Assembly: GCF_000003815.2 (NCBI RefSeq)
Contig: NC_049995.1
Span: 2,304,994 to 2,368,993 of the forward strand
DNA from: Branchiostoma floridae
Taxonomy: Eukaryota > Chordata > Leptocardii > Amphioxiformes > Branchiostomatidae
Reading direction: 5' to 3'
Length of the DNA: 64,000 nucleotides
Below the pieces are notes generated by a model that was not told the DNA's origin, ran no database searches, and worked only from the letters and a program-made list of their open reading frames with translations. Position numbers and translations under genes: made by a program. Below, in pieces: positions 1-64,000 of the stretch (within the stretch, counting starts at the first letter, position 1; every line of letters begins with the position of its first letter).

Positions 1-1877
1 CTTCATAGGGACTGGTGAGACTGAAACGTACACAAGACCACATACTTTCTGACTGGACACACACTGTGCTTTTAACTTCATATGGACTGGTGAGACTGAA
101 ACGTACACAAGACAACATGCTTTCTGACTGGACGAACACTGTGCTTTTAACTTCATATGGACTGGTGAGACTGTAACGTACACAAGACAACATTCCTCCT
201 GACTGGACAAACACTGTGCTTTTAACTTCTTAGGGACTGGTGAGACTGATACATACACAAGACAACATACTTTCTGACTGGACAAACACTGTGCTTTTAA
301 ATTCATAGGGACTGGTGAGACTGAAACGTACACAAGACAACATACTTTCTGACTGGACAAACACACACATACACACACACACACAGACACCCACACACAC
401 GCACTGTCACACACACAAACAAACAAAGAAAAGTACATTAGGAGAAACTGCCCTTATACAGCATGTTCCCTGGCCTTGTGTCAGCTACGGTTGCAGAGTT
501 GCTCTATTGGAGAATTGCCCCTAGCTGGTTCTGTTGGTAGTGACTTCTCGTGCAAGAGCTGGTACTTCATCTGCCCTGAAAAATGAAAGTAAAGGTAAGA
601 AAATTCGAAAACATAACTTTGCAGTGACTGTGTTGTAAAGACGGACATGCACACAAGACAACATTCCTCCTGACTGGACGAACACTGTGCTTTAACTTCA
701 TAGGGACTGTGAGATGTNNNNNNNNNNNNNNNNNNNNNNNNNNNNNNNNNNNNNNNNNNNNNNNNNNNNNNNNNNNNNNNNNNNNNNNNNNNNNNNNNNN
801 NNNNNNNNNNNNNNNNNNNACTGGACAAACACTGTGCTTTTAACTTCATAGGGACTGGTGAGACTGTAACGTACACAAGACAACATACTTTCTGACTGGA
901 CAAACACTGTGCTTTTAACTTCATATGGACTGGTGAAACTGAAACGTACACAAGACAACATGCTTTCTGACTGGACAAACACTGTGCTTTTAACTTCATA
1001 TGGACTGGTGAGACTGTAACGTACACAAGACAACATTCCTCCTGACTGGACAAACACTGTGCTTTTAACTTCTTAGGGACTGGTGAGACTGAAACGTACA
1101 CAAGACAACATTCCTCCTGACTGGACAAACACTGTGCTTTTAAATTCATAGGGACTGGTGAGACTGAAACGTACACAAGACAACATACTTCCTGACTGGA
1201 CAAACACACACATACACACACACAGACACCCACACACACGCACTGTCACACACACAAACAAACAAAGAAAAGTACATTAGGAGAAACTGCCCTTATACAG
1301 CATGTTCCCTGGCCTTGTGTCAGCTACGGTTGCAGAGTTGCTCAAGAGCTGGTACTTCATCTGCCCTGAAAAATGAAAGTAAAGGTAAGAAAATTCGAAA
1401 ACATAACTTTGCAATGACTGTGTTGTAAAGACGGACATGCACACAAGACAACATTCCTCCTGACTGGACGAACACTGTGCTTTTAACTTCATAGGGACTG
1501 GTGAGACTGAAACGTACACAAGACAACATTCCTCCTGACTGGACAAACACTGTGCTTTTGACTTCATATGAACAGGTGAGACTGAAACGTACACAAGACA
1601 ACATACTTTCTGACTGGACAAACACTGTGCTTTTAACTTCATAGGGACTGGTGAGACTGAAACGTACACAAGACAACATACTTTCTGACTGGACAAACAC
1701 TGTGCTTTTAACTTCATATGAACAGGTGAGACTGAAACGTACACAAGACAACATTCCTCCTGACTGGACAAACACTGTGCTTTTAACTTCATAGGGACTG
1801 GTGAGACTGTAACGTACACAAGACAACATACTTTCTGACTGGACAAACACTGTGCTTTAACTTCATATGGACTGGGA
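1..1877. repeat. 75-bp minisatellite with internal segmental duplication
   Basis: A unit of exactly 75 bp repeats head to tail: about five copies at 1-360, about five at 820-1205 and six at 1436-1877, interrupted by N runs at 718-819 and 1878-1977. Because 75 is a multiple of three, long reading frames with a 25-residue period stay open on the minus strand in more than one frame. They have no domain, no credible start and no splice context, so I treat them as non-coding. A block made of a CA-rich run plus unique sequence (about 350-660) recurs at about 1195-1480, so the array was also copied as a larger segment. Confidence 0.9.
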
Positions 1878-2290
1878 NNNNNNNNNNNNNNNNNNNNNNN
1901 NNNNNNNNNNNNNNNNNNNNNNNNNNNNNNNNNNNNNNNNNNNNNNNNNNNNNNNNNNNNNNNNNNNNNNNNNNNNNGACAAAAGAGCCCACCCTGGAGC
2001 GACCTGAGAGATGTCAGGACATAGACGGTAGGCGTTCATCTAGCGCGTGCCTCAAAGAGAAAATGAAGATAGATACATGTACACGAGTTTCACGTTGCAG
2101 ATCTACGCTACATCGGTATAGCTCTATTCCTCCTCCAGACACAAATGGCTATAAACTTAATAATTACGTATTTTCAGTTTTCGGTGACCACTAATCCTTT
2201 CTGTAGTCTGACAAAAAATGTCGCGGAAAAATTCCCCTTCCAGAGGCCTTCTTTGTGAATGGTTTCTCTGACATCATCTTTCGTTCTTAA

Positions 2291-2498
2291 GACTTAGGTC
2301 ACATTTCCAAACCGGGGTCCGGCCGGGTAGCTTTCGGGAGCGAAAAGTATGATACAAAAGACATGAAAATACACAACATGTCAAAATAAGACTCATAGGC
2401 ATGATTTGTGGATATTTCTAGGTATAAATGTCAATTCTTTGTTTCTTAAAACATCCCGGACGGGCCATGGTTTGGAAATGTGACCCAGGCCTAAGTCC
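2291..2498. mobile_element. MITE-like element with ~30-bp TIRs
   Basis: Left end ACTTAGGTCACATTTCCAAA and right end TTTGGAAATGTGACCCAGGC followed by CTAAGT are imperfect inverted repeats about 205 bp apart. There is no reading frame inside. The rest of 1978-3780 apart from this element and the SINE below holds no gene I can support. Confidence 0.6.
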
Positions 2499-2836
2499 TA
2501 AGTCAAATACACTATAGTGTCAGAAAATGGTAACGGACAGAAACGGTGTAAAAGTAGAAGTACAATCAAAGAAACTAAACCGCACCGAGATCTTATTTCT
2601 GGGACAACGGAAAGCCAACTCTGTCAATAGATATTCAAATGTCATTCTCAGTGGTTCTGTTCTGTTGCCTGGTGATACAGCTAGAGATGACACTAGCAGG
2701 TGACAAGGCCTGCTGTGGAAGACGTAATACGGTGAGGCTCGAGAACACACATCAAAGATAAGACGATTCTTTGATCATATCTCCTTTATCATTTAGATGG
2801 ACGAGATGGATTTCACACAAAGCAGTAATGAAATTA

Positions 2837-3126
2837 CCGGTGCAATGGCCGAGTGGGCAGAGTGTTTGCTTTGCATTCGGTAGGTCGTGAGTTCGATCCC
2901 CAGCCGAGTCATACCAAAGACTTTAAAAATGGTACATGCTGCTTTCTCTACATAGCACCCAGGACTAATGAGGAAGAGAATGGAAGTTAAACACACATCA
3001 CTACCAGCGGACAACCCCCCTGCTGTAGTGGCTTGCACAAAAGTGTGGCCCAAGGGCTACAGAAATGGAGAGGGGCGCCACGTCCCTAAGCATCTGCACA
3101 GATGTATGGGCAACTTTAACTTTTAA
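2837..3126 (+). mobile_element. tRNA-derived SINE
   Basis: The head resembles a tRNA gene: a box A-like TGGCCGAGTGG and, about 40 bp on, a box B-like GAGTTCGATCCCC. A conserved body follows (a 'gtggcttgcacaaaagtgtg' segment, then 'cccaagggctacagaaatgg'). A near full-length copy lies in reverse at 53341-53617, and body fragments lie at about 50897-51000 and 58858-58962, which shows that this is a dispersed family rather than a tRNA gene. Transcription by RNA polymerase III is expected for the family; activity of this copy is unknown. Confidence 0.75.
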
Positions 3127-3779
3127 GTAATGAAATGTTGGCATCAAACAGTCAATCATGAGTTCCTTTGAATAGTCGTATCTTCTTTAGCATTTAGATA
3201 ATTGTATGGACGAGAAACCTTCACAAAACAATCATGAAATTTTGGCTCGTCGGAGGATAAGCTTCGTAAATAGGGATTCTTTTGATGTTCAGCCCTTTTG
3301 ACAAAGCGACATGGAATCTTCCGTAGTAAGAAAGGACTGACAACTATACAGCCTGCAATGAGTTTCAGTCAAACCCTAGACTGGAACTATTCAGGGATTG
3401 ATTTGAAAGTGACAGGCTAAAAGAGTCATCTAGCTGATTAAATGAAAACTGCAGCTTTGCTTCGACGAGTGACATTTTTACACACGCACACGCACATAGA
3501 TATAAATATACGTGCATACATACATATCGTTACATACATGACAAATTGGGTAAGATGATGATTTTGGCTAAATTCGATATCATGTTGACATTTTAGATGT
3601 ACAAAAATGGTGTGCCGAACAAATTTCTTCGAAAATTCATTAATTACTTCTCGATGACAATGTACGTACATATAATCTTTTAAGTCAGCTGTTTTCCCTT
3701 GGGGCTGTATTTCATTTTATGGTATGTGTGTGTGTATGGGGGGGGGGGGGTATTTTGGGGGGCAGGTTCGCGATTTTCA

Positions 3780-4288
3780 ACTTTGGCTGGGTTGTCAATC
3801 GCCACACTTTGAACAGTCGAGACATATCATATTGAAACTTAATAACTTCGCCTCATTTAAGCCTGTCATGAGAGCCGAACCAATTTGTATCTTCGATCAT
3901 CCAAAGATTAAAGGTAGTTTACTACAAAAGATGAAAGTTTACAGTATTTGATCTTCTTCAATCGTCACACTTTGAACAGTCGAGACATTTCATATAGAAA
4001 CTTAATAACTTGTCCATTTAAGCCTGTCACGAGAACCGAGCCAATTTGTACTTCGATCATCCAAACATTAAAGTTTACTACAAAAGATGAAAGTTTACAG
4101 CATTTGATTGTCTTCAATCGTCACTTTTCACTGCCGAAACGTAAAGGATTAAAGCTCACCATATTGGATTGGCTAAAACGCTTCACTTTGTACAATGGAG
4201 ACATATAATCATGCCAACATCATTTGATATTGAAATATGCTTTTTAAAAAGTTGTCTTATCCCTTACACAATAGCTGTGGGGTTTATT
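3780..4288 (-). repeat. Orphan lectin upstream region (tandem ~140-bp units)
   Basis: These units (a 'cgtcacactttgaacagtcgag' start, a 'cacgagagccga' middle and an 'aagattaaagttta' end) match those immediately upstream of lectin genes A, B, C and D. Here they have the orientation expected for a minus-strand lectin, but the expected first exon at about 3.7 kb is absent. The tail at 4225-4288 matches the outer end of the gene B upstream region (about 17200-17260). I read it as the remaining 5' flank of a lost lectin copy. Confidence 0.65.
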
Positions 4289-4380
4289 GCGTGAAAGGTT
4301 GGTCAGAATAAAACTTGTCTAAGCTCAGTGCTAAGTACAAGGAGTCGTGGCAGATGCAGTAAGAACAGAGGCTAAATACA
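4289..4380 (+). pseudogene. Decayed fragment of SF3B6 last exon (unit A)
   Basis: The plus strand here aligns by eye with the last coding exon of SF3B6 (29459-29560, minus). Shared blocks include AAGCTCA, GGAGTCG, ATGCAGTAAGAACAGAGGCT (CGCAGCAAGAACGGAGGCT in the gene) and the AAATA around the stop. It carries substitutions and small indels and cannot encode the intact tail. It abuts the 3' flank of lectin A tail to tail, the same arrangement as lectin D and the real SF3B6. Confidence 0.75.
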
Positions 4381-5401
4381 TTTAGAACGAGATAATGTCC
4401 ATGTCAACTGTTTATTTTACAAAGGGTGGTGTTACAAAAGACAGCTGTCCTCTTGTAGTCTTATTCATTAACAAAGACTGGATTTGCACAATCGTAATTT
4501 TTAAGTGAGTTGTCCTTTCTGTTACGTGTTAGACACTATAACAGTATTTGTTCCATAATAATGTAGCCTAGAGCTGGTTACAACAAATACAGGTTGACAT
4601 ATAACTGGTTACAACAAATAACATGGCAGACGGCGCTTAAGCTTCTATCACTTATAAATCTCCAGCACACCACATTACAAACTCAAAATAATAATCTCCA
4701 ATCGCTTGTATTTAGTTTTCATGCAACAGATATTTTTGTTGACTATCACTCAGAGTCCAGGTCACAGTACTAGTAAACCTTACCAATGTTTTTATGTTAT
4801 TAGTATATCCTTTCCCTTGAATACATATTTTACTAGATCAACTCCTACAAAGTTAAACATTCTTGACAGCATATAAAACTGCATGTTGCAGTCCCATCGA
4901 CCAGAATATGTGAAAGACAAAGTTTTCCTGTTTTCAATATTCCAAAAGTTACAATCATTGAACTGAGACCCGTTGGCCTGAATCAAAGTACATACTATTC
5001 ATTGTACTTAAATGTTCTGGGAAAAAAACACACAGAAAAGATAGCAAAAATTGAAGTAAACTTATCATCACAAGTTCTAGTGTTTTCTTGCTAATTGCTT
5101 ACATTTGTGTGGTAGAATATAATCTAAAAAAGTAATCTTAAAACTTCAGTTCCCAATACTGTCCTGTTTTCTATGTTCAGAAAATAACAATCGTAGAATT
5201 AAGAACCGTTGGCCTGAATCAAAGTACAAACTATTCATTGTTCTTAAATGTTATAAAAAAAACTTTTAAAAAATGAAGAAAACTCATCTTCAAAAGCTCT
5301 GGTGGCTCTTGCCAATTGCTTACATTTGTGTGTTAGAATATAATCTAACAAAATCAAAATGAAAATCGTCTCAAAGTTGCGGTGAGAGCTCGGCCTGTCG
5401 T
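4381..5401 (-). other. 3' flank / probable 3' UTR of lectin A
   Basis: This stretch has no gene of its own but is recognisably repeated after genes B (about 10673-11523), C (about 22240-23030) and D (about 27590-28600). It is likely 3' UTR and flank. On the minus strand an AATAAA lies at 4411-4416, and its counterpart in B is at 10701-10706; these are candidate polyadenylation signals. Confidence 0.5.
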
Positions 5402-8400
5402 CTAGGTACGTCCTGTAAATCAATGAACGAAGGAAGATGAGAAACATTTTCTACAATGAACTACAACTCTAAAGAGGATATTCAACGGTGTTAACATATA
5501 GACATACCATATATATATATCATATCATATGTATATATCTTTTTTTTAAACAATGTCCATAATGGTGCTTTTGAGTAAAGTACCTGGAGCCACCTGGCAG
5601 AAGATGTATTCGATGTGTCGGCATTTCTCGTCATACCAATGCCCCCGACCGGAATGGCTGGAGAAAGCAACGCAGTCTTCATCCCCGTCTTTGTTATCTG
5701 GTTGTTCCACAGTCCACGAGTTGTACCTTCCAAGCGCAGACCCGTCCACCCACTCAAATGTTCCCTCCATGCGCTGATCGTGCAGGCCGATCCAGTAAAA
5801 GCTCCCTTTGTTTCGCTCTAAGGTGACTAGGAACCTGTTGGTCTCAGCGTCTCGGGGCATGGCGAGGGTACCGCCATCTTTGCGACAGGTCTCGGTCGCT
5901 TCGCTGAAGGTCCCGACGAATTTATATTCATTGAACGCTTTGTAGCAGGTTTCACGCCACATGGTATAACCTTCGGGGCAGGATGCTAGAAAAGAAAATG
6001 ATTTAAACTGATACAGCAAAGTTAGCGAGAGTACAAGAACTGAATCACACACACACAATCCAGGACTTTCCAGCTAAACATTCGTAGAATACAGTTTGGC
6101 CCTTTCAGGGTGAAGAAATACAATCAAGTATTATCAAAAAGTACATGTAGTAAGAACATATACTAGTATTGCGCAAAAGGTCAGAGGTGTGCTTAGAAAC
6201 TATTATCAATGCCTCACCTCGTTCAGCTAGTCCAGGGCAAAACGAGTTTCCCGGCAGACCAGGCGGCCCTGGAGGTCCGGGTCGCCCAAAAGACACAGGA
6301 CCAGCCGGCCCTATCGGTCCCGTTTTTCCCAGAGGTCCAGCCGGCCCCACGGCTCCCTTTTCTCCAGAAGGACCAGTCGGTCCCATGGCTCCCTTTTCTC
6401 CAGGAGGACCAGCCGGCCCCATGGCTCCCTTTTCTCCCGGAGGTCCAGGAGGTCCCATGGCTCCCTTTTCTCCTGGAGGTCCAGGAGGCCCGACAGACAC
6501 AGGACCAGCCGGCCCCATGGCTCCTTTGTCTCCTGGAGGACCAGGAGGCCCAACAGACACAGGACCAGCCGGCCCCATGGCTCCCTTTTCTCCTGGAGGT
6601 CCAGGAGGTCCGACAGACACAGGACCAGCCGGCCCCATGGCTCCCTTTTCTTCTGGAGGTCCAGGAGGCCCGACAGACGCAGGACCAGCCGGCCCCATGG
6701 CGCCCTTTTCTCCTGGAGGTCCAGGAGGCCCAACAGACACAGGACCAGCCGGTCCCTTTTCTCCTGGAGGTCCAGGAGGCCCAACAGACACAGGACCAGC
6801 CGGCCCCATGGCTCCCTTTTCTCCTGGAGGTCCAGGAGGTCCGACAGACACAGGACCATTAGGTCCCATTTCTCCCATTTTTCCCTGAGGTCCACGAGAC
6901 CCTGATAGAAACGAGAGTCAGATTGCAATTTGTGTCGGAATCCATGGTTTTTACAATCACGCAACATTTATTCAACCATAATGAGTAACGTCATAGTACA
7001 AACAAGGAACATAATATCTAAGAACGATATTTGAAACATGAGGAACGTCATTGTATCAGTAATCCAAGGACTCGATGTAAGGTAGAAAATTGACATTTCA
7101 TTCATGATATTAGTAATATGTACTTACATTCCAGATCAGCCAGGGCAGGAAACTTCCGTTCTGTCCGGTTGATCAGCTTGTCAATTTGTTTAAACACTTT
7201 GGCCATATCCTCAGAATGTCTGATGACTCTAACTGTATTGAAAATGTTATGGAAAGATGCAAAACTGGCGGTCGACGTACCAAACTTATGTAAGTTCTTC
7301 TCACGTAATAGTTACTTTGCTGTTTACTTTGATTAATTCATGATCAGAAATAGTGACCATAGCAGGTCCAGAATCCGAGTTTCAAAATCGAAATGCAACC
7401 GAAACAAGTATAACCTTCTGATAATGGTGCTCAAAGCAGAGGTTTGACGTCGGTTGTTTTTTGACGTGTTTTAGAAAACGAGACAAAATAGAAGGTCTAA
7501 AAAAACTACTAAAACACTTTTAAAAAAACAGCGAATACCGAACCTCTGCTTGGAGAGTAAAACGGGCCTACTGTACCTGTCAAATATGGCAGCATGATGG
7601 CGACTACCAGGCAGAACACAAACCCAGCGGTTTGCAACAGCTTTTTGAGGAGGCTGCGACATTGTGTCTTGCTGTTAGCGTCCGTATCGTACTCTACATC
7701 TGTAGAAATATCAGATACTGTAAATGAATTTAAGTTCGCAGTAAGACTGCCTCGTGAAAACCGCGAACATAAAACCACCGCGAACATTTCTGTATTTACA
7801 GTAAATCAAAACTTTTTGAAAATGTATGAAGATTTGGGTTTGTTCGATTGTATATTCATTATTGCGGGACACATATCATTATTGGGACACATATCTGATT
7901 GCTATTCTTAAGAACGATACTGCCGTACTTATGAATATAGGGTGGAAGTCTTGAAGTCACTAGCATATACCTGACTAGTGTATACATATGTATACTCTTC
8001 AATCGGAAAGAAATGAAGGAACCAAGTTGAACAACGATATTATGAAATGACGTCACAGTAAATCACTGATAGTGCTCACTGACAACCTGGCCAAAAATGA
8101 AGTACTTGCTATAGGTCATGTATGTATTAAATTGCAGGGCAATGGGACAGCAAAAGAGTATCTTGAATTCCACAATCCGTTTCTCGTTTTACCTGCTCTA
8201 GAGACGTACATCGTGTTGGGTATGTTCGCAGCGGCGTCCGCAATGGTCCTCCAATCAGTCTGGGGCTGCTGCTGGGGCGTGGTGCCTGGAAGAAATATTG
8301 GTATTGGTATGATTTCGAATTCACAGATGATATGATCTTAGGAAGCTTCTTAAAGTGGTCCCATGTATCAGAAAAACTGCAAATTTATTGAAATGCCATT

Positions 8401-9250
8401 CTTCCAAATTCACATGTGAAATAATCTGAAAACGTTTCTAAAACTGGTCCCATGTTAATTTATGTATCAGAAAAACTGCAAATATACTGAAATGCCATTC
8501 TCCCAAATTCACATGTGAAATAATCTGAAGAAATCTTCTAAAAGTGGTCCCATGTTATAATTCATGTATCCGAAAAACTGCAAATATATCGAAATGTTTT
8601 TGTTTATCAGAAGTCCTCTGTCTGACGCGATGTTCTCTGATCCGAACCCCTTACAAAACAGTAAAAATGGCGGGGGCAAGCTTTTAGAAAAGTCCATGTA
8701 CTCGAAGTTGAAGTCGAAACGAAAAGAATTTCCCTCATCTCTTTCCTGCTAATTGTCGGGACGTTTTGAGTATTTTTGTTTTTTTAGATTGGACTCATCA
8801 GTTATGAAATTTGCAACATAACTCAGACTCAGTCGGTCATTTTGTCGTCACTGCAGAATGTACCACCAACAAACTGGCGTTTAAACTGTACTAGTGTTTG
8901 TGATGTGAGTACATTAGATATGGAAATTGTCGACCAAGATAAACATAAAACTAACCAACAAACAACCAAAGATAAAAAAACTCTTGACGGATGGTTTTAG
9001 CTACCCGCCTTTTAAAAGCCATGGGACTGACTGACTGAATAACTTTTACGACAGTCGTTGTAAAGAATATTTGCTTACAGTTAACGTTTGTTAGAATCGG
9101 TCTTTAAACATAGAAACATGATCAATCAAGAATAATGATATGGCGAAATTACATGCCTTTTGTTGAAAAAAGAAGAACAAGGCCAAAAAAAACCAGTAGA
9201 GACTTGTTACCTCCAGTGTTGGCTTGGGACTGCTGATTCCCTTCCGACAT
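5402..9250 (-). CDS. Lectin A: type II membrane collagenous C-type lectin
   Basis: Predicted 485-residue cell-surface lectin. Exons (plus coordinates, read from high to low): 9211-9250, 8193-8285, 7577-7699, 7128-7232, 6218-6901, 5584-5985, 5402-5412. All junctions are phase 1 with GT/AG borders. The start is the only ATG matching the shared N-terminus [13 protein letters not shown] of the paralogues. In order: a Gln-rich cytoplasmic tail, a membrane span at about residues 66-85 ([15 protein letters not shown]), a neck of about 35 residues with coiled-coil potential, a collagen-like stretch at about 121-348 with eight GP(V/A)S(V/F)G breaks and a Gly-to-Glu change in one repeat, a cysteine near its end (GNSFC), and a long-form C-type lectin domain at about 349-482. 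The domain has WIGL, QPD (galactose-type position) and WYD in place of WND, with six cysteines. Plan resembles collectin-12. Sugar and calcium binding are inferred from motifs. Reading through the last donor would give a slightly different C-terminus. Confidence 0.88.
7718..7801. mobile_element. 84-bp TA-flanked MITE in lectin A intron 2
   Basis: Ends CTGTAAAT and ATTTACAG are inverted repeats flanked by TA on both sides. The interior is GTTCGCGG/CCGCGAAC-like palindromic sequence. Related copies lie at 19393-19630 (cut by a gap) and 26481-26657. It sits about 18 bp from the exon 3 acceptor of lectin A. Confidence 0.7.
8351..8600. repeat. Three tandem ~95-bp units in lectin A intron 1
   Basis: The block GTGGTCCCATG ... 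CAGAAAAACTGCAAAT ... CACATGTGAAATAATCTGAA recurs at about 8355, 8444 and 8543. Single related copies occur in the equivalent introns of B (about 14215-14300 and 15730-15850) and C. Confidence 0.7.
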
Positions 9251-9254
9251 GATG

Positions 9255-9600
9255 GCGATTTTCAGCTGGGCAGCAAAAACACGTCCTACCCCGGTTAAGA
9301 CGCTGGTCAATTTAAGCCTGTTACGAGAGCCGAAAAATTATGTGTCTTTGATTAACCGAAGTTACAGATCACAAAAGATTAAAGTTTACTGTCTTCAATC
9401 GTTAAACTTTGAACAGTTGAGACATTTCATATAGAAACTTAATAATCCCGCTTGTCCATTTAAGCCTCTCACGAGAGCCGATCAAATTTGTATCTTTGAT
9501 CAACCAAAGATTAAAGTTTACTACAAAAGATTAAAGTTTACAGTTTTTGATTGTCTTCATACGCTACCCTTTGAACAATGGAGCAACAGTTTACATGATT
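9255..9600 (-). promoter_or_regulatory. Upstream repeat region of lectin A
   Basis: Two to three units of the ~140-bp lectin upstream repeat lie directly upstream of the lectin A start. The short sequence TTTGATCAACC, similar to a TCF/LEF site (CTTTGATC), occurs in the units. A promoter role is inferred only from position and from conservation at all four genes; no TATA box is evident. Confidence 0.45.
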
Positions 9601-9797
9601 TAATATTGAAATATGAAGAACGTTATCCTTGGTTAAATGTATTAAAAACTGTCTTCATCGTCAATAGTGTGACAACAGTTTTAGAGAAAGTTGTACATCA
9701 TGTTTTTCTTGAAGCTAGCTGGTGCAAGTCATATGACCAGTGACAGTCTCAAAGCAAAAATTAACAATTGGAGAGGATAGAAAATACACATCTATCT

Positions 9798-9936
9798 ATC
9801 TATCTCACACACACACAAACATAGATATATACACACACATATATAACACACACATACACACACACTCACACACATACACACATATATACATATATATCTA
9901 ACATATACACACGCACACACACAAAAACACATACAT

Positions 9937-10012
<76 letters not shown>
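9798..10012. repeat. Compound CA/TA microsatellite
   Basis: Long runs of (CA)n and (TA)n, ending in a pure TA tract of about 55 bp at 9955-10010. No gene is visible between here and the SF3B6 fragment at 10568. Confidence 0.95.
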
Positions 10013-10014
<2 letters not shown>

Positions 10015-10567
10015 CGCATTTCATTTAACAATTCTAGTAAATCAATAATCCATTCTTACCCTTATACTAATATATTCTATTTTGTTCTGTCGTTTGCTTG
10101 TAGGCATTTCGTTGATTAGTCTCTCCTTGGAAATACTTTCTAGTATCGGAACACCCCCCTGATATTTAGTCAGCAGTTGTGATACATCGGAGAGCGAATC
10201 TTCTAGAGATCTCAGCACAGTTTTGCCGATTTATGAATGTGTTGTTGGGTTACCTTTTTCTTCACACAAATTGTGAATTTTACTTCAGTTTTGTTTAGTT
10301 ACTAGAGAAATATGGGATAGATTATAAGCATCGTGAGATGGATCAAAGCGTATAATGACTATCATTGTGGTACTGTTGTGCATGTAAAATGTTAAAAAGG
10401 TGCATTGCAATGATTTCTTTTTCAAAACATGCTTATGTCATATTCTTCTATTAATTCGATTATTTGATCCATTTGCAACTTTACTCTTTGAGTTTTTTTA
10501 TTGTCAGCAGTGAACCATGTGTTGGCATTTTTCTCACGAAGTCTTTTGATTCGATTGCCCCTTGCAA

Positions 10568-10672
10568 GCATTTAAAAGGTAGGCCGCAATAAAACAGAAT
10601 GAGACTTGTCTAAGCTCAGTGTCAACTATAAGGAGTCGGGGAGATGCAGTAAGAACAGAGGCTAAATAAATT
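10568..10672 (+). pseudogene. Decayed copy of SF3B6 last exon plus intron edge (unit B)
   Basis: The plus strand aligns by eye over the whole of SF3B6 exon 4. It begins GCATTTAA-AAGGT (GCATTTAAGAAGGT in the gene), continues through AAGCTCA and GGAGTCGGG, and ends GAGGCTAAATAA where the gene has GAGGCTAAATAG. The CCCCTT just before it resembles the real intron 3 end (CCCCTTCTTATAG), which argues for genomic duplication rather than a retrocopy. Indels break the frame. It sits tail to tail with lectin B. Confidence 0.82.
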
Positions 10673-11523
10673 TAGAACCACAAACTGTCCATGTCAACTG
10701 TTTATTTTGCAAAGGGTGGTACATGTATTACAAACTCAAAATAATAATATCCAATCGTCTGTTTATAGTTATCATGAACAAATATTTTTGTTGACTATCA
10801 CTCAAAGTCCCGGTCACAGTAAACCTTACCAATGTTTTTGTTACTAGTATATCCTTTTCCTAGAATACATATTTTACAAGATCAACTCATACAAAGTTAA
10901 TAGTTAACAGCATATAAAACTGCATGTTGCAATCCCATCGACCAGATTATGTGACAAACAAAGCTGTCCTGTTTTCTATGTTTAGAAAATAGGAATCAAT
11001 AAATTTAGAACCGTTTGTCTGAATTTAAAGTACAAACTCTTCATTGTTCTTAAATGTTCTGGAAAAAAACACAGCAAAGATAGTAAAAATTGAAGTAAAC
11101 TCATCATCACAAGTTCTGGTGTTTTCTTGCCAATTGCATACATTTGTGTGTTAGAATATAATCCAAAAAACTGATAATTTTAATAATAAGAACTATTGGC
11201 CTGAATCAAAGTACATACTATTCGTTGTTCTTAAATGGGACTGACGTTGTTCTTAAATCTGAACAAATTTTAAAAACATTAAATGAAAAACAGAAAACAT
11301 AAAAAAAGTTGAAGAAAAACCATCTTCAGAAGTGGTAAAGTGACATACTGATCACGTTGCACAAGAAACTCGCAAATTGCTAACATTCGTATGTTAGAAT
11401 CTAATGTAACAAACTGATATTTTAAAACTTCAGTTTCCTAGTCTTTCTGTTGAGTTTTCTAAGAAACAAAAGAAGACGGTCTGCAATTCGTCTCATAGTT
11501 GCGGTGAGAGCTCAGTCTGTCGT

Positions 11524-14500
11524 CTAGGTACGTCCTGTAAATCAAAGAAAGCAAGAAAATAAGAAAAATTTTCTACAATTGAAATTTATAGAGGATATTC
11601 AACTTCACCGTTTAGACATATCATATATATCATATCATGTATATATATTATTTAGAAAGATGTCGATAAATGGTGCTTTTGAGTGAAGTACCTGAAGCCA
11701 CCTGGCAGAAGATGTATTCTCTGTTGTTGCATTTCAGATCATACCAATGTCCCCAACCGGAATAGCTGGAGAAAGCAACGCAGTTTTCATCCCCGTCTTT
11801 GTTATCTGGGTTTCCCCCAGTCCACGAGTTGTACCTTCCAAGCACAGACCCGTCCACCCACTCAAATAGTCCCTCCGAGCGCTGATCGTGCAGGCCGATC
11901 CAGTAAAAGCTCCCTTTGTTTCGCTCTAAGGAGACCAGGAACTTGTTAGTCTCAGCGTCTCGGGGCATGGCGAGGGTACCGCCATCTCTGCGACAGGTCT
12001 CGGTCGCTTCGTTGAAGGTCCCGCCGGATTTATATTCGTTGAACGCTTTATAGCAGGTTTCACGCCACTTGGTATAACCTTCGGGGCAGGACGCTAGAAA
12101 AAAAAATTGGCATTTAAAGGATGTAAGATTATAATCAAGTAAGTGGTAAGAAAATATATTGCGCAAAAGGTCAGAGGTTTGCTTAGAAACTGTTATGGAT
12201 GCCTCACCTCGTTCAGCTGGTCCTGGACACTGAAACGAGTTTCCTGGCAGACCAGGCGGCCCTGGAGGTCCGGGTGGCCCAAAAGACACAGGGCCAGCCG
12301 GTCCCTTTTCTCCTGGAGGACCAGGAGGCCCGACAGACGCAGGACCAGCAGGCCCCATGGCTCCCTTTTCTCCTGGAGGACCAGGAGGCCCGAGAGACGC
12401 AGGACCAGCAGGCCCCATGGCGCCCTTTTCTCCTGGAGGACCAGGAGGCCCGAGAGACGCAGGACCAGCCGGCCCCATGGCTCCCTTTTCTCCTGGAGGT
12501 CCAGGAGGCCCAACAGACACAGGACCAGCCGGCCCCATGGCTCCCTTTTCTCCTGGAGGTCCAGGAGGCCCGACAGACACAGGACCAGCCGGCCCCATGG
12601 CTCCCTTTTCTCCTGGAGGTCCAGCTGGCCCTATGCCTCCCTTTTCTCCCGGAGGTCCAGCTGGCCCCGTGGGCCCTTTTTCTCCAGGAGGGCCAGTTAG
12701 TCCCGTGAGCCCAGGAGGGCCAGCCGGGCCCATGGATCCAGTATGGTCCCGAGGTCGAAGAGACTGGCAAAAGGTCCAAGTGACTGATAAAAACGAGAAT
12801 AAGATTGAGTAACAGCAAAGTACGAAAGTTCACAGTGAGCATATTTAGGAAAACGAACGATTTGTTGAAAACGAGGTATTTCTGGTACAGTAGAAGCCAG
12901 TTCATTGCACAACGGATTAATGGACACGTCTGTTTACTGCACAGAATCCCCAAATCTCAAACTAGCCTGGTATCCAGCCATATTATAGCTCCCGAGTCTC
13001 GTCTGTCTCACATATTTATGGAGAGGGCAGAAGAGACTCGGGAGCTATAATATGGCTGGATACCAAACTAATCCCAAACAAGTGTTGTCCAGTTGGATAA
13101 CTTCGCATCATTGCAACAGCCGGATAATTGCATAAAATTGGCAAATAGGCCCGTCAATTAAGCGACTTCTACTGTATCAGTAAACAAGGTTTAGGAATTG
13201 GCTATCCATTATATAAAGACATTACGTACTTACCTTCCAGATCAGTTTGTGGATGTAACCGCAGTTCCGTCCGGAGCTTGGCAATCTCTTTTGACAGTTT
13301 GGCCATATCCTCAGAATTACTGATGACTTTAACTGTATTGAAAATGCAATGGAGGTGGTAAGATGTGTAACTAGAGGTCGACTTGCCCAAACTTATGTAA
13401 TTTATTCCCAAGAATTAGTTACTTTGCTGGTTACTTTGATTGATTCGTAAATCGTGACCAAAGCTGGCCCAGATTCCAAAATAGGAAAAACAGAATCTCT
13501 GCTGCATTACCTTGTCCTTGGAAATCAAGATATAGCCTCTTAATCTATACAATTTAACTACATAATATACTTGTTACCAAACATATACATGCTATAACCT
13601 TCTTGACAAAAGTAATGGTACTCAAAGAAAATTACAAATTACTATGATGAATACTCCGACAAGAGCTTTAATCTAATAAAACTATTGAAGTCACCACTTC
13701 TAATTTGAAGGAAGGATAAAAGGGCCTGATCTCTTAGCAAAGTTTTGGCTCAGATTATTTTTTGACGTCTTAGAAAACGGGACAAAATGGAAAGCCCGAC
13801 AAAAAGAACGACTGAAAAACGTCAAATAACAACCGAAGCCGAATCTCTGCTTGGAGAGTAGAACGGGCCTACTGTACCTGTCAGAAATGACAGCGTGATG
13901 GCGACTACCAGGCAGAACACAAACCCAGCGGTGTGCAACAGCTTTTTGAGGAGGTTGCGGAGTTCTGTCTTGCAGTTACCGTCCGTAATGGAATCGTACG
14001 TTGCATCTGTGGTAACATCAGATAAATTATGCCTTTTCGAAAATGTTTGAAGATTGGGGTTTGTTCAGTCGTACATTCACTGTTGACTATGAATCAACAT
14101 TACTTAGTTATTACCTTAGGCCATGGGATAAATGAATGTCATGTCTTCGTAGTTCTTAAAGATAAAAGAAGTCTGGTGTCCAGGGTAGTGTGGTCAAATG
14201 TCAGTATATGTATCAGAGTATCAGACAAACTGTAAATATATCGAAATGCCTTTTTTTCTTCAAATTTACGGGTAAATTAATCTGAAAAAGCTTGTGTGGT
14301 CCTACCTACCATGAGAGCCAGTCAGGACCGGGTAGCTAGCGAGTTTTGCTCGGGGAGCCAAGGCAGTCAGCCCGCCTATCTCACATAAGCGCTCCGGGGA
14401 GTTTAAGCCTGAAGGAGTTATCCCTACCCTTGGATAAGGGCGGTTGGACCTCATCAGGCTTAAACTCCCCGGGGCGCTAATAGGAGATCGGGCGGGCCTG

Positions 14501-16477
14501 ACTGTCTTGGGCCACCGAATAAACTGTCCTAGCTGTCCGATCCTGGCTGGCTCCCAGGGTATGTCCTACCATGAAAACCAGACTTTTACCCAGGGCCGAC
14601 AGAGAATTTGTTCGGCAGCCAGGGGCAGATTTTCACCAGGCCGCTTAATAAGGCCCCCCCGGTCCGGGCTGCTGAATTCTCACCCTGGACGCCTGCCCCG
14701 ATTTCACGAGCAAGAACATTTTATCGTTGGTCTTGGAAATCCCTCCTGCCACTCACATCCAGCTCAGGGCCCTCATAAGCTGATGCGCCCCTCTACCTCT
14801 CCCGGGTGAGGATACTGTGCCACCGTNNNNNNNNNNNNNNNNNNNNNNNNNNNNNNNNNNNNNNNNNNNNNNNNNNNNNNNNNNNNNNNNNNNNNNNNNN
14901 NNNNNNNNNNNNNNNNNNNNNNNNNNTCAGCCCGCCGATCTCCTATAAGCACTCGAGGGAGTCTAAGCCCGAAGGAGGCCCACCTGCCCTCTTGTCCTGG
15001 AAAGGGTAGCAATAACTCCTTCAGGCTTAAACTCCCCGGAGCGCTAATATGAGATCGGCGGCTGACTGCCTTGGATCCCCGAACAAAACTCGCTAGCTAC
15101 CCGGTCCTGGGCTGGCCCCCAGGGTAACAAATTGTCTCCTGCATGACTGCTCCCCGTTGTGCTTCTCTAATAAGGTCCTCGGGAAAACCTGCCTTGGCTG
15201 CTGGACAAATTCTCTGACGGTCCTGGCTGTAAGTGTGGGTTCCTGGAAACCAGCTCGAAGAAGCTTCACAAAGAAGAGTTTACTGATCCCCTGCCTAACG
15301 CGCGCCCTCCCTCAACTATACACCGGTCCCACTACCACCTGGCCCCACTTACGCCGGCCCCCGACTATCGCTTGCTTCTCGATTAGCGTGGCCAATTTTA
15401 CCCCTCTGCCGGCTTAAGTCCTTCCCCAGCTTATGTTACTGTCTTGCCACGAAGGAATCTGCTTGGAGATTACTTCTCGATAGTTGAGGCAAGTTGGTTC
15501 GCCGGGCCGGCGGGTGTTGGGCGGCGGGTATTCCGTGCGCGTGTGTGGTGGGGATCGGTAAACATTGCGCTCCTCGTAGGAGTCTGCGTTTTCCCAGGGT
15601 GGGTAGGACCAAAGAAACTTTTCCAGATTATTTTACCCGTGAATTTTATTATTGCTTCCCGATAAATTCTCTGCCGCCATTGGCCCAGTAGTAAAAGTCT
15701 GGTTTTCATGTGAGTGTTGTCAGACAAACAACAAATTTATCAAAAGGCCATTCTTTCAAATTCACACTTAGAATAATCCGAAAAAGCTTCTAAAAGTGAT
15801 CACATGTCAATTCATGCATCAGACAAAATGCAAATTTATCGATATGTTTGTTTTGGAACTATAGTTCATCTTAATTCGTAGGGCAGCCTTTATCCGTTCT
15901 TTTTAAGAACAATGTATTTAGGGCACATTAATCCGACAGATTGTGGTTTCAAACTGCAATATTTTGAAAATATTGCATTTTAAAACTGCCATCCATCAGC
16001 TTGATATCCTTTAATACCATATTTAGCAACACAACGCATATAGGTTACCCCACGGATAAAGGTGAACTAACGTTATATCTTTTTGAAATCAGACTTGGTC
16101 ACAAAATTCACAGCATAACTGAATGAAATGGAATAAACCAACAGACCGACGACTAAAATGTACCAGTGTGGGGACATATTGGAGATGGAAATTGTCGGTC
16201 AAAATGAACATAAAACTAGCTAACAAACAATCAAAGATAAACAAAACTCTTGACGGACAGTTTTAGCAACCCCCCTTTAACAGTCTCTGTAAAGAATATT
16301 TGCTTACCATGTGAAAACATGATCATTTAACCATCAAACCACCGTATAGGAATTCAAATTTGCTGATCATGACATTTAAAGAATAAAGAAGAACAACGCG
16401 AAAAAAAAACAAAAAAAAAAACATAAAAACTTGTTACCTCCAGTGTTGGCTTGGGACTGCTGATTCCCTTCCGACAT
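11524..16477 (-). CDS. Lectin B: collagenous C-type lectin lacking exon 2
   Basis: Predicted 418 residues. Exons (high to low): 16438-16477, 13878-14006, 13234-13332, 12208-12783, 11692-12093, 11524-11534. No homologue of exon 2 (the TTPQQQ exon) is visible between exon 1 and exon 3. Since all exons are phase 1, joining exon 1 to exon 3 keeps the frame. Order: short cytoplasmic tail, membrane span ([15 protein letters not shown]) at about 37-56, neck with a Leu/Lys heptad-like pattern ([19 protein letters not shown]), collagen-like region at about 90-281 with six GP(V/A)S(V/L/F)G breaks and a cysteine at its end, then the lectin domain at about 282-415. The sugar motif position reads NPD rather than QPD; WYD is kept. 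Intron 1 holds a 1.4-kb TIR element with an assembly gap, so a missed exon 2 in that gap cannot be fully excluded, although the element explains the gap. Confidence 0.84.
12888..13174. mobile_element. TA-flanked pogo/mariner-like MITE with a nested MITE
   Basis: Ends CAGTAGAAGCC and GCGACTTCTACTG are inverted repeats, each flanked by TA. A second copy is at 21938-22104. This copy is interrupted by the hairpin element at 12968-13065. It lies in intron 4 of lectin B. Confidence 0.7.
12968..13065. mobile_element. ~98-bp palindromic MITE
   Basis: TGGTATCCAGCC ... GGCTGGATACCA with arms continuing through TATTATAGCTCCCGAGTCTC and its complement, so nearly the entire element folds back on itself. 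Relatives are at 58305-58398 and, degraded, about 38593-38696. Confidence 0.8.
14311..15710. mobile_element. 1.4-kb foldback TIR element in lectin B intron 1
   Basis: The left end CATGAGAGCCAG, an internal copy CATGAAAACCAG at about 14570 and the right end CTGGTTTTCATG form inverted repeats; the pair at 14570/15710 extends through ACTTTTAC and a GCMGAGAATTT block. Inside are two foldbacks of about 200 bp (14328-14554 and 14925-15120, cut by the N gap 14827-14926) with arms such as GTTTAAGCCTGAAGGAG and its complement. The G+C-rich composition differs from the AT-rich intron. No transposase frame is visible. Confidence 0.65.
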
Positions 16478-16479
16478 GA

Positions 16480-17260
16480 TGGCGATTTTCAGCTTGAGTC
16501 TGGACAGCAGAAACACGTCCTACACCGGGCAAGACGCTCGTCTATTTGCTTCGAGAGCCGGTCCAATATGTGTTTTCGTTCAACCAAAGCTACAATTCTA
16601 CGGACCACAAAAGATTAAAGTTTACTTTCTTCAATCGTCACACTTTGAACATTCGAGACATATCATATAGAAACTTAATAACTTCGCCTGTCACGAGGGC
16701 CGATCAATTTGTATCTTTGATCAACCTAAGATTAAAGTGTACTACAAAAGATTAAAGTTTACAGTCTTCAATCGTCACACTTTGAACATTCGAGACATAT
16801 CATATAAAAACTAAATAACTCCGCCTGTCACGAGGGCCGATCAATTTGTATCTTTGATCAACCTATAGCTAAGATTAAAGTTTACTACAAAAGATTAAAG
16901 TTAACAGTGTTTGATTGTCTTCAATCGTCATACTTTGAACAGTCGAGACATATCATATAAAAAAACTTAATAATTATCCTCTCAATTTAAGTCTGTCACG
17001 AGGGCCAAACCAATTTGTATCTTTGATCAACCAAACATTAAAGTTAATTATAAATGATGAAAGTTTACAGTATTTGATCTTCTTCAATCGTCACTTTTCA
17101 CTGCCGAAACGTACAGGATTAAAGCTGTCAATATAGGATTGTCTAAAACGCTACACTTTGAAGAATGGAGACATATCATGCAACAGCTTAACATCATTTG
17201 ATATTGAAATATACGTAAAAAGAACGTTGTTTATTTACTTACACAGGGGCTGTAGCGTTT
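16480..17260 (-). promoter_or_regulatory. Upstream repeat region of lectin B
   Basis: About four units of the lectin upstream repeat; their starts (CGTCACACTTTGAAC or close) are at 16636, 16773 and 16926, so the spacing is about 137-153 bp, with a diverged unit near 17090. Together with 17580-17950 it makes up the shared upstream region of the head-to-head genes B and C. Confidence 0.5.
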
Positions 17261-17280
17261 ATAAAATAATATAAATTATA

Positions 17281-17287
17281 TAACGTT

Positions 17288-17363
<76 letters not shown>

Positions 17364-17560
17364 ATATGTGTATGTGTGTGTGTGTGTGTATGTGTATGTA
17401 TATACATACACATANNNNNNNNNNNNNNNNNNNNNNNNNNNNNNNNNNNNNNNNNNNNNNNNNNNNNNNNNNNNNNNNNNNNNNNNNNNNNNNNNNNNNN
17501 NNNNNNNNNNNNNNACGCACACACAAATATGTATAACATATGATATACCATTTACCAAGG
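17281..17560. repeat. CA/TA/TG microsatellite at the B/C symmetry axis
   Basis: (CA)n, then (TA)n, then (TG)n with an assembly gap at 17415-17514. The tract is itself nearly palindromic and lies midway between the inverted lectin genes B and C. Confidence 0.85.
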
Positions 17561-17579
17561 CCACACTGGCTTCATTAGA

Positions 17580-17955
17580 CATTTTGTAGTAAACTTTAAT
17601 CTTTGGTCGATCAGTTCGGCTCCCGTGATAGGCTAAGATAAACAGGCGGAGTTATAAGTTTGTATATGATATGTCTCGACTCTTCAAAGTGTTACGATTA
17701 AAGACAGTAAACTGTAAACTTTTCTGGTCTATAACTTTGCTTGATCAAAGATACAAATTGGTTCGGCTCTCGTGACAGGCTTAAGTGGAAAAGCGGAGTT
17801 TTAAAGTTTTTCGATATGTCTCGACTGTTCAAAGTCTGGCGATTATATATGATTAAAGACAGAAAACAATAATCGTTTGTAGTCTGTACCTTTAGTTGAT
17901 CAAAAATACATATTGGACCGGTTCTCGTGGCAAATAGACGAGCGTCCTTTCCGGT
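17580..17955 (+). promoter_or_regulatory. Upstream repeat region of lectin C
   Basis: About three inverted copies of the same ~140-bp unit (for example GGTTCGGCTCTCGTGACAGG at 17760, then GTCTCGACTGTTCAAAG). They mirror the units upstream of lectin B and end just before the lectin C start. Confidence 0.5.
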
Positions 17956-18001
17956 GTAGGACGTGTTTCTGCTGTCCAGTCTCAAGCTGAAAATCGCCAA
18001 C

Positions 18002-21000
18002 ATGTCGGAAGGGAATCAGCAGTCCCAAGCCAACACTGGAGGTAGCAAGTTTTTATTGTTTTTTTTTCGGCTGTTCTTTTCTTTTTTTCGACAAAAGAAA
18101 GCAATTCCGTCCTATTCTTTTTGCTTAGATGATCATGTTTTCATGTTTGAAGTCTTATTTCACATGGCAAGCAAATATTCTTTACATAGACTATTAAAGG
18201 CGGGTAGCTAAAACTATCCGTCAACAGTTTTGTTTATCTTTGATTGTTAGCTTTATGTTAATCTTGGTCGACAATTTCCATCTCTAATGTACCTACATAA
18301 TTTTAATTATTACTAATTATAACTTTTAACACTAGTACAGTTTAGTCACCGGTTGGTTGGTTGGTTCATTCTGCAGTGACGACAAAATGGCCAACTGAGT
18401 TATGCTGTAAATTTCATGACAAAGCCTGATTCTTAAAAAAAATATGCTAAAATCGTCCTGACAGGAAAAGAGGTGGAGAAAATTTGACTTACATGGTCGT
18501 TTTCAAACTTGCCCAAGCCGTTTTGACTCTTTTTCATATTATTGATATACGCAACTCTTTTATCAGTGCTCTCAATGTAGATACACGATGTAAACGTTAA
18601 CTAACGACAACCGGTTTGTACGTACATGTATAATGACAACCACAGACAAAACTGTACAACAAAAACTCTGTGATTTCGTATACACATGTTTTAAGAAAAG
18701 GGAAGAGACATGTAAACGTTACATATAGTGATAGCATAGCTCAAGATGTATTGTTTATTCAACTGTAATACTACATGTGCTTAGTCTTTAGTATCCCATC
18801 ATGGGATTTGCTGCATTTAGCCCACATGGGCAGGAACATGCAAATAAAGATCATCATTATTTCACCTATGAAACTAGACTTTGGGACCACTTTTAGAATC
18901 TTACTTGAATTATTTTACATGTGAATTTGAAAAGATATCAATATTTCTTCCAGGCACCACGCCCCAGCAGCAGCCCCAGACATATTGGAGGTCACTTGCG
19001 GACGCCACTGCCAACATACCCAACCCTCTGTACGTCTCAAGAGCAGGTAAAACATCATTTTTTTAAAGAATTCTAGAAAGGGATTTGGAATTTCAGATAT
19101 TCTTTTGCGTTCTCATTGTTCTGCAATCTAATAGGAAAACTACTAAGTATTTTTTAGGCTTTTTGGCTTGGCTGTCATTGAGCAATGATTCACTGTGACG
19201 TCACTTCATATGATCTGTTTTCGTTCCTTCATCTATTTCCGATAAAAGGGTGTATACTAGTCAGGTATATGCCACAGTAGCTTAAGATATCGGTATTTCT
19301 ACCCTACTTTTATAACACACGCGGTACGGTTTCAAATAATAGTAATTACGTGCCCCAATGATATTCCCTACAGAGCCGCGCCTTGGCTAATACTGTAAAT
19401 GCAGAAATGTTCGCGGTAGTTTTATGTTCGCGGTTTTCGAGGTAGCCACTTTACTGCGAACTTAAAACCACCGCGAACATTTTTCCATTATAGTATGTGA
19501 CTACAGTCTACGGTGCTACCGCAAACTTAAAACCACCGCGATAGTCCATTTTCCCGCTACCGTGAAAGTGATCCCCGCGAACCTAATTCCTATAGCCCTC
19601 TCCTTTCTTCATCATTACACAATACTGTCANNNNNNNNNNNNNNNNNNNNNNNNNNNNNNNNNNNNNNNNNNNNNNNNNNNNNNNNNNNNNNNNNNNNNN
19701 NNNNNNNNNNNNNNNNNNNNNNNNNNNNNNNNNNNNNNNNNNNNNNNNNNNNNNNNNNNNNNNNNNNNNNNNNNNNNNNNNNNNNNNNNNNNNNNNNNNN
19801 NNNNNNNNNNNNNNNNNNNNNNNNNNNNNNNNNNNNNNNNNNNNNNNNNNNNNNNNNNNNNNNNNNNNNNNNNNNNNNNNNNNNNNNNNNNNNNNNNNNN
19901 NNNNNNNNNNNNNNNNNNNNNNNNNNNNNNNNNNNNNNNNNNNNNNNNNNNNNNNNNNNNNNNNNNNNNNNNNNNNNNNNNNNNNNNNNNNNNNNNNNNN
20001 NNNNNNNNNNNNNNNNNNNNNNNNNNNNNNNNNNNNNNNNNNNNNNNNNNNNNNNNNNNNNNNNNNNNNNNNNNNNNNNNNNNNNNNNNNNNNNNNNNNN
20101 NNNNNNNNNNNNNNNNNNNNNNNNNNNNNNNNNNNNNNNNNNNNNNNNNNNNNNNNNNNNNNNNNNNNNNNNNNNNNNNNNNNNNNNNNNNNNNNNNNNN
20201 NNNNNNNNCATTCGTCATAATCATCTGTCATTTTCTGGGTACAATTAGTTACAACAATTTTCATCAATCAATGACTGTTTTTGAAAAGGTACAGTACATA
20301 CCTTCCAAATTTTCGATGTCTACCATCATCGGTACATGATGTATTGGTAGACATCGAAAATTTGGGAGGTATGTCCTGTACCTTTTCAAAAACAGTCATT
20401 GATTGATGAAAATTGTTGTAACTGTTTGCATACGTGACTGATGAACCTCTTCAATGAGTACAATTAATTTCGCCAAGAAGGTTATAGAATTCATATTTGG
20501 TAACATGTATATGCGGTTAAGAGTACACTCGTCGGCCTTTAGTTACGCACCTTACGACCTCAATTGTATTTTCAATACAGTTAAAATCATCAGTCTGTCT
20601 CAGGATATGGCTAAAGAGAATGCCAAACTGTCTAGAGAGATTGACAAGCTCAGGACGGAACTGCAGTTACCTTCACAAACTGATCTGGAAGGTAAGTACG
20701 TAATGTCCTTATATAATGGATTCCCAATTTCTGCTTTGAATAAACACGAAAATACCTCATTTTCAACAAATCGTTCCTTTCATTAAATATGCTCACTGTA
20801 TACAAACGTGCTTTTCTGTTACTCATTTTGGTTGGATAAATCTGGCATGATTGTAAAAAACAATCCGACTCTCGTTTTCATCAGAGTCTCTTGGACCTCG
20901 GGACCAACCTGGAGGCATNNNNNNNNNNNNNNNNNNNNNNNNNNNNNNNNNNNNNNNNNNNNNNNNNNNNNNNNNNNNNNNNNNNNNNNNNNNNNNNNNN

Positions 21001-22237
21001 NNNNNNNNNNNNNNNNNNNNNNNNNNNNNNNNNNNNNNNNNNNNNNNNNNNNNNNNNNNNNNNNNNNNNNNNNNNNNNNNNNNNNNNNNNNNNNNNNNNN
21101 NNNNNNNNNNNNNNNNNNNNNNNNNNNNNNNNNNNNNNNNNNNNNNNNNNNNNNNNNNNNNNNNNNNNNNNNNNNNNNNNNNNNNNNNNNNNNNNNNNNN
21201 NNNNNNNNNNNNNNNNNNNNNNNNNNNNNNNNNNNNNNNNNNNNNNNNNNNNNNNNNNNNNNNNNNNNNNNNNNNNNNNNNTGCACTTTCTGAGCCTCTG
21301 ACCTTTTGCGCAATATATTGTCTTACTTCTTACATGATTGTAATCCTACGACCTTTTCTAGCGTCCTGCCCCGAAGGTTATACCATGTGGCGTGAAACCT
21401 GCTACAAAGCGTTCAACGAATATAAATTCATGGTGTCGACCCGGTTCAGCGAAGCGACCGAGACCTGTCGCAAAGATGGCGGTACCCTCGCCATGCCCCG
21501 AGACGCTGAGACTAACAAGTTCCTAGTCTCCTTGGAGCGAAACAAAGGGAGCTTTTACTGGATCGGCCTGCACGATCAGCGCTCGGAGGGAAAGTTTGAG
21601 TGGGTGGACGGGTCTGCGCTTGGAAAGTACAGCTCGTGGACTGTGGAACAACCAGACAGCAGATACGGGGATGAAGACTGCGTTGCTTTCTCCAGCCATT
21701 CCGGTCGGGGGCATTGGTATGCCTTGAAATGCCACTACAGATCATACATCTTCTGCCAGGTGGCTCCAGGTACTTCACTCAAAAGGCACCATTTATCTAG
21801 TCTCCAAGCAGNNNNNNNNNNNNNNNNNNNNNNNNNNNNNNNNNNNNNNNNNNNNNNNNNNNNNNNNNNNNNNNNNNNNNNNNNNNNNNNNNNNNNNNNN
21901 NNNNNNNNNNNTTGTTCTAAATGATATATATGTAATACAGTAGAAGCCGCTTTATTGCACAGCCTATTTGCCAGCTTATTTTGTGCCATTATCCGGCTGG
22001 CGCGATAATGCGAAGTTATCTGAGGTGGACCGCACTGGTTTGGGATTCCGTGAAGCTAAAAGAAGTGTGCGTTAATCTGTTGTGCAATTAATTGGCTTCT
22101 ACTGTATGGGATTATATAAAATATGTCTAAAGGATAACACAGCTGAATATATATTCTCTTTACAATCTAATTATAGAAAGTTATTCTCATTTTCCTTCAT
22201 TCATTGATTTACAGGACGTATCTACGAGCTCTCATGA
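18002..22237 (+). CDS. Lectin C: collagenous C-type lectin (interrupted by assembly gaps)
   Basis: Visible exons: 18002-18041, 18954-19046, 20581-20691, 20885 to at least 20918, 21362-21769, 22215-22237. Exon 3 (membrane span) must lie in the 578-bp gap at 19631-20208, and most of the collagen exon in the gap at 20919-21281, so total length is unknown. N-terminus [13 protein letters not shown] and the exon 2 peptide match A and D. The neck exon carries a longer Lys/Leu-rich helix (MAKENAKLSREIDKLRTEL). The lectin domain has WIGL, QPD and six cysteines, but the WND-equivalent reads WYA where A, B and D have WYD: a calcium-ligand aspartate appears lost. The C-terminus reads GRIYELS, then TGA. 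The domain is closest by eye to that of lectin A. Confidence 0.82.
19393..19630. mobile_element. CTGTAAAT-type MITE, truncated by gap
   Basis: Starts TA-CTGTAAATGCAG and contains several GTTCGCGGT / ACCGCGAAC motifs like those in 7718-7801 and 26481-26657. The right end is lost in the N run. It lies in intron 2 of lectin C. Confidence 0.6.
20247..20423. repeat. 177-bp near-perfect inverted repeat in lectin C intron 3
   Basis: Arms of about 78 bp (20247-20324 and 20346-20423) with a loop of about 21 bp. Pairing is nearly complete (for example AGTTACAACAATTTTCATCA against its complement). It lies 40 bp after the assembly gap at 19631-20208. Confidence 0.85.
21938..22104. mobile_element. TA-flanked pogo/mariner-like MITE, uninterrupted copy
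   Basis: TA-CAGTAGAAGCC ... GGCTTCTACTG-TA, 167 bp, in intron 6 of lectin C. Same family as 12888-13174. Confidence 0.75.
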
Positions 22238-23069
22238 GACGATTTGCAGATCGCGCGCTGCCGTCTTCTGATTTTTCTTAGAAAACAGAAAGAATAGGAA
22301 ACTGAAGTTTTAAATTATTAGTCTGTTAAATGATATTCTAATACACATGTTAGCAATTGACGAGTTTCGTGTAAAATGTGATTATGTCACTCACACACTA
22401 GAGCTTGTGAGTTTTCTTCAAATTTTTCGATGTTTTTTTTTCTGTTTTTCATTTGATTTTTTTTCTTACATTTGCTCAGATGTTCCATTTAAGAACAATG
22501 AATAGTATGTAATTTAATTAAGGCTAATGGTTGTAAATTTAATGATGGCTATTTTCTGAATATATATATATATATATATATAAACAGGACAGCTTTGCTT
22601 GTCACATAACCTGTTCAATGGGATTGCAAAATGCAGTTTTATGTCCTGTCAAATATATTTAACTTTGTATGAGTTGATCTTGTAAAACTTTTATTCCAGG
22701 GAAATGCCAGACCCTGGATCTATAAAAAGATATACTAGTAACAGAAAACATTAGTAAGGTTTACTATGGTCTGGACTTGAGTGACAGTCGACAAAAAATA
22801 GTTGTGGCATGAGAGCTAAAAACAGACGATTGGACATTCAATGATTATTTTGAGCTTTACAATGTGGTTTGCTGGAGATTTAGAAGTGATAGAGTAGAAG
22901 CTTAAGCGCCGTCTGCCATGTTATTTGTTTTAACCAGTTATTTGTCAACCTGTATTTGTTGTGACCAGCTCTAGGCTATACTATTATAGAACAAATACTG
23001 TTGTAGTGTCTAACAGGAAGAACAACTCACTTTTATTTTCGAGTGTGTAACTCAAGTCTCAAGTTGTTA

Positions 23070-23402
23070 ATTAATGAATGAAGACCTTTATTGCACATTT
23101 TTGCCACACCGGGCTAAGTGCAGGTCACAACAAGACATGTTGAAAAGATACAGTTCACAGATACAAAATGAGACTATTGCTGGATAAATTCAACTTCTCC
23201 TCGCTTTTCTGTTATAGTGGAGATAAAAGAGCAGATATGTTTTATAATAATAAGGGACTGGACAAATTTGGCCACTATAGACAGGTGGCCTCTGTATAGA
23301 GGTGGCAACTTGTAGATAAAATACCCAAGGGACCGACAAAAAGTGGCCACTATGGACAGGTGGCCCCTCTGTAGAGGTGGCCCCTAATACAGGTTTGACT
23401 GT
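23070..23402 (-). mobile_element. LINE 3' tail fragment and a MITE fragment
   Basis: On the minus strand, about 23170-23070 ends GCAATAAAGGTCTTCATTCA followed by short ATT-rich units, a form typical of CR1/L2-like LINE tails. Next to it, 23260-23402 contains repeated 'gtggcc(a/c)c' and 'caggtggcc' motifs and ends CAGGTTTGACTG-TA, like a pogo-type TIR. Both lie between lectin C and lectin D. Confidence 0.4.
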
Positions 23403-23449
23403 ATATAGTGTCTTAAATAATCCTCTAGTCTTCTTTACGTTTCGGTAGC

Positions 23450-23860
23450 AAACTTTAATCTTTTGTAGTAAACTTTGATCTTTGGCTGATACAAATTGGT
23501 TTGGCTCTCGTGACAGGAGTAAATGGAGAGGCGGAGTTATTAAGTTTTTACATGAATATAATATGTCTCCACTGTTCAAAGTGTGACGATTGAAGACAAT
23601 CAAATACTGTAAGCTTTCATCTTTTCTGGTCCGTAAGTTGCCTGAGAAAAGATGCATATTGAATCGGCTCTCGTGACAGACTTAATTGGACCGGCGGAGT
23701 TATTACGTTTCTATGTGATACGTCTCGACGGTTCAAAGTGTTGAAGATTGAAGAAAGTAAACTTAAATCTTCTGTAGTCTGTAACTTCGGTTGATCAAAG
23801 ATACATATTGAACCGGCTATCGTGAAAGGCTTAAATAGACGAACGGTGTAGGACGTGTTT
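23450..23860 (+). promoter_or_regulatory. Upstream repeat region of lectin D
   Basis: About three inverted units of the lectin upstream repeat (GGCTCTCGTGACAG at 23502 and 23671; CGTGAAAGG near 23822) lead directly into the lectin D start region. Promoter role inferred. Confidence 0.45.
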
Positions 23861-23893
23861 CTGCTGTCCAGTCTCAAGCTGAAAATCGCCATC

Positions 23894-26800
23894 ATGTCGG
23901 AAGAGGATCAGCAATCCCAAGCCAACACTGGAGGTAACAAGTTTTTATTGTTTCTCTGCCTGATTCTTATTTTTCGACAAAAGACAGAAATTTGCCCACG
24001 CCACTTTGTAAGGGTTTCTGCTCACAGTGTTATCGCGTCAGACATATGCTGTGAATTTCCTGACTAAGTCTGATCTTAAAAAGATATATACTCAAAACGT
24101 CCCGAAAATCAGCAGAAAAAGAGGTGGACAAATATATTCGTTGGGTTCATTACATGGACTTTTCTAAAACCTTGCCTCCGCAATTTTGACACTTTTTGAA
24201 GGGTCACGTATCAGGGGTCATCGCGTCAGACAGATGACTTCTGAAAATAAACATTTCGATAAATTTGCAGTTTGTCTGATACCTGAATTGACCTGGGACA
24301 ACTTTGAGAAACTTCTTCAGATTATTTTACATGTACCATGTTTTTAAATATCAACATTTTCCCCAGGCACCACGCCCCAGCAGCAGTCCCAGACTTATTG
24401 GAGGTCCCTTGCGGACGCCGCTGCGAACATACCCAACACGATGTACGTCTCCAGAGCAGGTAAAATATTTTGATAGAAACGGCTTTCTGAGCCATGTTTG
24501 GGACCGTTTTCTCACCGCAAAAGCGCCACCTACATCGGCTACATGAGAAGCAGAACTCTAGTTAGAAGCTCTGACGAAGGTGTCTGAGAGACATCGAAAC
24601 GTAAGCAATGTAAGTACTTTCTGGTTGTGTAATAAGAATTCTACTTCATCCTATATTCTACCAACCTGATGAAACTTTTTTCGGGAGTCTAAAGCAGTTG
24701 TCACTAAGACGTTGTGACGTTACTTGAAATGATCTGATTCCTAATTAGTTCCTTCATCTATTATTACTGATGGAAGAGCCTGTGCACGATTTGTTACAAT
24801 AGCGCCACATATATTCATCAGAAAAGCGGTATCGTAATGAAGAATAGTAAGCAAATGCCCTAATTATAGAAGTATTGATTCAAAGCTTACAGTGAATATA
24901 GAGAAACACAACTTCAAAGAGTCTTCAAACATTTTGGAAAATGTTTCATTTATCTGACATCAACACAGGTGCAACGTACGATACGGGCGCTAACAACAAG
25001 ATTAAGACGAAGTATCGCAGCCTCCTCAAAAATCCGTTGCACACCGCTGGGTTTGTGTTCTGCCTGGTAGTCGCCATCATGCTGCCATATTTGACAGGTA
25101 CAGTAGGCCCGTTTTACTCTCGAAACAGAGGTTGGGTTTTGGCTTTTTCATGACGCGTTGCGGGCGTTTTCGCCGGGTTCTCCATTTTGTCCCGTTTTCT
25201 AAAACGTCAAAAAAACAGCCGAGGTCGAACCTTTGCTTTTTAGAGAGCAGGTCCTTTTAATTTATTTCTTCAAATTAGACATGATGACTTCATCAGGCTT
25301 GTCAGTTTAAAGCTCAGCTTGTCGGAGTATTAATTATAATAATCTGTCATTTTCGTTGAGTACCATTACTTTCGCCAAGAAGGTTATAGCATGTATATGT
25401 TTGGTACCGTGTAAATGTAGTTAATTATATAACTTAAGTGGCTACAAGTCGATTAATATGAAGCTATAGGTTGTTAGGTACTCTGAAATCGAATAATTGC
25501 CCCCCCCCCCCCCCCCGTACGGGTTTCTAAGGGACTGCAGCAGAAATTCTGTTTTTCCTATTTTGGAACCTGGACCAGTTATGGTTACCAATTTCGAATC
25601 AATCAAAGGGATAGGCAAAGTAACTAGTTCTCGGAAATAATGTACATGCGTTTGCGCAATTCGACCTTTACTTATACGCATGTTATCACCTCAATTGCAT
25701 CTTCAACACAGTTAAAGTCATCAGTCTGTCTGAGGATATGGCCAAACTGTCAAAAGAGATTGCCAAGCTCCGGACAGGACTGCGGTTTCCTGAACAAACT
25801 GATCTGGAAGGTAAGTACATAATGCCCTTGTATATAATGGATTGCCGATTTCTACCTAAGCCCTTGTTTATTGATACCAGAAAATACCTCATTTTCAACA
25901 ATTAGTTCGTAACTGGTAGCGAGTTCGGCTCGGAATCTAGAGGTCCTGAGTTAGATCCCCGCCGTGCCCCCGACGTTGTGCCGTTGGGGTTGTGCACTTT
26001 ACACAACCTTCCTCACAAGTTCACCCAGGTGTAAAAATGGGTACCTAACTTCGGTCGGGGAGGTAAAGGACTACCTTTACCTTCTGTCTGTACCGTGTAT
26101 GTGGCACTGCTAATATATAAGTTACGTATACAAGACTTTAGTGCAGTGCCACATTGTCCTCGTCTGTCCAAAAGCAAATAGTTGGTTTTTTTCTTCAAAA
26201 TGCTCACCATGTATGTACTTTTGTGTAACTCACGATGGTAGAAAAAATGTGGCGTGGTTGTAAAACCATAGATTCGTTTTATCAGAGTCTCTTGGACCTC
26301 TGAACCAAACTGGAACCATGGGGCCAGCTGGTCATCCTAGAGAAGGGGGAGTCATGGGATCGGGACCGACTGGCCCTGTGTCTGTCGGACCCCCAGGGGC
26401 AAAGGGAGCTACTGGACTAACTGAACGAGGTGAGGCATCAATAATAGTTTCTAAGCAAACTTCTGACCTTTTGCACAATACTGTAAATGTATTTAAGTTC
26501 GCGGGGATTTGATTTCGCGGTAGCACTATACACTGCGGTGGTTTTAAGTTCGCGGTAGCACCATGCACTGTAGTCTCTTACTGCCATGGAAAAATGTTCA
26601 CGGTGGTTTTAAGTTCGCGGTGACATTAAACCACCGCAAAAGTTTCTGTATCTACAGTATATTTTCTTACTAGCTGTACTTACTTGATTGTAATTCTTCA
26701 ACCTCGGGAAAGGGCCAAACTGTATTGTAGAAAAAGTTTTGAGTGGGAAGTCCAGGAATGTGTGATTCCGTTCTTGTACTCTTGTTGACCCTGCTGTACC

Positions 26801-27585
26801 GCTAGTTCACCATTATCCGTAGGGTAACCTTTATCCGTCCTTTTTAAGAACAATGTATTAAGGTATATCAAGTCGACAGATGGTGGTTTGAAACTATCTT
26901 GAAAATAGTACAATTTGAAACTACCGTTCATCGACTTCTGAATATCCCTGGCCTTGTTTAGCAGTGACAACGGATATAGGTTTAAGGCGGATAAAGGTTA
27001 AGTAACGTTATCAATCTAAATCTGTTTTTCTAGTGTCGTGTCCAGAAGGTTATACAAAGTGGCGCGGAACCTGCTACAAATTGTTCAACGAAGTCCCAAG
27101 GACCTTCAGCGATGCGGGTGAGACCTGTCGCAAAGATGGCGGCACCCTCGCCATGCCCCGAGACGCTTGGATCAACGGCTTCCTCGCCACCTTGTCTAAC
27201 CGCAACAACTATTACTGGATAGGTCTGCACGATCCGCGCACGGAGGGACAGTGGGAGTGGGTGGACGGGTCTAAGCTTAGAAAGTACAGCTCGTGGTCCG
27301 AGGGACAACCAGATAGCAAATACGGGAACGAAGATTGCGTTGTTTACAACAGTAATGTCCCTGTAGCCGGGTATTGGTATGACCTGGAATGCCACAACAA
27401 AGAATACTTCTTCTGCCAGGTGGCTCCAGGTACTTCACTCTAAAGCACCATAAATACTAGTATATAACGTTACATATTTTAATATTCTCTTTAGAATATT
27501 ATTGCCATCGCAGAACACATTTTCCCTCGTTCTTTAACTTACAGGACGTACTAGACGACAGGCTGAGCTCTCACCGCAATTATGA
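23894..27585 (+). CDS. Lectin D: C-type lectin with a reduced collagen region
   Basis: Predicted 313 residues. Exons: 23894-23933, 24367-24459, 24969-25097, 25712-25810, 26286-26429, 27034-27429, 27545-27585. N-terminus [13 protein letters not shown]; membrane span [15 protein letters not shown] at about 68-87; neck at 88-120; then a collagen-like segment of only about 48 residues with a single GPVSVG break and several non-Gly interruptions, against 192-228 residues in B and A. The lectin domain (169-300) keeps WIGL, QPD, WYD and six cysteines, but is the most diverged (NEVPRTF, NRNNYYW). The last exon lacks one base present in A and B (GTACTAG rather than GTACCTAG), which removes their early stop and gives a longer tail, [12 protein letters not shown]. 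It is tail to tail with SF3B6. Confidence 0.87.
24571..24600 (+). ncRNA. Hammerhead-ribozyme-like core (retroelement remnant)
   Basis: CTGACGA is followed by a 7-bp stem (GGTGTCT paired with AGACATC, loop GAG) and then GAAAC, the arrangement of the conserved core of hammerhead ribozymes. Penelope-like elements are known to carry such motifs, and the surrounding sequence looks like a fragment of one. I could not resolve stem III or the cleavage site by eye. It lies in intron 2 of lectin D. Confidence 0.4.
25917..26100 (+). mobile_element. SINE-like element (second family)
   Basis: Contains a box B-like GAGTTAGATCCCC and a body 'ttgtgcactttacacaacctt', 'cctcac', 'cccaggtgtaaaaatgggtacct'. A related body occurs at 34325-34460. 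It lies in intron 4 of lectin D. Confidence 0.5.
26481..26657. mobile_element. CTGTAAAT-type MITE in lectin D intron 5
   Basis: TA-CTGTAAAT ... ATCTACAG-TA, 177 bp, with internal GTTCGCGG repeats. Starts about 50 bp after the collagen exon donor. Confidence 0.7.
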
Positions 27586-28159
27586 GACGATTTTCAGACC
27601 GTCTTCTTATTTTTCTTAGAAAACTCAACAGAAATAATACGAAACTGAAGTTCAAAAACTATTAGTTTGTTAGATTATACTCTAAGACACAATGCAAGGA
27701 ATTTGCGAGTTTCATGTATAACATTATAACTTGTGAAGATTTGTGTATTTTCTGTTTTTCGTTTGACATGTTCCATTGAAGAACAATTAATAGTATGTAC
27801 TTCGATTAATGCCAATGTATATGGTTTTAAATTTGATGATTGTTATAGAAAACAGACGATGGTGATAGAAAACTGGAAAGCTTTGCATGGGATTGAAGAA
27901 AAGATGCAAAATGTAGTTGTAAAGGACACGGGACTGCAACTTATACAACCATGACAGGTATATAGTTGTATGTGCTGTCAACGTTTTTGACTTAAGGAGT
28001 TGATCTTGTAAAACATTTATTCTACAGAAAATCCACTCCCTTTGTATACTAGTAAGCATAAAAAGACAAAAACGCCAGTAAGGTTTACTGTAACCTGGAC
28101 TTTGAGTGATAGTTGACAAAAAATATTTGTTGCATGACAACTAAAAACAAGCGATTGGG

Positions 28160-28330
28160 CATCATCATTTTATCTCCAAGCTGATCTTGCGACAGTACCA
28201 CAAAATAGTATCAAAAGATGGCAGAGTGAAGCCGGCTTAGGAGTGTGTTTTGCTACAAGGCAAATGGACACCTCTTGGCTGACTACACTTATGCCATCAT
28301 AGGATCTACTTAGAGATTAATCACCATCAA
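28160..28330. mobile_element. Small TIR-like element near lectin D 3' flank
   Basis: Contains AGTGAAGCCGGCTTAGGAGT, whose complement appears at about 50090-50115 in a similar context (CTCCTAGGCCGGCTTCACT). The two copies lie in opposite orientations. Family unknown. Confidence 0.35.
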
Positions 28331-28599
28331 GTTGTAATGTTGTGTACTTGAGATTTAGAAGTGATAAAGTAGACGCGCTATCTACCCTGTTGAACAAAAA
28401 CTGCATATTTGTTGTAACCAGCTCTAGGCTACTGATATTATGAAACAAATACTGTTGAAATCCAACACAAAGCACAACTCGCCTTTTTGATAAAGCAACT
28501 CCAGTCTTTGCTAACGATTGGGTGGAGGGACAGCTGTCTTTTGTAACACCACCCTTTGCAAATTATGAATTATACACGTGAATTTAAATTCCATGCTAA

Positions 28600-29458
28600 G
28601 CAATATACAATTTCTAGTAATTAGTAGCTCCATTTTGGCAATGTCTACTTGAAAATGATGACAACACTAAAAGAAATGATGCAGCGTTTCAACTAAGAGT
28701 TTGACCAAAATTTATTACGTATCTGGTTCATGTCCTTCTGTTAACTTGTATCTAGAGTTAAGGAATGTAAAGAACCAATGACAATGTACAAAAATCAGAT
28801 TTCTTTTCCTATGGTGACAATACTTTTTGTTGTTAATTTGCTTGGGGTATTTTTGGTCATTGTTCACTGAACACCACTACAGTGAGCACTTCTAAACTTT
28901 TATGATCATCATCATCAGTCACTCCTAAACTTTTATCATACTTAAAAAATGTGTGATACTAGTAGCTTCATGCTTACAAGAAGACTTTGGAGAGTAACAT
29001 GTATCACCAAGTTGATTGTAAAAGTTATGAAGATCAAAGAATATCAGTGTACAAACGTTATGCTTCACTGGATCTTTCATCTACAAACATACAAAAAAGT
29101 GACAGTACTAGTGTACAGTGTGCACCAGTTATCTAAACAACTTCATGCTTTAAAAGCAGCAAAACTAGAGACGAGTTTGGTTGCCCACATGTGATTCAAA
29201 TTTTTTGTTTATAAACATGGTTGTCCGATTCTATGACCAAACAATATTCCTTTTTAACAATGTTACATCATAGTTTTTGAGGGTCATAACTATAAATATG
29301 TTCCGGCAGTACATACGTTTCATGTATGTGTTTTTTTTACATATCTAGGCTCATAAAACATTCTTGGCTTCCTCATCACCAATACCTCGAAAAATATTTA
29401 GAGAAGCTGTCCTGACTAATTTTCAGTCCTGTAGGTACAAAAGTATCTGGTTCTAGTC
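28600..29458. other. Intergenic, lectin D to SF3B6
   Basis: AT-rich sequence with no gene I can support. An 81-codon frame at 28949-29194 has no recognisable domain or splice context. It must contain the 3' ends of the convergent lectin D and SF3B6 transcripts. Confidence 0.5.
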
Positions 29459-31461
29459 CTATTTAGCCTCCGTTCTTGCTGCGTCTCCCCCGACTCCATA
29501 CTTGGCCTTGAGCTTGGAGAGTTCCTCCTCCTTCTTCTTCTGGTCGACCTTCTTAAATGCCTATAAGAAGGGGAACAGAAATGCAGGACTCCATGAGAAA
29601 AAAATGATCACACATTGTATTTACCTGACATTAGGAAAATGAAAATTTACACTCATGTAATTTATTGTAAACAAAAAATGACACGAAATTTATGAAGTAA
29701 ATGGTATATGTACAAACAAAAACATTAAGAAAGTTTGATTTTATTATACTAATTTATAGATGAAATAGAAAGCTGACTTTTTCGTGACGTACATACATAT
29801 ACAGCAACGCATACATCATATTCATAGCAAATACAGTACTGTTGTAAAGGGTGCTATTATAAAATGTACATAATGCTTATAATACAATGCAACTGAAAGA
29901 GTAACCATGGAAGTATAATAAACTGTGAACAACTGTTAGCTGTAACTTTTTCAAAAATTCATGTTTTAAAAGGATTTCAAAATCAAATACAACATTGAAA
30001 ACTCAATATTCAACACATAACAATAGCCAATATTCTTAAAAAATGATGATATAATATGCTTTATTAGAAACAAACTATCCTTGGCGGCAAGCCGGAAATA
30101 TTGAAGAACTGCCTACCCTGTTGGGTTGGTAGTAAAGTACCACCAGATATCTGTTGCACACGTTAAACCCTGAGAGATGGTCGCAGGCATTCTTCGCATC
30201 AAAGATGTCTTCATAGACAACATATGCTGTGCCCTTTGTCTCTGGTGTGTTACCCCTGAAAAAAAATTAAGAGCACGAATATTAGTTGATCCCACATTTA
30301 CTTGACATTATGGCATTGCCATAACTTCTAGAAAGAAATCCATATATACTAAATACAGTTTTGGCAAATTACAATATTAGCACTATTCGATAATCATCAG
30401 TTAGAGTTTGTATATATCCCATAATGCTTTGCTCAAATCTATCCCATAAAGCCTTGCACACTGAGCTGTAACAGAAAACACAAATTGGGTACTAAAAATT
30501 GTAAATATGAACCAAAATGTAAAATATGATTTCTATAAAATGTTCCCGAAAGTACCCTAGTGACAATTATGAGACTTTATGGTCAAGTCATATCTTAATT
30601 CGTCTGCTAAAGAAGTTTTTAGTGTAAAGCGTCATGGAACCACAACACAAAGACGTCAAGAGAATTGCCCCTATATAAAGGCAGCACACCTGTACTCCTT
30701 GGCGTGTTGTATGAAAGGAGAGAAGGTTAGCACTCCCCTTGATAAGGACGGAAGACCCGCTTGCGGGTTTACAACACATATACGGTTAAGGCATTGCCGC
30801 CTACTTCGCGGCATCTAACCAATTTTTTACGGTCGTCACTTTTACACACACATTCAATAAAAAAACTTCGGTACATCTACAAGACCGTCTCTACATGGTG
30901 CTGACCAGGCAAGGGTAATGGACAATTTTTTTATGGATAACCCTTTGATTTAAGCTGAATTTACCGTCCCTGACGCGTTATGTGCACTATGAAAAAGCCA
31001 GAATATTCTTTAGTAGACATTTATGTGGGCTTAAGCCGGAAGAAGAAGAATTTTCGGACAAAGTCAAGGGATCGTTGACTTACATTCGGATCTGTCTGAT
31101 GGCGCCGTACTTGCCGAAGATGTCGTACATCTCCTCTGCTGTGATCTTGTAGGGAAGGTTCCGCACGTAGAGGATTCGGTTCACCTCTGGCGGCAACCGA
31201 ACCTGGGAAAGGGAAGGTGGAATTTTTTTAGAGGAAGGAAAATCATACATGTTTCCAAGCACAACAAGGCCAAGCACCCTATTCGAAAATCGGGATTTAT
31301 ATAAAAATAAGCGATCATAGGACTCATCGAACTAGCAAACCAAAATCAACGATGTACAGACTATAAATAAAACCCTGTTTTGAGCATATTTTGACGAAGA
31401 AGAAGGTTAAATTGGCGTTTTTTCTACTCACATTCGCCTTTCTCGCTGCTTGCATCGCCAT
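29459..31461 (-). CDS. SF3B6: SF3B6, splicing factor 3b subunit 6 (SF3b p14)
   Basis: Nuclear spliceosome protein of the U2 snRNP SF3b complex; the family contacts the pre-mRNA branch adenosine and binds SF3B1. Four exons (high to low): 31432-31461, 31084-31202, 30117-30255, 29459-29560; 129 residues, against 125 in human as I recall. The single RRM is complete: RNP2-like ILYVRNL at about 21-27 and RNP1-like GTAYVVYE at about 57-64. [15 protein letters not shown] and [10 protein letters not shown] are near-identical to the human protein. The Lys/Glu-rich tail ([12 protein letters not shown]) follows. The start ATGGCGATG lies in a good context. An acceptor-like site at 31499-31500 suggests that this exon extends to 31498 and that a 5' UTR exon lies further upstream. 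It is head to head with the TPD52 gene. Confidence 0.96.
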
Positions 31462-31498
31462 CTTGAAAGCTTTGGTGTCGAGGGAACGTCATGACCAC

Positions 31499-31865
31499 CT
31501 ACAAACAAAGAGAGAAAGTTAGCAGCAAAATTGATACTCAGCACAAATACGTCAGTATACTAACGAAACATTAAAACTAAAAATACCAATACTAAAATCA
31601 TAGGTAATAAATGTTATCTATATCAATTTGATGGATACACTTCTGTTTCTGTAATTTTTGCTCAGTCCATAACGTGTTTGTACGCGGTGTGACGTCAGGA
31701 TATCTCGCCCGACATCTCGCGAGATCTGAGGCGACATTTGGCAGGATTTGCGTTACGTCACCATTTTCCACGACTGCAGACGAGAGAAGACCACGTACCT
31801 GACAATTCCCGACATTTTCCCGCAACTTTTCAGCCTCAAACTCCTCAAACCGACCAAGTCTCGTC
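31499..31865. promoter_or_regulatory. Bidirectional promoter SF3B6 / TPD52-like
   Basis: The two start codons are 405 bp apart, facing away from each other. Between them lie a palindromic TCTCGCGAGA at 31715-31724 (the CGCG element, bound by BANP in mammals), a full CRE TGACGTCA at 31690-31697 and a near CRE TTACGTCA at 31753-31760. No TATA box is evident, as expected for a housekeeping promoter. Confidence 0.7.
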
Positions 31866-34800
31866 ATGGACGGCACAACTCCTCCAACAAGACCAGACTC
31901 TCTCTATCCAGACGTCACGAAACCAGGTAAAATACAAACCGGGGGTTCATAAATGGGGGGAGGGGCCTTGGTGTTTATATTTTTCTTTCCGCTTTGGGGA
32001 GGGCAAAGCTAAAATCAATGGGACAAAATTATAATACATGTCGCACCAACACGTCTAACGATTCGCAACGTCTAGTTCCAGCGTAAAAGTGTTAGCTGTA
32101 ATCATATTTACGAAAACATTGCATGTAAAAAAGACATTATTTAATACTTTTGTCGCTTTAAAAATATATCGTGATGTTGTCGAATGTGGAAATGGTGACT
32201 AAATGTCACATGATTATTTCCATGACCTTATTTTTGTCCCGGATCCATAATTTTGTTGTTAGCGAGTTATGGTCGATATTTTCGAGGAAGAATGTCTGTA
32301 GTAAATATCCACATCATTCAGAATATATTGAATTTATCTAAAAACATGGTATTGTATTATATGATATCCAGGAACATACAACTTATTACAAGGGAATGTA
32401 CCTGATTAACATGTTCCATATTGTAGCAGTAAGGGGGGAAAATGAAGATGAAATTCTTGCATGAATTTGTAAAGAATTGACATTAAAAATTACTTAGCCA
32501 CTAGGTTTTTCTAGTATAATTTTTGTAAATTTTCAAAACTGATAAATTTCTGAAAGCTGTTGATTTAAATTCACTATAATTTGCTAACCTTGCATATTTA
32601 TAACCCTCATTGGAAAATTCCATCCAGAAAACAGGAAGTTTGACCATAAAACAGCAAAATCAAAAGTGAGATCATATCAGCCGTATACACATAAACGATA
32701 AACCATTGATAGCAATTACCATGTAATGAATAGGAAACATATCCATAAACCTTTAAACTAATTAGGAAACCCAGTCATAGTAGAGACCCTTAATGTAATT
32801 AGGAAACCAACCAATAGAGAGATTCTCCTAATGATTCAATGCCAACAGCATAATTGCAGACAAAGGTTCTAGATTGACAAGCAGATTTGAGTTAAACATC
32901 AGCAATTCTCGCTGATTGGAGCCAGAGCTAAAATGACTGTCGCCAAGAAGCATCTAGGCTGAAATTTTGTATCTGGTCATTTTTGTACTGAAGCTGTTGT
33001 TATCATTTTGCAAAGATGATCTTAGTCTGTCCTTAATTTTAAGATATTCTAGTTGGAAAGTAAAGATGTAATGAATTCCTGTTGGGCTGGTTTTTGGGGG
33101 TACTTGTTTTTCTGGTACTGCCTCAATGCCTGGAGGACATGGAGGAAGTGGATATGTTACCTATCGTGACTGATTTTAAGTGTTTAATGTTAGAAAGGAG
33201 TAGAAACAGACAGAAACAATATCCTCCCAGGATTCGAACCCGCACTGAATCCGGGCTGCCAGACCACAAACCCAGATGCTACTAGTAAACTGTTACGTTA
33301 TGCCAAAGGCTCAGAGCCATTTGACATGGATGGTTTGGTAGTCTTACTGTTACATTAACTTAAAGACCTCTCTTTCAAATTTTAAAGCTGGTTCGTGATC
33401 GACAGGAAGAAAACCTCGCTTGATGAGCCCACAAGCTCAAAAGGATATCTATTGTTTGCAGGTTACTTACTTACTGAGTTCTCAATGAAGTGAATTTTAC
33501 TTAGAAGAATTATGTGCTCAATTCTTGAACAAGTTTGAAATTTGGTGTCCATCTGGTGATCAAAACAATTTGGCAGAAGGTCATTTTATAGTGTGATGCT
33601 GGCTTTAGTACTGACAATAAATTGGGATTGCTTTCAGCTCATGCAAGAAGCAATGGCTCTCAAAAGAAATTCCTGCTTGTCATTTGAGATAAACTGCTGC
33701 TATTTCAGTATTTTTATTTGTTTACAAATTCAGAAGATGAGGTTTCTTGAGGACATGTATGCTTTCATGTAGATGTGCACCTGTTAGCAAAAATGTTTGG
33801 AACTGTAGACTGCTGACTCCCCCCAGGGGCTTGGAATAGCCACCTGCATTGCAGGAACAATTGATATAAACAATGTGTAATTTGCATAACTATGATAATA
33901 CAAAGTCACCTAATAGTTCAAGAGCAAGAACTGCATTTTGAACACTGCTCCAAATCTATCTGTGTACTCAAAACTTGGAATACATTGAGGGGAAAATTCA
34001 GTTTTATGCCAGAACATAAAACTCTTACTCTTAGTCTTAGCTTGGGTGTCATTACTACTACTGTATGGGACTCAAATTTTACAAAGAAGGAGAAAGGAGT
34101 CATTTGCAGTGTTTGGTTGCGATTGAAACAACTGCAGTCGCACAATGCACTACTACATGTAGTACCACATAAAATCACTGTGAATATTTCACAATTTACT
34201 GTTAGTTACTGTACCATGGTATATTCTCACAAGACAAATGGGAAATCCTAAGTTACATGTACAATGTACAATAAAGTTATGATTTTATGGGAATTCATCA
34301 TTCCCTTTACCAATGTTAACAATCAAATTTTAGGTTCTGGGACGGTTCACATCCCTGGCAAGCCACAGTGTTGTGTCCTTGTGAAAGGCACTTAACACCT
34401 ATTTCCTCACTGGACGCAGGTGAAAATAGTGCCTAGCTTTTGGTTACGGACATCCTCTTACTAGATGGACTGTAAAGCAGGATGCCCCATGTTTGAGGAG
34501 AACCACACCTCTGGTAGGATAATTGAAGATTTGAAGTACAAAACATTTATCCAAAAGAGCACTTATTAGGAGTCCATCCCAAAGTGATATTGATTTATAC
34601 CTTGCAGTCTGGTCTCCAGTTTGACATCTTGAAAAGGTGATGGTCACCTGTTATGTCAATCCTTCCACTGATGAAGGACGTTAACGTCCTTGCACTGATG
34701 TGGTATGTCTCAATAAACAAACAAATAAATAAATATCACAACTTCAATTAAGATAGTACAGAATGCTAAACTGTTTATGTTTATCTTATACAAGGTCACT

Positions 34801-37800
34801 TTGTATTTTGCTGCAACAGCTGTCCTTTTTTATTCATTGTTTTTCTGATGATATTTTGGGTTTTCTAATCTTTCCATCTTTAATTTTGTTTGTCTAAGAG
34901 TAAGACAAGGTCAGTTTGTGTCAGGGAACAGTACTTGTCCATTGTATTTGCTGTTTTTCTGTACCTATAATTGGATTTCCTGTGTTTTGACTCAACATTT
35001 TTCTGTGTGTGTGTGTTTCTGTGTGCGCAGACGATGTGGAATTTGTCCCAAAGTATACCCCGTCGTATTTGAACCCTGCACAAAGTGTGCGTAGGGGTAA
35101 GTAAGGACTGGTGCATTTTGGACTAACTCCTGCATGGAAGTAGAACACTCATAAGTAACAAGACCCTAGCATGTCCAGGTCGAAAGATACAAAAAATAGA
35201 AGTTCTGCTGCAGTACTAAGGTCACATAACAGGGGGCCCAAAATCGACCTTGACCTTCGTCTTCCCAACCCCTACCTACCCTCATGACAATATTTTCCTT
35301 TGTAACTTTACTGACTGATATAGCCGAAAACTACAAACACATGCCAAAAGGTTAGAATAGAAGTACATGTACATTTGTATTGTATTTCCGAAACTGTCCG
35401 AAAGCTTGCCACTTGGGCTTTCCACTTAATGTACATGTGAGGAAAACACGCTACTTTCAAAATCATATCTAATACCTAATAACTTAGACATACAGACAGA
35501 AATATAGTCTTTCAGATTTAACCATTAAAAGTATTTTAATATCTAGACAAATGTTCATTTAAAGTACCAAAATCCAAGAAGAAGAAAATTCTCTGTGGCC
35601 TTACATCATCCACCATAAGCTGCTATATGAGTACGTTGTCATATTGCACAAGATGAAACATACGGTAGAGATAATGGCATAAACCTTCAAATCTTGGAGC
35701 TCTACTAAACGGGCTCAGTTGCGCTCTTACGGCAGACATTTGCGTCAAACCCAAACTATCCACCCCCATAAAATATTGAAGACACAAATCTCACGAGACA
35801 ACCAACGGCTTCCATACAACAGTTGGGATGACTTTATCAGTAGATTTGCCTCTTGGCCGCGAGCCATCTCTTCATGTGATGTCGCTATAGCATCCTGTGG
35901 GGTAGAGTTAAGTGGAATTTTCCATCCAGTCAATATTGGTTTTCCCCACCTTTGGTATTTGGGATGGCTCTAAGGTATGAAATATTCTGTCATATGAACG
36001 TCTACTTGTGTGTGGCTAGAACTTTGATGGACTGAGCAGCACTTGGATTACCGGCATTTGAAATTGAAAAAAAATAAGCACAGGGTGACTGAGTGCTTTA
36101 CAAATGATTTGTATAAAACTAGAGATGGCAGGAAAAAAAGAAATGAAATTTGTGTAAAATATATTGCATTTTCTCGTGTCTACACAATACATAGGCATAA
36201 TTGCTTGCAAGTTTAAGAGTATACAAAATTGAGGTATTATCAGTTATGATATTGCTATTACTAAAGGACTCATTTGAAATTTATATTGAATTTACTGAAT
36301 CAGATCTTGGTCATGAATTTGCCATGTAGTCTATATTGACTTCACTGACAGTAGCAGTAATATGTTTTTATTGATGAAATTACAGGTACTTCATTATCTT
36401 GAATTCAATGATTTCTCTCAATGATTTTGTATACAAGTTTCGACATACATTATTATAACTTATGAACTGTTTCAGTCGTTTTCTTTGCTACTGCAAGATT
36501 GTGATCTTACTTGGTGCAAAATAATTGGCCATTGTGTGAAAACGTTGACTTGTCACATTGCAGACTAGACTAGACAGCATTTACAGTGCAGGGCTCGAAA
36601 TACTGGATGCATGTGCACCCAGGTGCACCCAAAAATGGAACTGTGCACCCAATTATTTTCAGTGGGTGCACAGGGTGCACCCAAATATTTTCTTAGGTTT
36701 ATGTATGGAAAGATATCAAAGTATACTAGTATACATCATATTCTTGACATCCAAGTGTTAGAAAGATAATAAAAAATGTCTGTCATGTTACTTGTTTAAG
36801 AATTTGATAGCTTGTAACTAAGTTTTGTTATTAGTTTTTTGTTGTTGACATTCTACTTAAATTTAAGTGGTGCACCCAAAAATGTTTTGGTGCACCCAAT
36901 TTTTAAAGCTGGGTGCACCAGTGCACCTAATCCCCAAAAATGAATTTCGAGCCCTGCAGTGCGTGGTATTGTATGTGACAGCTTTGCTGATGGTATTGAT
37001 CCTAAGGCAGACTGCTACCATCTGCCCACACTCCAAATGGAAAACCAATAAAATCCTCCGTAACCGGATACAAGCCGAGAGCTTTGTAATCATTACAGTG
37101 GAGATTGTATTGACGTTGGATGATGTAGAGTTTACTTTCAGCAAGACCATTCCTATGTAGGTGTGATGAAAGATATTGGAGGTATTGAAAGAAAGCTATA
37201 TATAAAAATGATATGGTTCCTTTCATTGGATGGGAACACAATAGAACTAAAATTCAAAGAAAAGTAATGTTAGCCAGTTGGACCTGATGTAGAGGTGGTC
37301 ACTTTCGTATTTGTTACTTTGTAGAAAAAGACCATAAATTACGTTGAATTCTAGACTAGAGAATAGAGTCAAATTGAATTATTTGACCATATGGTGTTGC
37401 ATTGTCTGTTTGAAATGTATGAATTGAGTGTTGTTTGTGTTTGTTCATCTTGTCATCTTATCTGGTAAAACAAGTCAATCTTAGAAAGAAATTGTGATAA
37501 ACATGCAATTATCATCCAATCATTCTTTGCCTCATATGGCCATCACTGCAGACAAGCAGCATTATGCAGAAGATTGTTATGGATGACACAATGATAATAA
37601 AATCTAAGTCTGATAAATACCTGCAGTTTCAAATTCTTTATTTGTGACAACCCATTTCCAGGGTTATTATCAATTAAAGAATTGATTGAAACTCTGTTGC
37701 TTTAAAAAAAAAAGAAAACAAACAAAAGATGTCATCCATAAAATCACATTTGTGCATTCTAGTTTAACAGTCTATGCATGTCTGCTTAATTTCTCGGGCT

Positions 37801-40800
37801 TGCGCTCATTGTATTCTTCATTGATTACTAGAAGTAAAACATGCACTATTCAGCGATAATTTATACCGCAATACATCACTAGCTCTGTGTGCAGCACTGT
37901 CAAATACAATCCAATCTTCTCTAATCATATTGATCTCTCTTTCCCTCCTCTTTCCTTTTGCTTTCCTGGTTTAATCACTTATCTTTTTTTACGTTTGACA
38001 TCCACGTATGTTTCTTTTGGGTTTTATTTCTGGACAACTCTTTTGTGTTGCCTTTATCCCGCTGCTTTCTGGACGTTTCTTCGACCCCTGCCGCCGCCAT
38101 GCTGGTGTTTCCCACGCTAGCGTCTAACTCCAGCTCCGGGGAGGGGTGGTCGTACCTGGAGGTGGACACACCAGGAAATAGTACGGTCTCTTTAACTTTC
38201 CTACCATCACCACACGTCACGTGCATGGACTACAACAGTGTAGTTGTATAGGTGCAAAACATATTTTTAGACATAGCTGCACAGTATACAGTAACTCATT
38301 GCGTAGCCACATATCCAAATAAGTATGGTCTCTTTAACTTTCCTACCATCACCATGTGCATGGACTACATTCATTGTAGTTATATACACTGTTGTTATAT
38401 ACAATGTAGGTGCAAAACATATTTTTAGACAAAGCTGCACAGCATACAATAACGCACTGTGTGCCCTGGTCTGTTTAACTTTCCTACCTTCACCACATGC
38501 TTGGACTACAGTGTAGTAACAATCATAGCCTATTGGTGCAAAACATGTTTTTAGATATAGCAGCACATTATACTATAACTCACTGTTTAGCATGGCATAC
38601 AGACATATTACAGCTCCCAAGTCTTTTCTGTCCTCTCTTCAAATCTACAGAGAGAAAAGAAAAGACTTTGGAGCTATAAAAGGTTTGGATAGTACCTGGC
38701 TTCACAGTCTAACGTATAACTGGAGCTACATGTACAGTATGGAATATGCATGCCAAGTATTATATCCCATCCTATTGTAGCTAGCTCCAGTTTAAGTATC
38801 AAAAAAGCAAACCTTTGTTGCTAATGTACTTTACTTTATCTATTACATATCTAAAATTTTGTAGTCAACTATAGAAATATGTTGTGCACCCAAAAGTCTT
38901 TCTAAGTGTTAAGGTTGTGCACCAGTGCACTTACTCCTAAAAATGAATTCCGAACCGTTACAGTACCATGCACGGCCTAGCCTGTGCCAGGGTGAATGAG
39001 TCATGGCCACGTTGTTTAGAACTAGGACAGCAGGACCATGTCTTCTGATCAAGTACAGGTCCTGTTGCTCATGCCAGAATCAATATTTGGGTAATACCGT
39101 ACCAGCTGGTTTAGACTGGTGTTCAATCATTGGGGCAGCTCAGTCCACGGTCAATAGACTGTTACTAAAATGACCCATTCTAGAAATAATTCTAAGCTTT
39201 GCAGTCAAGAGATGGATTTGAAAGGGAAATTGTGACAGTGCATTTGTTCACCATGTACGGCTCGGGCTAAGGCTTAGGCTACATGGTCAATAGACTATTA
39301 CAAAATGAATAGTTGAAAAATTGGATTCCCAGCTTTGTAATCAAGAATTCGCGATTTTTATCCGGGAATGCGACGGGAAAGCAAAATATGCCGGAAAAGG
39401 AAAAATGCCGGGAGACGAATATATACCGAGGGGGTAGTACCGGCCCTAGCTAGGGCTACACAGTCAATAGACTGTTACAAAATGAATGGTTGTATTCAGG
39501 GTTCTAGCTAGGATAAAATTTGAGCGTAGTGGTAAAGGCGAGGGAGCGAAGCGACCAAGCTCGAGGGCGCGAAGCGCCCGAGGGGGGGATGGTGTGGAAG
39601 GGGGGGTTTTCCCCCCCTTCCACAGTATGGAGCTTTTGGAAAAATAGAATTAAAATTGGCCATTGTTAGGGACCTATGAAAGGAAAATTGTTGTTTTCTC
39701 ACTATGTATTCTTGATGGGTAATTCTTATACTTTGCATCATGTCACTGTGTTAACCTTACAAAGGACCTTGTCACAAGATATCTTAACTCAGACACAGAA
39801 ACAAAAAGATTAACAGGAAAACCTAGAAACAGGTAAGTAACATCATTTTACTAAAAGTTACTAGAGAGTCAAACAAAGTTAAGAATTAATTTCAAAATTC
39901 TGTTATCATTTCTACATACATTTCAATATTTGCTTAGACTTTCTCAATCAGTCAATGTTCTTTCTTCCATTTCCGAGCAATATTCAAAATACAGTATTCA
40001 ATTTCATGGCAGTGGGAACAATGTTTCCAATAGTTAAAAAAGAATGGCTACATCACACTGCCATAATCTTATAATGTTAGATTGGGCCTTGAAAAATATC
40101 ATATAGAGTAATACATTTGACCTGACCTGTATATATGTAATCTATTCACAATTTGCTGTGAGTTACACGTAGTTGATTACATGAAATCAGCACCTAAGCC
40201 TCTCTGCATCTCTTGTTAATTAATTCTAGAAATTTAGTTAGAGAAAGAACACAGAACACACTTTACATTTTACACCTCCCCCTACATGTCATATCGTATT
40301 GCTGATTCCTCTGCAGGCAAATACAGGAAGATAGAAAGAAAGCACGTTCTTTTGAGACCTGTGTAAATTGTGACTCCAGTTGAAACTGATACACACCAAA
40401 TATGGGTTAATGTATTCATCTAGTATGAGGCAGGGAAACATTCCCACGGTTTCCATACTCAAGGCTCCGCCCACCAGACACTCCGGCACCCCGGCCTGCT
40501 GGCGGCAAAACTTTCCACAAAGGCTGAAAAACTTAACTCCCCCCTTTTGGGGGCGTTGTCCAGTCAGGTTGTTACTTATGGGGAGGGCTGACGGCTTGTG
40601 GATTTTCCAAAACATCGGGCGGAACTGACAATAGATGATGATTAAATGATAATAACAAATGCCCACAAAGCATATAACTGATGGCAACAGTGCTCCAACT
40701 TTCTAAAAAATATTTCACATTATATATTGTTAGTTTAGTTTGACTTTCTACTTTGATAAAATGACCAAAAATATCTGCTATTGTCACGAACTTTCAACAG

Positions 40801-43800
40801 CCTCCCAAACCCCCTCCAACAGCACAGCACTGCCAGATCGGGGTGTGCCAAGTGTCTGAGTATTATTTTTTTTCGCCTCCGTAAAAATGTTATTAATGGA
40901 GTTTAGTGGAAGCAGGCACGCAAATTACGAGGAAAAAATTGTTGAGAATGGGGAGGAAACATATTAAATTTTGTAGTTGTATTTGTACCAGTTCCATGAA
41001 AAAATTTGTTATACTTGGACACTCCCTCGGCAAGTTGTAATAAGCCAGCCTAGCCCAAATATGGCATCGAAGAAAGCCAACACTCTGTCTGGGCTTGCCA
41101 CTCCGCCACATGGGAGGGCAACATGAAGACCCGCCTCCATGCGCACTGGGGGACGCCACAAGTCACGTCAGGCAGCGCCCGCATGTGATTTTGTGTTTTG
41201 CTCATTGTGATTCCCTCCGAAAACAACGTTTTTCACATTTGATCTGGCATTACAATTATTGCACAAATAAATACAGTCAAAATGCCGCTACTTTGTATTG
41301 AAAATAAGCGTAGCGGCCACAAAATAAGCGTAGCGGTCCAAAATTTTAACGTAGCGGGCCGCTACGCAACTTTGCGCTAGCTAGAACCCTGGTATTTGAA
41401 CCATTCGATTCCAAGCTTTGCAATTAAGAAATGAATTTAAAGAGGAAATTGCGAGGATGTTTGCCAAGGTTTATCTACATTTCCATGCAAAAATGACAGG
41501 TAGTATTATAGGAGAACCCAAGGCAACCTTAATTTATGACATTGTAGGTCACTCTGGAATACCTTTACATTAAATAGTTAGCTTTAGAGCTCAATTTTGG
41601 GCAGTTTTCTTGATTGAATATCATAGGACCATTGGTGGTTGGGGAAATTTTTCAACAATGGGTGAGGAATGCCAATACCATCATTGTAAAGGGTTGTCGA
41701 ATTCCAGATGAATGTACATGTACTTGTATTTCCTGTGAAATTACCCCTTTTGAGTAGGGGTAATGTGAATTTCTGGGTTGCCGTGACTATAGCCAGACTT
41801 GTTTGAAAAGCTCTGGTAATTTTATTGATTTTCTTGTAGATTCTTGCATGGGACTACTTCGGGTGCAGTGTGTAGACCAGAACCCAGCAGGCTTACAAAT
41901 GAAACGTAATTTGTCACCCACCAACATACATGTACCGACTAAAGGGTTGTTCACTAACTCTTAGGCCACACCAAGCTAATTTCTTGGTTCACGGATTCGC
42001 TCGCTCCTATTTTTTGGAAAAAAAAATAAAAATAAAAATTACCACTCAGCAAATTTTCACCATTAATGAAACCATTCACCAACTTTCTGGTGTAGCAAAT
42101 TGGCCTTTATAAGCTCCTTAAAGTGTGGGTACAGGTGCTGTTACTGTACAATAATAGTGTTTTTGTACTTTTTTCAAGCTGAAAACTTTTTTTCTTTATG
42201 TTTGGGATTAGCCGTTACCTTTCCCTGAACCATTTTACAATTTTTATTTTTATTTCGCCCTCTCGCTCCATATTTTTTATGAAAAAATCCGTGAACCAAG
42301 AAATTAAATTGGTGTGGCCTTAAGTGCCAATTGGAAAAAAGGGGTTCTGCCGGGCAGTTTACAGGCTGTTTTATTATTATTGGTTATGCAAAACAAACAA
42401 ACCAAAGGGTTTAATTTTACTTTCAAAAGAATATATAGAAAAGAAACAGGCATCCTTGCGGAGTACTGCTTTAACACTACAGCATTATCTACAGAACTAC
42501 CTTTAGATGCATGGATGAAAGGAAGAGATAACATTTCGGTAGACAAAGACTTTCTTTGACTGTTGGTGCCAAAATATGTAAGCATTGAAGATTGATCCAT
42601 ATCCTGGTACATGGTATTTTTATCGTTATAACTTATAGTTGTGTTGTCAAATCAGGAAAAAAATCAGATCAAATATGAGAACCAAGACGTTTTGTGGCCG
42701 ACTCTTGTTCATTTCAAAATGTACAAACCTTTTGAATTGTCCTCTCACATTTTGCATTTCAGTCAAGTTATTTTCAAAGTTTCGTTAAAAAAGAACAACA
42801 AGAAAACAATGCAAAAACAAAAGACCTTTGTGATGCTGGTCTCCCTATTCTCTTAACACACAGAAGGTTACTTTAGGTCATCACCCTTTGACCTGTTTGT
42901 CTATCAGTCAGGCAGGTAAATGAGGTCACCTGTGAATAAGTTACCCTTTAACTGGACCCACTACCTGAGTCACACTTACCTGCTGATGTGTCACACGTCA
43001 AATATCTTATTGACAAACTCCTGTGGAAAACTGTTTGTACTGTCCTTAGTACTGGCAATGTCAGCACGTTACTGTTGAGTGGGAGAGAAATTGACCTCGT
43101 GATTCAGTAGATTGGAAAGGATTGGAAAGCTACGTAACGTACTAAGCAATATGGAGGAAGAAGGCATGGAACAAGACCACATCTATTCTGTTGCAAGTAG
43201 GCAGTTTTCATCTACTTGTACAGTACTGGTATATTCTCTGTAGAGTGCAATAGATTAGATCATTAGTGACATTTAAATTTTGTGCAATCGTTGATTGTAA
43301 TATGTTGTGAGTGTTGCCTTTGGACTTGTGACTTAGAATTGAACATGAATGTTCAGTGTGTTGTTTGGGAATTTTCAGGTATTGGTTGATTTTGTATGAT
43401 AGCCTTAGATTTTTGACCAGTACTCAATAGAACTGTCTGTATTGTGTCTTCAAAAATTTGTAAATGCAAATGTCATTTCTAAGCCAAGTTGCTCTTGGCT
43501 AGGTTTGTTTCTAGCATGTAATTTTATAGCTTTTTATCGATGATTCAACTCTTAGGAGTATTACTCGATACCTCAGATGACACAGCCATGGCTTTGAACA
43601 CTGTAGATCAGGAAATATTCACCCTGGTTTAATTTCATGGTTAGAGAGAGGTTATTGTGAACCTGTCACATTGTAAACATATGTTACGTCATCCATTGCA
43701 TAACTAGTGTAATAAGTAATTTCAAACTTAAAACATCGCAAATGCCTGCTCTCCCCTCCTAAGACAAAATTAAGTCTCCGCAAACTTACAACGATCTACA

Positions 43801-46800
43801 ATATTTATTGGCAGCAATGTCTACTGCGCATTTAGCAATTTCACAAAGTGCACATGTGGTTTGGGTGGATGATTTATCTTACCAACTACGCACAGACACT
43901 CCCAATGGTGAACCTTTCCAAATGACAATCTTCCATTCATTCGTGGCAGTAAATGATAGAGACATGCAGAATTTTGCAGGATTATTTCAAAGCAGGCTTC
44001 ATAACGGATTCAAGATAATACAGCATTTATTTCCCATGTTGACTTGGAGAGATATTTGCATGCAAATGATTGATATTCAAGTCCGATGAATACCGTTACA
44101 GCTTGCTAATTGCAGTTGTGTATGAAAAAAAGATCCATGTAGGAAAGTACACAGAGTTAATGTCTCTACTGTTGATTTGGTATGTGCATGTACAGTCAGT
44201 GTACTGTAAATTGTTAAAGTTTGGAGGAACATTCGAAAAGTAGCAAGCATTCGTGTTGTTTTGATCTTCGTAACTTTGAAACAACTGACAGTGTGATGAG
44301 AGACCACCACAAAAACTGCAAACAGTTACTTTTTTTCAAACCAATGCAAACATTTTACGATTTACAGAAATAGCCCAAAATGATGCTGATTATTATTTAT
44401 GGTTGGCTTGCGTTATTGGGACTGATCATTGACTTAGAAATATTTCTGGAAGAATAGATATTGTTTTCCAAACAAAAGATGTTGGATATTATTTTTTTTG
44501 TCCACTCCTTTAATTTGATCTGAGTATATTACTTTCTTGGAAACCTTATGATTTAGCTGGCATTGTGTGCGCTCAATTAAATGCAGTGGTAGCACCGTAA
44601 CAGGGTTTTGGTTTCCAAAACAACCTTAGTACTCGCTACATGTACCAATGCTAGCTGAGCTAAGAAAAGGAGAAGCATTTCTTGAGAAAAGAGGTCATGT
44701 CTTGATACAAGACCTTAGACAAACAAGGACTCAAATTCACTAAAAGGGTGACTGACCGATGGCAAGGGACCAACCATTTATGGCCATTGTAAAGTTTGTT
44801 TTTCACACCTATTGTAAGTGTGACTGGTTTGACTAGCTTTGGTTGGTTGGTGTGTTATAATTATTGGAATCTCTGACATTTGAGTTAGACGTGTAAGACT
44901 TGTAGTTTGAACATGCTGACATGTTGCCTTCTTCATGGTCCCTTCCAAAGGCCAGACCGGACTTGGTGCAATGTTTGTTTAGTGTCCCAGTGTTTGTGTA
45001 ACAGTCTAGACCTGGACATGGCCCAAGGGCAATTTAATGCCCCTCTGGTATCACAGGTGGGGTAAGATTTAAGTGTTAGGTGTAAAAAAAAGGGTGTATT
45101 GTTAGGGTCCCCAAGCCCTTGTAACCACACAATATCATACAATGTACAAGTGTCCAAGCCAACTCTACCTAAGGACCCCGTATAGCTTATGTTATCTGTG
45201 GTCCCCTGGAATTTTTACCTTTGACACCTGGCTATGATGACCATCAGATTTTACTGGTCATCTTTGGAGGGTTTTTACTGTACTAATTATAATAGCCTTT
45301 GGCAAGTTGGGCAGGCATGGCTGTATGTCTCTTATACAATGTAGCTGTAATGGTAAATCGTAAAATATAATAGATAAATGTCATGGTATGCCTTAGCTTG
45401 GCATGCCTTTTTACCTGGTCGTTTTAGGTGTTTTTTAAACGCGGAATATTATTCTTTCTATCTAGAGAATCAAGATTTTTTATTAGTAAAATAACATTAT
45501 TGTTCAAATATAGTCAAAAGTACAATGTAGGTACTGTAAGTCGATGGAAAGGTATTCCAGTGCATAACGGTAACCAGTTAGAAATACATATACCTAGGCA
45601 ATAAAATGGAAGACAGCATAATTATTTTCACCATATGATGTGTTTGCGATGAGAGCTCACTGGGAAAACTGCTGAAACTACTATGCACACGATTTGCATT
45701 ATTTGTTTCTCAGATAACACTACTAGAAAATTTACATACAATGTATACACTAGAAACCCGAGAAAACTCCCTATAAAGTAGGGCCTATCTAATTGCCTTT
45801 AACACTCACAATGTTTAAGTGTCTAGTACAGTAACAGTCTACAAGGTCACTAGGTCAAGTTATCACTTGTTATTCACCTGCAGAATAGAAACGATGACGT
45901 AATGCTCTAAGACGGATGTTAGTCTGCACTTTGAGCCAATGACTGGAGTCACATGTTTTTGACACCTGATTGTTAACAATAGGACACCTGGATTACAAAA
46001 GGCGGGGATGTGAAAAAGGATGGGAATTTTTTCACATGACTCATATAAATTTTCTTTGTACAACTTCTACAAGTCTTCAACTTTAATTTTAATTTAAGAG
46101 TTTGCTGTCTATTTTTGTAAGATAAAAAGACATTTTCAACTTATTTTCATTCAAAAATCTTGAAGTTTTTAAGTTTTTAGGACTCAATCCCCCCGTAAAA
46201 ATGGCGCCTTCTGGTGTAGAATGAGTCCATTGACATGTGCACACAACACGTCATTGTATCGGCCGGCACTTGTGAAAAGAATCAGCTGTATCCGTGAACA
46301 TGCCCGCAGCAAAATCGCACTTCAACGTCCAACATCTGCTACTTGTAAACTGATGTTTTTGCGGAGTTTACTACCCAATGGAAGGTTTTGAGGAGGACTC
46401 CTTTCATATAGAAACGTTGGAAATTTCAGGTGCTTCGCTAGACTTTGATCATGCAGAACTCTTGTTGAAAGAGCAGAGTCCAAGTCGGACTAAGAAGTCT
46501 CCGGCTAAGACGCCGCCAAGCCAGGAGAAAAAGTTTTTTACCAGAAGGATTTCCGATCTACGAGAGGAGGATCATGCAACAAAAGTTGCGTCTACGTCTG
46601 GACACTCCACACCGGAAGACGAATACGCATCCCCGTTTGATTTTAGCACAAAGGGTCTTTATGAAAATTATTTATTCCTAATGCCGGACCATCCAGAATC
46701 GCAAAGTGACGATCCACACTTGGGTGGGGATGGTCAGAAATTGCAGGGTTACAGTCAGAAATTACAAGGTGAGGTAGAGAATGGAGTTGTCTTCTTGGGG

Positions 46801-49800
46801 GAGGGGGGGCAGTCTGCTATAGCTATGTAAACATTTGTTATATAATGGTACAGATGTCGCCAAGGTGATTCAGGTAGTGGGACACTTTTGAGTTCCAAAG
46901 TTTATTTTCAACTTCTTTCAAAATCATGGTTTTATGTTCCCATATTTTTGTTCGTTCAATGACCGATGGTAGATCAAGTCATAAGACACACTCAGGTAAA
47001 ACTTTAATTTAAGAACCTGTAGTTTTGTAGGCTTGTGAAGTCCACTCATTTTTCTCTTGCAACTTGTTTTCAATTTGTACAGCTTGTTACAATCCCTCAA
47101 TGTTGGCCCCACAAAATAAAGGCAATTTTCGAAGATGGTAATCTGACGTCCTTGCAAATAATGGTACCAAATTGTAGGTACAGATTACTAGTATGTTAAC
47201 CTACAATCTCTTAGGCAACAAAGAACAGTAAGTCTTACCTAGCAAAGATCAATTGTTACTGAGCAAAGATGTCCCAGCTGATTTTAACTTCTATACAATA
47301 TTTGTGTCAAGTTCTCAATTGGGTTAATTTTTAGCAGAGGTAGGAATCCAGCTTTCAGCTTATACAATTGGTGNNNNNNNNNNNNNNNNNNNNNNNNNNN
47401 NNNNNNNNNNNNNNNNNNNNNNNNNNNNNNNNNNNNNNNNNNNNNNNNNNNNNNNNNNNNNNNNNNNNNNNNNGACCATGCCCCGAGATTCAAGGTTGGG
47501 TGTTTAGGCCCAGTAGCTAGCATTCAACTCATAAGAAAAAAATACTAAAAGAATTAGTTCTCTGTGTTGACAGGAAATGGTAAAGCAGTCAAAAAATAGT
47601 CATACATGCTTGTCAAAATGCTGTTATTATCTATCATAAGACAAATCATTTGCAAGCTAATGCAGGCCATGTCTCCCTAGGCCTACCCATATTTTTATTG
47701 GAGTAGAAGCATGATAATTGATGAACCATGTTTGTTGTTTCCAGATGAGCACACCTATGACAACAGGGACAGCGCCTACTCGACCCCTGACCCCACGCAG
47801 GACGGCGACCCCCTCTACCAGGACCCGACGGACCTGCAGGATGAACAGGAGAAGGAACAGATCAGAGCAGAGCTGCAGAAGGTCAGAGGTCATGATGATG
47901 TCTGTATCAAGGGCACTCTTTTGGCTAGTTGGTTCCCATGATGATGGTTTATGTTGCATGTCGGAGTTCAAGTCTAACCAGGGTTGGGGCTAGGGGAGGG
48001 TAATACATTGTACATGTATGCCAGAAGTGTGTAGCCTGTGTACCATCCGGATAGCAGTTTGCTCCTATGTTCGCTTCTGCTATCCGTCTGGAGACATGCA
48101 CATTCAAACCGTTTGGTGCTAACGTCAGTTTATGAGCAAATCAAGGAATGGGTTCTACTAACTTCTAGAGCACTCGTTCTATGACAACAGGCCCACAAGC
48201 GGACGGAGGGTTTGTCCGGTGTTGGAACACTGGTTCGAAAGAGAGCTTGAATCCATTTTATAACTCGCTCATACATGTAGGGACCAATCAGTGCTTGCGT
48301 CCAAAATTTGGACGATTCCAGACGTTAAGATGGTCCGCGTTCCCAGACCGAAACTCAGAGAAGCGACTGTATATAGTGTATCATGAATGTCAGAGCTAGA
48401 AGCGAGTGTATATAGTATATGAATGCCGAAGCGAACTACTTTCCGGATGGTACCCAGGCTAAGAAGTGTGTGGTTGTCTCCTTAACTTTTGCGCCCTATT
48501 GCTTGGTGGCCGCTGAGTATAGAGTTTTTTTTTTTTCAATTTACGGAAAAGCCTGTAGGCTGTTTTATATTTGTGCATGGGGTAGTTGGTCTGCCTGTGA
48601 GACCTTTTTTTGGATTTGTTCAAAGCAACGGTGATGCCTTTTTTTTGCTTGATGAGCCAAAGGTTTGCCCCAACATAAATTGCAAAAATGTTATCACATG
48701 GATTTTTATGATGACTCATTTTTCACAGAGGAGAGGTACTTAAAAGTATGTTAATCCAAAAACTTAATCTTTCATCATATTTCCTTGGAATTTCCTCTCA
48801 CACACTGACTGAAGAAAATGGGAAGGACTTAATGTTAATCCAAATCTTAATCTATTGATACAATTTTTAAGACTTTATATCCGTACACAAAATAAAGCGC
48901 TTACCAACAAGCTTTCGATCAGTCCTCTGATCCTTCTCAAGTTGTAATGACCCAAAACCTAAGTCGCACTTCCGGAACGGAAGTGTGACGTCAGTAAAGG
49001 GTCAAAGGTGCTTGACAGTCGATATCGGCCCCCGTCTCGGATACCAAATGTCTCAGTACCAAATACACCTCTGTCTCAGAGACGAGAAGAACTGTGCAGA
49101 ACGTATGCCAGCTCCCTCTGGAAATCCCCAATCTACAGAAACTGGCTCCCACCATGCCGTGGGCAGATCTCAGGTAGAGTGACTCGGTCTAGTAACAGGC
49201 TCCAGACTCTGAAAGCGAATACTACTCGTTTCAAGAGAAGTCCGATTAACTATATGGTTTCCTTGCTAAACAATGACTCTGTGTGAATAGTTTATTTAAT
49301 TGCTTAATGGTGTTATTCAGTAAAAATAACTAAAATTCTTGTTTTAATGATGACATGCTGTAAATATTTTTAACAGATTTTATTTCAATTGTAATGTGCA
49401 CGTACCTATCAATTCAGCCTTAGGGCTGCTATCTGGGTCATGTATATATGAATTGTTGTTTGAATAAACCATAAATCTTAATCATTTACCATCTTGGAAT
49501 TTCCTCCCCCAGACTGAAGAAGAGATTAAGACCCTGCGGCAGGTGTTGGCCTCGAAGGAGAAGGCCGCCGCGGACCTGAAGCGACGTCTTGGCATCACAC
49601 CTCTGCGGGAGTTCAAGGACGGAGCCTCCAAGACTTGGCAGAACGTCCAGTCTTCCCAGGCGTAAGTAGTTAATCTCCTGGCAGATTTACCAGTGGCATA
49701 AAGCTAAGGGCACAACCCGCCGTACGTGCACATACGTGCTGTCTACGTGCCAAAACGTGGGCAATCTTTTGGGATCCGTTAGTGGTAAGTACCGCCTCCG

Positions 49801-52800
49801 TACGAACTCGTAGGGAATCTGACGGATTTTGGAGCAAGCAGACACGCCGTAGAACTTTACGTGCAGGCTAAACTTTGTGTGCCATCGGGCTGTAGATGCC
49901 AGTACGGGCGACGCGCCTGCCCTGTATAGCCAGAACGTTTTCAGAAATACTTGGCGGACATGGCCTCCCAAAAAACGTACGGACAAATGGCACGTACAGT
50001 GGGTTGTGCCCTTAGCTTAAGATCGTATCAAAGCTGGCTAATGAGTACAGCTGGCAGAGGGAGTCATTAGCCACTGGGAACCAAACACACTCCTAGGCCG
50101 GCTTCACTCCTCGGGCATCTTCTGGTACTATCTTATGCTACCGTAGGATCTGCTTGGAGATTAGAAAGTAGCCACAGTCATGACCTCTCTTCTGGGATTA
50201 CTGTAGCAGTGTTATAAGGAAAGGCTTTACACCAGGGGAGTTGCCAAAAATGATCATTTCTACTCAATATGGAACTCTTAACACTCTTTAAGCCTTCAAA
50301 ACCAATGTCCAGTTTTAATTGATGTATTGATTTATACATTTGTATGCAATTAACTTGATAACAAGCACAATCTACATATAGGTAGGTATGTGAAGATAAA
50401 CAATATATAAATGTATCATAACTTTAAAAAGGTAGGTTTTATTGCATTACTCTTTGATATTACAACTATAATATTTTAGATTAGATTTGCAATACCTAGG
50501 TTGTAATTAATGGATTCCTGACTGCAATACAATTGTACAGTATGAAATTATTTATTTCACTTTTAACAGACATTATCGATTAAAGTCAGTATACAACTTG
50601 AATATTCTAAATATTTTCATGTTGAATTGAAATGTGTTTGAGTATGTGTATGAGTACATTTGTATGTATATATTGATGCTTTTGCATGCATTCTTACCTC
50701 TCATTTGTCCATAATGTATGTGGAAGTCTTGCATGCATGTATCTCTCCTTTTCACACTTCACTGCAAAATCATGTGCAGCTAGGCCACACCGTTTTATTG
50801 TCTTGGTTCACAGAAGTCATTACACGACAAGCAAGAGGCTTGGACAAAAGAAATTTTTCACAAAATCTTTTCCATAATACACCTTTCGGCATATAGGGCC
50901 CATCTCCATCTCTATAGCCCTTAGACCAGTTTTGTAAACACTATTAAAAAAATAAATAACAGTATGGGCCAGTCCACTGGTACTGTTGTGTAACTGTTTA
51001 ACTCACTAGATTCACTCTCTGAAAGAGTATATACCAAGCTTCAGGTTCAGACTCTAATAAAATGTATGAGCAATGCAGAATATTCATATTTCTTTGGTGG
51101 CAGATGGTAGGGACTTCATATTGGAGATACTTACCTTGACAAAAGGCAAGTTGAAAGAAACTTTTTATGTGCTATCATGATATTTACCACCTAACCATTT
51201 CATACTTCTTTTAGTACTGGTAGGGAAATATTCTGCATTTTCTAAAAAACTGTTGCCTTTCTAGTAAAATGTTGATCTTAGAGCAGGGCTTTAGCCAGCT
51301 CGAAATTTTTTTCCGTCAGCCAATTACAATCGTCGCGAAAACCGCGAAAATTAATTAGAAGGACTGAACTGAGACCTTGAAAAACGGGTTTTAATGATAT
51401 TATCGTATGCGAAAGGGTGCCGACACACATTGTCAACAATCATAACAATAGCAAAACAAACAAGTGTGTGGCTTTTACGGCTGTGGACGGCGTCCCCAAG
51501 CCGCCTGCAGCTTCCACCAAGGATTTTTGTCCGTCAAGGTTGACGGATTGGTTTTAAGATTTTTCCGTCAGACGCAGCACATTTCCGTCAATTAACGGAA
51601 AAACGGACGCTGGCTAGACCCCTGTCTTAGAGCTTTGCTTGATAATTCTTTTCAGATATCAGGACCAACGAATTGAAATGGTGTGGCCTAACGCTGGCAT
51701 GCATGGTTACAGCATCACAGCTATAATGCATGAGAAGTGGGGCAAGGATATTTCATTTGTTTTTCCATATGATTTTTATCATATTTTCACACCCGTTCTG
51801 CACCCCCCTCCCCATTTCTGTTCCTTTGTGTAGTTTTCAGAAAACCAATGACAAATTGGTGGAATGGAAAGAAAAAATGGAGACCTCCGAAACGTGAGTG
51901 CACAGAGTCTTGCCTTAAGAGCTAAGAAATCAAAGAAACATTCTACAGTCGTATTTTCCAAAAAGAAGAACCTTGTAGATGATAATGTAGTGTGGGAAAA
52001 TCTGTCAGTCAAAAGATGAAGGAAACATTTTAAACTTCAATTTTACTGTAAAACTTGCTCCAAATAGAAATTTAACTAATGATTATTACTAGTATAATAT
52101 AGCATTAGCAAAATCTTCTCTACAGTCGGTATCTGGAAAGTCACTTCATAAAAACATTAAAATTTGCACATTTTACTCTCAATTTTGCACCACGATTGCA
52201 GTGTCATTTTATTTCATCATACAAATTTCAAACTCTTGTTGCATTTTTTAAGGAAGTTTTTACATTCATCTTTTAAGGGTTGCATGACATTTTCCACTAC
52301 ATGTCGACATGTATTTGAAATTTTTCGTATGCATGGAGACTACATGAGTGTTTTTTTACCCATTTTTAGGTCCCAGGTACATTTTGTAGTGTTCAGAAGT
52401 TTTGGGAATGTGTGAACAGTTTGACTGATAGAGGTGGATGAGTGGTCCCATACCTGTCCGACCAACAATTTTCCTGCACTAGCTATCTTCTGCAATTAAG
52501 AGCCTGTCATCTAGTACAATCATAGGACTACCAAACTTTGGTAAAATATTATGACTAACCAAAGGTTAGTGAACAGATTCTAGCCCCTCAACAAGCTCAC
52601 TGGAACCCCAGCCCCAACCACCATTTATTTTGGTCTTTGTGTTTTCTTTTACTTTTACCCCAAACATGTCTGTTGCCTGGTTAACACACCCATCAATTCA
52701 AACTGCAAATAGTTTCATAAATTGTCAGTCAGGCGTTTTCAAACTTGATTCTTTGAAAACAGTTAATATATGTTTCCACTTCCAATACATTACTTCTGTA

Positions 52801-55800
52801 CCGATTGTATTGTCTTCAACATCACAATAACTTTTCTTTCCCTTCTATCCCAAAATCATGTCCTTTTGAAAATAGTGGATTAATAACAGTTTTATAGTAG
52901 TTGACCCTGCATGGCATGACCTGTTTAACCCTTGCCCTTTCACCTCTCTTGCTAACCTTTAACCTCAATGACCCTGGCATCTCAGCCAGATTCGCCTTAT
53001 ATTTCTTTCAGATCAGATTCCAAGTTTGCAACCCGGGATGGTTCCTCTTATTTCTTTCTTGTCTTTTCACATGTCTGAACGTTTTTTCCTCCAACCTTCA
53101 GCTATCAGAAAAGCAAAGAAAATATCGAGAAGGTGAAAACCTCGGAAACGTGAGTGGCGGACATCCCTGTCAAAGTCTTTATGTCCCAAAACTTTTCCTT
53201 TCTGTTTTTTTTTTTCGTTTCAGTACTAACCATTTCATCCATGCATATGCTTTAGTTGGTGTCCAGACTGACGTTTCTGAATTTCTCTTGAAAGGAGAAA
53301 AGGTGGAACTCCTATTATTCTAAATCAAACACAATGTTTAAAAAAAGTTGCCCATGCATCTGTAACATATGCTTAGGGGTGGCACTCATCTCCATTTCTG
53401 TAGCCCTTGGGCCACACATTTGTGCAAGCCACTACAACAGGCCTCAGTTCAGTCTACTGGTAGTGCCTCCCATATCCTTCCTCATTAGTGCTGAGTGCTA
53501 ACCAGAGAAAGCAGCATGTATCATTTCTTAATGTCTTTGGTATGACTCAGCCGGGGAAAGAACTCATGACCCACCGAATGCAAGGCAAACACTCTACCCA
53601 CTCAGCCATTGCACCGGTAGAGCAGAGAAATTTAGAAACGTCTGGAATCATGCAATTCATTTTCTTTTGCTCATTATTTTCCTGTACTCCATGTCATGCA
53701 TGCCACCAAAGCTAGAAGCCCTCCCTTCATATGCTGTGCTACAAATAAGGCAACCTAATAATAATACTGTCAATGAGTCAGAGTTTTACAAGTGCTGCTC
53801 AAAAAAGTTTTCCCACAATCCACTTCCATTCAATGCAGGAGGCTAAAATTGCACACGTTATGATACTAGTAGATTGATTTTCATGTCATCCATAGTATTA
53901 TTGTAGTCTATACAATCTTGCTCTTGCCTGTGCAACCTTGCTTGTTCTTTGTGCTTGTCGAAAAAGAGCTAGGGGAATTTCCGAGTACAATGAACCTGTA
54001 CATAGTGTCTGTCATCTCTGTTATAACCAGTGGAAGACTAGCTCCTCCGTGAGCTAAAACTGGATCCTTTCCTTGCTAAAAAGTTTCTTGGTAAAACAGA
54101 GGAGACCTGAAATACCAAACTATTGCCTGGGTGTATGGATTAACCTGAAGTAAATAACTTACATGTGTAGAAATATGTTTAGACCATCATGTGCAATTTT
54201 AGCATGCTACTTTAACCGGAAATGGTTTGGAAAACTCTTTATTGAACAGTGCTAACCCTCACGATATCTGTCCTGCAAAACTGTTGGTGGGGAAAGTATG
54301 GTGTGGTGTGGTTAGGGCTCTAGCCAGCTCAAAATTTTTTTCCGTCAGCCAATTTCAATCGTCGTGAAAACAGCAAAAATTCATTTTCCCTATGACACTA
54401 CAAAGTAGTTAATGTTGCCATTGAGACCTTGAAAAACAGGTTTTAATGAGATTATCATATGCAAAAGGACGCTGACACACGTTGTCAACAATCATAACAA
54501 TAGCAAAACAAACAGTGTGTGGCTTTTACAGCCGTGGACGGCATCCCCAAGCGGCCTGTAGCTTCCACCAAGGATTTTTGTCCGTCAAGGTTGACGGATT
54601 GGTTTTAAAACGGACGCTGGCTAGAGCCCTGGGTGTGGTGCACTGTGGTGTCTGTGTGAGTGCTGTGGTGTGGTGTTGTGGTGTTGTGTTATGTCCAGTA
54701 TTCATGTAGATAGATGCAGCAAGGAGTTAGGAATCTATTCTAAACATATAACATGGCACATTTGAAATTGTTACTTGACGTTGACTTGCATTGTCTTATC
54801 TATATTTTGTAGTCATATCTATTGTCATGTGTAGCAAGGAATGATTTCAACGTTTTTTATTTTTTTAAATTTTCAACTGAACAGTATAATCTTCTCCGCT
54901 GTCACAGGTACAAGAAGACATCAGAGACCCTGTCTGTTGCCGGCCAGAAGACGGCCCAGGCCTCTGTCGCCGCCTGGCAGTCTGTGTCACGCAAGCTGGG
55001 AGAAGTCAAGTAAATACTCTCTAGATTATTTAGATTGTACATGTTTCTATTCATACTATTCATTCTAAGTAAAATCAGCAACTAGCTTGATACGCATGCT
55101 GTACAATGTATGACTGTCCAAAAAGGTCCCATAAAATACGTGACAGGGCATGGTTTTAATGGCAACTGTAAGGGTTATCATCAAGACCAAAAAGTCTGAA
55201 GTTTTTATATGAAAAATTGATAAGAAATTGAAACTGCGTATCAGAATTAACATTAGAATTGTAGGATTAGAATTAGCATTTTTAAGTGCAGTGGTCATCC
55301 CTACATTTAAATCTATTGAAAATTGTAAACTCTTTTATTCTTTAATGTTACTTTCCCTTTTCAAGGAACTCTCAGTCATTCAAGTCGTTTGAAGAGAAGG
55401 TGGGGAGCACTGTCTCAAACCTTAAGGTAAGCACACTTATTAATTCACCTTGAGAACGAAGTTATGAAATGGATGACTTCTTAGATAATCAACTGTTCCT
55501 CATAACATCATGTCCATGTTTGCAAATTCACATGAAGCAATGTTCTTTTTCTGTTAAAGTCTTAAAGTCAGATATATGAGGATAGATAATTAAAAACAGT
55601 CTTGTAAATGTACATCACTATGTATGTTTACGAAGACCATTGGGTTGTAGAAACTGTACATTATATTATACCCTCTCCTACTTAAAAGTTTGTTTGGCTT
55701 ATTCCTTTAGAACAGCAAATACATGTAAGTCCATGATGCCCACTTTTACTACGGATTTTGTTTGCTAATCTTTGAATAAGGAGTTAGTTGTTTTGTTTCC

Positions 55801-58800
55801 AATTCATTTTCTTGCCCAGTATCCAAAATTTTCACTGACCATCACACATTTTTATCCGTTCTAAATTGAATTTCACATTTTTATGATTCTAGATTATGGT
55901 AGTTTGCTTCCTTATTTTGTTATGCTTACATAAATACAAAGATAGTTTATTTTTAAGTTTCAAAAGCTTAGTTAATGCAGTTTGCATAAATGTTGACTTC
56001 TGCTGGGTTTGAGGATTTTCTTGGTGCTGGTTTATTATATACTGTCTCGTGCTGAGTTTCTTCTTTTTTTTCTTTTTTCCTTATTTCTCCACTGCGTGGT
56101 TTCTGTTGGTGTGGGATTTTGTTGCAGACCACAACTATGGGTTACATGTACGGGCCTAATTTTACTTACGTGTAGGTAGCAGTCACTTCTGTTTCTGCAT
56201 GTGGTTCTTTCTACAGGTTCTTTTTTCTCAATTTTCTTTGTCAAACAGGGAGGGAAATGTTAGGGATGGAGGAGGAAGTATTGGGAAGGGGACGTACAAA
56301 AAAGTTGAATGAAACATAGATGAAAAAGTTCATTGTTCACCCCCCATAAGGCTTGTTTCTTTACTTTTTGACAACACCACAGGGGCAGAGATTTTCTTTT
56401 GTATATTTTGCTGTAACACATCTTGATTTTGTACCCTTTGTTTGATACTGCTACTAGTGCTACTTTTACTGCCCTCATCTTCACCTGTCTTTTTGCACCA
56501 TCAAGATCAATCTGCAATTTACATTAAAATTATCATAATTTACAAATAATTGGTCAATTTTTTAACCTCACCTTTTTGAAGTTCAATATATACAACGGAT
56601 AAGGAAAAATCAAATGTGGGTACTATTGTTACACTGATGTAATGTTTTGTACCAATACTTTCCACACATTCCCAACATCCTTCCTTCCCTGTCCCCAAAA
56701 GTGCAACTCTTTAAGTGAAATTGTTAATTCTGAACATGTTTTGAACTATTTTTACCACTTAACAGTTTAATGGTATGTGGAGATTAGTTTGTCCTGATAT
56801 ATGTCAGATTTGTAGTTTAGGATTCATTCATGTTTGCCATTTCTGTGCAATGAACTGCTCTGTATTCCATGTATAACTGTGCTGCATGAGTGTGTCTTTG
56901 TATGAGTGTATGTTTTGGAAATGCTTAGATAAAACAATGTTATTGTTTCTCCCTTCCTCTTCTTCAAACCAAATGTTTAAGAAAGAGATGTTGTGAGAAA
57001 CACTGCATTGTTTTATCAAATGTTACCAAGTCCCATCCTAACAGAGCAACGTTCAATTTATCCCAAAGGGATTTGATTTTGTGATTTTGGCAGAAAATTG
57101 CTCCAGATTTAATGCATTGATTTCAAAATGGATTTTGACAAGGATGAAGAAAGCTGAAGACTTTTTGCAGTTTACTTGAGATCTTAGACTAATTCTTTTG
57201 TTTCCGCCGTTTTCTTCCAGGCCAATGCCGTCGGGGTACGTTAAAGATGCTTTTTTAATAATAAAAATAACATTCATGTTTTACCACTCAGTTTCAGCAT
57301 GGCCTGAATGCTCTAATTTATATTTTCAATTTCTTTTTAGCCTTTTGTACGTCAATGTTTCAGACATGCTTGAAATATGTTTATGGACCAATACCAACAT
57401 TTTACTTGCATGAGTGAAAAAAGTTGCTATCATCTCTTAAAAGGCATGAAAAACTAATCAAACAGCATTGATTTTTGTCATATGTGCAATATTTTTTTAT
57501 AACACAGACCAACTAGTGTGCTAACAAATAAGATATTTTCTTTGTCAAATTTGGCATTAACATCTTTTGATTTGGATATGAGATTTACATGATATGATAA
57601 AGGTTGAACAAATGCAAAACGTAAACAGTATTGCAACTGTCTGGATGAGGCTTGCATGATCAACCTGGTTTTATGGATGACATCCTCTCTGGCAACTGTT
57701 TTATAGTAAATCATACACATGAATTTTTTATGTAATATGTGATCAGGCATTTACATTGTAGCAATGAAACTTAAAATGTATACGGACTGTTTTTACCTCA
57801 ATATTGGTATTAGCATTTTTCTTTTTGAATTTTGTGCTACAATACAAGATGATACAATACTTAGTTGATACAAGGAAGCAATCATTGCAGCATGCTATTT
57901 CCTATGTGTGGAAAAATGTAAGAAATTCTGAACTATTTTCATGATGTGACATTTTTCAACTACTGGTAGTACAGATCCAAAACTATTACAAAATCAATAC
58001 AGATGTCATCCACAAAATTAGGTTCATGGCTGGTATTGTTGTATGTATTCTGTGGAGGGCTGACATCAGGGTTCTAGCATGTGTATGGACCAACATGACG
58101 TAATTTGCATATATTCCAATTCTAAGAATTTACTTCTGGAGCAATATCCGATTGAATATATCAACCTCCAAACTGACCAAAAAATCCTTCTAATTACATG
58201 TGGTGTTCAAAGAAGATAGTTTCCTCATGGGTACCCTTAAGATACAAACTTTTCACCCTTCATTTTCAAAATCTCCTTACCATGGAAGGGCCAGGACTCT
58301 TGCCTGGTATCCAGTCGTATTATAACTCCTGAGTCTCTTCTGTCCTCTCCGCAAATACAGACAGAAGAGACAGGGAGCTATAATACTGCTGGATACCAGA
58401 CTACAAAGACTCTGTTTGATCAGTTCGCTGTCTTGCCATTACCATTATGCTAAAATTAAGTAAATTAAGATCCTTGCTAGAACCCTGACTGTTGTACGTA
58501 TTTGGTGGAGGGCTGACGTTGTGTGTCCCGCATGTGCCCTTTACTGAGCGTGTGTCGTGTTGTTTCTGACACGCCCAGGCCGGCATGATGTATGTTCTGC
58601 CTGAAGGTTTCCCTTTCTTTTTTGCCATCACTGACACGCAGAAGGGACGTAGGCTAACCTGGGTGAGGTATTAGCGTTGTATGTACCATACTTAACATCA
58701 ACTTCTGTGCATGGGTGTGTGTTCATGTGTCTCTCTTTCCTGTACGCTTTGTTGCAACAGATTCCAGTTGAATAACTTTGACCTGGACAAAAGAAAGTTC

Positions 58801-60457
58801 CAAACAACAAGAAGTTATCAGGAAAATCAGAATATTTCACATATGCACCGTTTGGTGTCTAGGGCAGTGCCCATCTCCATTTCTGTAGCCCTTGGGCCAC
58901 ACAGTAATACAAGGACTGCGACAGTGAACTAGTCCACTGTTTGTATACGTAGTGTGCGATAGTGCTCAGTAGAGAAAGTAGTGTGTTAAGTATTAAAATC
59001 TTGCAGAAAATTGCAATCATACTTTGTTGTAAGAATTTCAAAATTAACATGAAGAAATTAAGATGAAAATTATGTCTCTGTAATTTTTGTCAAAGACATT
59101 GATTCAAGGTCAAGGTCGCACAGAACAACTGGAATTTAGCTTTTCAACTTGGTCCAGTCTAGTTTTATGTGCTGTTCAACTGTTTATGGATTGGACCATG
59201 TTGAGAGTGGATTGTACTTTTTGTTTGGTGAATAAGGAACCGAAGGTGCTTTAACATCAACATGGTGTTTTGCATGGTGTTTTGCTGGGTTTTGGTGGTA
59301 TTTGTATAGAGAAAGTTTAGCTTGCTCAACAAGTATTTATGTATATATCTTGTGAAGTTTTTATTGTCTGAAAGTGTAGAAATACTGTCCAGAAATGGTG
59401 AAGAGAGGTTTGACTTCGAATTTTGGATTAAAAAAAGGACATGTATTTAGGACTCTTTTGACAAATCTTTGGTTCCTTACAATGTTTACACGTCGTATAA
59501 TAATCTTTGTCTGGTGTCACTTCTTTCTGCATGGATCCGTGATAAACCTCAGAACTATGCAAATGCTAGCATGCCATGTGTTTGGTGATGCCTCAGGGGC
59601 TAGCCTAATAGTTTATAAATGTTTCTTTTGCAAGTCTAGTGTCTTTTTGTTGTCTAGTGTCTGTTTTTGTGTGTACTGTACAATGTAGCTTGTGTTTGTG
59701 ACTTATTGTCATTTAGGTAATATGCTTCATGAAGATCTGTATGAAATATACACATAGATGCACAGGTCATCAACAATCTTTACACTTATATCTTTTAGCT
59801 TTCTTTTGATAGTAAAAAATGTCTTTCAAAATTTCAAAATTCATTCTTTGACATGCTGGAAAAAGAGCCACCATTTTAGAAAAGGAAGCTTGTCATTCAG
59901 ATCTTAAATGGCCAATACAGTTACCGTTCAATAAAGCATGAAAGGATGCAAGAACACAGAAACGGTCGTCGTGAGTTTGTCTCCTCCAAACATCGTGATA
60001 GTTCCTTTGCTCTGAACTCTTCTATCAAAAAACAAAGAAGCATGTCATACAGATCTTCATGGCCAATACAAACATTTAATAGAGCATGAACGGATGCAAG
60101 AACACAGAAACAGTCTTCGGTTGTTTGACTTCCACAGTGATAGTTCCTGTGCTCTCAACTCTTCTGTATTTCCGCAGTCGAAAAGCAAAGAAAGCATGCA
60201 TGTCATACAGATCTTCCTGGCCAATACAAACCGTTAATAGAGCATGAATGGATGCAAGAACACAGAAACAGTTGTTTGACTCCCACAGTGATAGTTCCTT
60301 TGCTCTCAACTCTTCTGTATTTCCGCAGTCGAAAGTGACGTCGCCACGCGAGCCCAAGCCAACCTTCGAGGACGTTCTCAACAGCACGGCGAACGCAGAC
60401 AAGGAAGACGAGTCCCAAAACGCCCCCCCTCTTCCTGAAGAGAAGGTGCCCCTTTAA
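31866..60457 (+). CDS. TPD52-family protein (tumor protein D52-like)
   Basis: Coiled-coil cytosolic protein; vertebrate members are linked to vesicle and lipid-droplet trafficking and dimerise through the coiled coil. Exons: 1a 31866-31926 (MDGTTPPTRPDSLYPDVTKP), 2 35031-35096, [alternative 1b 46378-46768], 3 47745-47881, 4 49513-49661, 5a 51834-51893, 5b 53102-53149, 6 54908-55009, 7 55366-55426, last 60329-60457. Phases agree at every junction: exons 1a, 2 and 1b end in phase 1; exon 3 in 0; 4, 5a, 5b and 6 in 2; 7 in 0. Family signatures: DEQEKEQIRAELQK and EEEIKTLRQVLASKEKAAADLKRRLGI (coiled coil), YKKTSETLSVAGQKT, FKSFEEKVGSTVSNLK, and a C-terminus with EDVLNSTANA that parallels GEVLNSAANA of human TPD52. 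The isoform 1a-2-3-4-5a-6-7-last would have about 254 residues. Introns are large and filled with transposons. Confidence 0.92.
32035..35030 (+). other. TPD52 intron 1: mostly unique AT-rich DNA with SINE remnants
   Basis: No exon is supported here. Two remnants are visible: about 33180-33320, minus strand, with a perfect box B (GGGTTCGAATCCT), a tRNA-derived element; and 34325-34460, with the same body as the SINE at 25917-26100. Confidence 0.5.
36589..36956. mobile_element. CAGGG-TIR element rich in GTGCACCC motifs
   Basis: CAGGGCTCGAAAT ... ATTTCGAGCCCTG, flanked by CAGTG on both sides (36584-36588 and 36957-36961), a 5-bp direct repeat. Near both ends the motif GTGCACCC recurs many times. 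A degraded right end of the same family is at about 38882-38965. No transposase frame. Confidence 0.7.
38180..38600. repeat. Three tandem ~140-bp repeats
   Basis: The blocks CTTTAACTTTCCTACC, GTGCATGGACTACA and GTGCAAAACAT(A/G)TTTTTAGA recur with starts near 38188, 38331 and 38470. They lie in a TPD52 intron and are followed by a degraded copy of the hairpin MITE at about 38593-38696. Confidence 0.75.
39497..41391. mobile_element. 1.9-kb CAGGG-TIR DNA transposon, non-autonomous
   Basis: CAGGGTTCTAGCTAG ... CTAGCTAGAACCCTG, flanked by GTATT on both sides (39492-39496 and 41392-41396). Subterminal GCGTAGCGG-type repeats at the right and GAAGCGCCCGA-type at the left. Frames inside are short and I recognise no transposase. 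Confidence 0.7.
41964..42319. mobile_element. Harbinger-type MITE with TTA target duplication
   Basis: GGCCACACCAAGCTAATTTC ... AATTGGTGTGGCC flanked by TTA on both sides (41961-41963 and 42320-42322). TTA duplications are typical of PIF/Harbinger elements. A larger, degraded relative spans 50783-51688. Confidence 0.75.
42320..46200 (+). other. TPD52 intron, no supported feature
   Basis: AT-rich sequence. The longest frame (43808-44089, 93 codons) matches no family I know and lacks splice context. No RNA gene or clear repeat family is visible. Confidence 0.4.
46353..46391 (+). promoter_or_regulatory. Short upstream ORF overlapping the exon 1b start
   Basis: An ATG at 46353 opens a 12-codon frame that stops at 46391, overlapping the exon 1b start at 46378 in another frame. 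If the exon 1b transcript begins upstream of it, this uORF could limit translation of the long isoform. Confidence 0.45.
46378..46768 (+). CDS. TPD52-like alternative first exon 1b (long N-terminus)
   Basis: The exon encodes 130 codons plus one base and is spliced in phase 1 to exon 3 (47745), the same phase as exon 2. The start is MEGFEEDSF. The segment is acidic and Ser/Thr/Pro-rich with likely disordered character (SPSRTKKSPAKTPP). Near its end is the sequence EYASPFDF followed after seven residues by NYLFLMPD. Human TPD52 long form (PrLZ) has DYQSPFDF and SYLYLSP in the same order just before the shared region, as I recall it. I infer that this is the orthologous alternative first exon with its own promoter. 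The donor AAG|GTGAGG is strong. Reading through gives a stop at 46828. Confidence 0.8.
47745..47881 (+). CDS. TPD52-like first exon shared by both N-termini
   Basis: Both starts splice into this exon (phase 1). It encodes acidic DEHTYDNRDSAYSTPDPTQ and then the beginning of the coiled coil, DEQEKEQIRAELQK. An N run of 100 at 47374-47473 lies in the preceding intron. Confidence 0.88.
48032..48461. mobile_element. TIR element with 9-bp target duplication (Mutator-like)
   Basis: TAGCCTGTGTACCATCCGGA ... TCCGGATGGTACCCAGGCTA, flanked by AGAAGTGTG on both sides (48023-48031 and 48462-48470). A duplication of about 9 bp fits MULE elements. No transposase frame. Lies in TPD52 intron 3. Confidence 0.7.
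48890..49289 (+). pseudogene. Non-LTR reverse transcriptase C-terminal remnant and Penelope-like fragment
   Basis: The frame at 49008-49286 reads ELCRTYASSLWKSPIYRNWL, PPCRGQISGRVTRSSNRL and FKRSPINYMVSLLN. This resembles the C-terminal tails of CR1/L2-like non-LTR retrotransposon proteins as I know them. The block 48911-48940 (minus strand GGATCAG ... CTGATCGAAAG) resembles Penelope-type junction sequence. Strongly 5' truncated, so not functional. Confidence 0.5.
49702..50017. mobile_element. Harbinger-like MITE with TAA target duplication
   Basis: AGCTAAGGGCACAACCC ... GGGTTGTGCCCTTAGCT flanked by TAA (49699-49701 and 50018-50020). The interior is rich in ACGT-containing words such as TACGTGC. 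It begins 40 bp after TPD52 exon 4. Confidence 0.75.
50783..51688. mobile_element. Large GGCCACACC-TIR element with nested insertions
   Basis: GGCCACACCGTTTTATTG ... AAATGGTGTGGCC, the same ends as the MITE at 41964-42319. It contains a SINE fragment (about 50897-51000) and the hAT-like element at 51284-51624, so it is the oldest of the three insertions. Confidence 0.55.
51284..51624. mobile_element. hAT-like MITE, 8-bp target duplication
   Basis: CAGGGCTTTAGCCAGC ... GCTGGCTAGACCCCTG flanked by TCTTAGAG on both sides (51276-51283 and 51625-51632). Ends and duplication length fit hAT elements. A second copy is at 54313-54631. Confidence 0.85.
51834..51893 (+). CDS. TPD52-like alternative exon 5a
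   Basis: A 60-nt exon, phase 2 in and out, encoding FQKTNDKLVEWKEKMETSE. It parallels the segment KTSEKLGEWNEKVTQS of vertebrate TPD52L2 as I recall it. It ends TCCGAAAC|GTGAGTG, nearly identical to the end of exon 5b. Confidence 0.82.
53102..53149 (+). CDS. TPD52-like alternative exon 5b
   Basis: A 48-nt exon, phase 2 in and out, encoding YQKSKENIEKVKTSE. It ends TCGGAAAC|GTGAGTG. It is a tandem relative of exon 5a. Use of 5a, 5b, both or neither would all keep the frame into exon 6. Confidence 0.8.
53341..53617 (-). mobile_element. tRNA-derived SINE, reverse copy
   Basis: The reverse complement matches 2837-3126 through most of its length, including the box A and box B region at 53560-53617 and the body. 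It lies just downstream of exon 5b. Confidence 0.75.
54313..54631. mobile_element. hAT-like MITE, second copy
   Basis: TAGGGCTCTAGCCAGC ... GCTGGCTAGAGCCCTG flanked by GGTGTGGT on both sides (54305-54312 and 54632-54639). The interior is clearly related to 51284-51624 (CGTCAGCCAAT, CGTCAAGGTTGACGG). Confidence 0.85.
56128..56175 (+). CDS. Candidate alternative terminal exon of TPD52-like gene
   Basis: After the acceptor TTTTGTTGCAG, in the phase left by exon 7, the sequence encodes TTTMGYMYGPNFTYV and a stop at 56173-56175. If used, it would end the protein early with this 15-residue tail. Support is only from splice signal and phase. Confidence 0.35.
   Translation, partial: TTTMGYMYGPNFTYV
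57221..57235 (+). CDS. Candidate 15-nt microexon of TPD52-like gene
   Basis: GCCAATGCCGTCGGG lies between a strong acceptor (TTTTCTTCCAG) and a donor (GTACGT). It encodes ANAVG, is phase 0 on both sides, and fits between exon 7 (NLK) and the last exon (SKV) without changing the frame. Confidence 0.55.
58305..58398. mobile_element. Palindromic MITE, second copy
   Basis: TGGTATCCAGTCGTATTATA ... CTGCTGGATACCA. Same family as 12968-13065. Lies in the TPD52 intron before the candidate exon at 58579. Confidence 0.75.
58579..58662 (+). CDS. Candidate 84-nt cassette exon of TPD52-like gene
   Basis: Acceptor GACACGCCCAG, donor TGG|GTGAGG, phase 0 on both sides, 28 open codons (AGMMYVLPEGF, then hydrophobic PFFFAI, then TDTQKGRRLTW). 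Composition is unlike the rest of the family, so I hold this as a possibility only. Confidence 0.35.
59886..60328 (+). repeat. Three tandem ~155-bp repeats that duplicate the last acceptor
   Basis: The block TGTCAT(A/T)CAGATCTTC ... GGCCAATACA ... GATGCAAGAACACAGAAAC recurs near 59891, 60043 and 60201. Copies two and three both end in ACTCTTCTGTATTTCCGCAG followed by TCGAAA. The first of these acceptors (exon start 60178) leads to a stop at 60235-60237; the second (60329) opens the true last exon. In the first copy the acceptor part is lost. Confidence 0.85.
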
Positions 60458-62045
60458 AACAGCACCAACAACATCCTCTCATATTCCATAGTCCAGTTAA
60501 TTAAAACCCAGCGTAGGATCACCGTGGGTTTGCTACTCCAAGATATGTATGTAAATTCAGTAAATATATTATTATGTATATGTATATCTTAAGGAAGAAA
60601 AATGAAAAATACGGACCTTACCGAGCTTTACAATTACTTTAAAGAAAACTTGGGGTAAGAAAAATGAGAAAAACGAGACTATTGGTAGTTATGACAGTTT
60701 GTCTTTAGAGCAAGTACAGTATTTTGGGGTAAGAAATATGATGAGGTGTTTTTTCTTGGGGACCGTACTGCAATTATTGCAAAACTTTAAGCTCAGTTAT
60801 GAGATAGGTAGTATCTTGTCAGAAGTGCACTATGCGGCAAGAGCACTAAAAAACTGTGTGACTGTTTATCTTTGGCTTTGTGGCATTGAATGCCCATGTA
60901 ATGATAGAAAATAAGCTAAGCACAATGTTAGTCTGTTAAGGGGAAGGATTAGAAAAGATAAGGAAAATGTTACGGAAAATCATTGAGGACTACTAATTAT
61001 TGGTTGTGGTATTTTCTGAGGTTTGGGTGGGCATTTCTGAGGGAGGGGGATGGGTTTGAAAAATGGTTCAGTTTATTCAATTTTGAACAATTTGAGGCTC
61101 GTAATGCTTCAGATACAACTACATGTATCTTGAATACCACAGTCTAGTAATATCATCATATGTGCTGCAATTGTGGTCAGTCTTTGGTGAGTTAAGGTTT
61201 CACCAAGCTTTAAAACCGAAGCAAAAGTTCTAATAGTACCATTCCTTCAGCCATGTTACAGTGAAGAACTTTCAAGTTATCGTGTGGTGTATGTTGCACT
61301 TGTATCGCTCAGACTTAGTGAAGGGCCACTGTGTTACTGTGGAAGGTTATGCAGTAGATTTATTGCTGTTCATGCGTACAAATATATTGGAAGATGCAAT
61401 GCAACATAGAGTTTGTCTTCATTTTTTGATGTGTCGTCTGCAATTCAGCTCTGCCACATGCTACCGAAATAGGTTAAGATGTTACGTACATGCTGGCCAA
61501 TGATTATACACTGTACTAGTTTGTTTGAACCTTTGTTTATTCAGGAAAGCTCAAATCGGCCTGCAGGCCACTTTTCATTAAGGTCATGAAGGAAGAGGTA
61601 TAAGGGTCAGACAAAGTACATCATAACAGAGATACAGTTTACATCACAAGTCCTAATGAGTCTTATAAGTCTATAAGTTGACTGACATAGATGATAAATT
61701 ATATAAAGACAAAGGCAAAGCACTGGTTTTTGCAATGCAAAACCTGTAATTATACAACCCTCATTTAATTTGTTGACATCTCAGTTGTTAATACTTACTA
61801 TGGATTAGCTTGAAAGTTGCAATCAAAGACTTTGACATCAACTATTCTTCCTAAGAATGCCTCCTTGTGACATTGTTGAGTACTGCACTACAGAAATAGG
61901 TTTGCGATATGCACACAGAGTTGGCATTCGAGGTGGCACGTTGTGAGAAAGTGGGAAAAAAGTATAACCCTACATTGAGCAAGCTATGTGTTTCCATATG
62001 TACATGTATGAGATATTTGCGAAAATAAATAGTGAACATGCTATG
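60458..62045 (+). terminator. TPD52-like 3' UTR with candidate polyadenylation signal
   Basis: No gene follows the stop at 60457 until the promoter at 62.8 kb. An AATAAA at 62024-62029 is followed by a GT-rich stretch (CTTGTTTGTTGTATTTTGTTG), as expected of a polyadenylation site. A LINE-like 3' tail on the minus strand lies at about 61525-61640 (TTGAGCTTTCCTGAATAAAC). Confidence 0.5.
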
Positions 62046-62792
62046 TCCCTTGTTTGTTGTATTTTGTTGATTTTAGAGAAGCCGTTTTTATAAAAGTAAA
62101 TGCATTGTCTTATTGCTAATTTGGATTTTATCATGATATGATGACTTTGCATACAGTAAACATATATTATATGTTTCTTGTAGGCAAAGTTATATCCTGC
62201 ATTTTATTGAAAATATGTAACAAGAAAACTAGAGTTTGGAAACCATACCTCCATGAAATACAATTTAGTTTAATTATGCAAATGAATTCCACATTTACAT
62301 AATTTATGCCTGGATATGTATGCCTAACTTACACATGTCACAAGTATGAAATTCCTATCATTTACCACTCAGACAAATTATGGCAATTCTGCCCATATTA
62401 TGCAAAAGAGGTCTATATTTGCATAATAGGTAAAAACTAATTTTCATAATCGGTATATGCAAATGTTTCACTTGTATTAAGGCCCTATTATGGACGACAT
62501 GAATTATAGAATTTTTTTTATCAAGTATACAAATTAATTGAACACATCTGTGTAATTAGCATGTCATTGTGTATATCCCTGTTTAAACTTGAAAATATTT
62601 CTGTCCGTTTTCCTTTTGCTGAATCGGTTACTGTACAGGTTACTAGCTTTAGTTAAATGCAAAATTTGGTAATACAGGTAATCCGCAACTGGGCCTATAA
62701 AGATATACTGTAAAGACAGGATTGTAGGTTGTTGTTGACGGAACTGTTACAATACTCCACTTCTTCCCTCCAAAAGCCATCATTGATCTAAA

Positions 62793-62936
62793 TCACGTGA
62801 TCAGGAAAACATCCAATGGGAGCGAAGTTCTCAATGACCGCGCGTAACTTGACTCTCTCGCCGATCTATAAATAAGTTTGGTCAGCGCAGACGACACCAA
62901 TACAGGAACGTTACTGGCCTTCAATCCTCCAAAACG
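62793..62936 (+). promoter_or_regulatory. TATA promoter and non-coding first exon of a next gene
   Basis: In order: palindromic E-box TCACGTGA (62793-62800), CCAAT (62813-62817), TATAAATA (62867-62874) at conventional spacing, then an exon that would begin near 62898 and ends at the donor AAAACG|GTAAGT (62936/62937). No start codon is in the exon. The gene's coding part is beyond the window, so its identity is unknown. Confidence 0.65.
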
Positions 62937-64000
62937 GTAAGTCAAAACCTTTTGATATCTCAACTTTATCGTTAAAGAAGCCTGTACAACTTAGTAGTGA
63001 AACTCGGTGCTGTTGGTGAATGTTTTAGTGGTATTTGACAACATCCAAAGACAGAGAAAGACGATTTCTTTTCTAACGAAAATCGACAGACGGACTGCGT
63101 GTTAGTTTTTCCCGCAGGTGCGTTTAGACGGAGTGTTTGTCCGGTTTGCTTATGGAGTTCAAGTCTGTATTAAGTACTTTTGAGAGGATGTTTTCGCGGA
63201 TTTAGAGAAGAAAATCGCAACAACATGTTTTAGTATCACGTTCATCCTCATTCTTACGCGTATACGGTAAGAACACTCCTCCTCGTTTCCTATGGAAGGA
63301 ATTTGTATTAATTATGATTCATGGCCTTTAGGGCGCGGTCAGATATACCTTGGACTGTTTTTGTCATGGTAGGATTTTCAACGAGTTTTGTGAGACCAGA
63401 ACTGATTTTCAATTTAGACACGGATAAATACCTTACGATAAACTCGCGGCCGTCTAAAATAGCCTCAATTTTATGTCGTACAACAGACGTACGACACATT
63501 TTGACCCACCTATTAAGTAGACAAGACTTCCAGTGGCAGTGAAAAAAAAGAGTTTTCAGAAGTTTAGAAAGAAACTAGTTCTTATGTCAATTTTACAGTA
63601 TCACAAAAGGCCATTTTCTGTATGTCATGTTACCAGAGGATGCTATTACGTATTGCAGTGACATTATTCTCCAACTATTTCCGTACACACTGAAGTAAAA
63701 TGCACGCCACTGTGGAAGATATGCGTGTGCGTGGGACCACAGACCTCTATACACCTACGACTGTCTTGTTAGCTGTACTAATTGCAATTAGGCGAGCTTC
63801 CAAGACAAACACAGGAGTAGAAATGTTGTTGCAGAAACAAATGGATGTCGTAATAACCACATGAATGACGCATTTGATAAATATACATTTTGTATCATGA
63901 GCATGAGAAAATGATTGCTAAATGTTAACCCAGCACATATATAGAGCTAGAATTCGTCGATGAAGGTTAGACATCCAGGTAGAGACCGATACGCCAAAAA
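62937..64000 (+). other. Probable first intron of the next gene
   Basis: No coding exon is supported. A second donor-like site (TATACG|GTAAGA near 63264) could mark a further non-coding exon or an alternative start. Confidence 0.4.

Follow-up and report, generated by a model that had tools for sequence, protein, structure and literature searches.

Decayed copies of the last coding exon of SF3B6 adjoin C-type lectin genes in a 64,000-nucleotide stretch of the Branchiostoma floridae genome (the window). They very probably descend from a block that included a lectin and the 3' part of SF3B6, was duplicated as DNA, and had its edge propagated with the lectin units. In the proposed scenario, the block would have extended from upstream of the lectin, through the lectin, into the 3' part of the convergent SF3B6, and its duplication, most likely in tandem, would have created a junction between the upstream end of the block and the inside of SF3B6. 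Unit D, beside the rest of SF3B6, would have kept its whole neighbor, and the other units would have carried a truncated, dead SF3B6 edge behind their lectin. This single edge would have lost the 3'UTR and exon 3, gained a frameshift, and spread as the units multiplied. In the assembly, part of the array (A0, A, and B) would now have the opposite orientation to C and D, and other contigs would have received pieces of it: unit E on C9, and a half unit, F, together with a junction on C5.

SF3B6 and its decayed copies

SF3B6 has four exons on the minus strand (31461-29459): exon 1 (31432-31461), exon 2 (31084-31202), exon 3 (30117-30255), and exon 4 (29459-29560), the last coding exon and the intact parent of the decayed copies, hereafter fossils. 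Once spliced, the reading frame encodes 129 residues; it matches human SF3B6/p14 (E 1.1e-69, residues 1-123) and contains an RRM_1 domain (Pfam). The gene is a single locus in the genome: in a protein search with 17 candidates, the three matches with E ≤ 1e-6 are its own exons 2-4. The adjoining unit, lectin D (23894-27585, plus strand), has a complete spliced frame of 313 residues with a Lectin_C domain (Pfam, E 4.1e-22). The two genes are arranged tail to tail, with the last coding exon of lectin D ending at 27585 and its shared tail extending to about 28569. The stretch 28570-29441 (minus strand; profile and BLAST boundaries at 29442 and 28569) is probably the SF3B6 3'UTR and a spacer, and position 28716 is the sole AATAAA/ATTAAA in the SF3B6 sense from 29460 to 28500. 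This parent stretch is missing from all four fossils described below.

Fossil A (4291-4396, plus strand) corresponds to exon 4 and the first bases of the 3'UTR, and fossil B (10493-10687, plus strand) to about 75 bp of intron 3, exon 4 (approximately 10568-10669), and the start of the 3'UTR. As the sequence-only reading had proposed, they lie tail to tail with lectins A and B, respectively, and align to SF3B6 better than shuffled sequence does: local alignments to the last-exon region score 68 for A (4318-4394) and 91 for B (approximately 10502-10686), compared to maxima of 30 and 33 among 1000 dinucleotide-preserving shuffles of each target. Using the SF3B6 sequence alone as the nhmmer query against the window and 55 fetched loci (297,526 bases, some overlapping; E ≤ 0.1), five distinct places were obtained, namely SF3B6 and four fossils: B (E 4e-16), one on C5 (8e-16), one on C9 (4e-14), and A (1.5e-7). 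The two further fossils thus lie on other contigs, beside lectin E on C9 and beside half of a lectin, F, on C5. The other fetched lectin loci showed no fossil match to SF3B6 at this threshold.

In exon 4, divergence of the fossils amounts to about 22-25%; they have no evident function and look like neutral decay. An AATAAA in the lectin sense is present at 4416 (A) and 10706 (B), just before the antisense SF3B6 exon, and none was found in the tails of lectins C and D. From these motifs, one could picture the dead edge as co-opted in lectins A and B as a candidate 3'-end processing region for copied lectins no longer beside their original neighbor, which we regard as improbable.

The whole genome (513,431,437 bases, 431 contigs) was searched for fossils with three queries; only the best candidates were scored, such that further decayed copies could be missed. 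Among these, the SF3B6 exon returned two places (SF3B6 and C9) and fossil B four, while the C5 fossil returned five (SF3B6, A, B, C9, and C5), with all five of its candidates scored. The failure of the exon query to recover A, B, and C5 shows the sensitivity limit of that search. A spread of the same fragments as a dispersed repeat, which the earlier reading had named as evidence against its proposal, was looked for and not found among the scored candidates. A processed pseudogene, or a dispersed repeat containing SF3B6 sequence by chance, is an explanation of negligible probability: nothing was found in its favor, the four copies returned from 513 Mb each lie beside lectin-unit sequence, and intron 3 is kept and the other exons are absent, where a processed pseudogene would have its introns removed and the other exons joined.

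Intron sequence in the fossils

Intron 3 sequence precedes exon 4 in fossils B, C9, and C5. Fossil A starts at about 4290 inside exon 4, with no intron kept, because a repeat of the lectin 5' flank (3795-4289) is fused to it. The "few intron bases" first noticed in fossil B are indeed intronic, although their extent was underestimated, since about 75 bp of intron 3 are present.

Further upstream in fossil B, the segment 10250-10442 (plus strand) is probably a piece of SF3B6 intron 2, collinear with 30504-30309 of the parent. When a profile built from B and C5 was run over the whole window, it matched, beyond itself and A, 29643-29442 (E 6.6e-27) and 30504-30309 (E 5.7e-5), both in SF3B6 with the expected strand and order; its weakest match, at 28569 (E 0.12), is the start of the lectin D tail. 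Compared to SF3B6 intron 2, the stretch upstream of the fossil has a score that none of 200 shuffles reaches (z 4.6 for B and 8.4 for C5), and the same stretch gives no above-shuffle score against exon 3, intron 3, or the intron 1 region. With intron 2 alone as the nhmmer query, the best match outside SF3B6 falls at the corresponding position on C5 (E 0.022), and none is obtained for B. Exon 3 is missing between the intron 2 and intron 3 parts of fossil B, and neither exon 3 nor exon 2 was found in any fossil by shuffle comparison, profile, or nhmmer. The profile and shuffle scores suggest that part of intron 2 was probably copied, with exon 3 lost afterwards.

The retention of intron sequence supports the copying of the lectin unit as DNA along with the 3' edge of SF3B6, and the joint duplication put forward by the sequence-only reading is upheld.

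Shared changes among the fossils

The alignment of exon 4 comprises 102 columns, 95 of which are covered by at least three fossils. Among the latter, 51 are unchanged, 10 display one change common to all fossils present, and 34 show other patterns. In addition, a 2-bp insertion is common to all four fossils and a 1-bp deletion to all three that cover the site. These shared indels, together with the ten shared substitutions, support a single copying event that was then propagated, rather than repeated copying, as the likely origin of the four fossils. It would be very improbable that each lectin unit was copied independently from the pair of lectin D and SF3B6, taking the edge along every time. 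Such copying would account for every fossil adjoining a lectin tail in the same relative orientation; however, it is at odds with the common insertion, deletion, and substitutions, and with the same 3'UTR missing in all four cases. The fossil tree itself is weak, with support values of 54 for A+B and 36 for E+F.

Third codon positions account for eight of the ten shared changes (p 0.0034 against one third), and the changes that are not common to all fossils are approximately even by codon position (12, 16, and 18, by subtraction). This bias also fits a copy that stayed coding for a time, as would be expected if the whole of SF3B6 had been duplicated with the lectin, remained coding for a while, and then decayed to its last exon. 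The probable intron 2 sequence is in line with such a history. We nevertheless consider it unlikely, as exon 3 or exon 2 is found in no fossil, the frame-breaking indels are shared, and the same third-position pattern is expected if SF3B6 itself changed synonymously after the copy, in which case many of the shared differences may be silent changes of the parent gene. Propagation of one truncated edge is the reading that we retain.

Organization of the lectin array

From left to right, the window contains a head flank (A0), fossil A, lectin A, its head flank, a segment X, fossil B, and lectin B, followed, head to head with lectin B, by lectin C, a repeat, lectin D, and SF3B6. The minus strand carries lectins A and B, and the plus strand C and D. 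The head flank fused to fossil A (3795-4289, minus strand) was recognized by BLAST matches to the head flanks of A-F and is read as what putatively remains of an additional unit, A0. A search of the 30 kb to the left showed no A0 lectin body, with 5,061 N among these bases, 2,659 of which border the window.

Lectin A (5402-9250, minus strand; tblastn with lectin D) has collagen and C-type lectin exons in a type II membrane layout. As in collagen-containing C-type lectins of the type II membrane kind, these lectins show a membrane exon and Gly-X-Y stretches, read from the frames, and a C-type lectin domain, identified in lectin D by the Pfam scan. The collagen-like stretch of lectin D (26286-26429) is much shorter than those of A and B. 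The tail of lectin A (4376-5420, minus strand), consisting of the last exon and 3' flank, is common to B, C, D, and E, and a genome search found tail pieces at these five places only. Lectin B (11519-16480, minus strand; tblastn) contains a 100-N gap, and its exon 2 was not found by tblastn or by blastn of exon 2. The expected place of this exon (14300-15700) holds repeat-like sequence with inverted copies as well as the gap.

Segment X (10020-10250, no strand assigned) separates fossil B from the head flank of unit A, and we infer that it is the upstream end of the duplicated block. The interval 10020-10500 was found only in the window and on C5 in a genome search. At about 10083-10128, more than 40 identical bases are shared by X on C17 and on C5, in surroundings that are about 75% identical.

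Lectin C (18002-22250, plus strand) includes several N runs, and no fossil was detected behind its tail by local alignment, by the profile over the window, or by nhmmer. Homology ends near 23088 and is followed by a repeat; the stretch at the expected place of the fossil (23089-23450) includes repeat sequence, 153 bp of which (23252-23404) are 99.3% identical to a stretch on C5. The stop of homology and the repeat suggest that the fossil of unit C was lost or replaced.

The fossil sits between the head of one unit and the tail of the next, and the order of head flank, X, fossil, and tail is the same between A and B and on C5. This order points to a tandem duplication before any inversion, although D has retained no upstream end of the block that would mark the tandem breakpoint. 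Regarding the inversion claimed by the earlier reading, A and B are indeed inverted relative to D as assembled, but this orientation rests on scaffold joins. Runs of exactly 100 N occur at 14827-14926, inside lectin B, and at 17415-17514, between B and C, so the orientation of A and B relative to C and D depends on scaffolding. The tail-to-tail pairs are, in contrast, secure, since one N-free stretch (1978-14826) holds fossil A with lectin A and fossil B with the lectin B exons up to the membrane exon, and another (21912-47373) holds lectin D with SF3B6.

Copies on contigs C9 and C5

Unit E on C9 runs from the fossil and tail through the lectin-domain, collagen, and partial coil and membrane exons to the head; its exon 2 was looked for without success, and nothing of the unit continues leftward in 39 kb. 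On C5, the order is the 5' part of lectin F, the head flank, X with an inserted element, the fossil, and about 50 bp of the tail start, beyond which there is no further match to lectin-unit sequence. Lectin F extends from the exon 1 side to the collagen, with a 6.4-kb insert in intron 1, and no lectin domain for it was found within about 30 kb. By eye, the insert contains a reverse-transcriptase-like open frame of 509 residues. Another collagen-containing lectin (C5:3976939-3977340), 59% identical to the domain of D, is separated from the F head by about 43 kb on the same strand; it has neither the shared tail nor a fossil.

On both contigs, homology starts directly after the same 60-bp repeat end (93% identical; L009 8959-9018 on C9 and L007 5921-5980 on C5), composed of a hairpin and then CTAG before T. 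In these features, it resembles a Helitron end. A mobile element could accordingly have carried both copies by reading through past its end into the adjoining DNA. This mode of transfer appears improbable, because the same repeat end occurs near two other lectins (L022 and L039) and because, on C5, the lectin resumes past the 6.4-kb insert in intron 1, which implies that the element simply inserted there. As a carrier on C5, it was therefore rejected; on C9, where no leftward continuation was found in 39 kb, it stays a candidate. The 60-bp repeat end was not found in the window.

Segment trees and age of the copies

The history of the lectins differs between segments. In the tail, D is the most distant, with Jukes-Cantor (JC) distances of 0.30-0.34 to the others, which differ mutually by 0.14-0.25, and the tail tree, with its root placed by choice, groups A and B with a support of 100. 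In the lectin-domain tree, rooted with another C5 lectin, D falls outside A, B, C, and E (77). In contrast, A and F are split from B, C, D, and E by the coil exon (99) and come together in the membrane exon as well (72), and yet another topology is obtained for the head. Identity between A and D reaches 94.8% in exon 2. The conflicting trees indicate that the lectins are mosaics, by gene conversion or unequal exchange, and they make the fossil unsafe as an outgroup for dating every step, a use that the sequence-only reading had envisaged.

The fossil branches (0.10-0.15) are close in size to half of the tail distance between D and the others (0.15-0.17), suggesting that little time separated the copying from the spread. 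Rates of 4.65e-9 and 5.89e-9 are available, the second per generation and the first given without a unit in the part of the source used here (PMC12862219). With these rates and assuming one generation a year, the fossil branches would correspond to roughly 17-32 Myr, an age that exchange between A and B could make too young. According to the sections consulted of a study on lancelets, the Florida and Chinese lancelets split about 100-130 Myr ago, and virtually no similarity remains between their introns (PMC4284660). A comparison of these ages leads to a clear prediction: the fossils should be missing in the Chinese lancelet.

Parallels and significance

The closest parallel is the human RCCX module (RP/STK19 - C4 - CYP21 - TNX), a repeated module with the truncated neighboring genes RP2 and TNXA, whose CYP21 copies have 98% coding identity, as far as described in the excerpts used (PMC2364643). 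In both cases, a repeated module is bounded by truncated pseudogene copies of its neighbors, with whole neighbors outside the array. Here, a truncated neighbor copy lies at the module edge and the intact neighbor at the array end, and copying as DNA with introns is reflected by intron 3 in B, C9, and C5, with none kept in A. Copies of the RCCX module are almost the same in sequence, and their number differs from person to person, whereas the fossils of the lectin array show the 22-25% divergence in exon 4 given above; unlike RCCX, the array is partly inverted as assembled and has copies on other contigs.

Lancelet C-type lectin genes undergo rapid species-specific turnover according to the portions seen of the lancelet study (PMC4284660), and the expansion of lancelet immune receptors, C-type lectins included, shares this theme with the present cluster. 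Those portions treat repertoires and do not mention this cluster or neighbor-gene fossils. Likewise, the titles and opening lines of abstracts on amphioxus lectins and segmental duplication, and on B. floridae and SF3B14, do not name this case. The kind of event is well known, and the lectin/SF3B6 case is a clear new example, which also reaches two other chromosomes. A conserved housekeeping exon frozen at the edge of a duplication allows the source unit to be told from its copies and a single origin to be tested, and it offers a neutral clock for an immune-gene cluster with fast turnover, in which ordinary trees are blurred by exchange between copies.

Other repeats were observed in the window. 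At positions 1-1877, a unit of roughly 75 bases recurs in an array interrupted by N gaps, and 2835-3126 and 53338-53619 form an inverted repeat pair, 81% identical, that looks tRNA-derived by eye.
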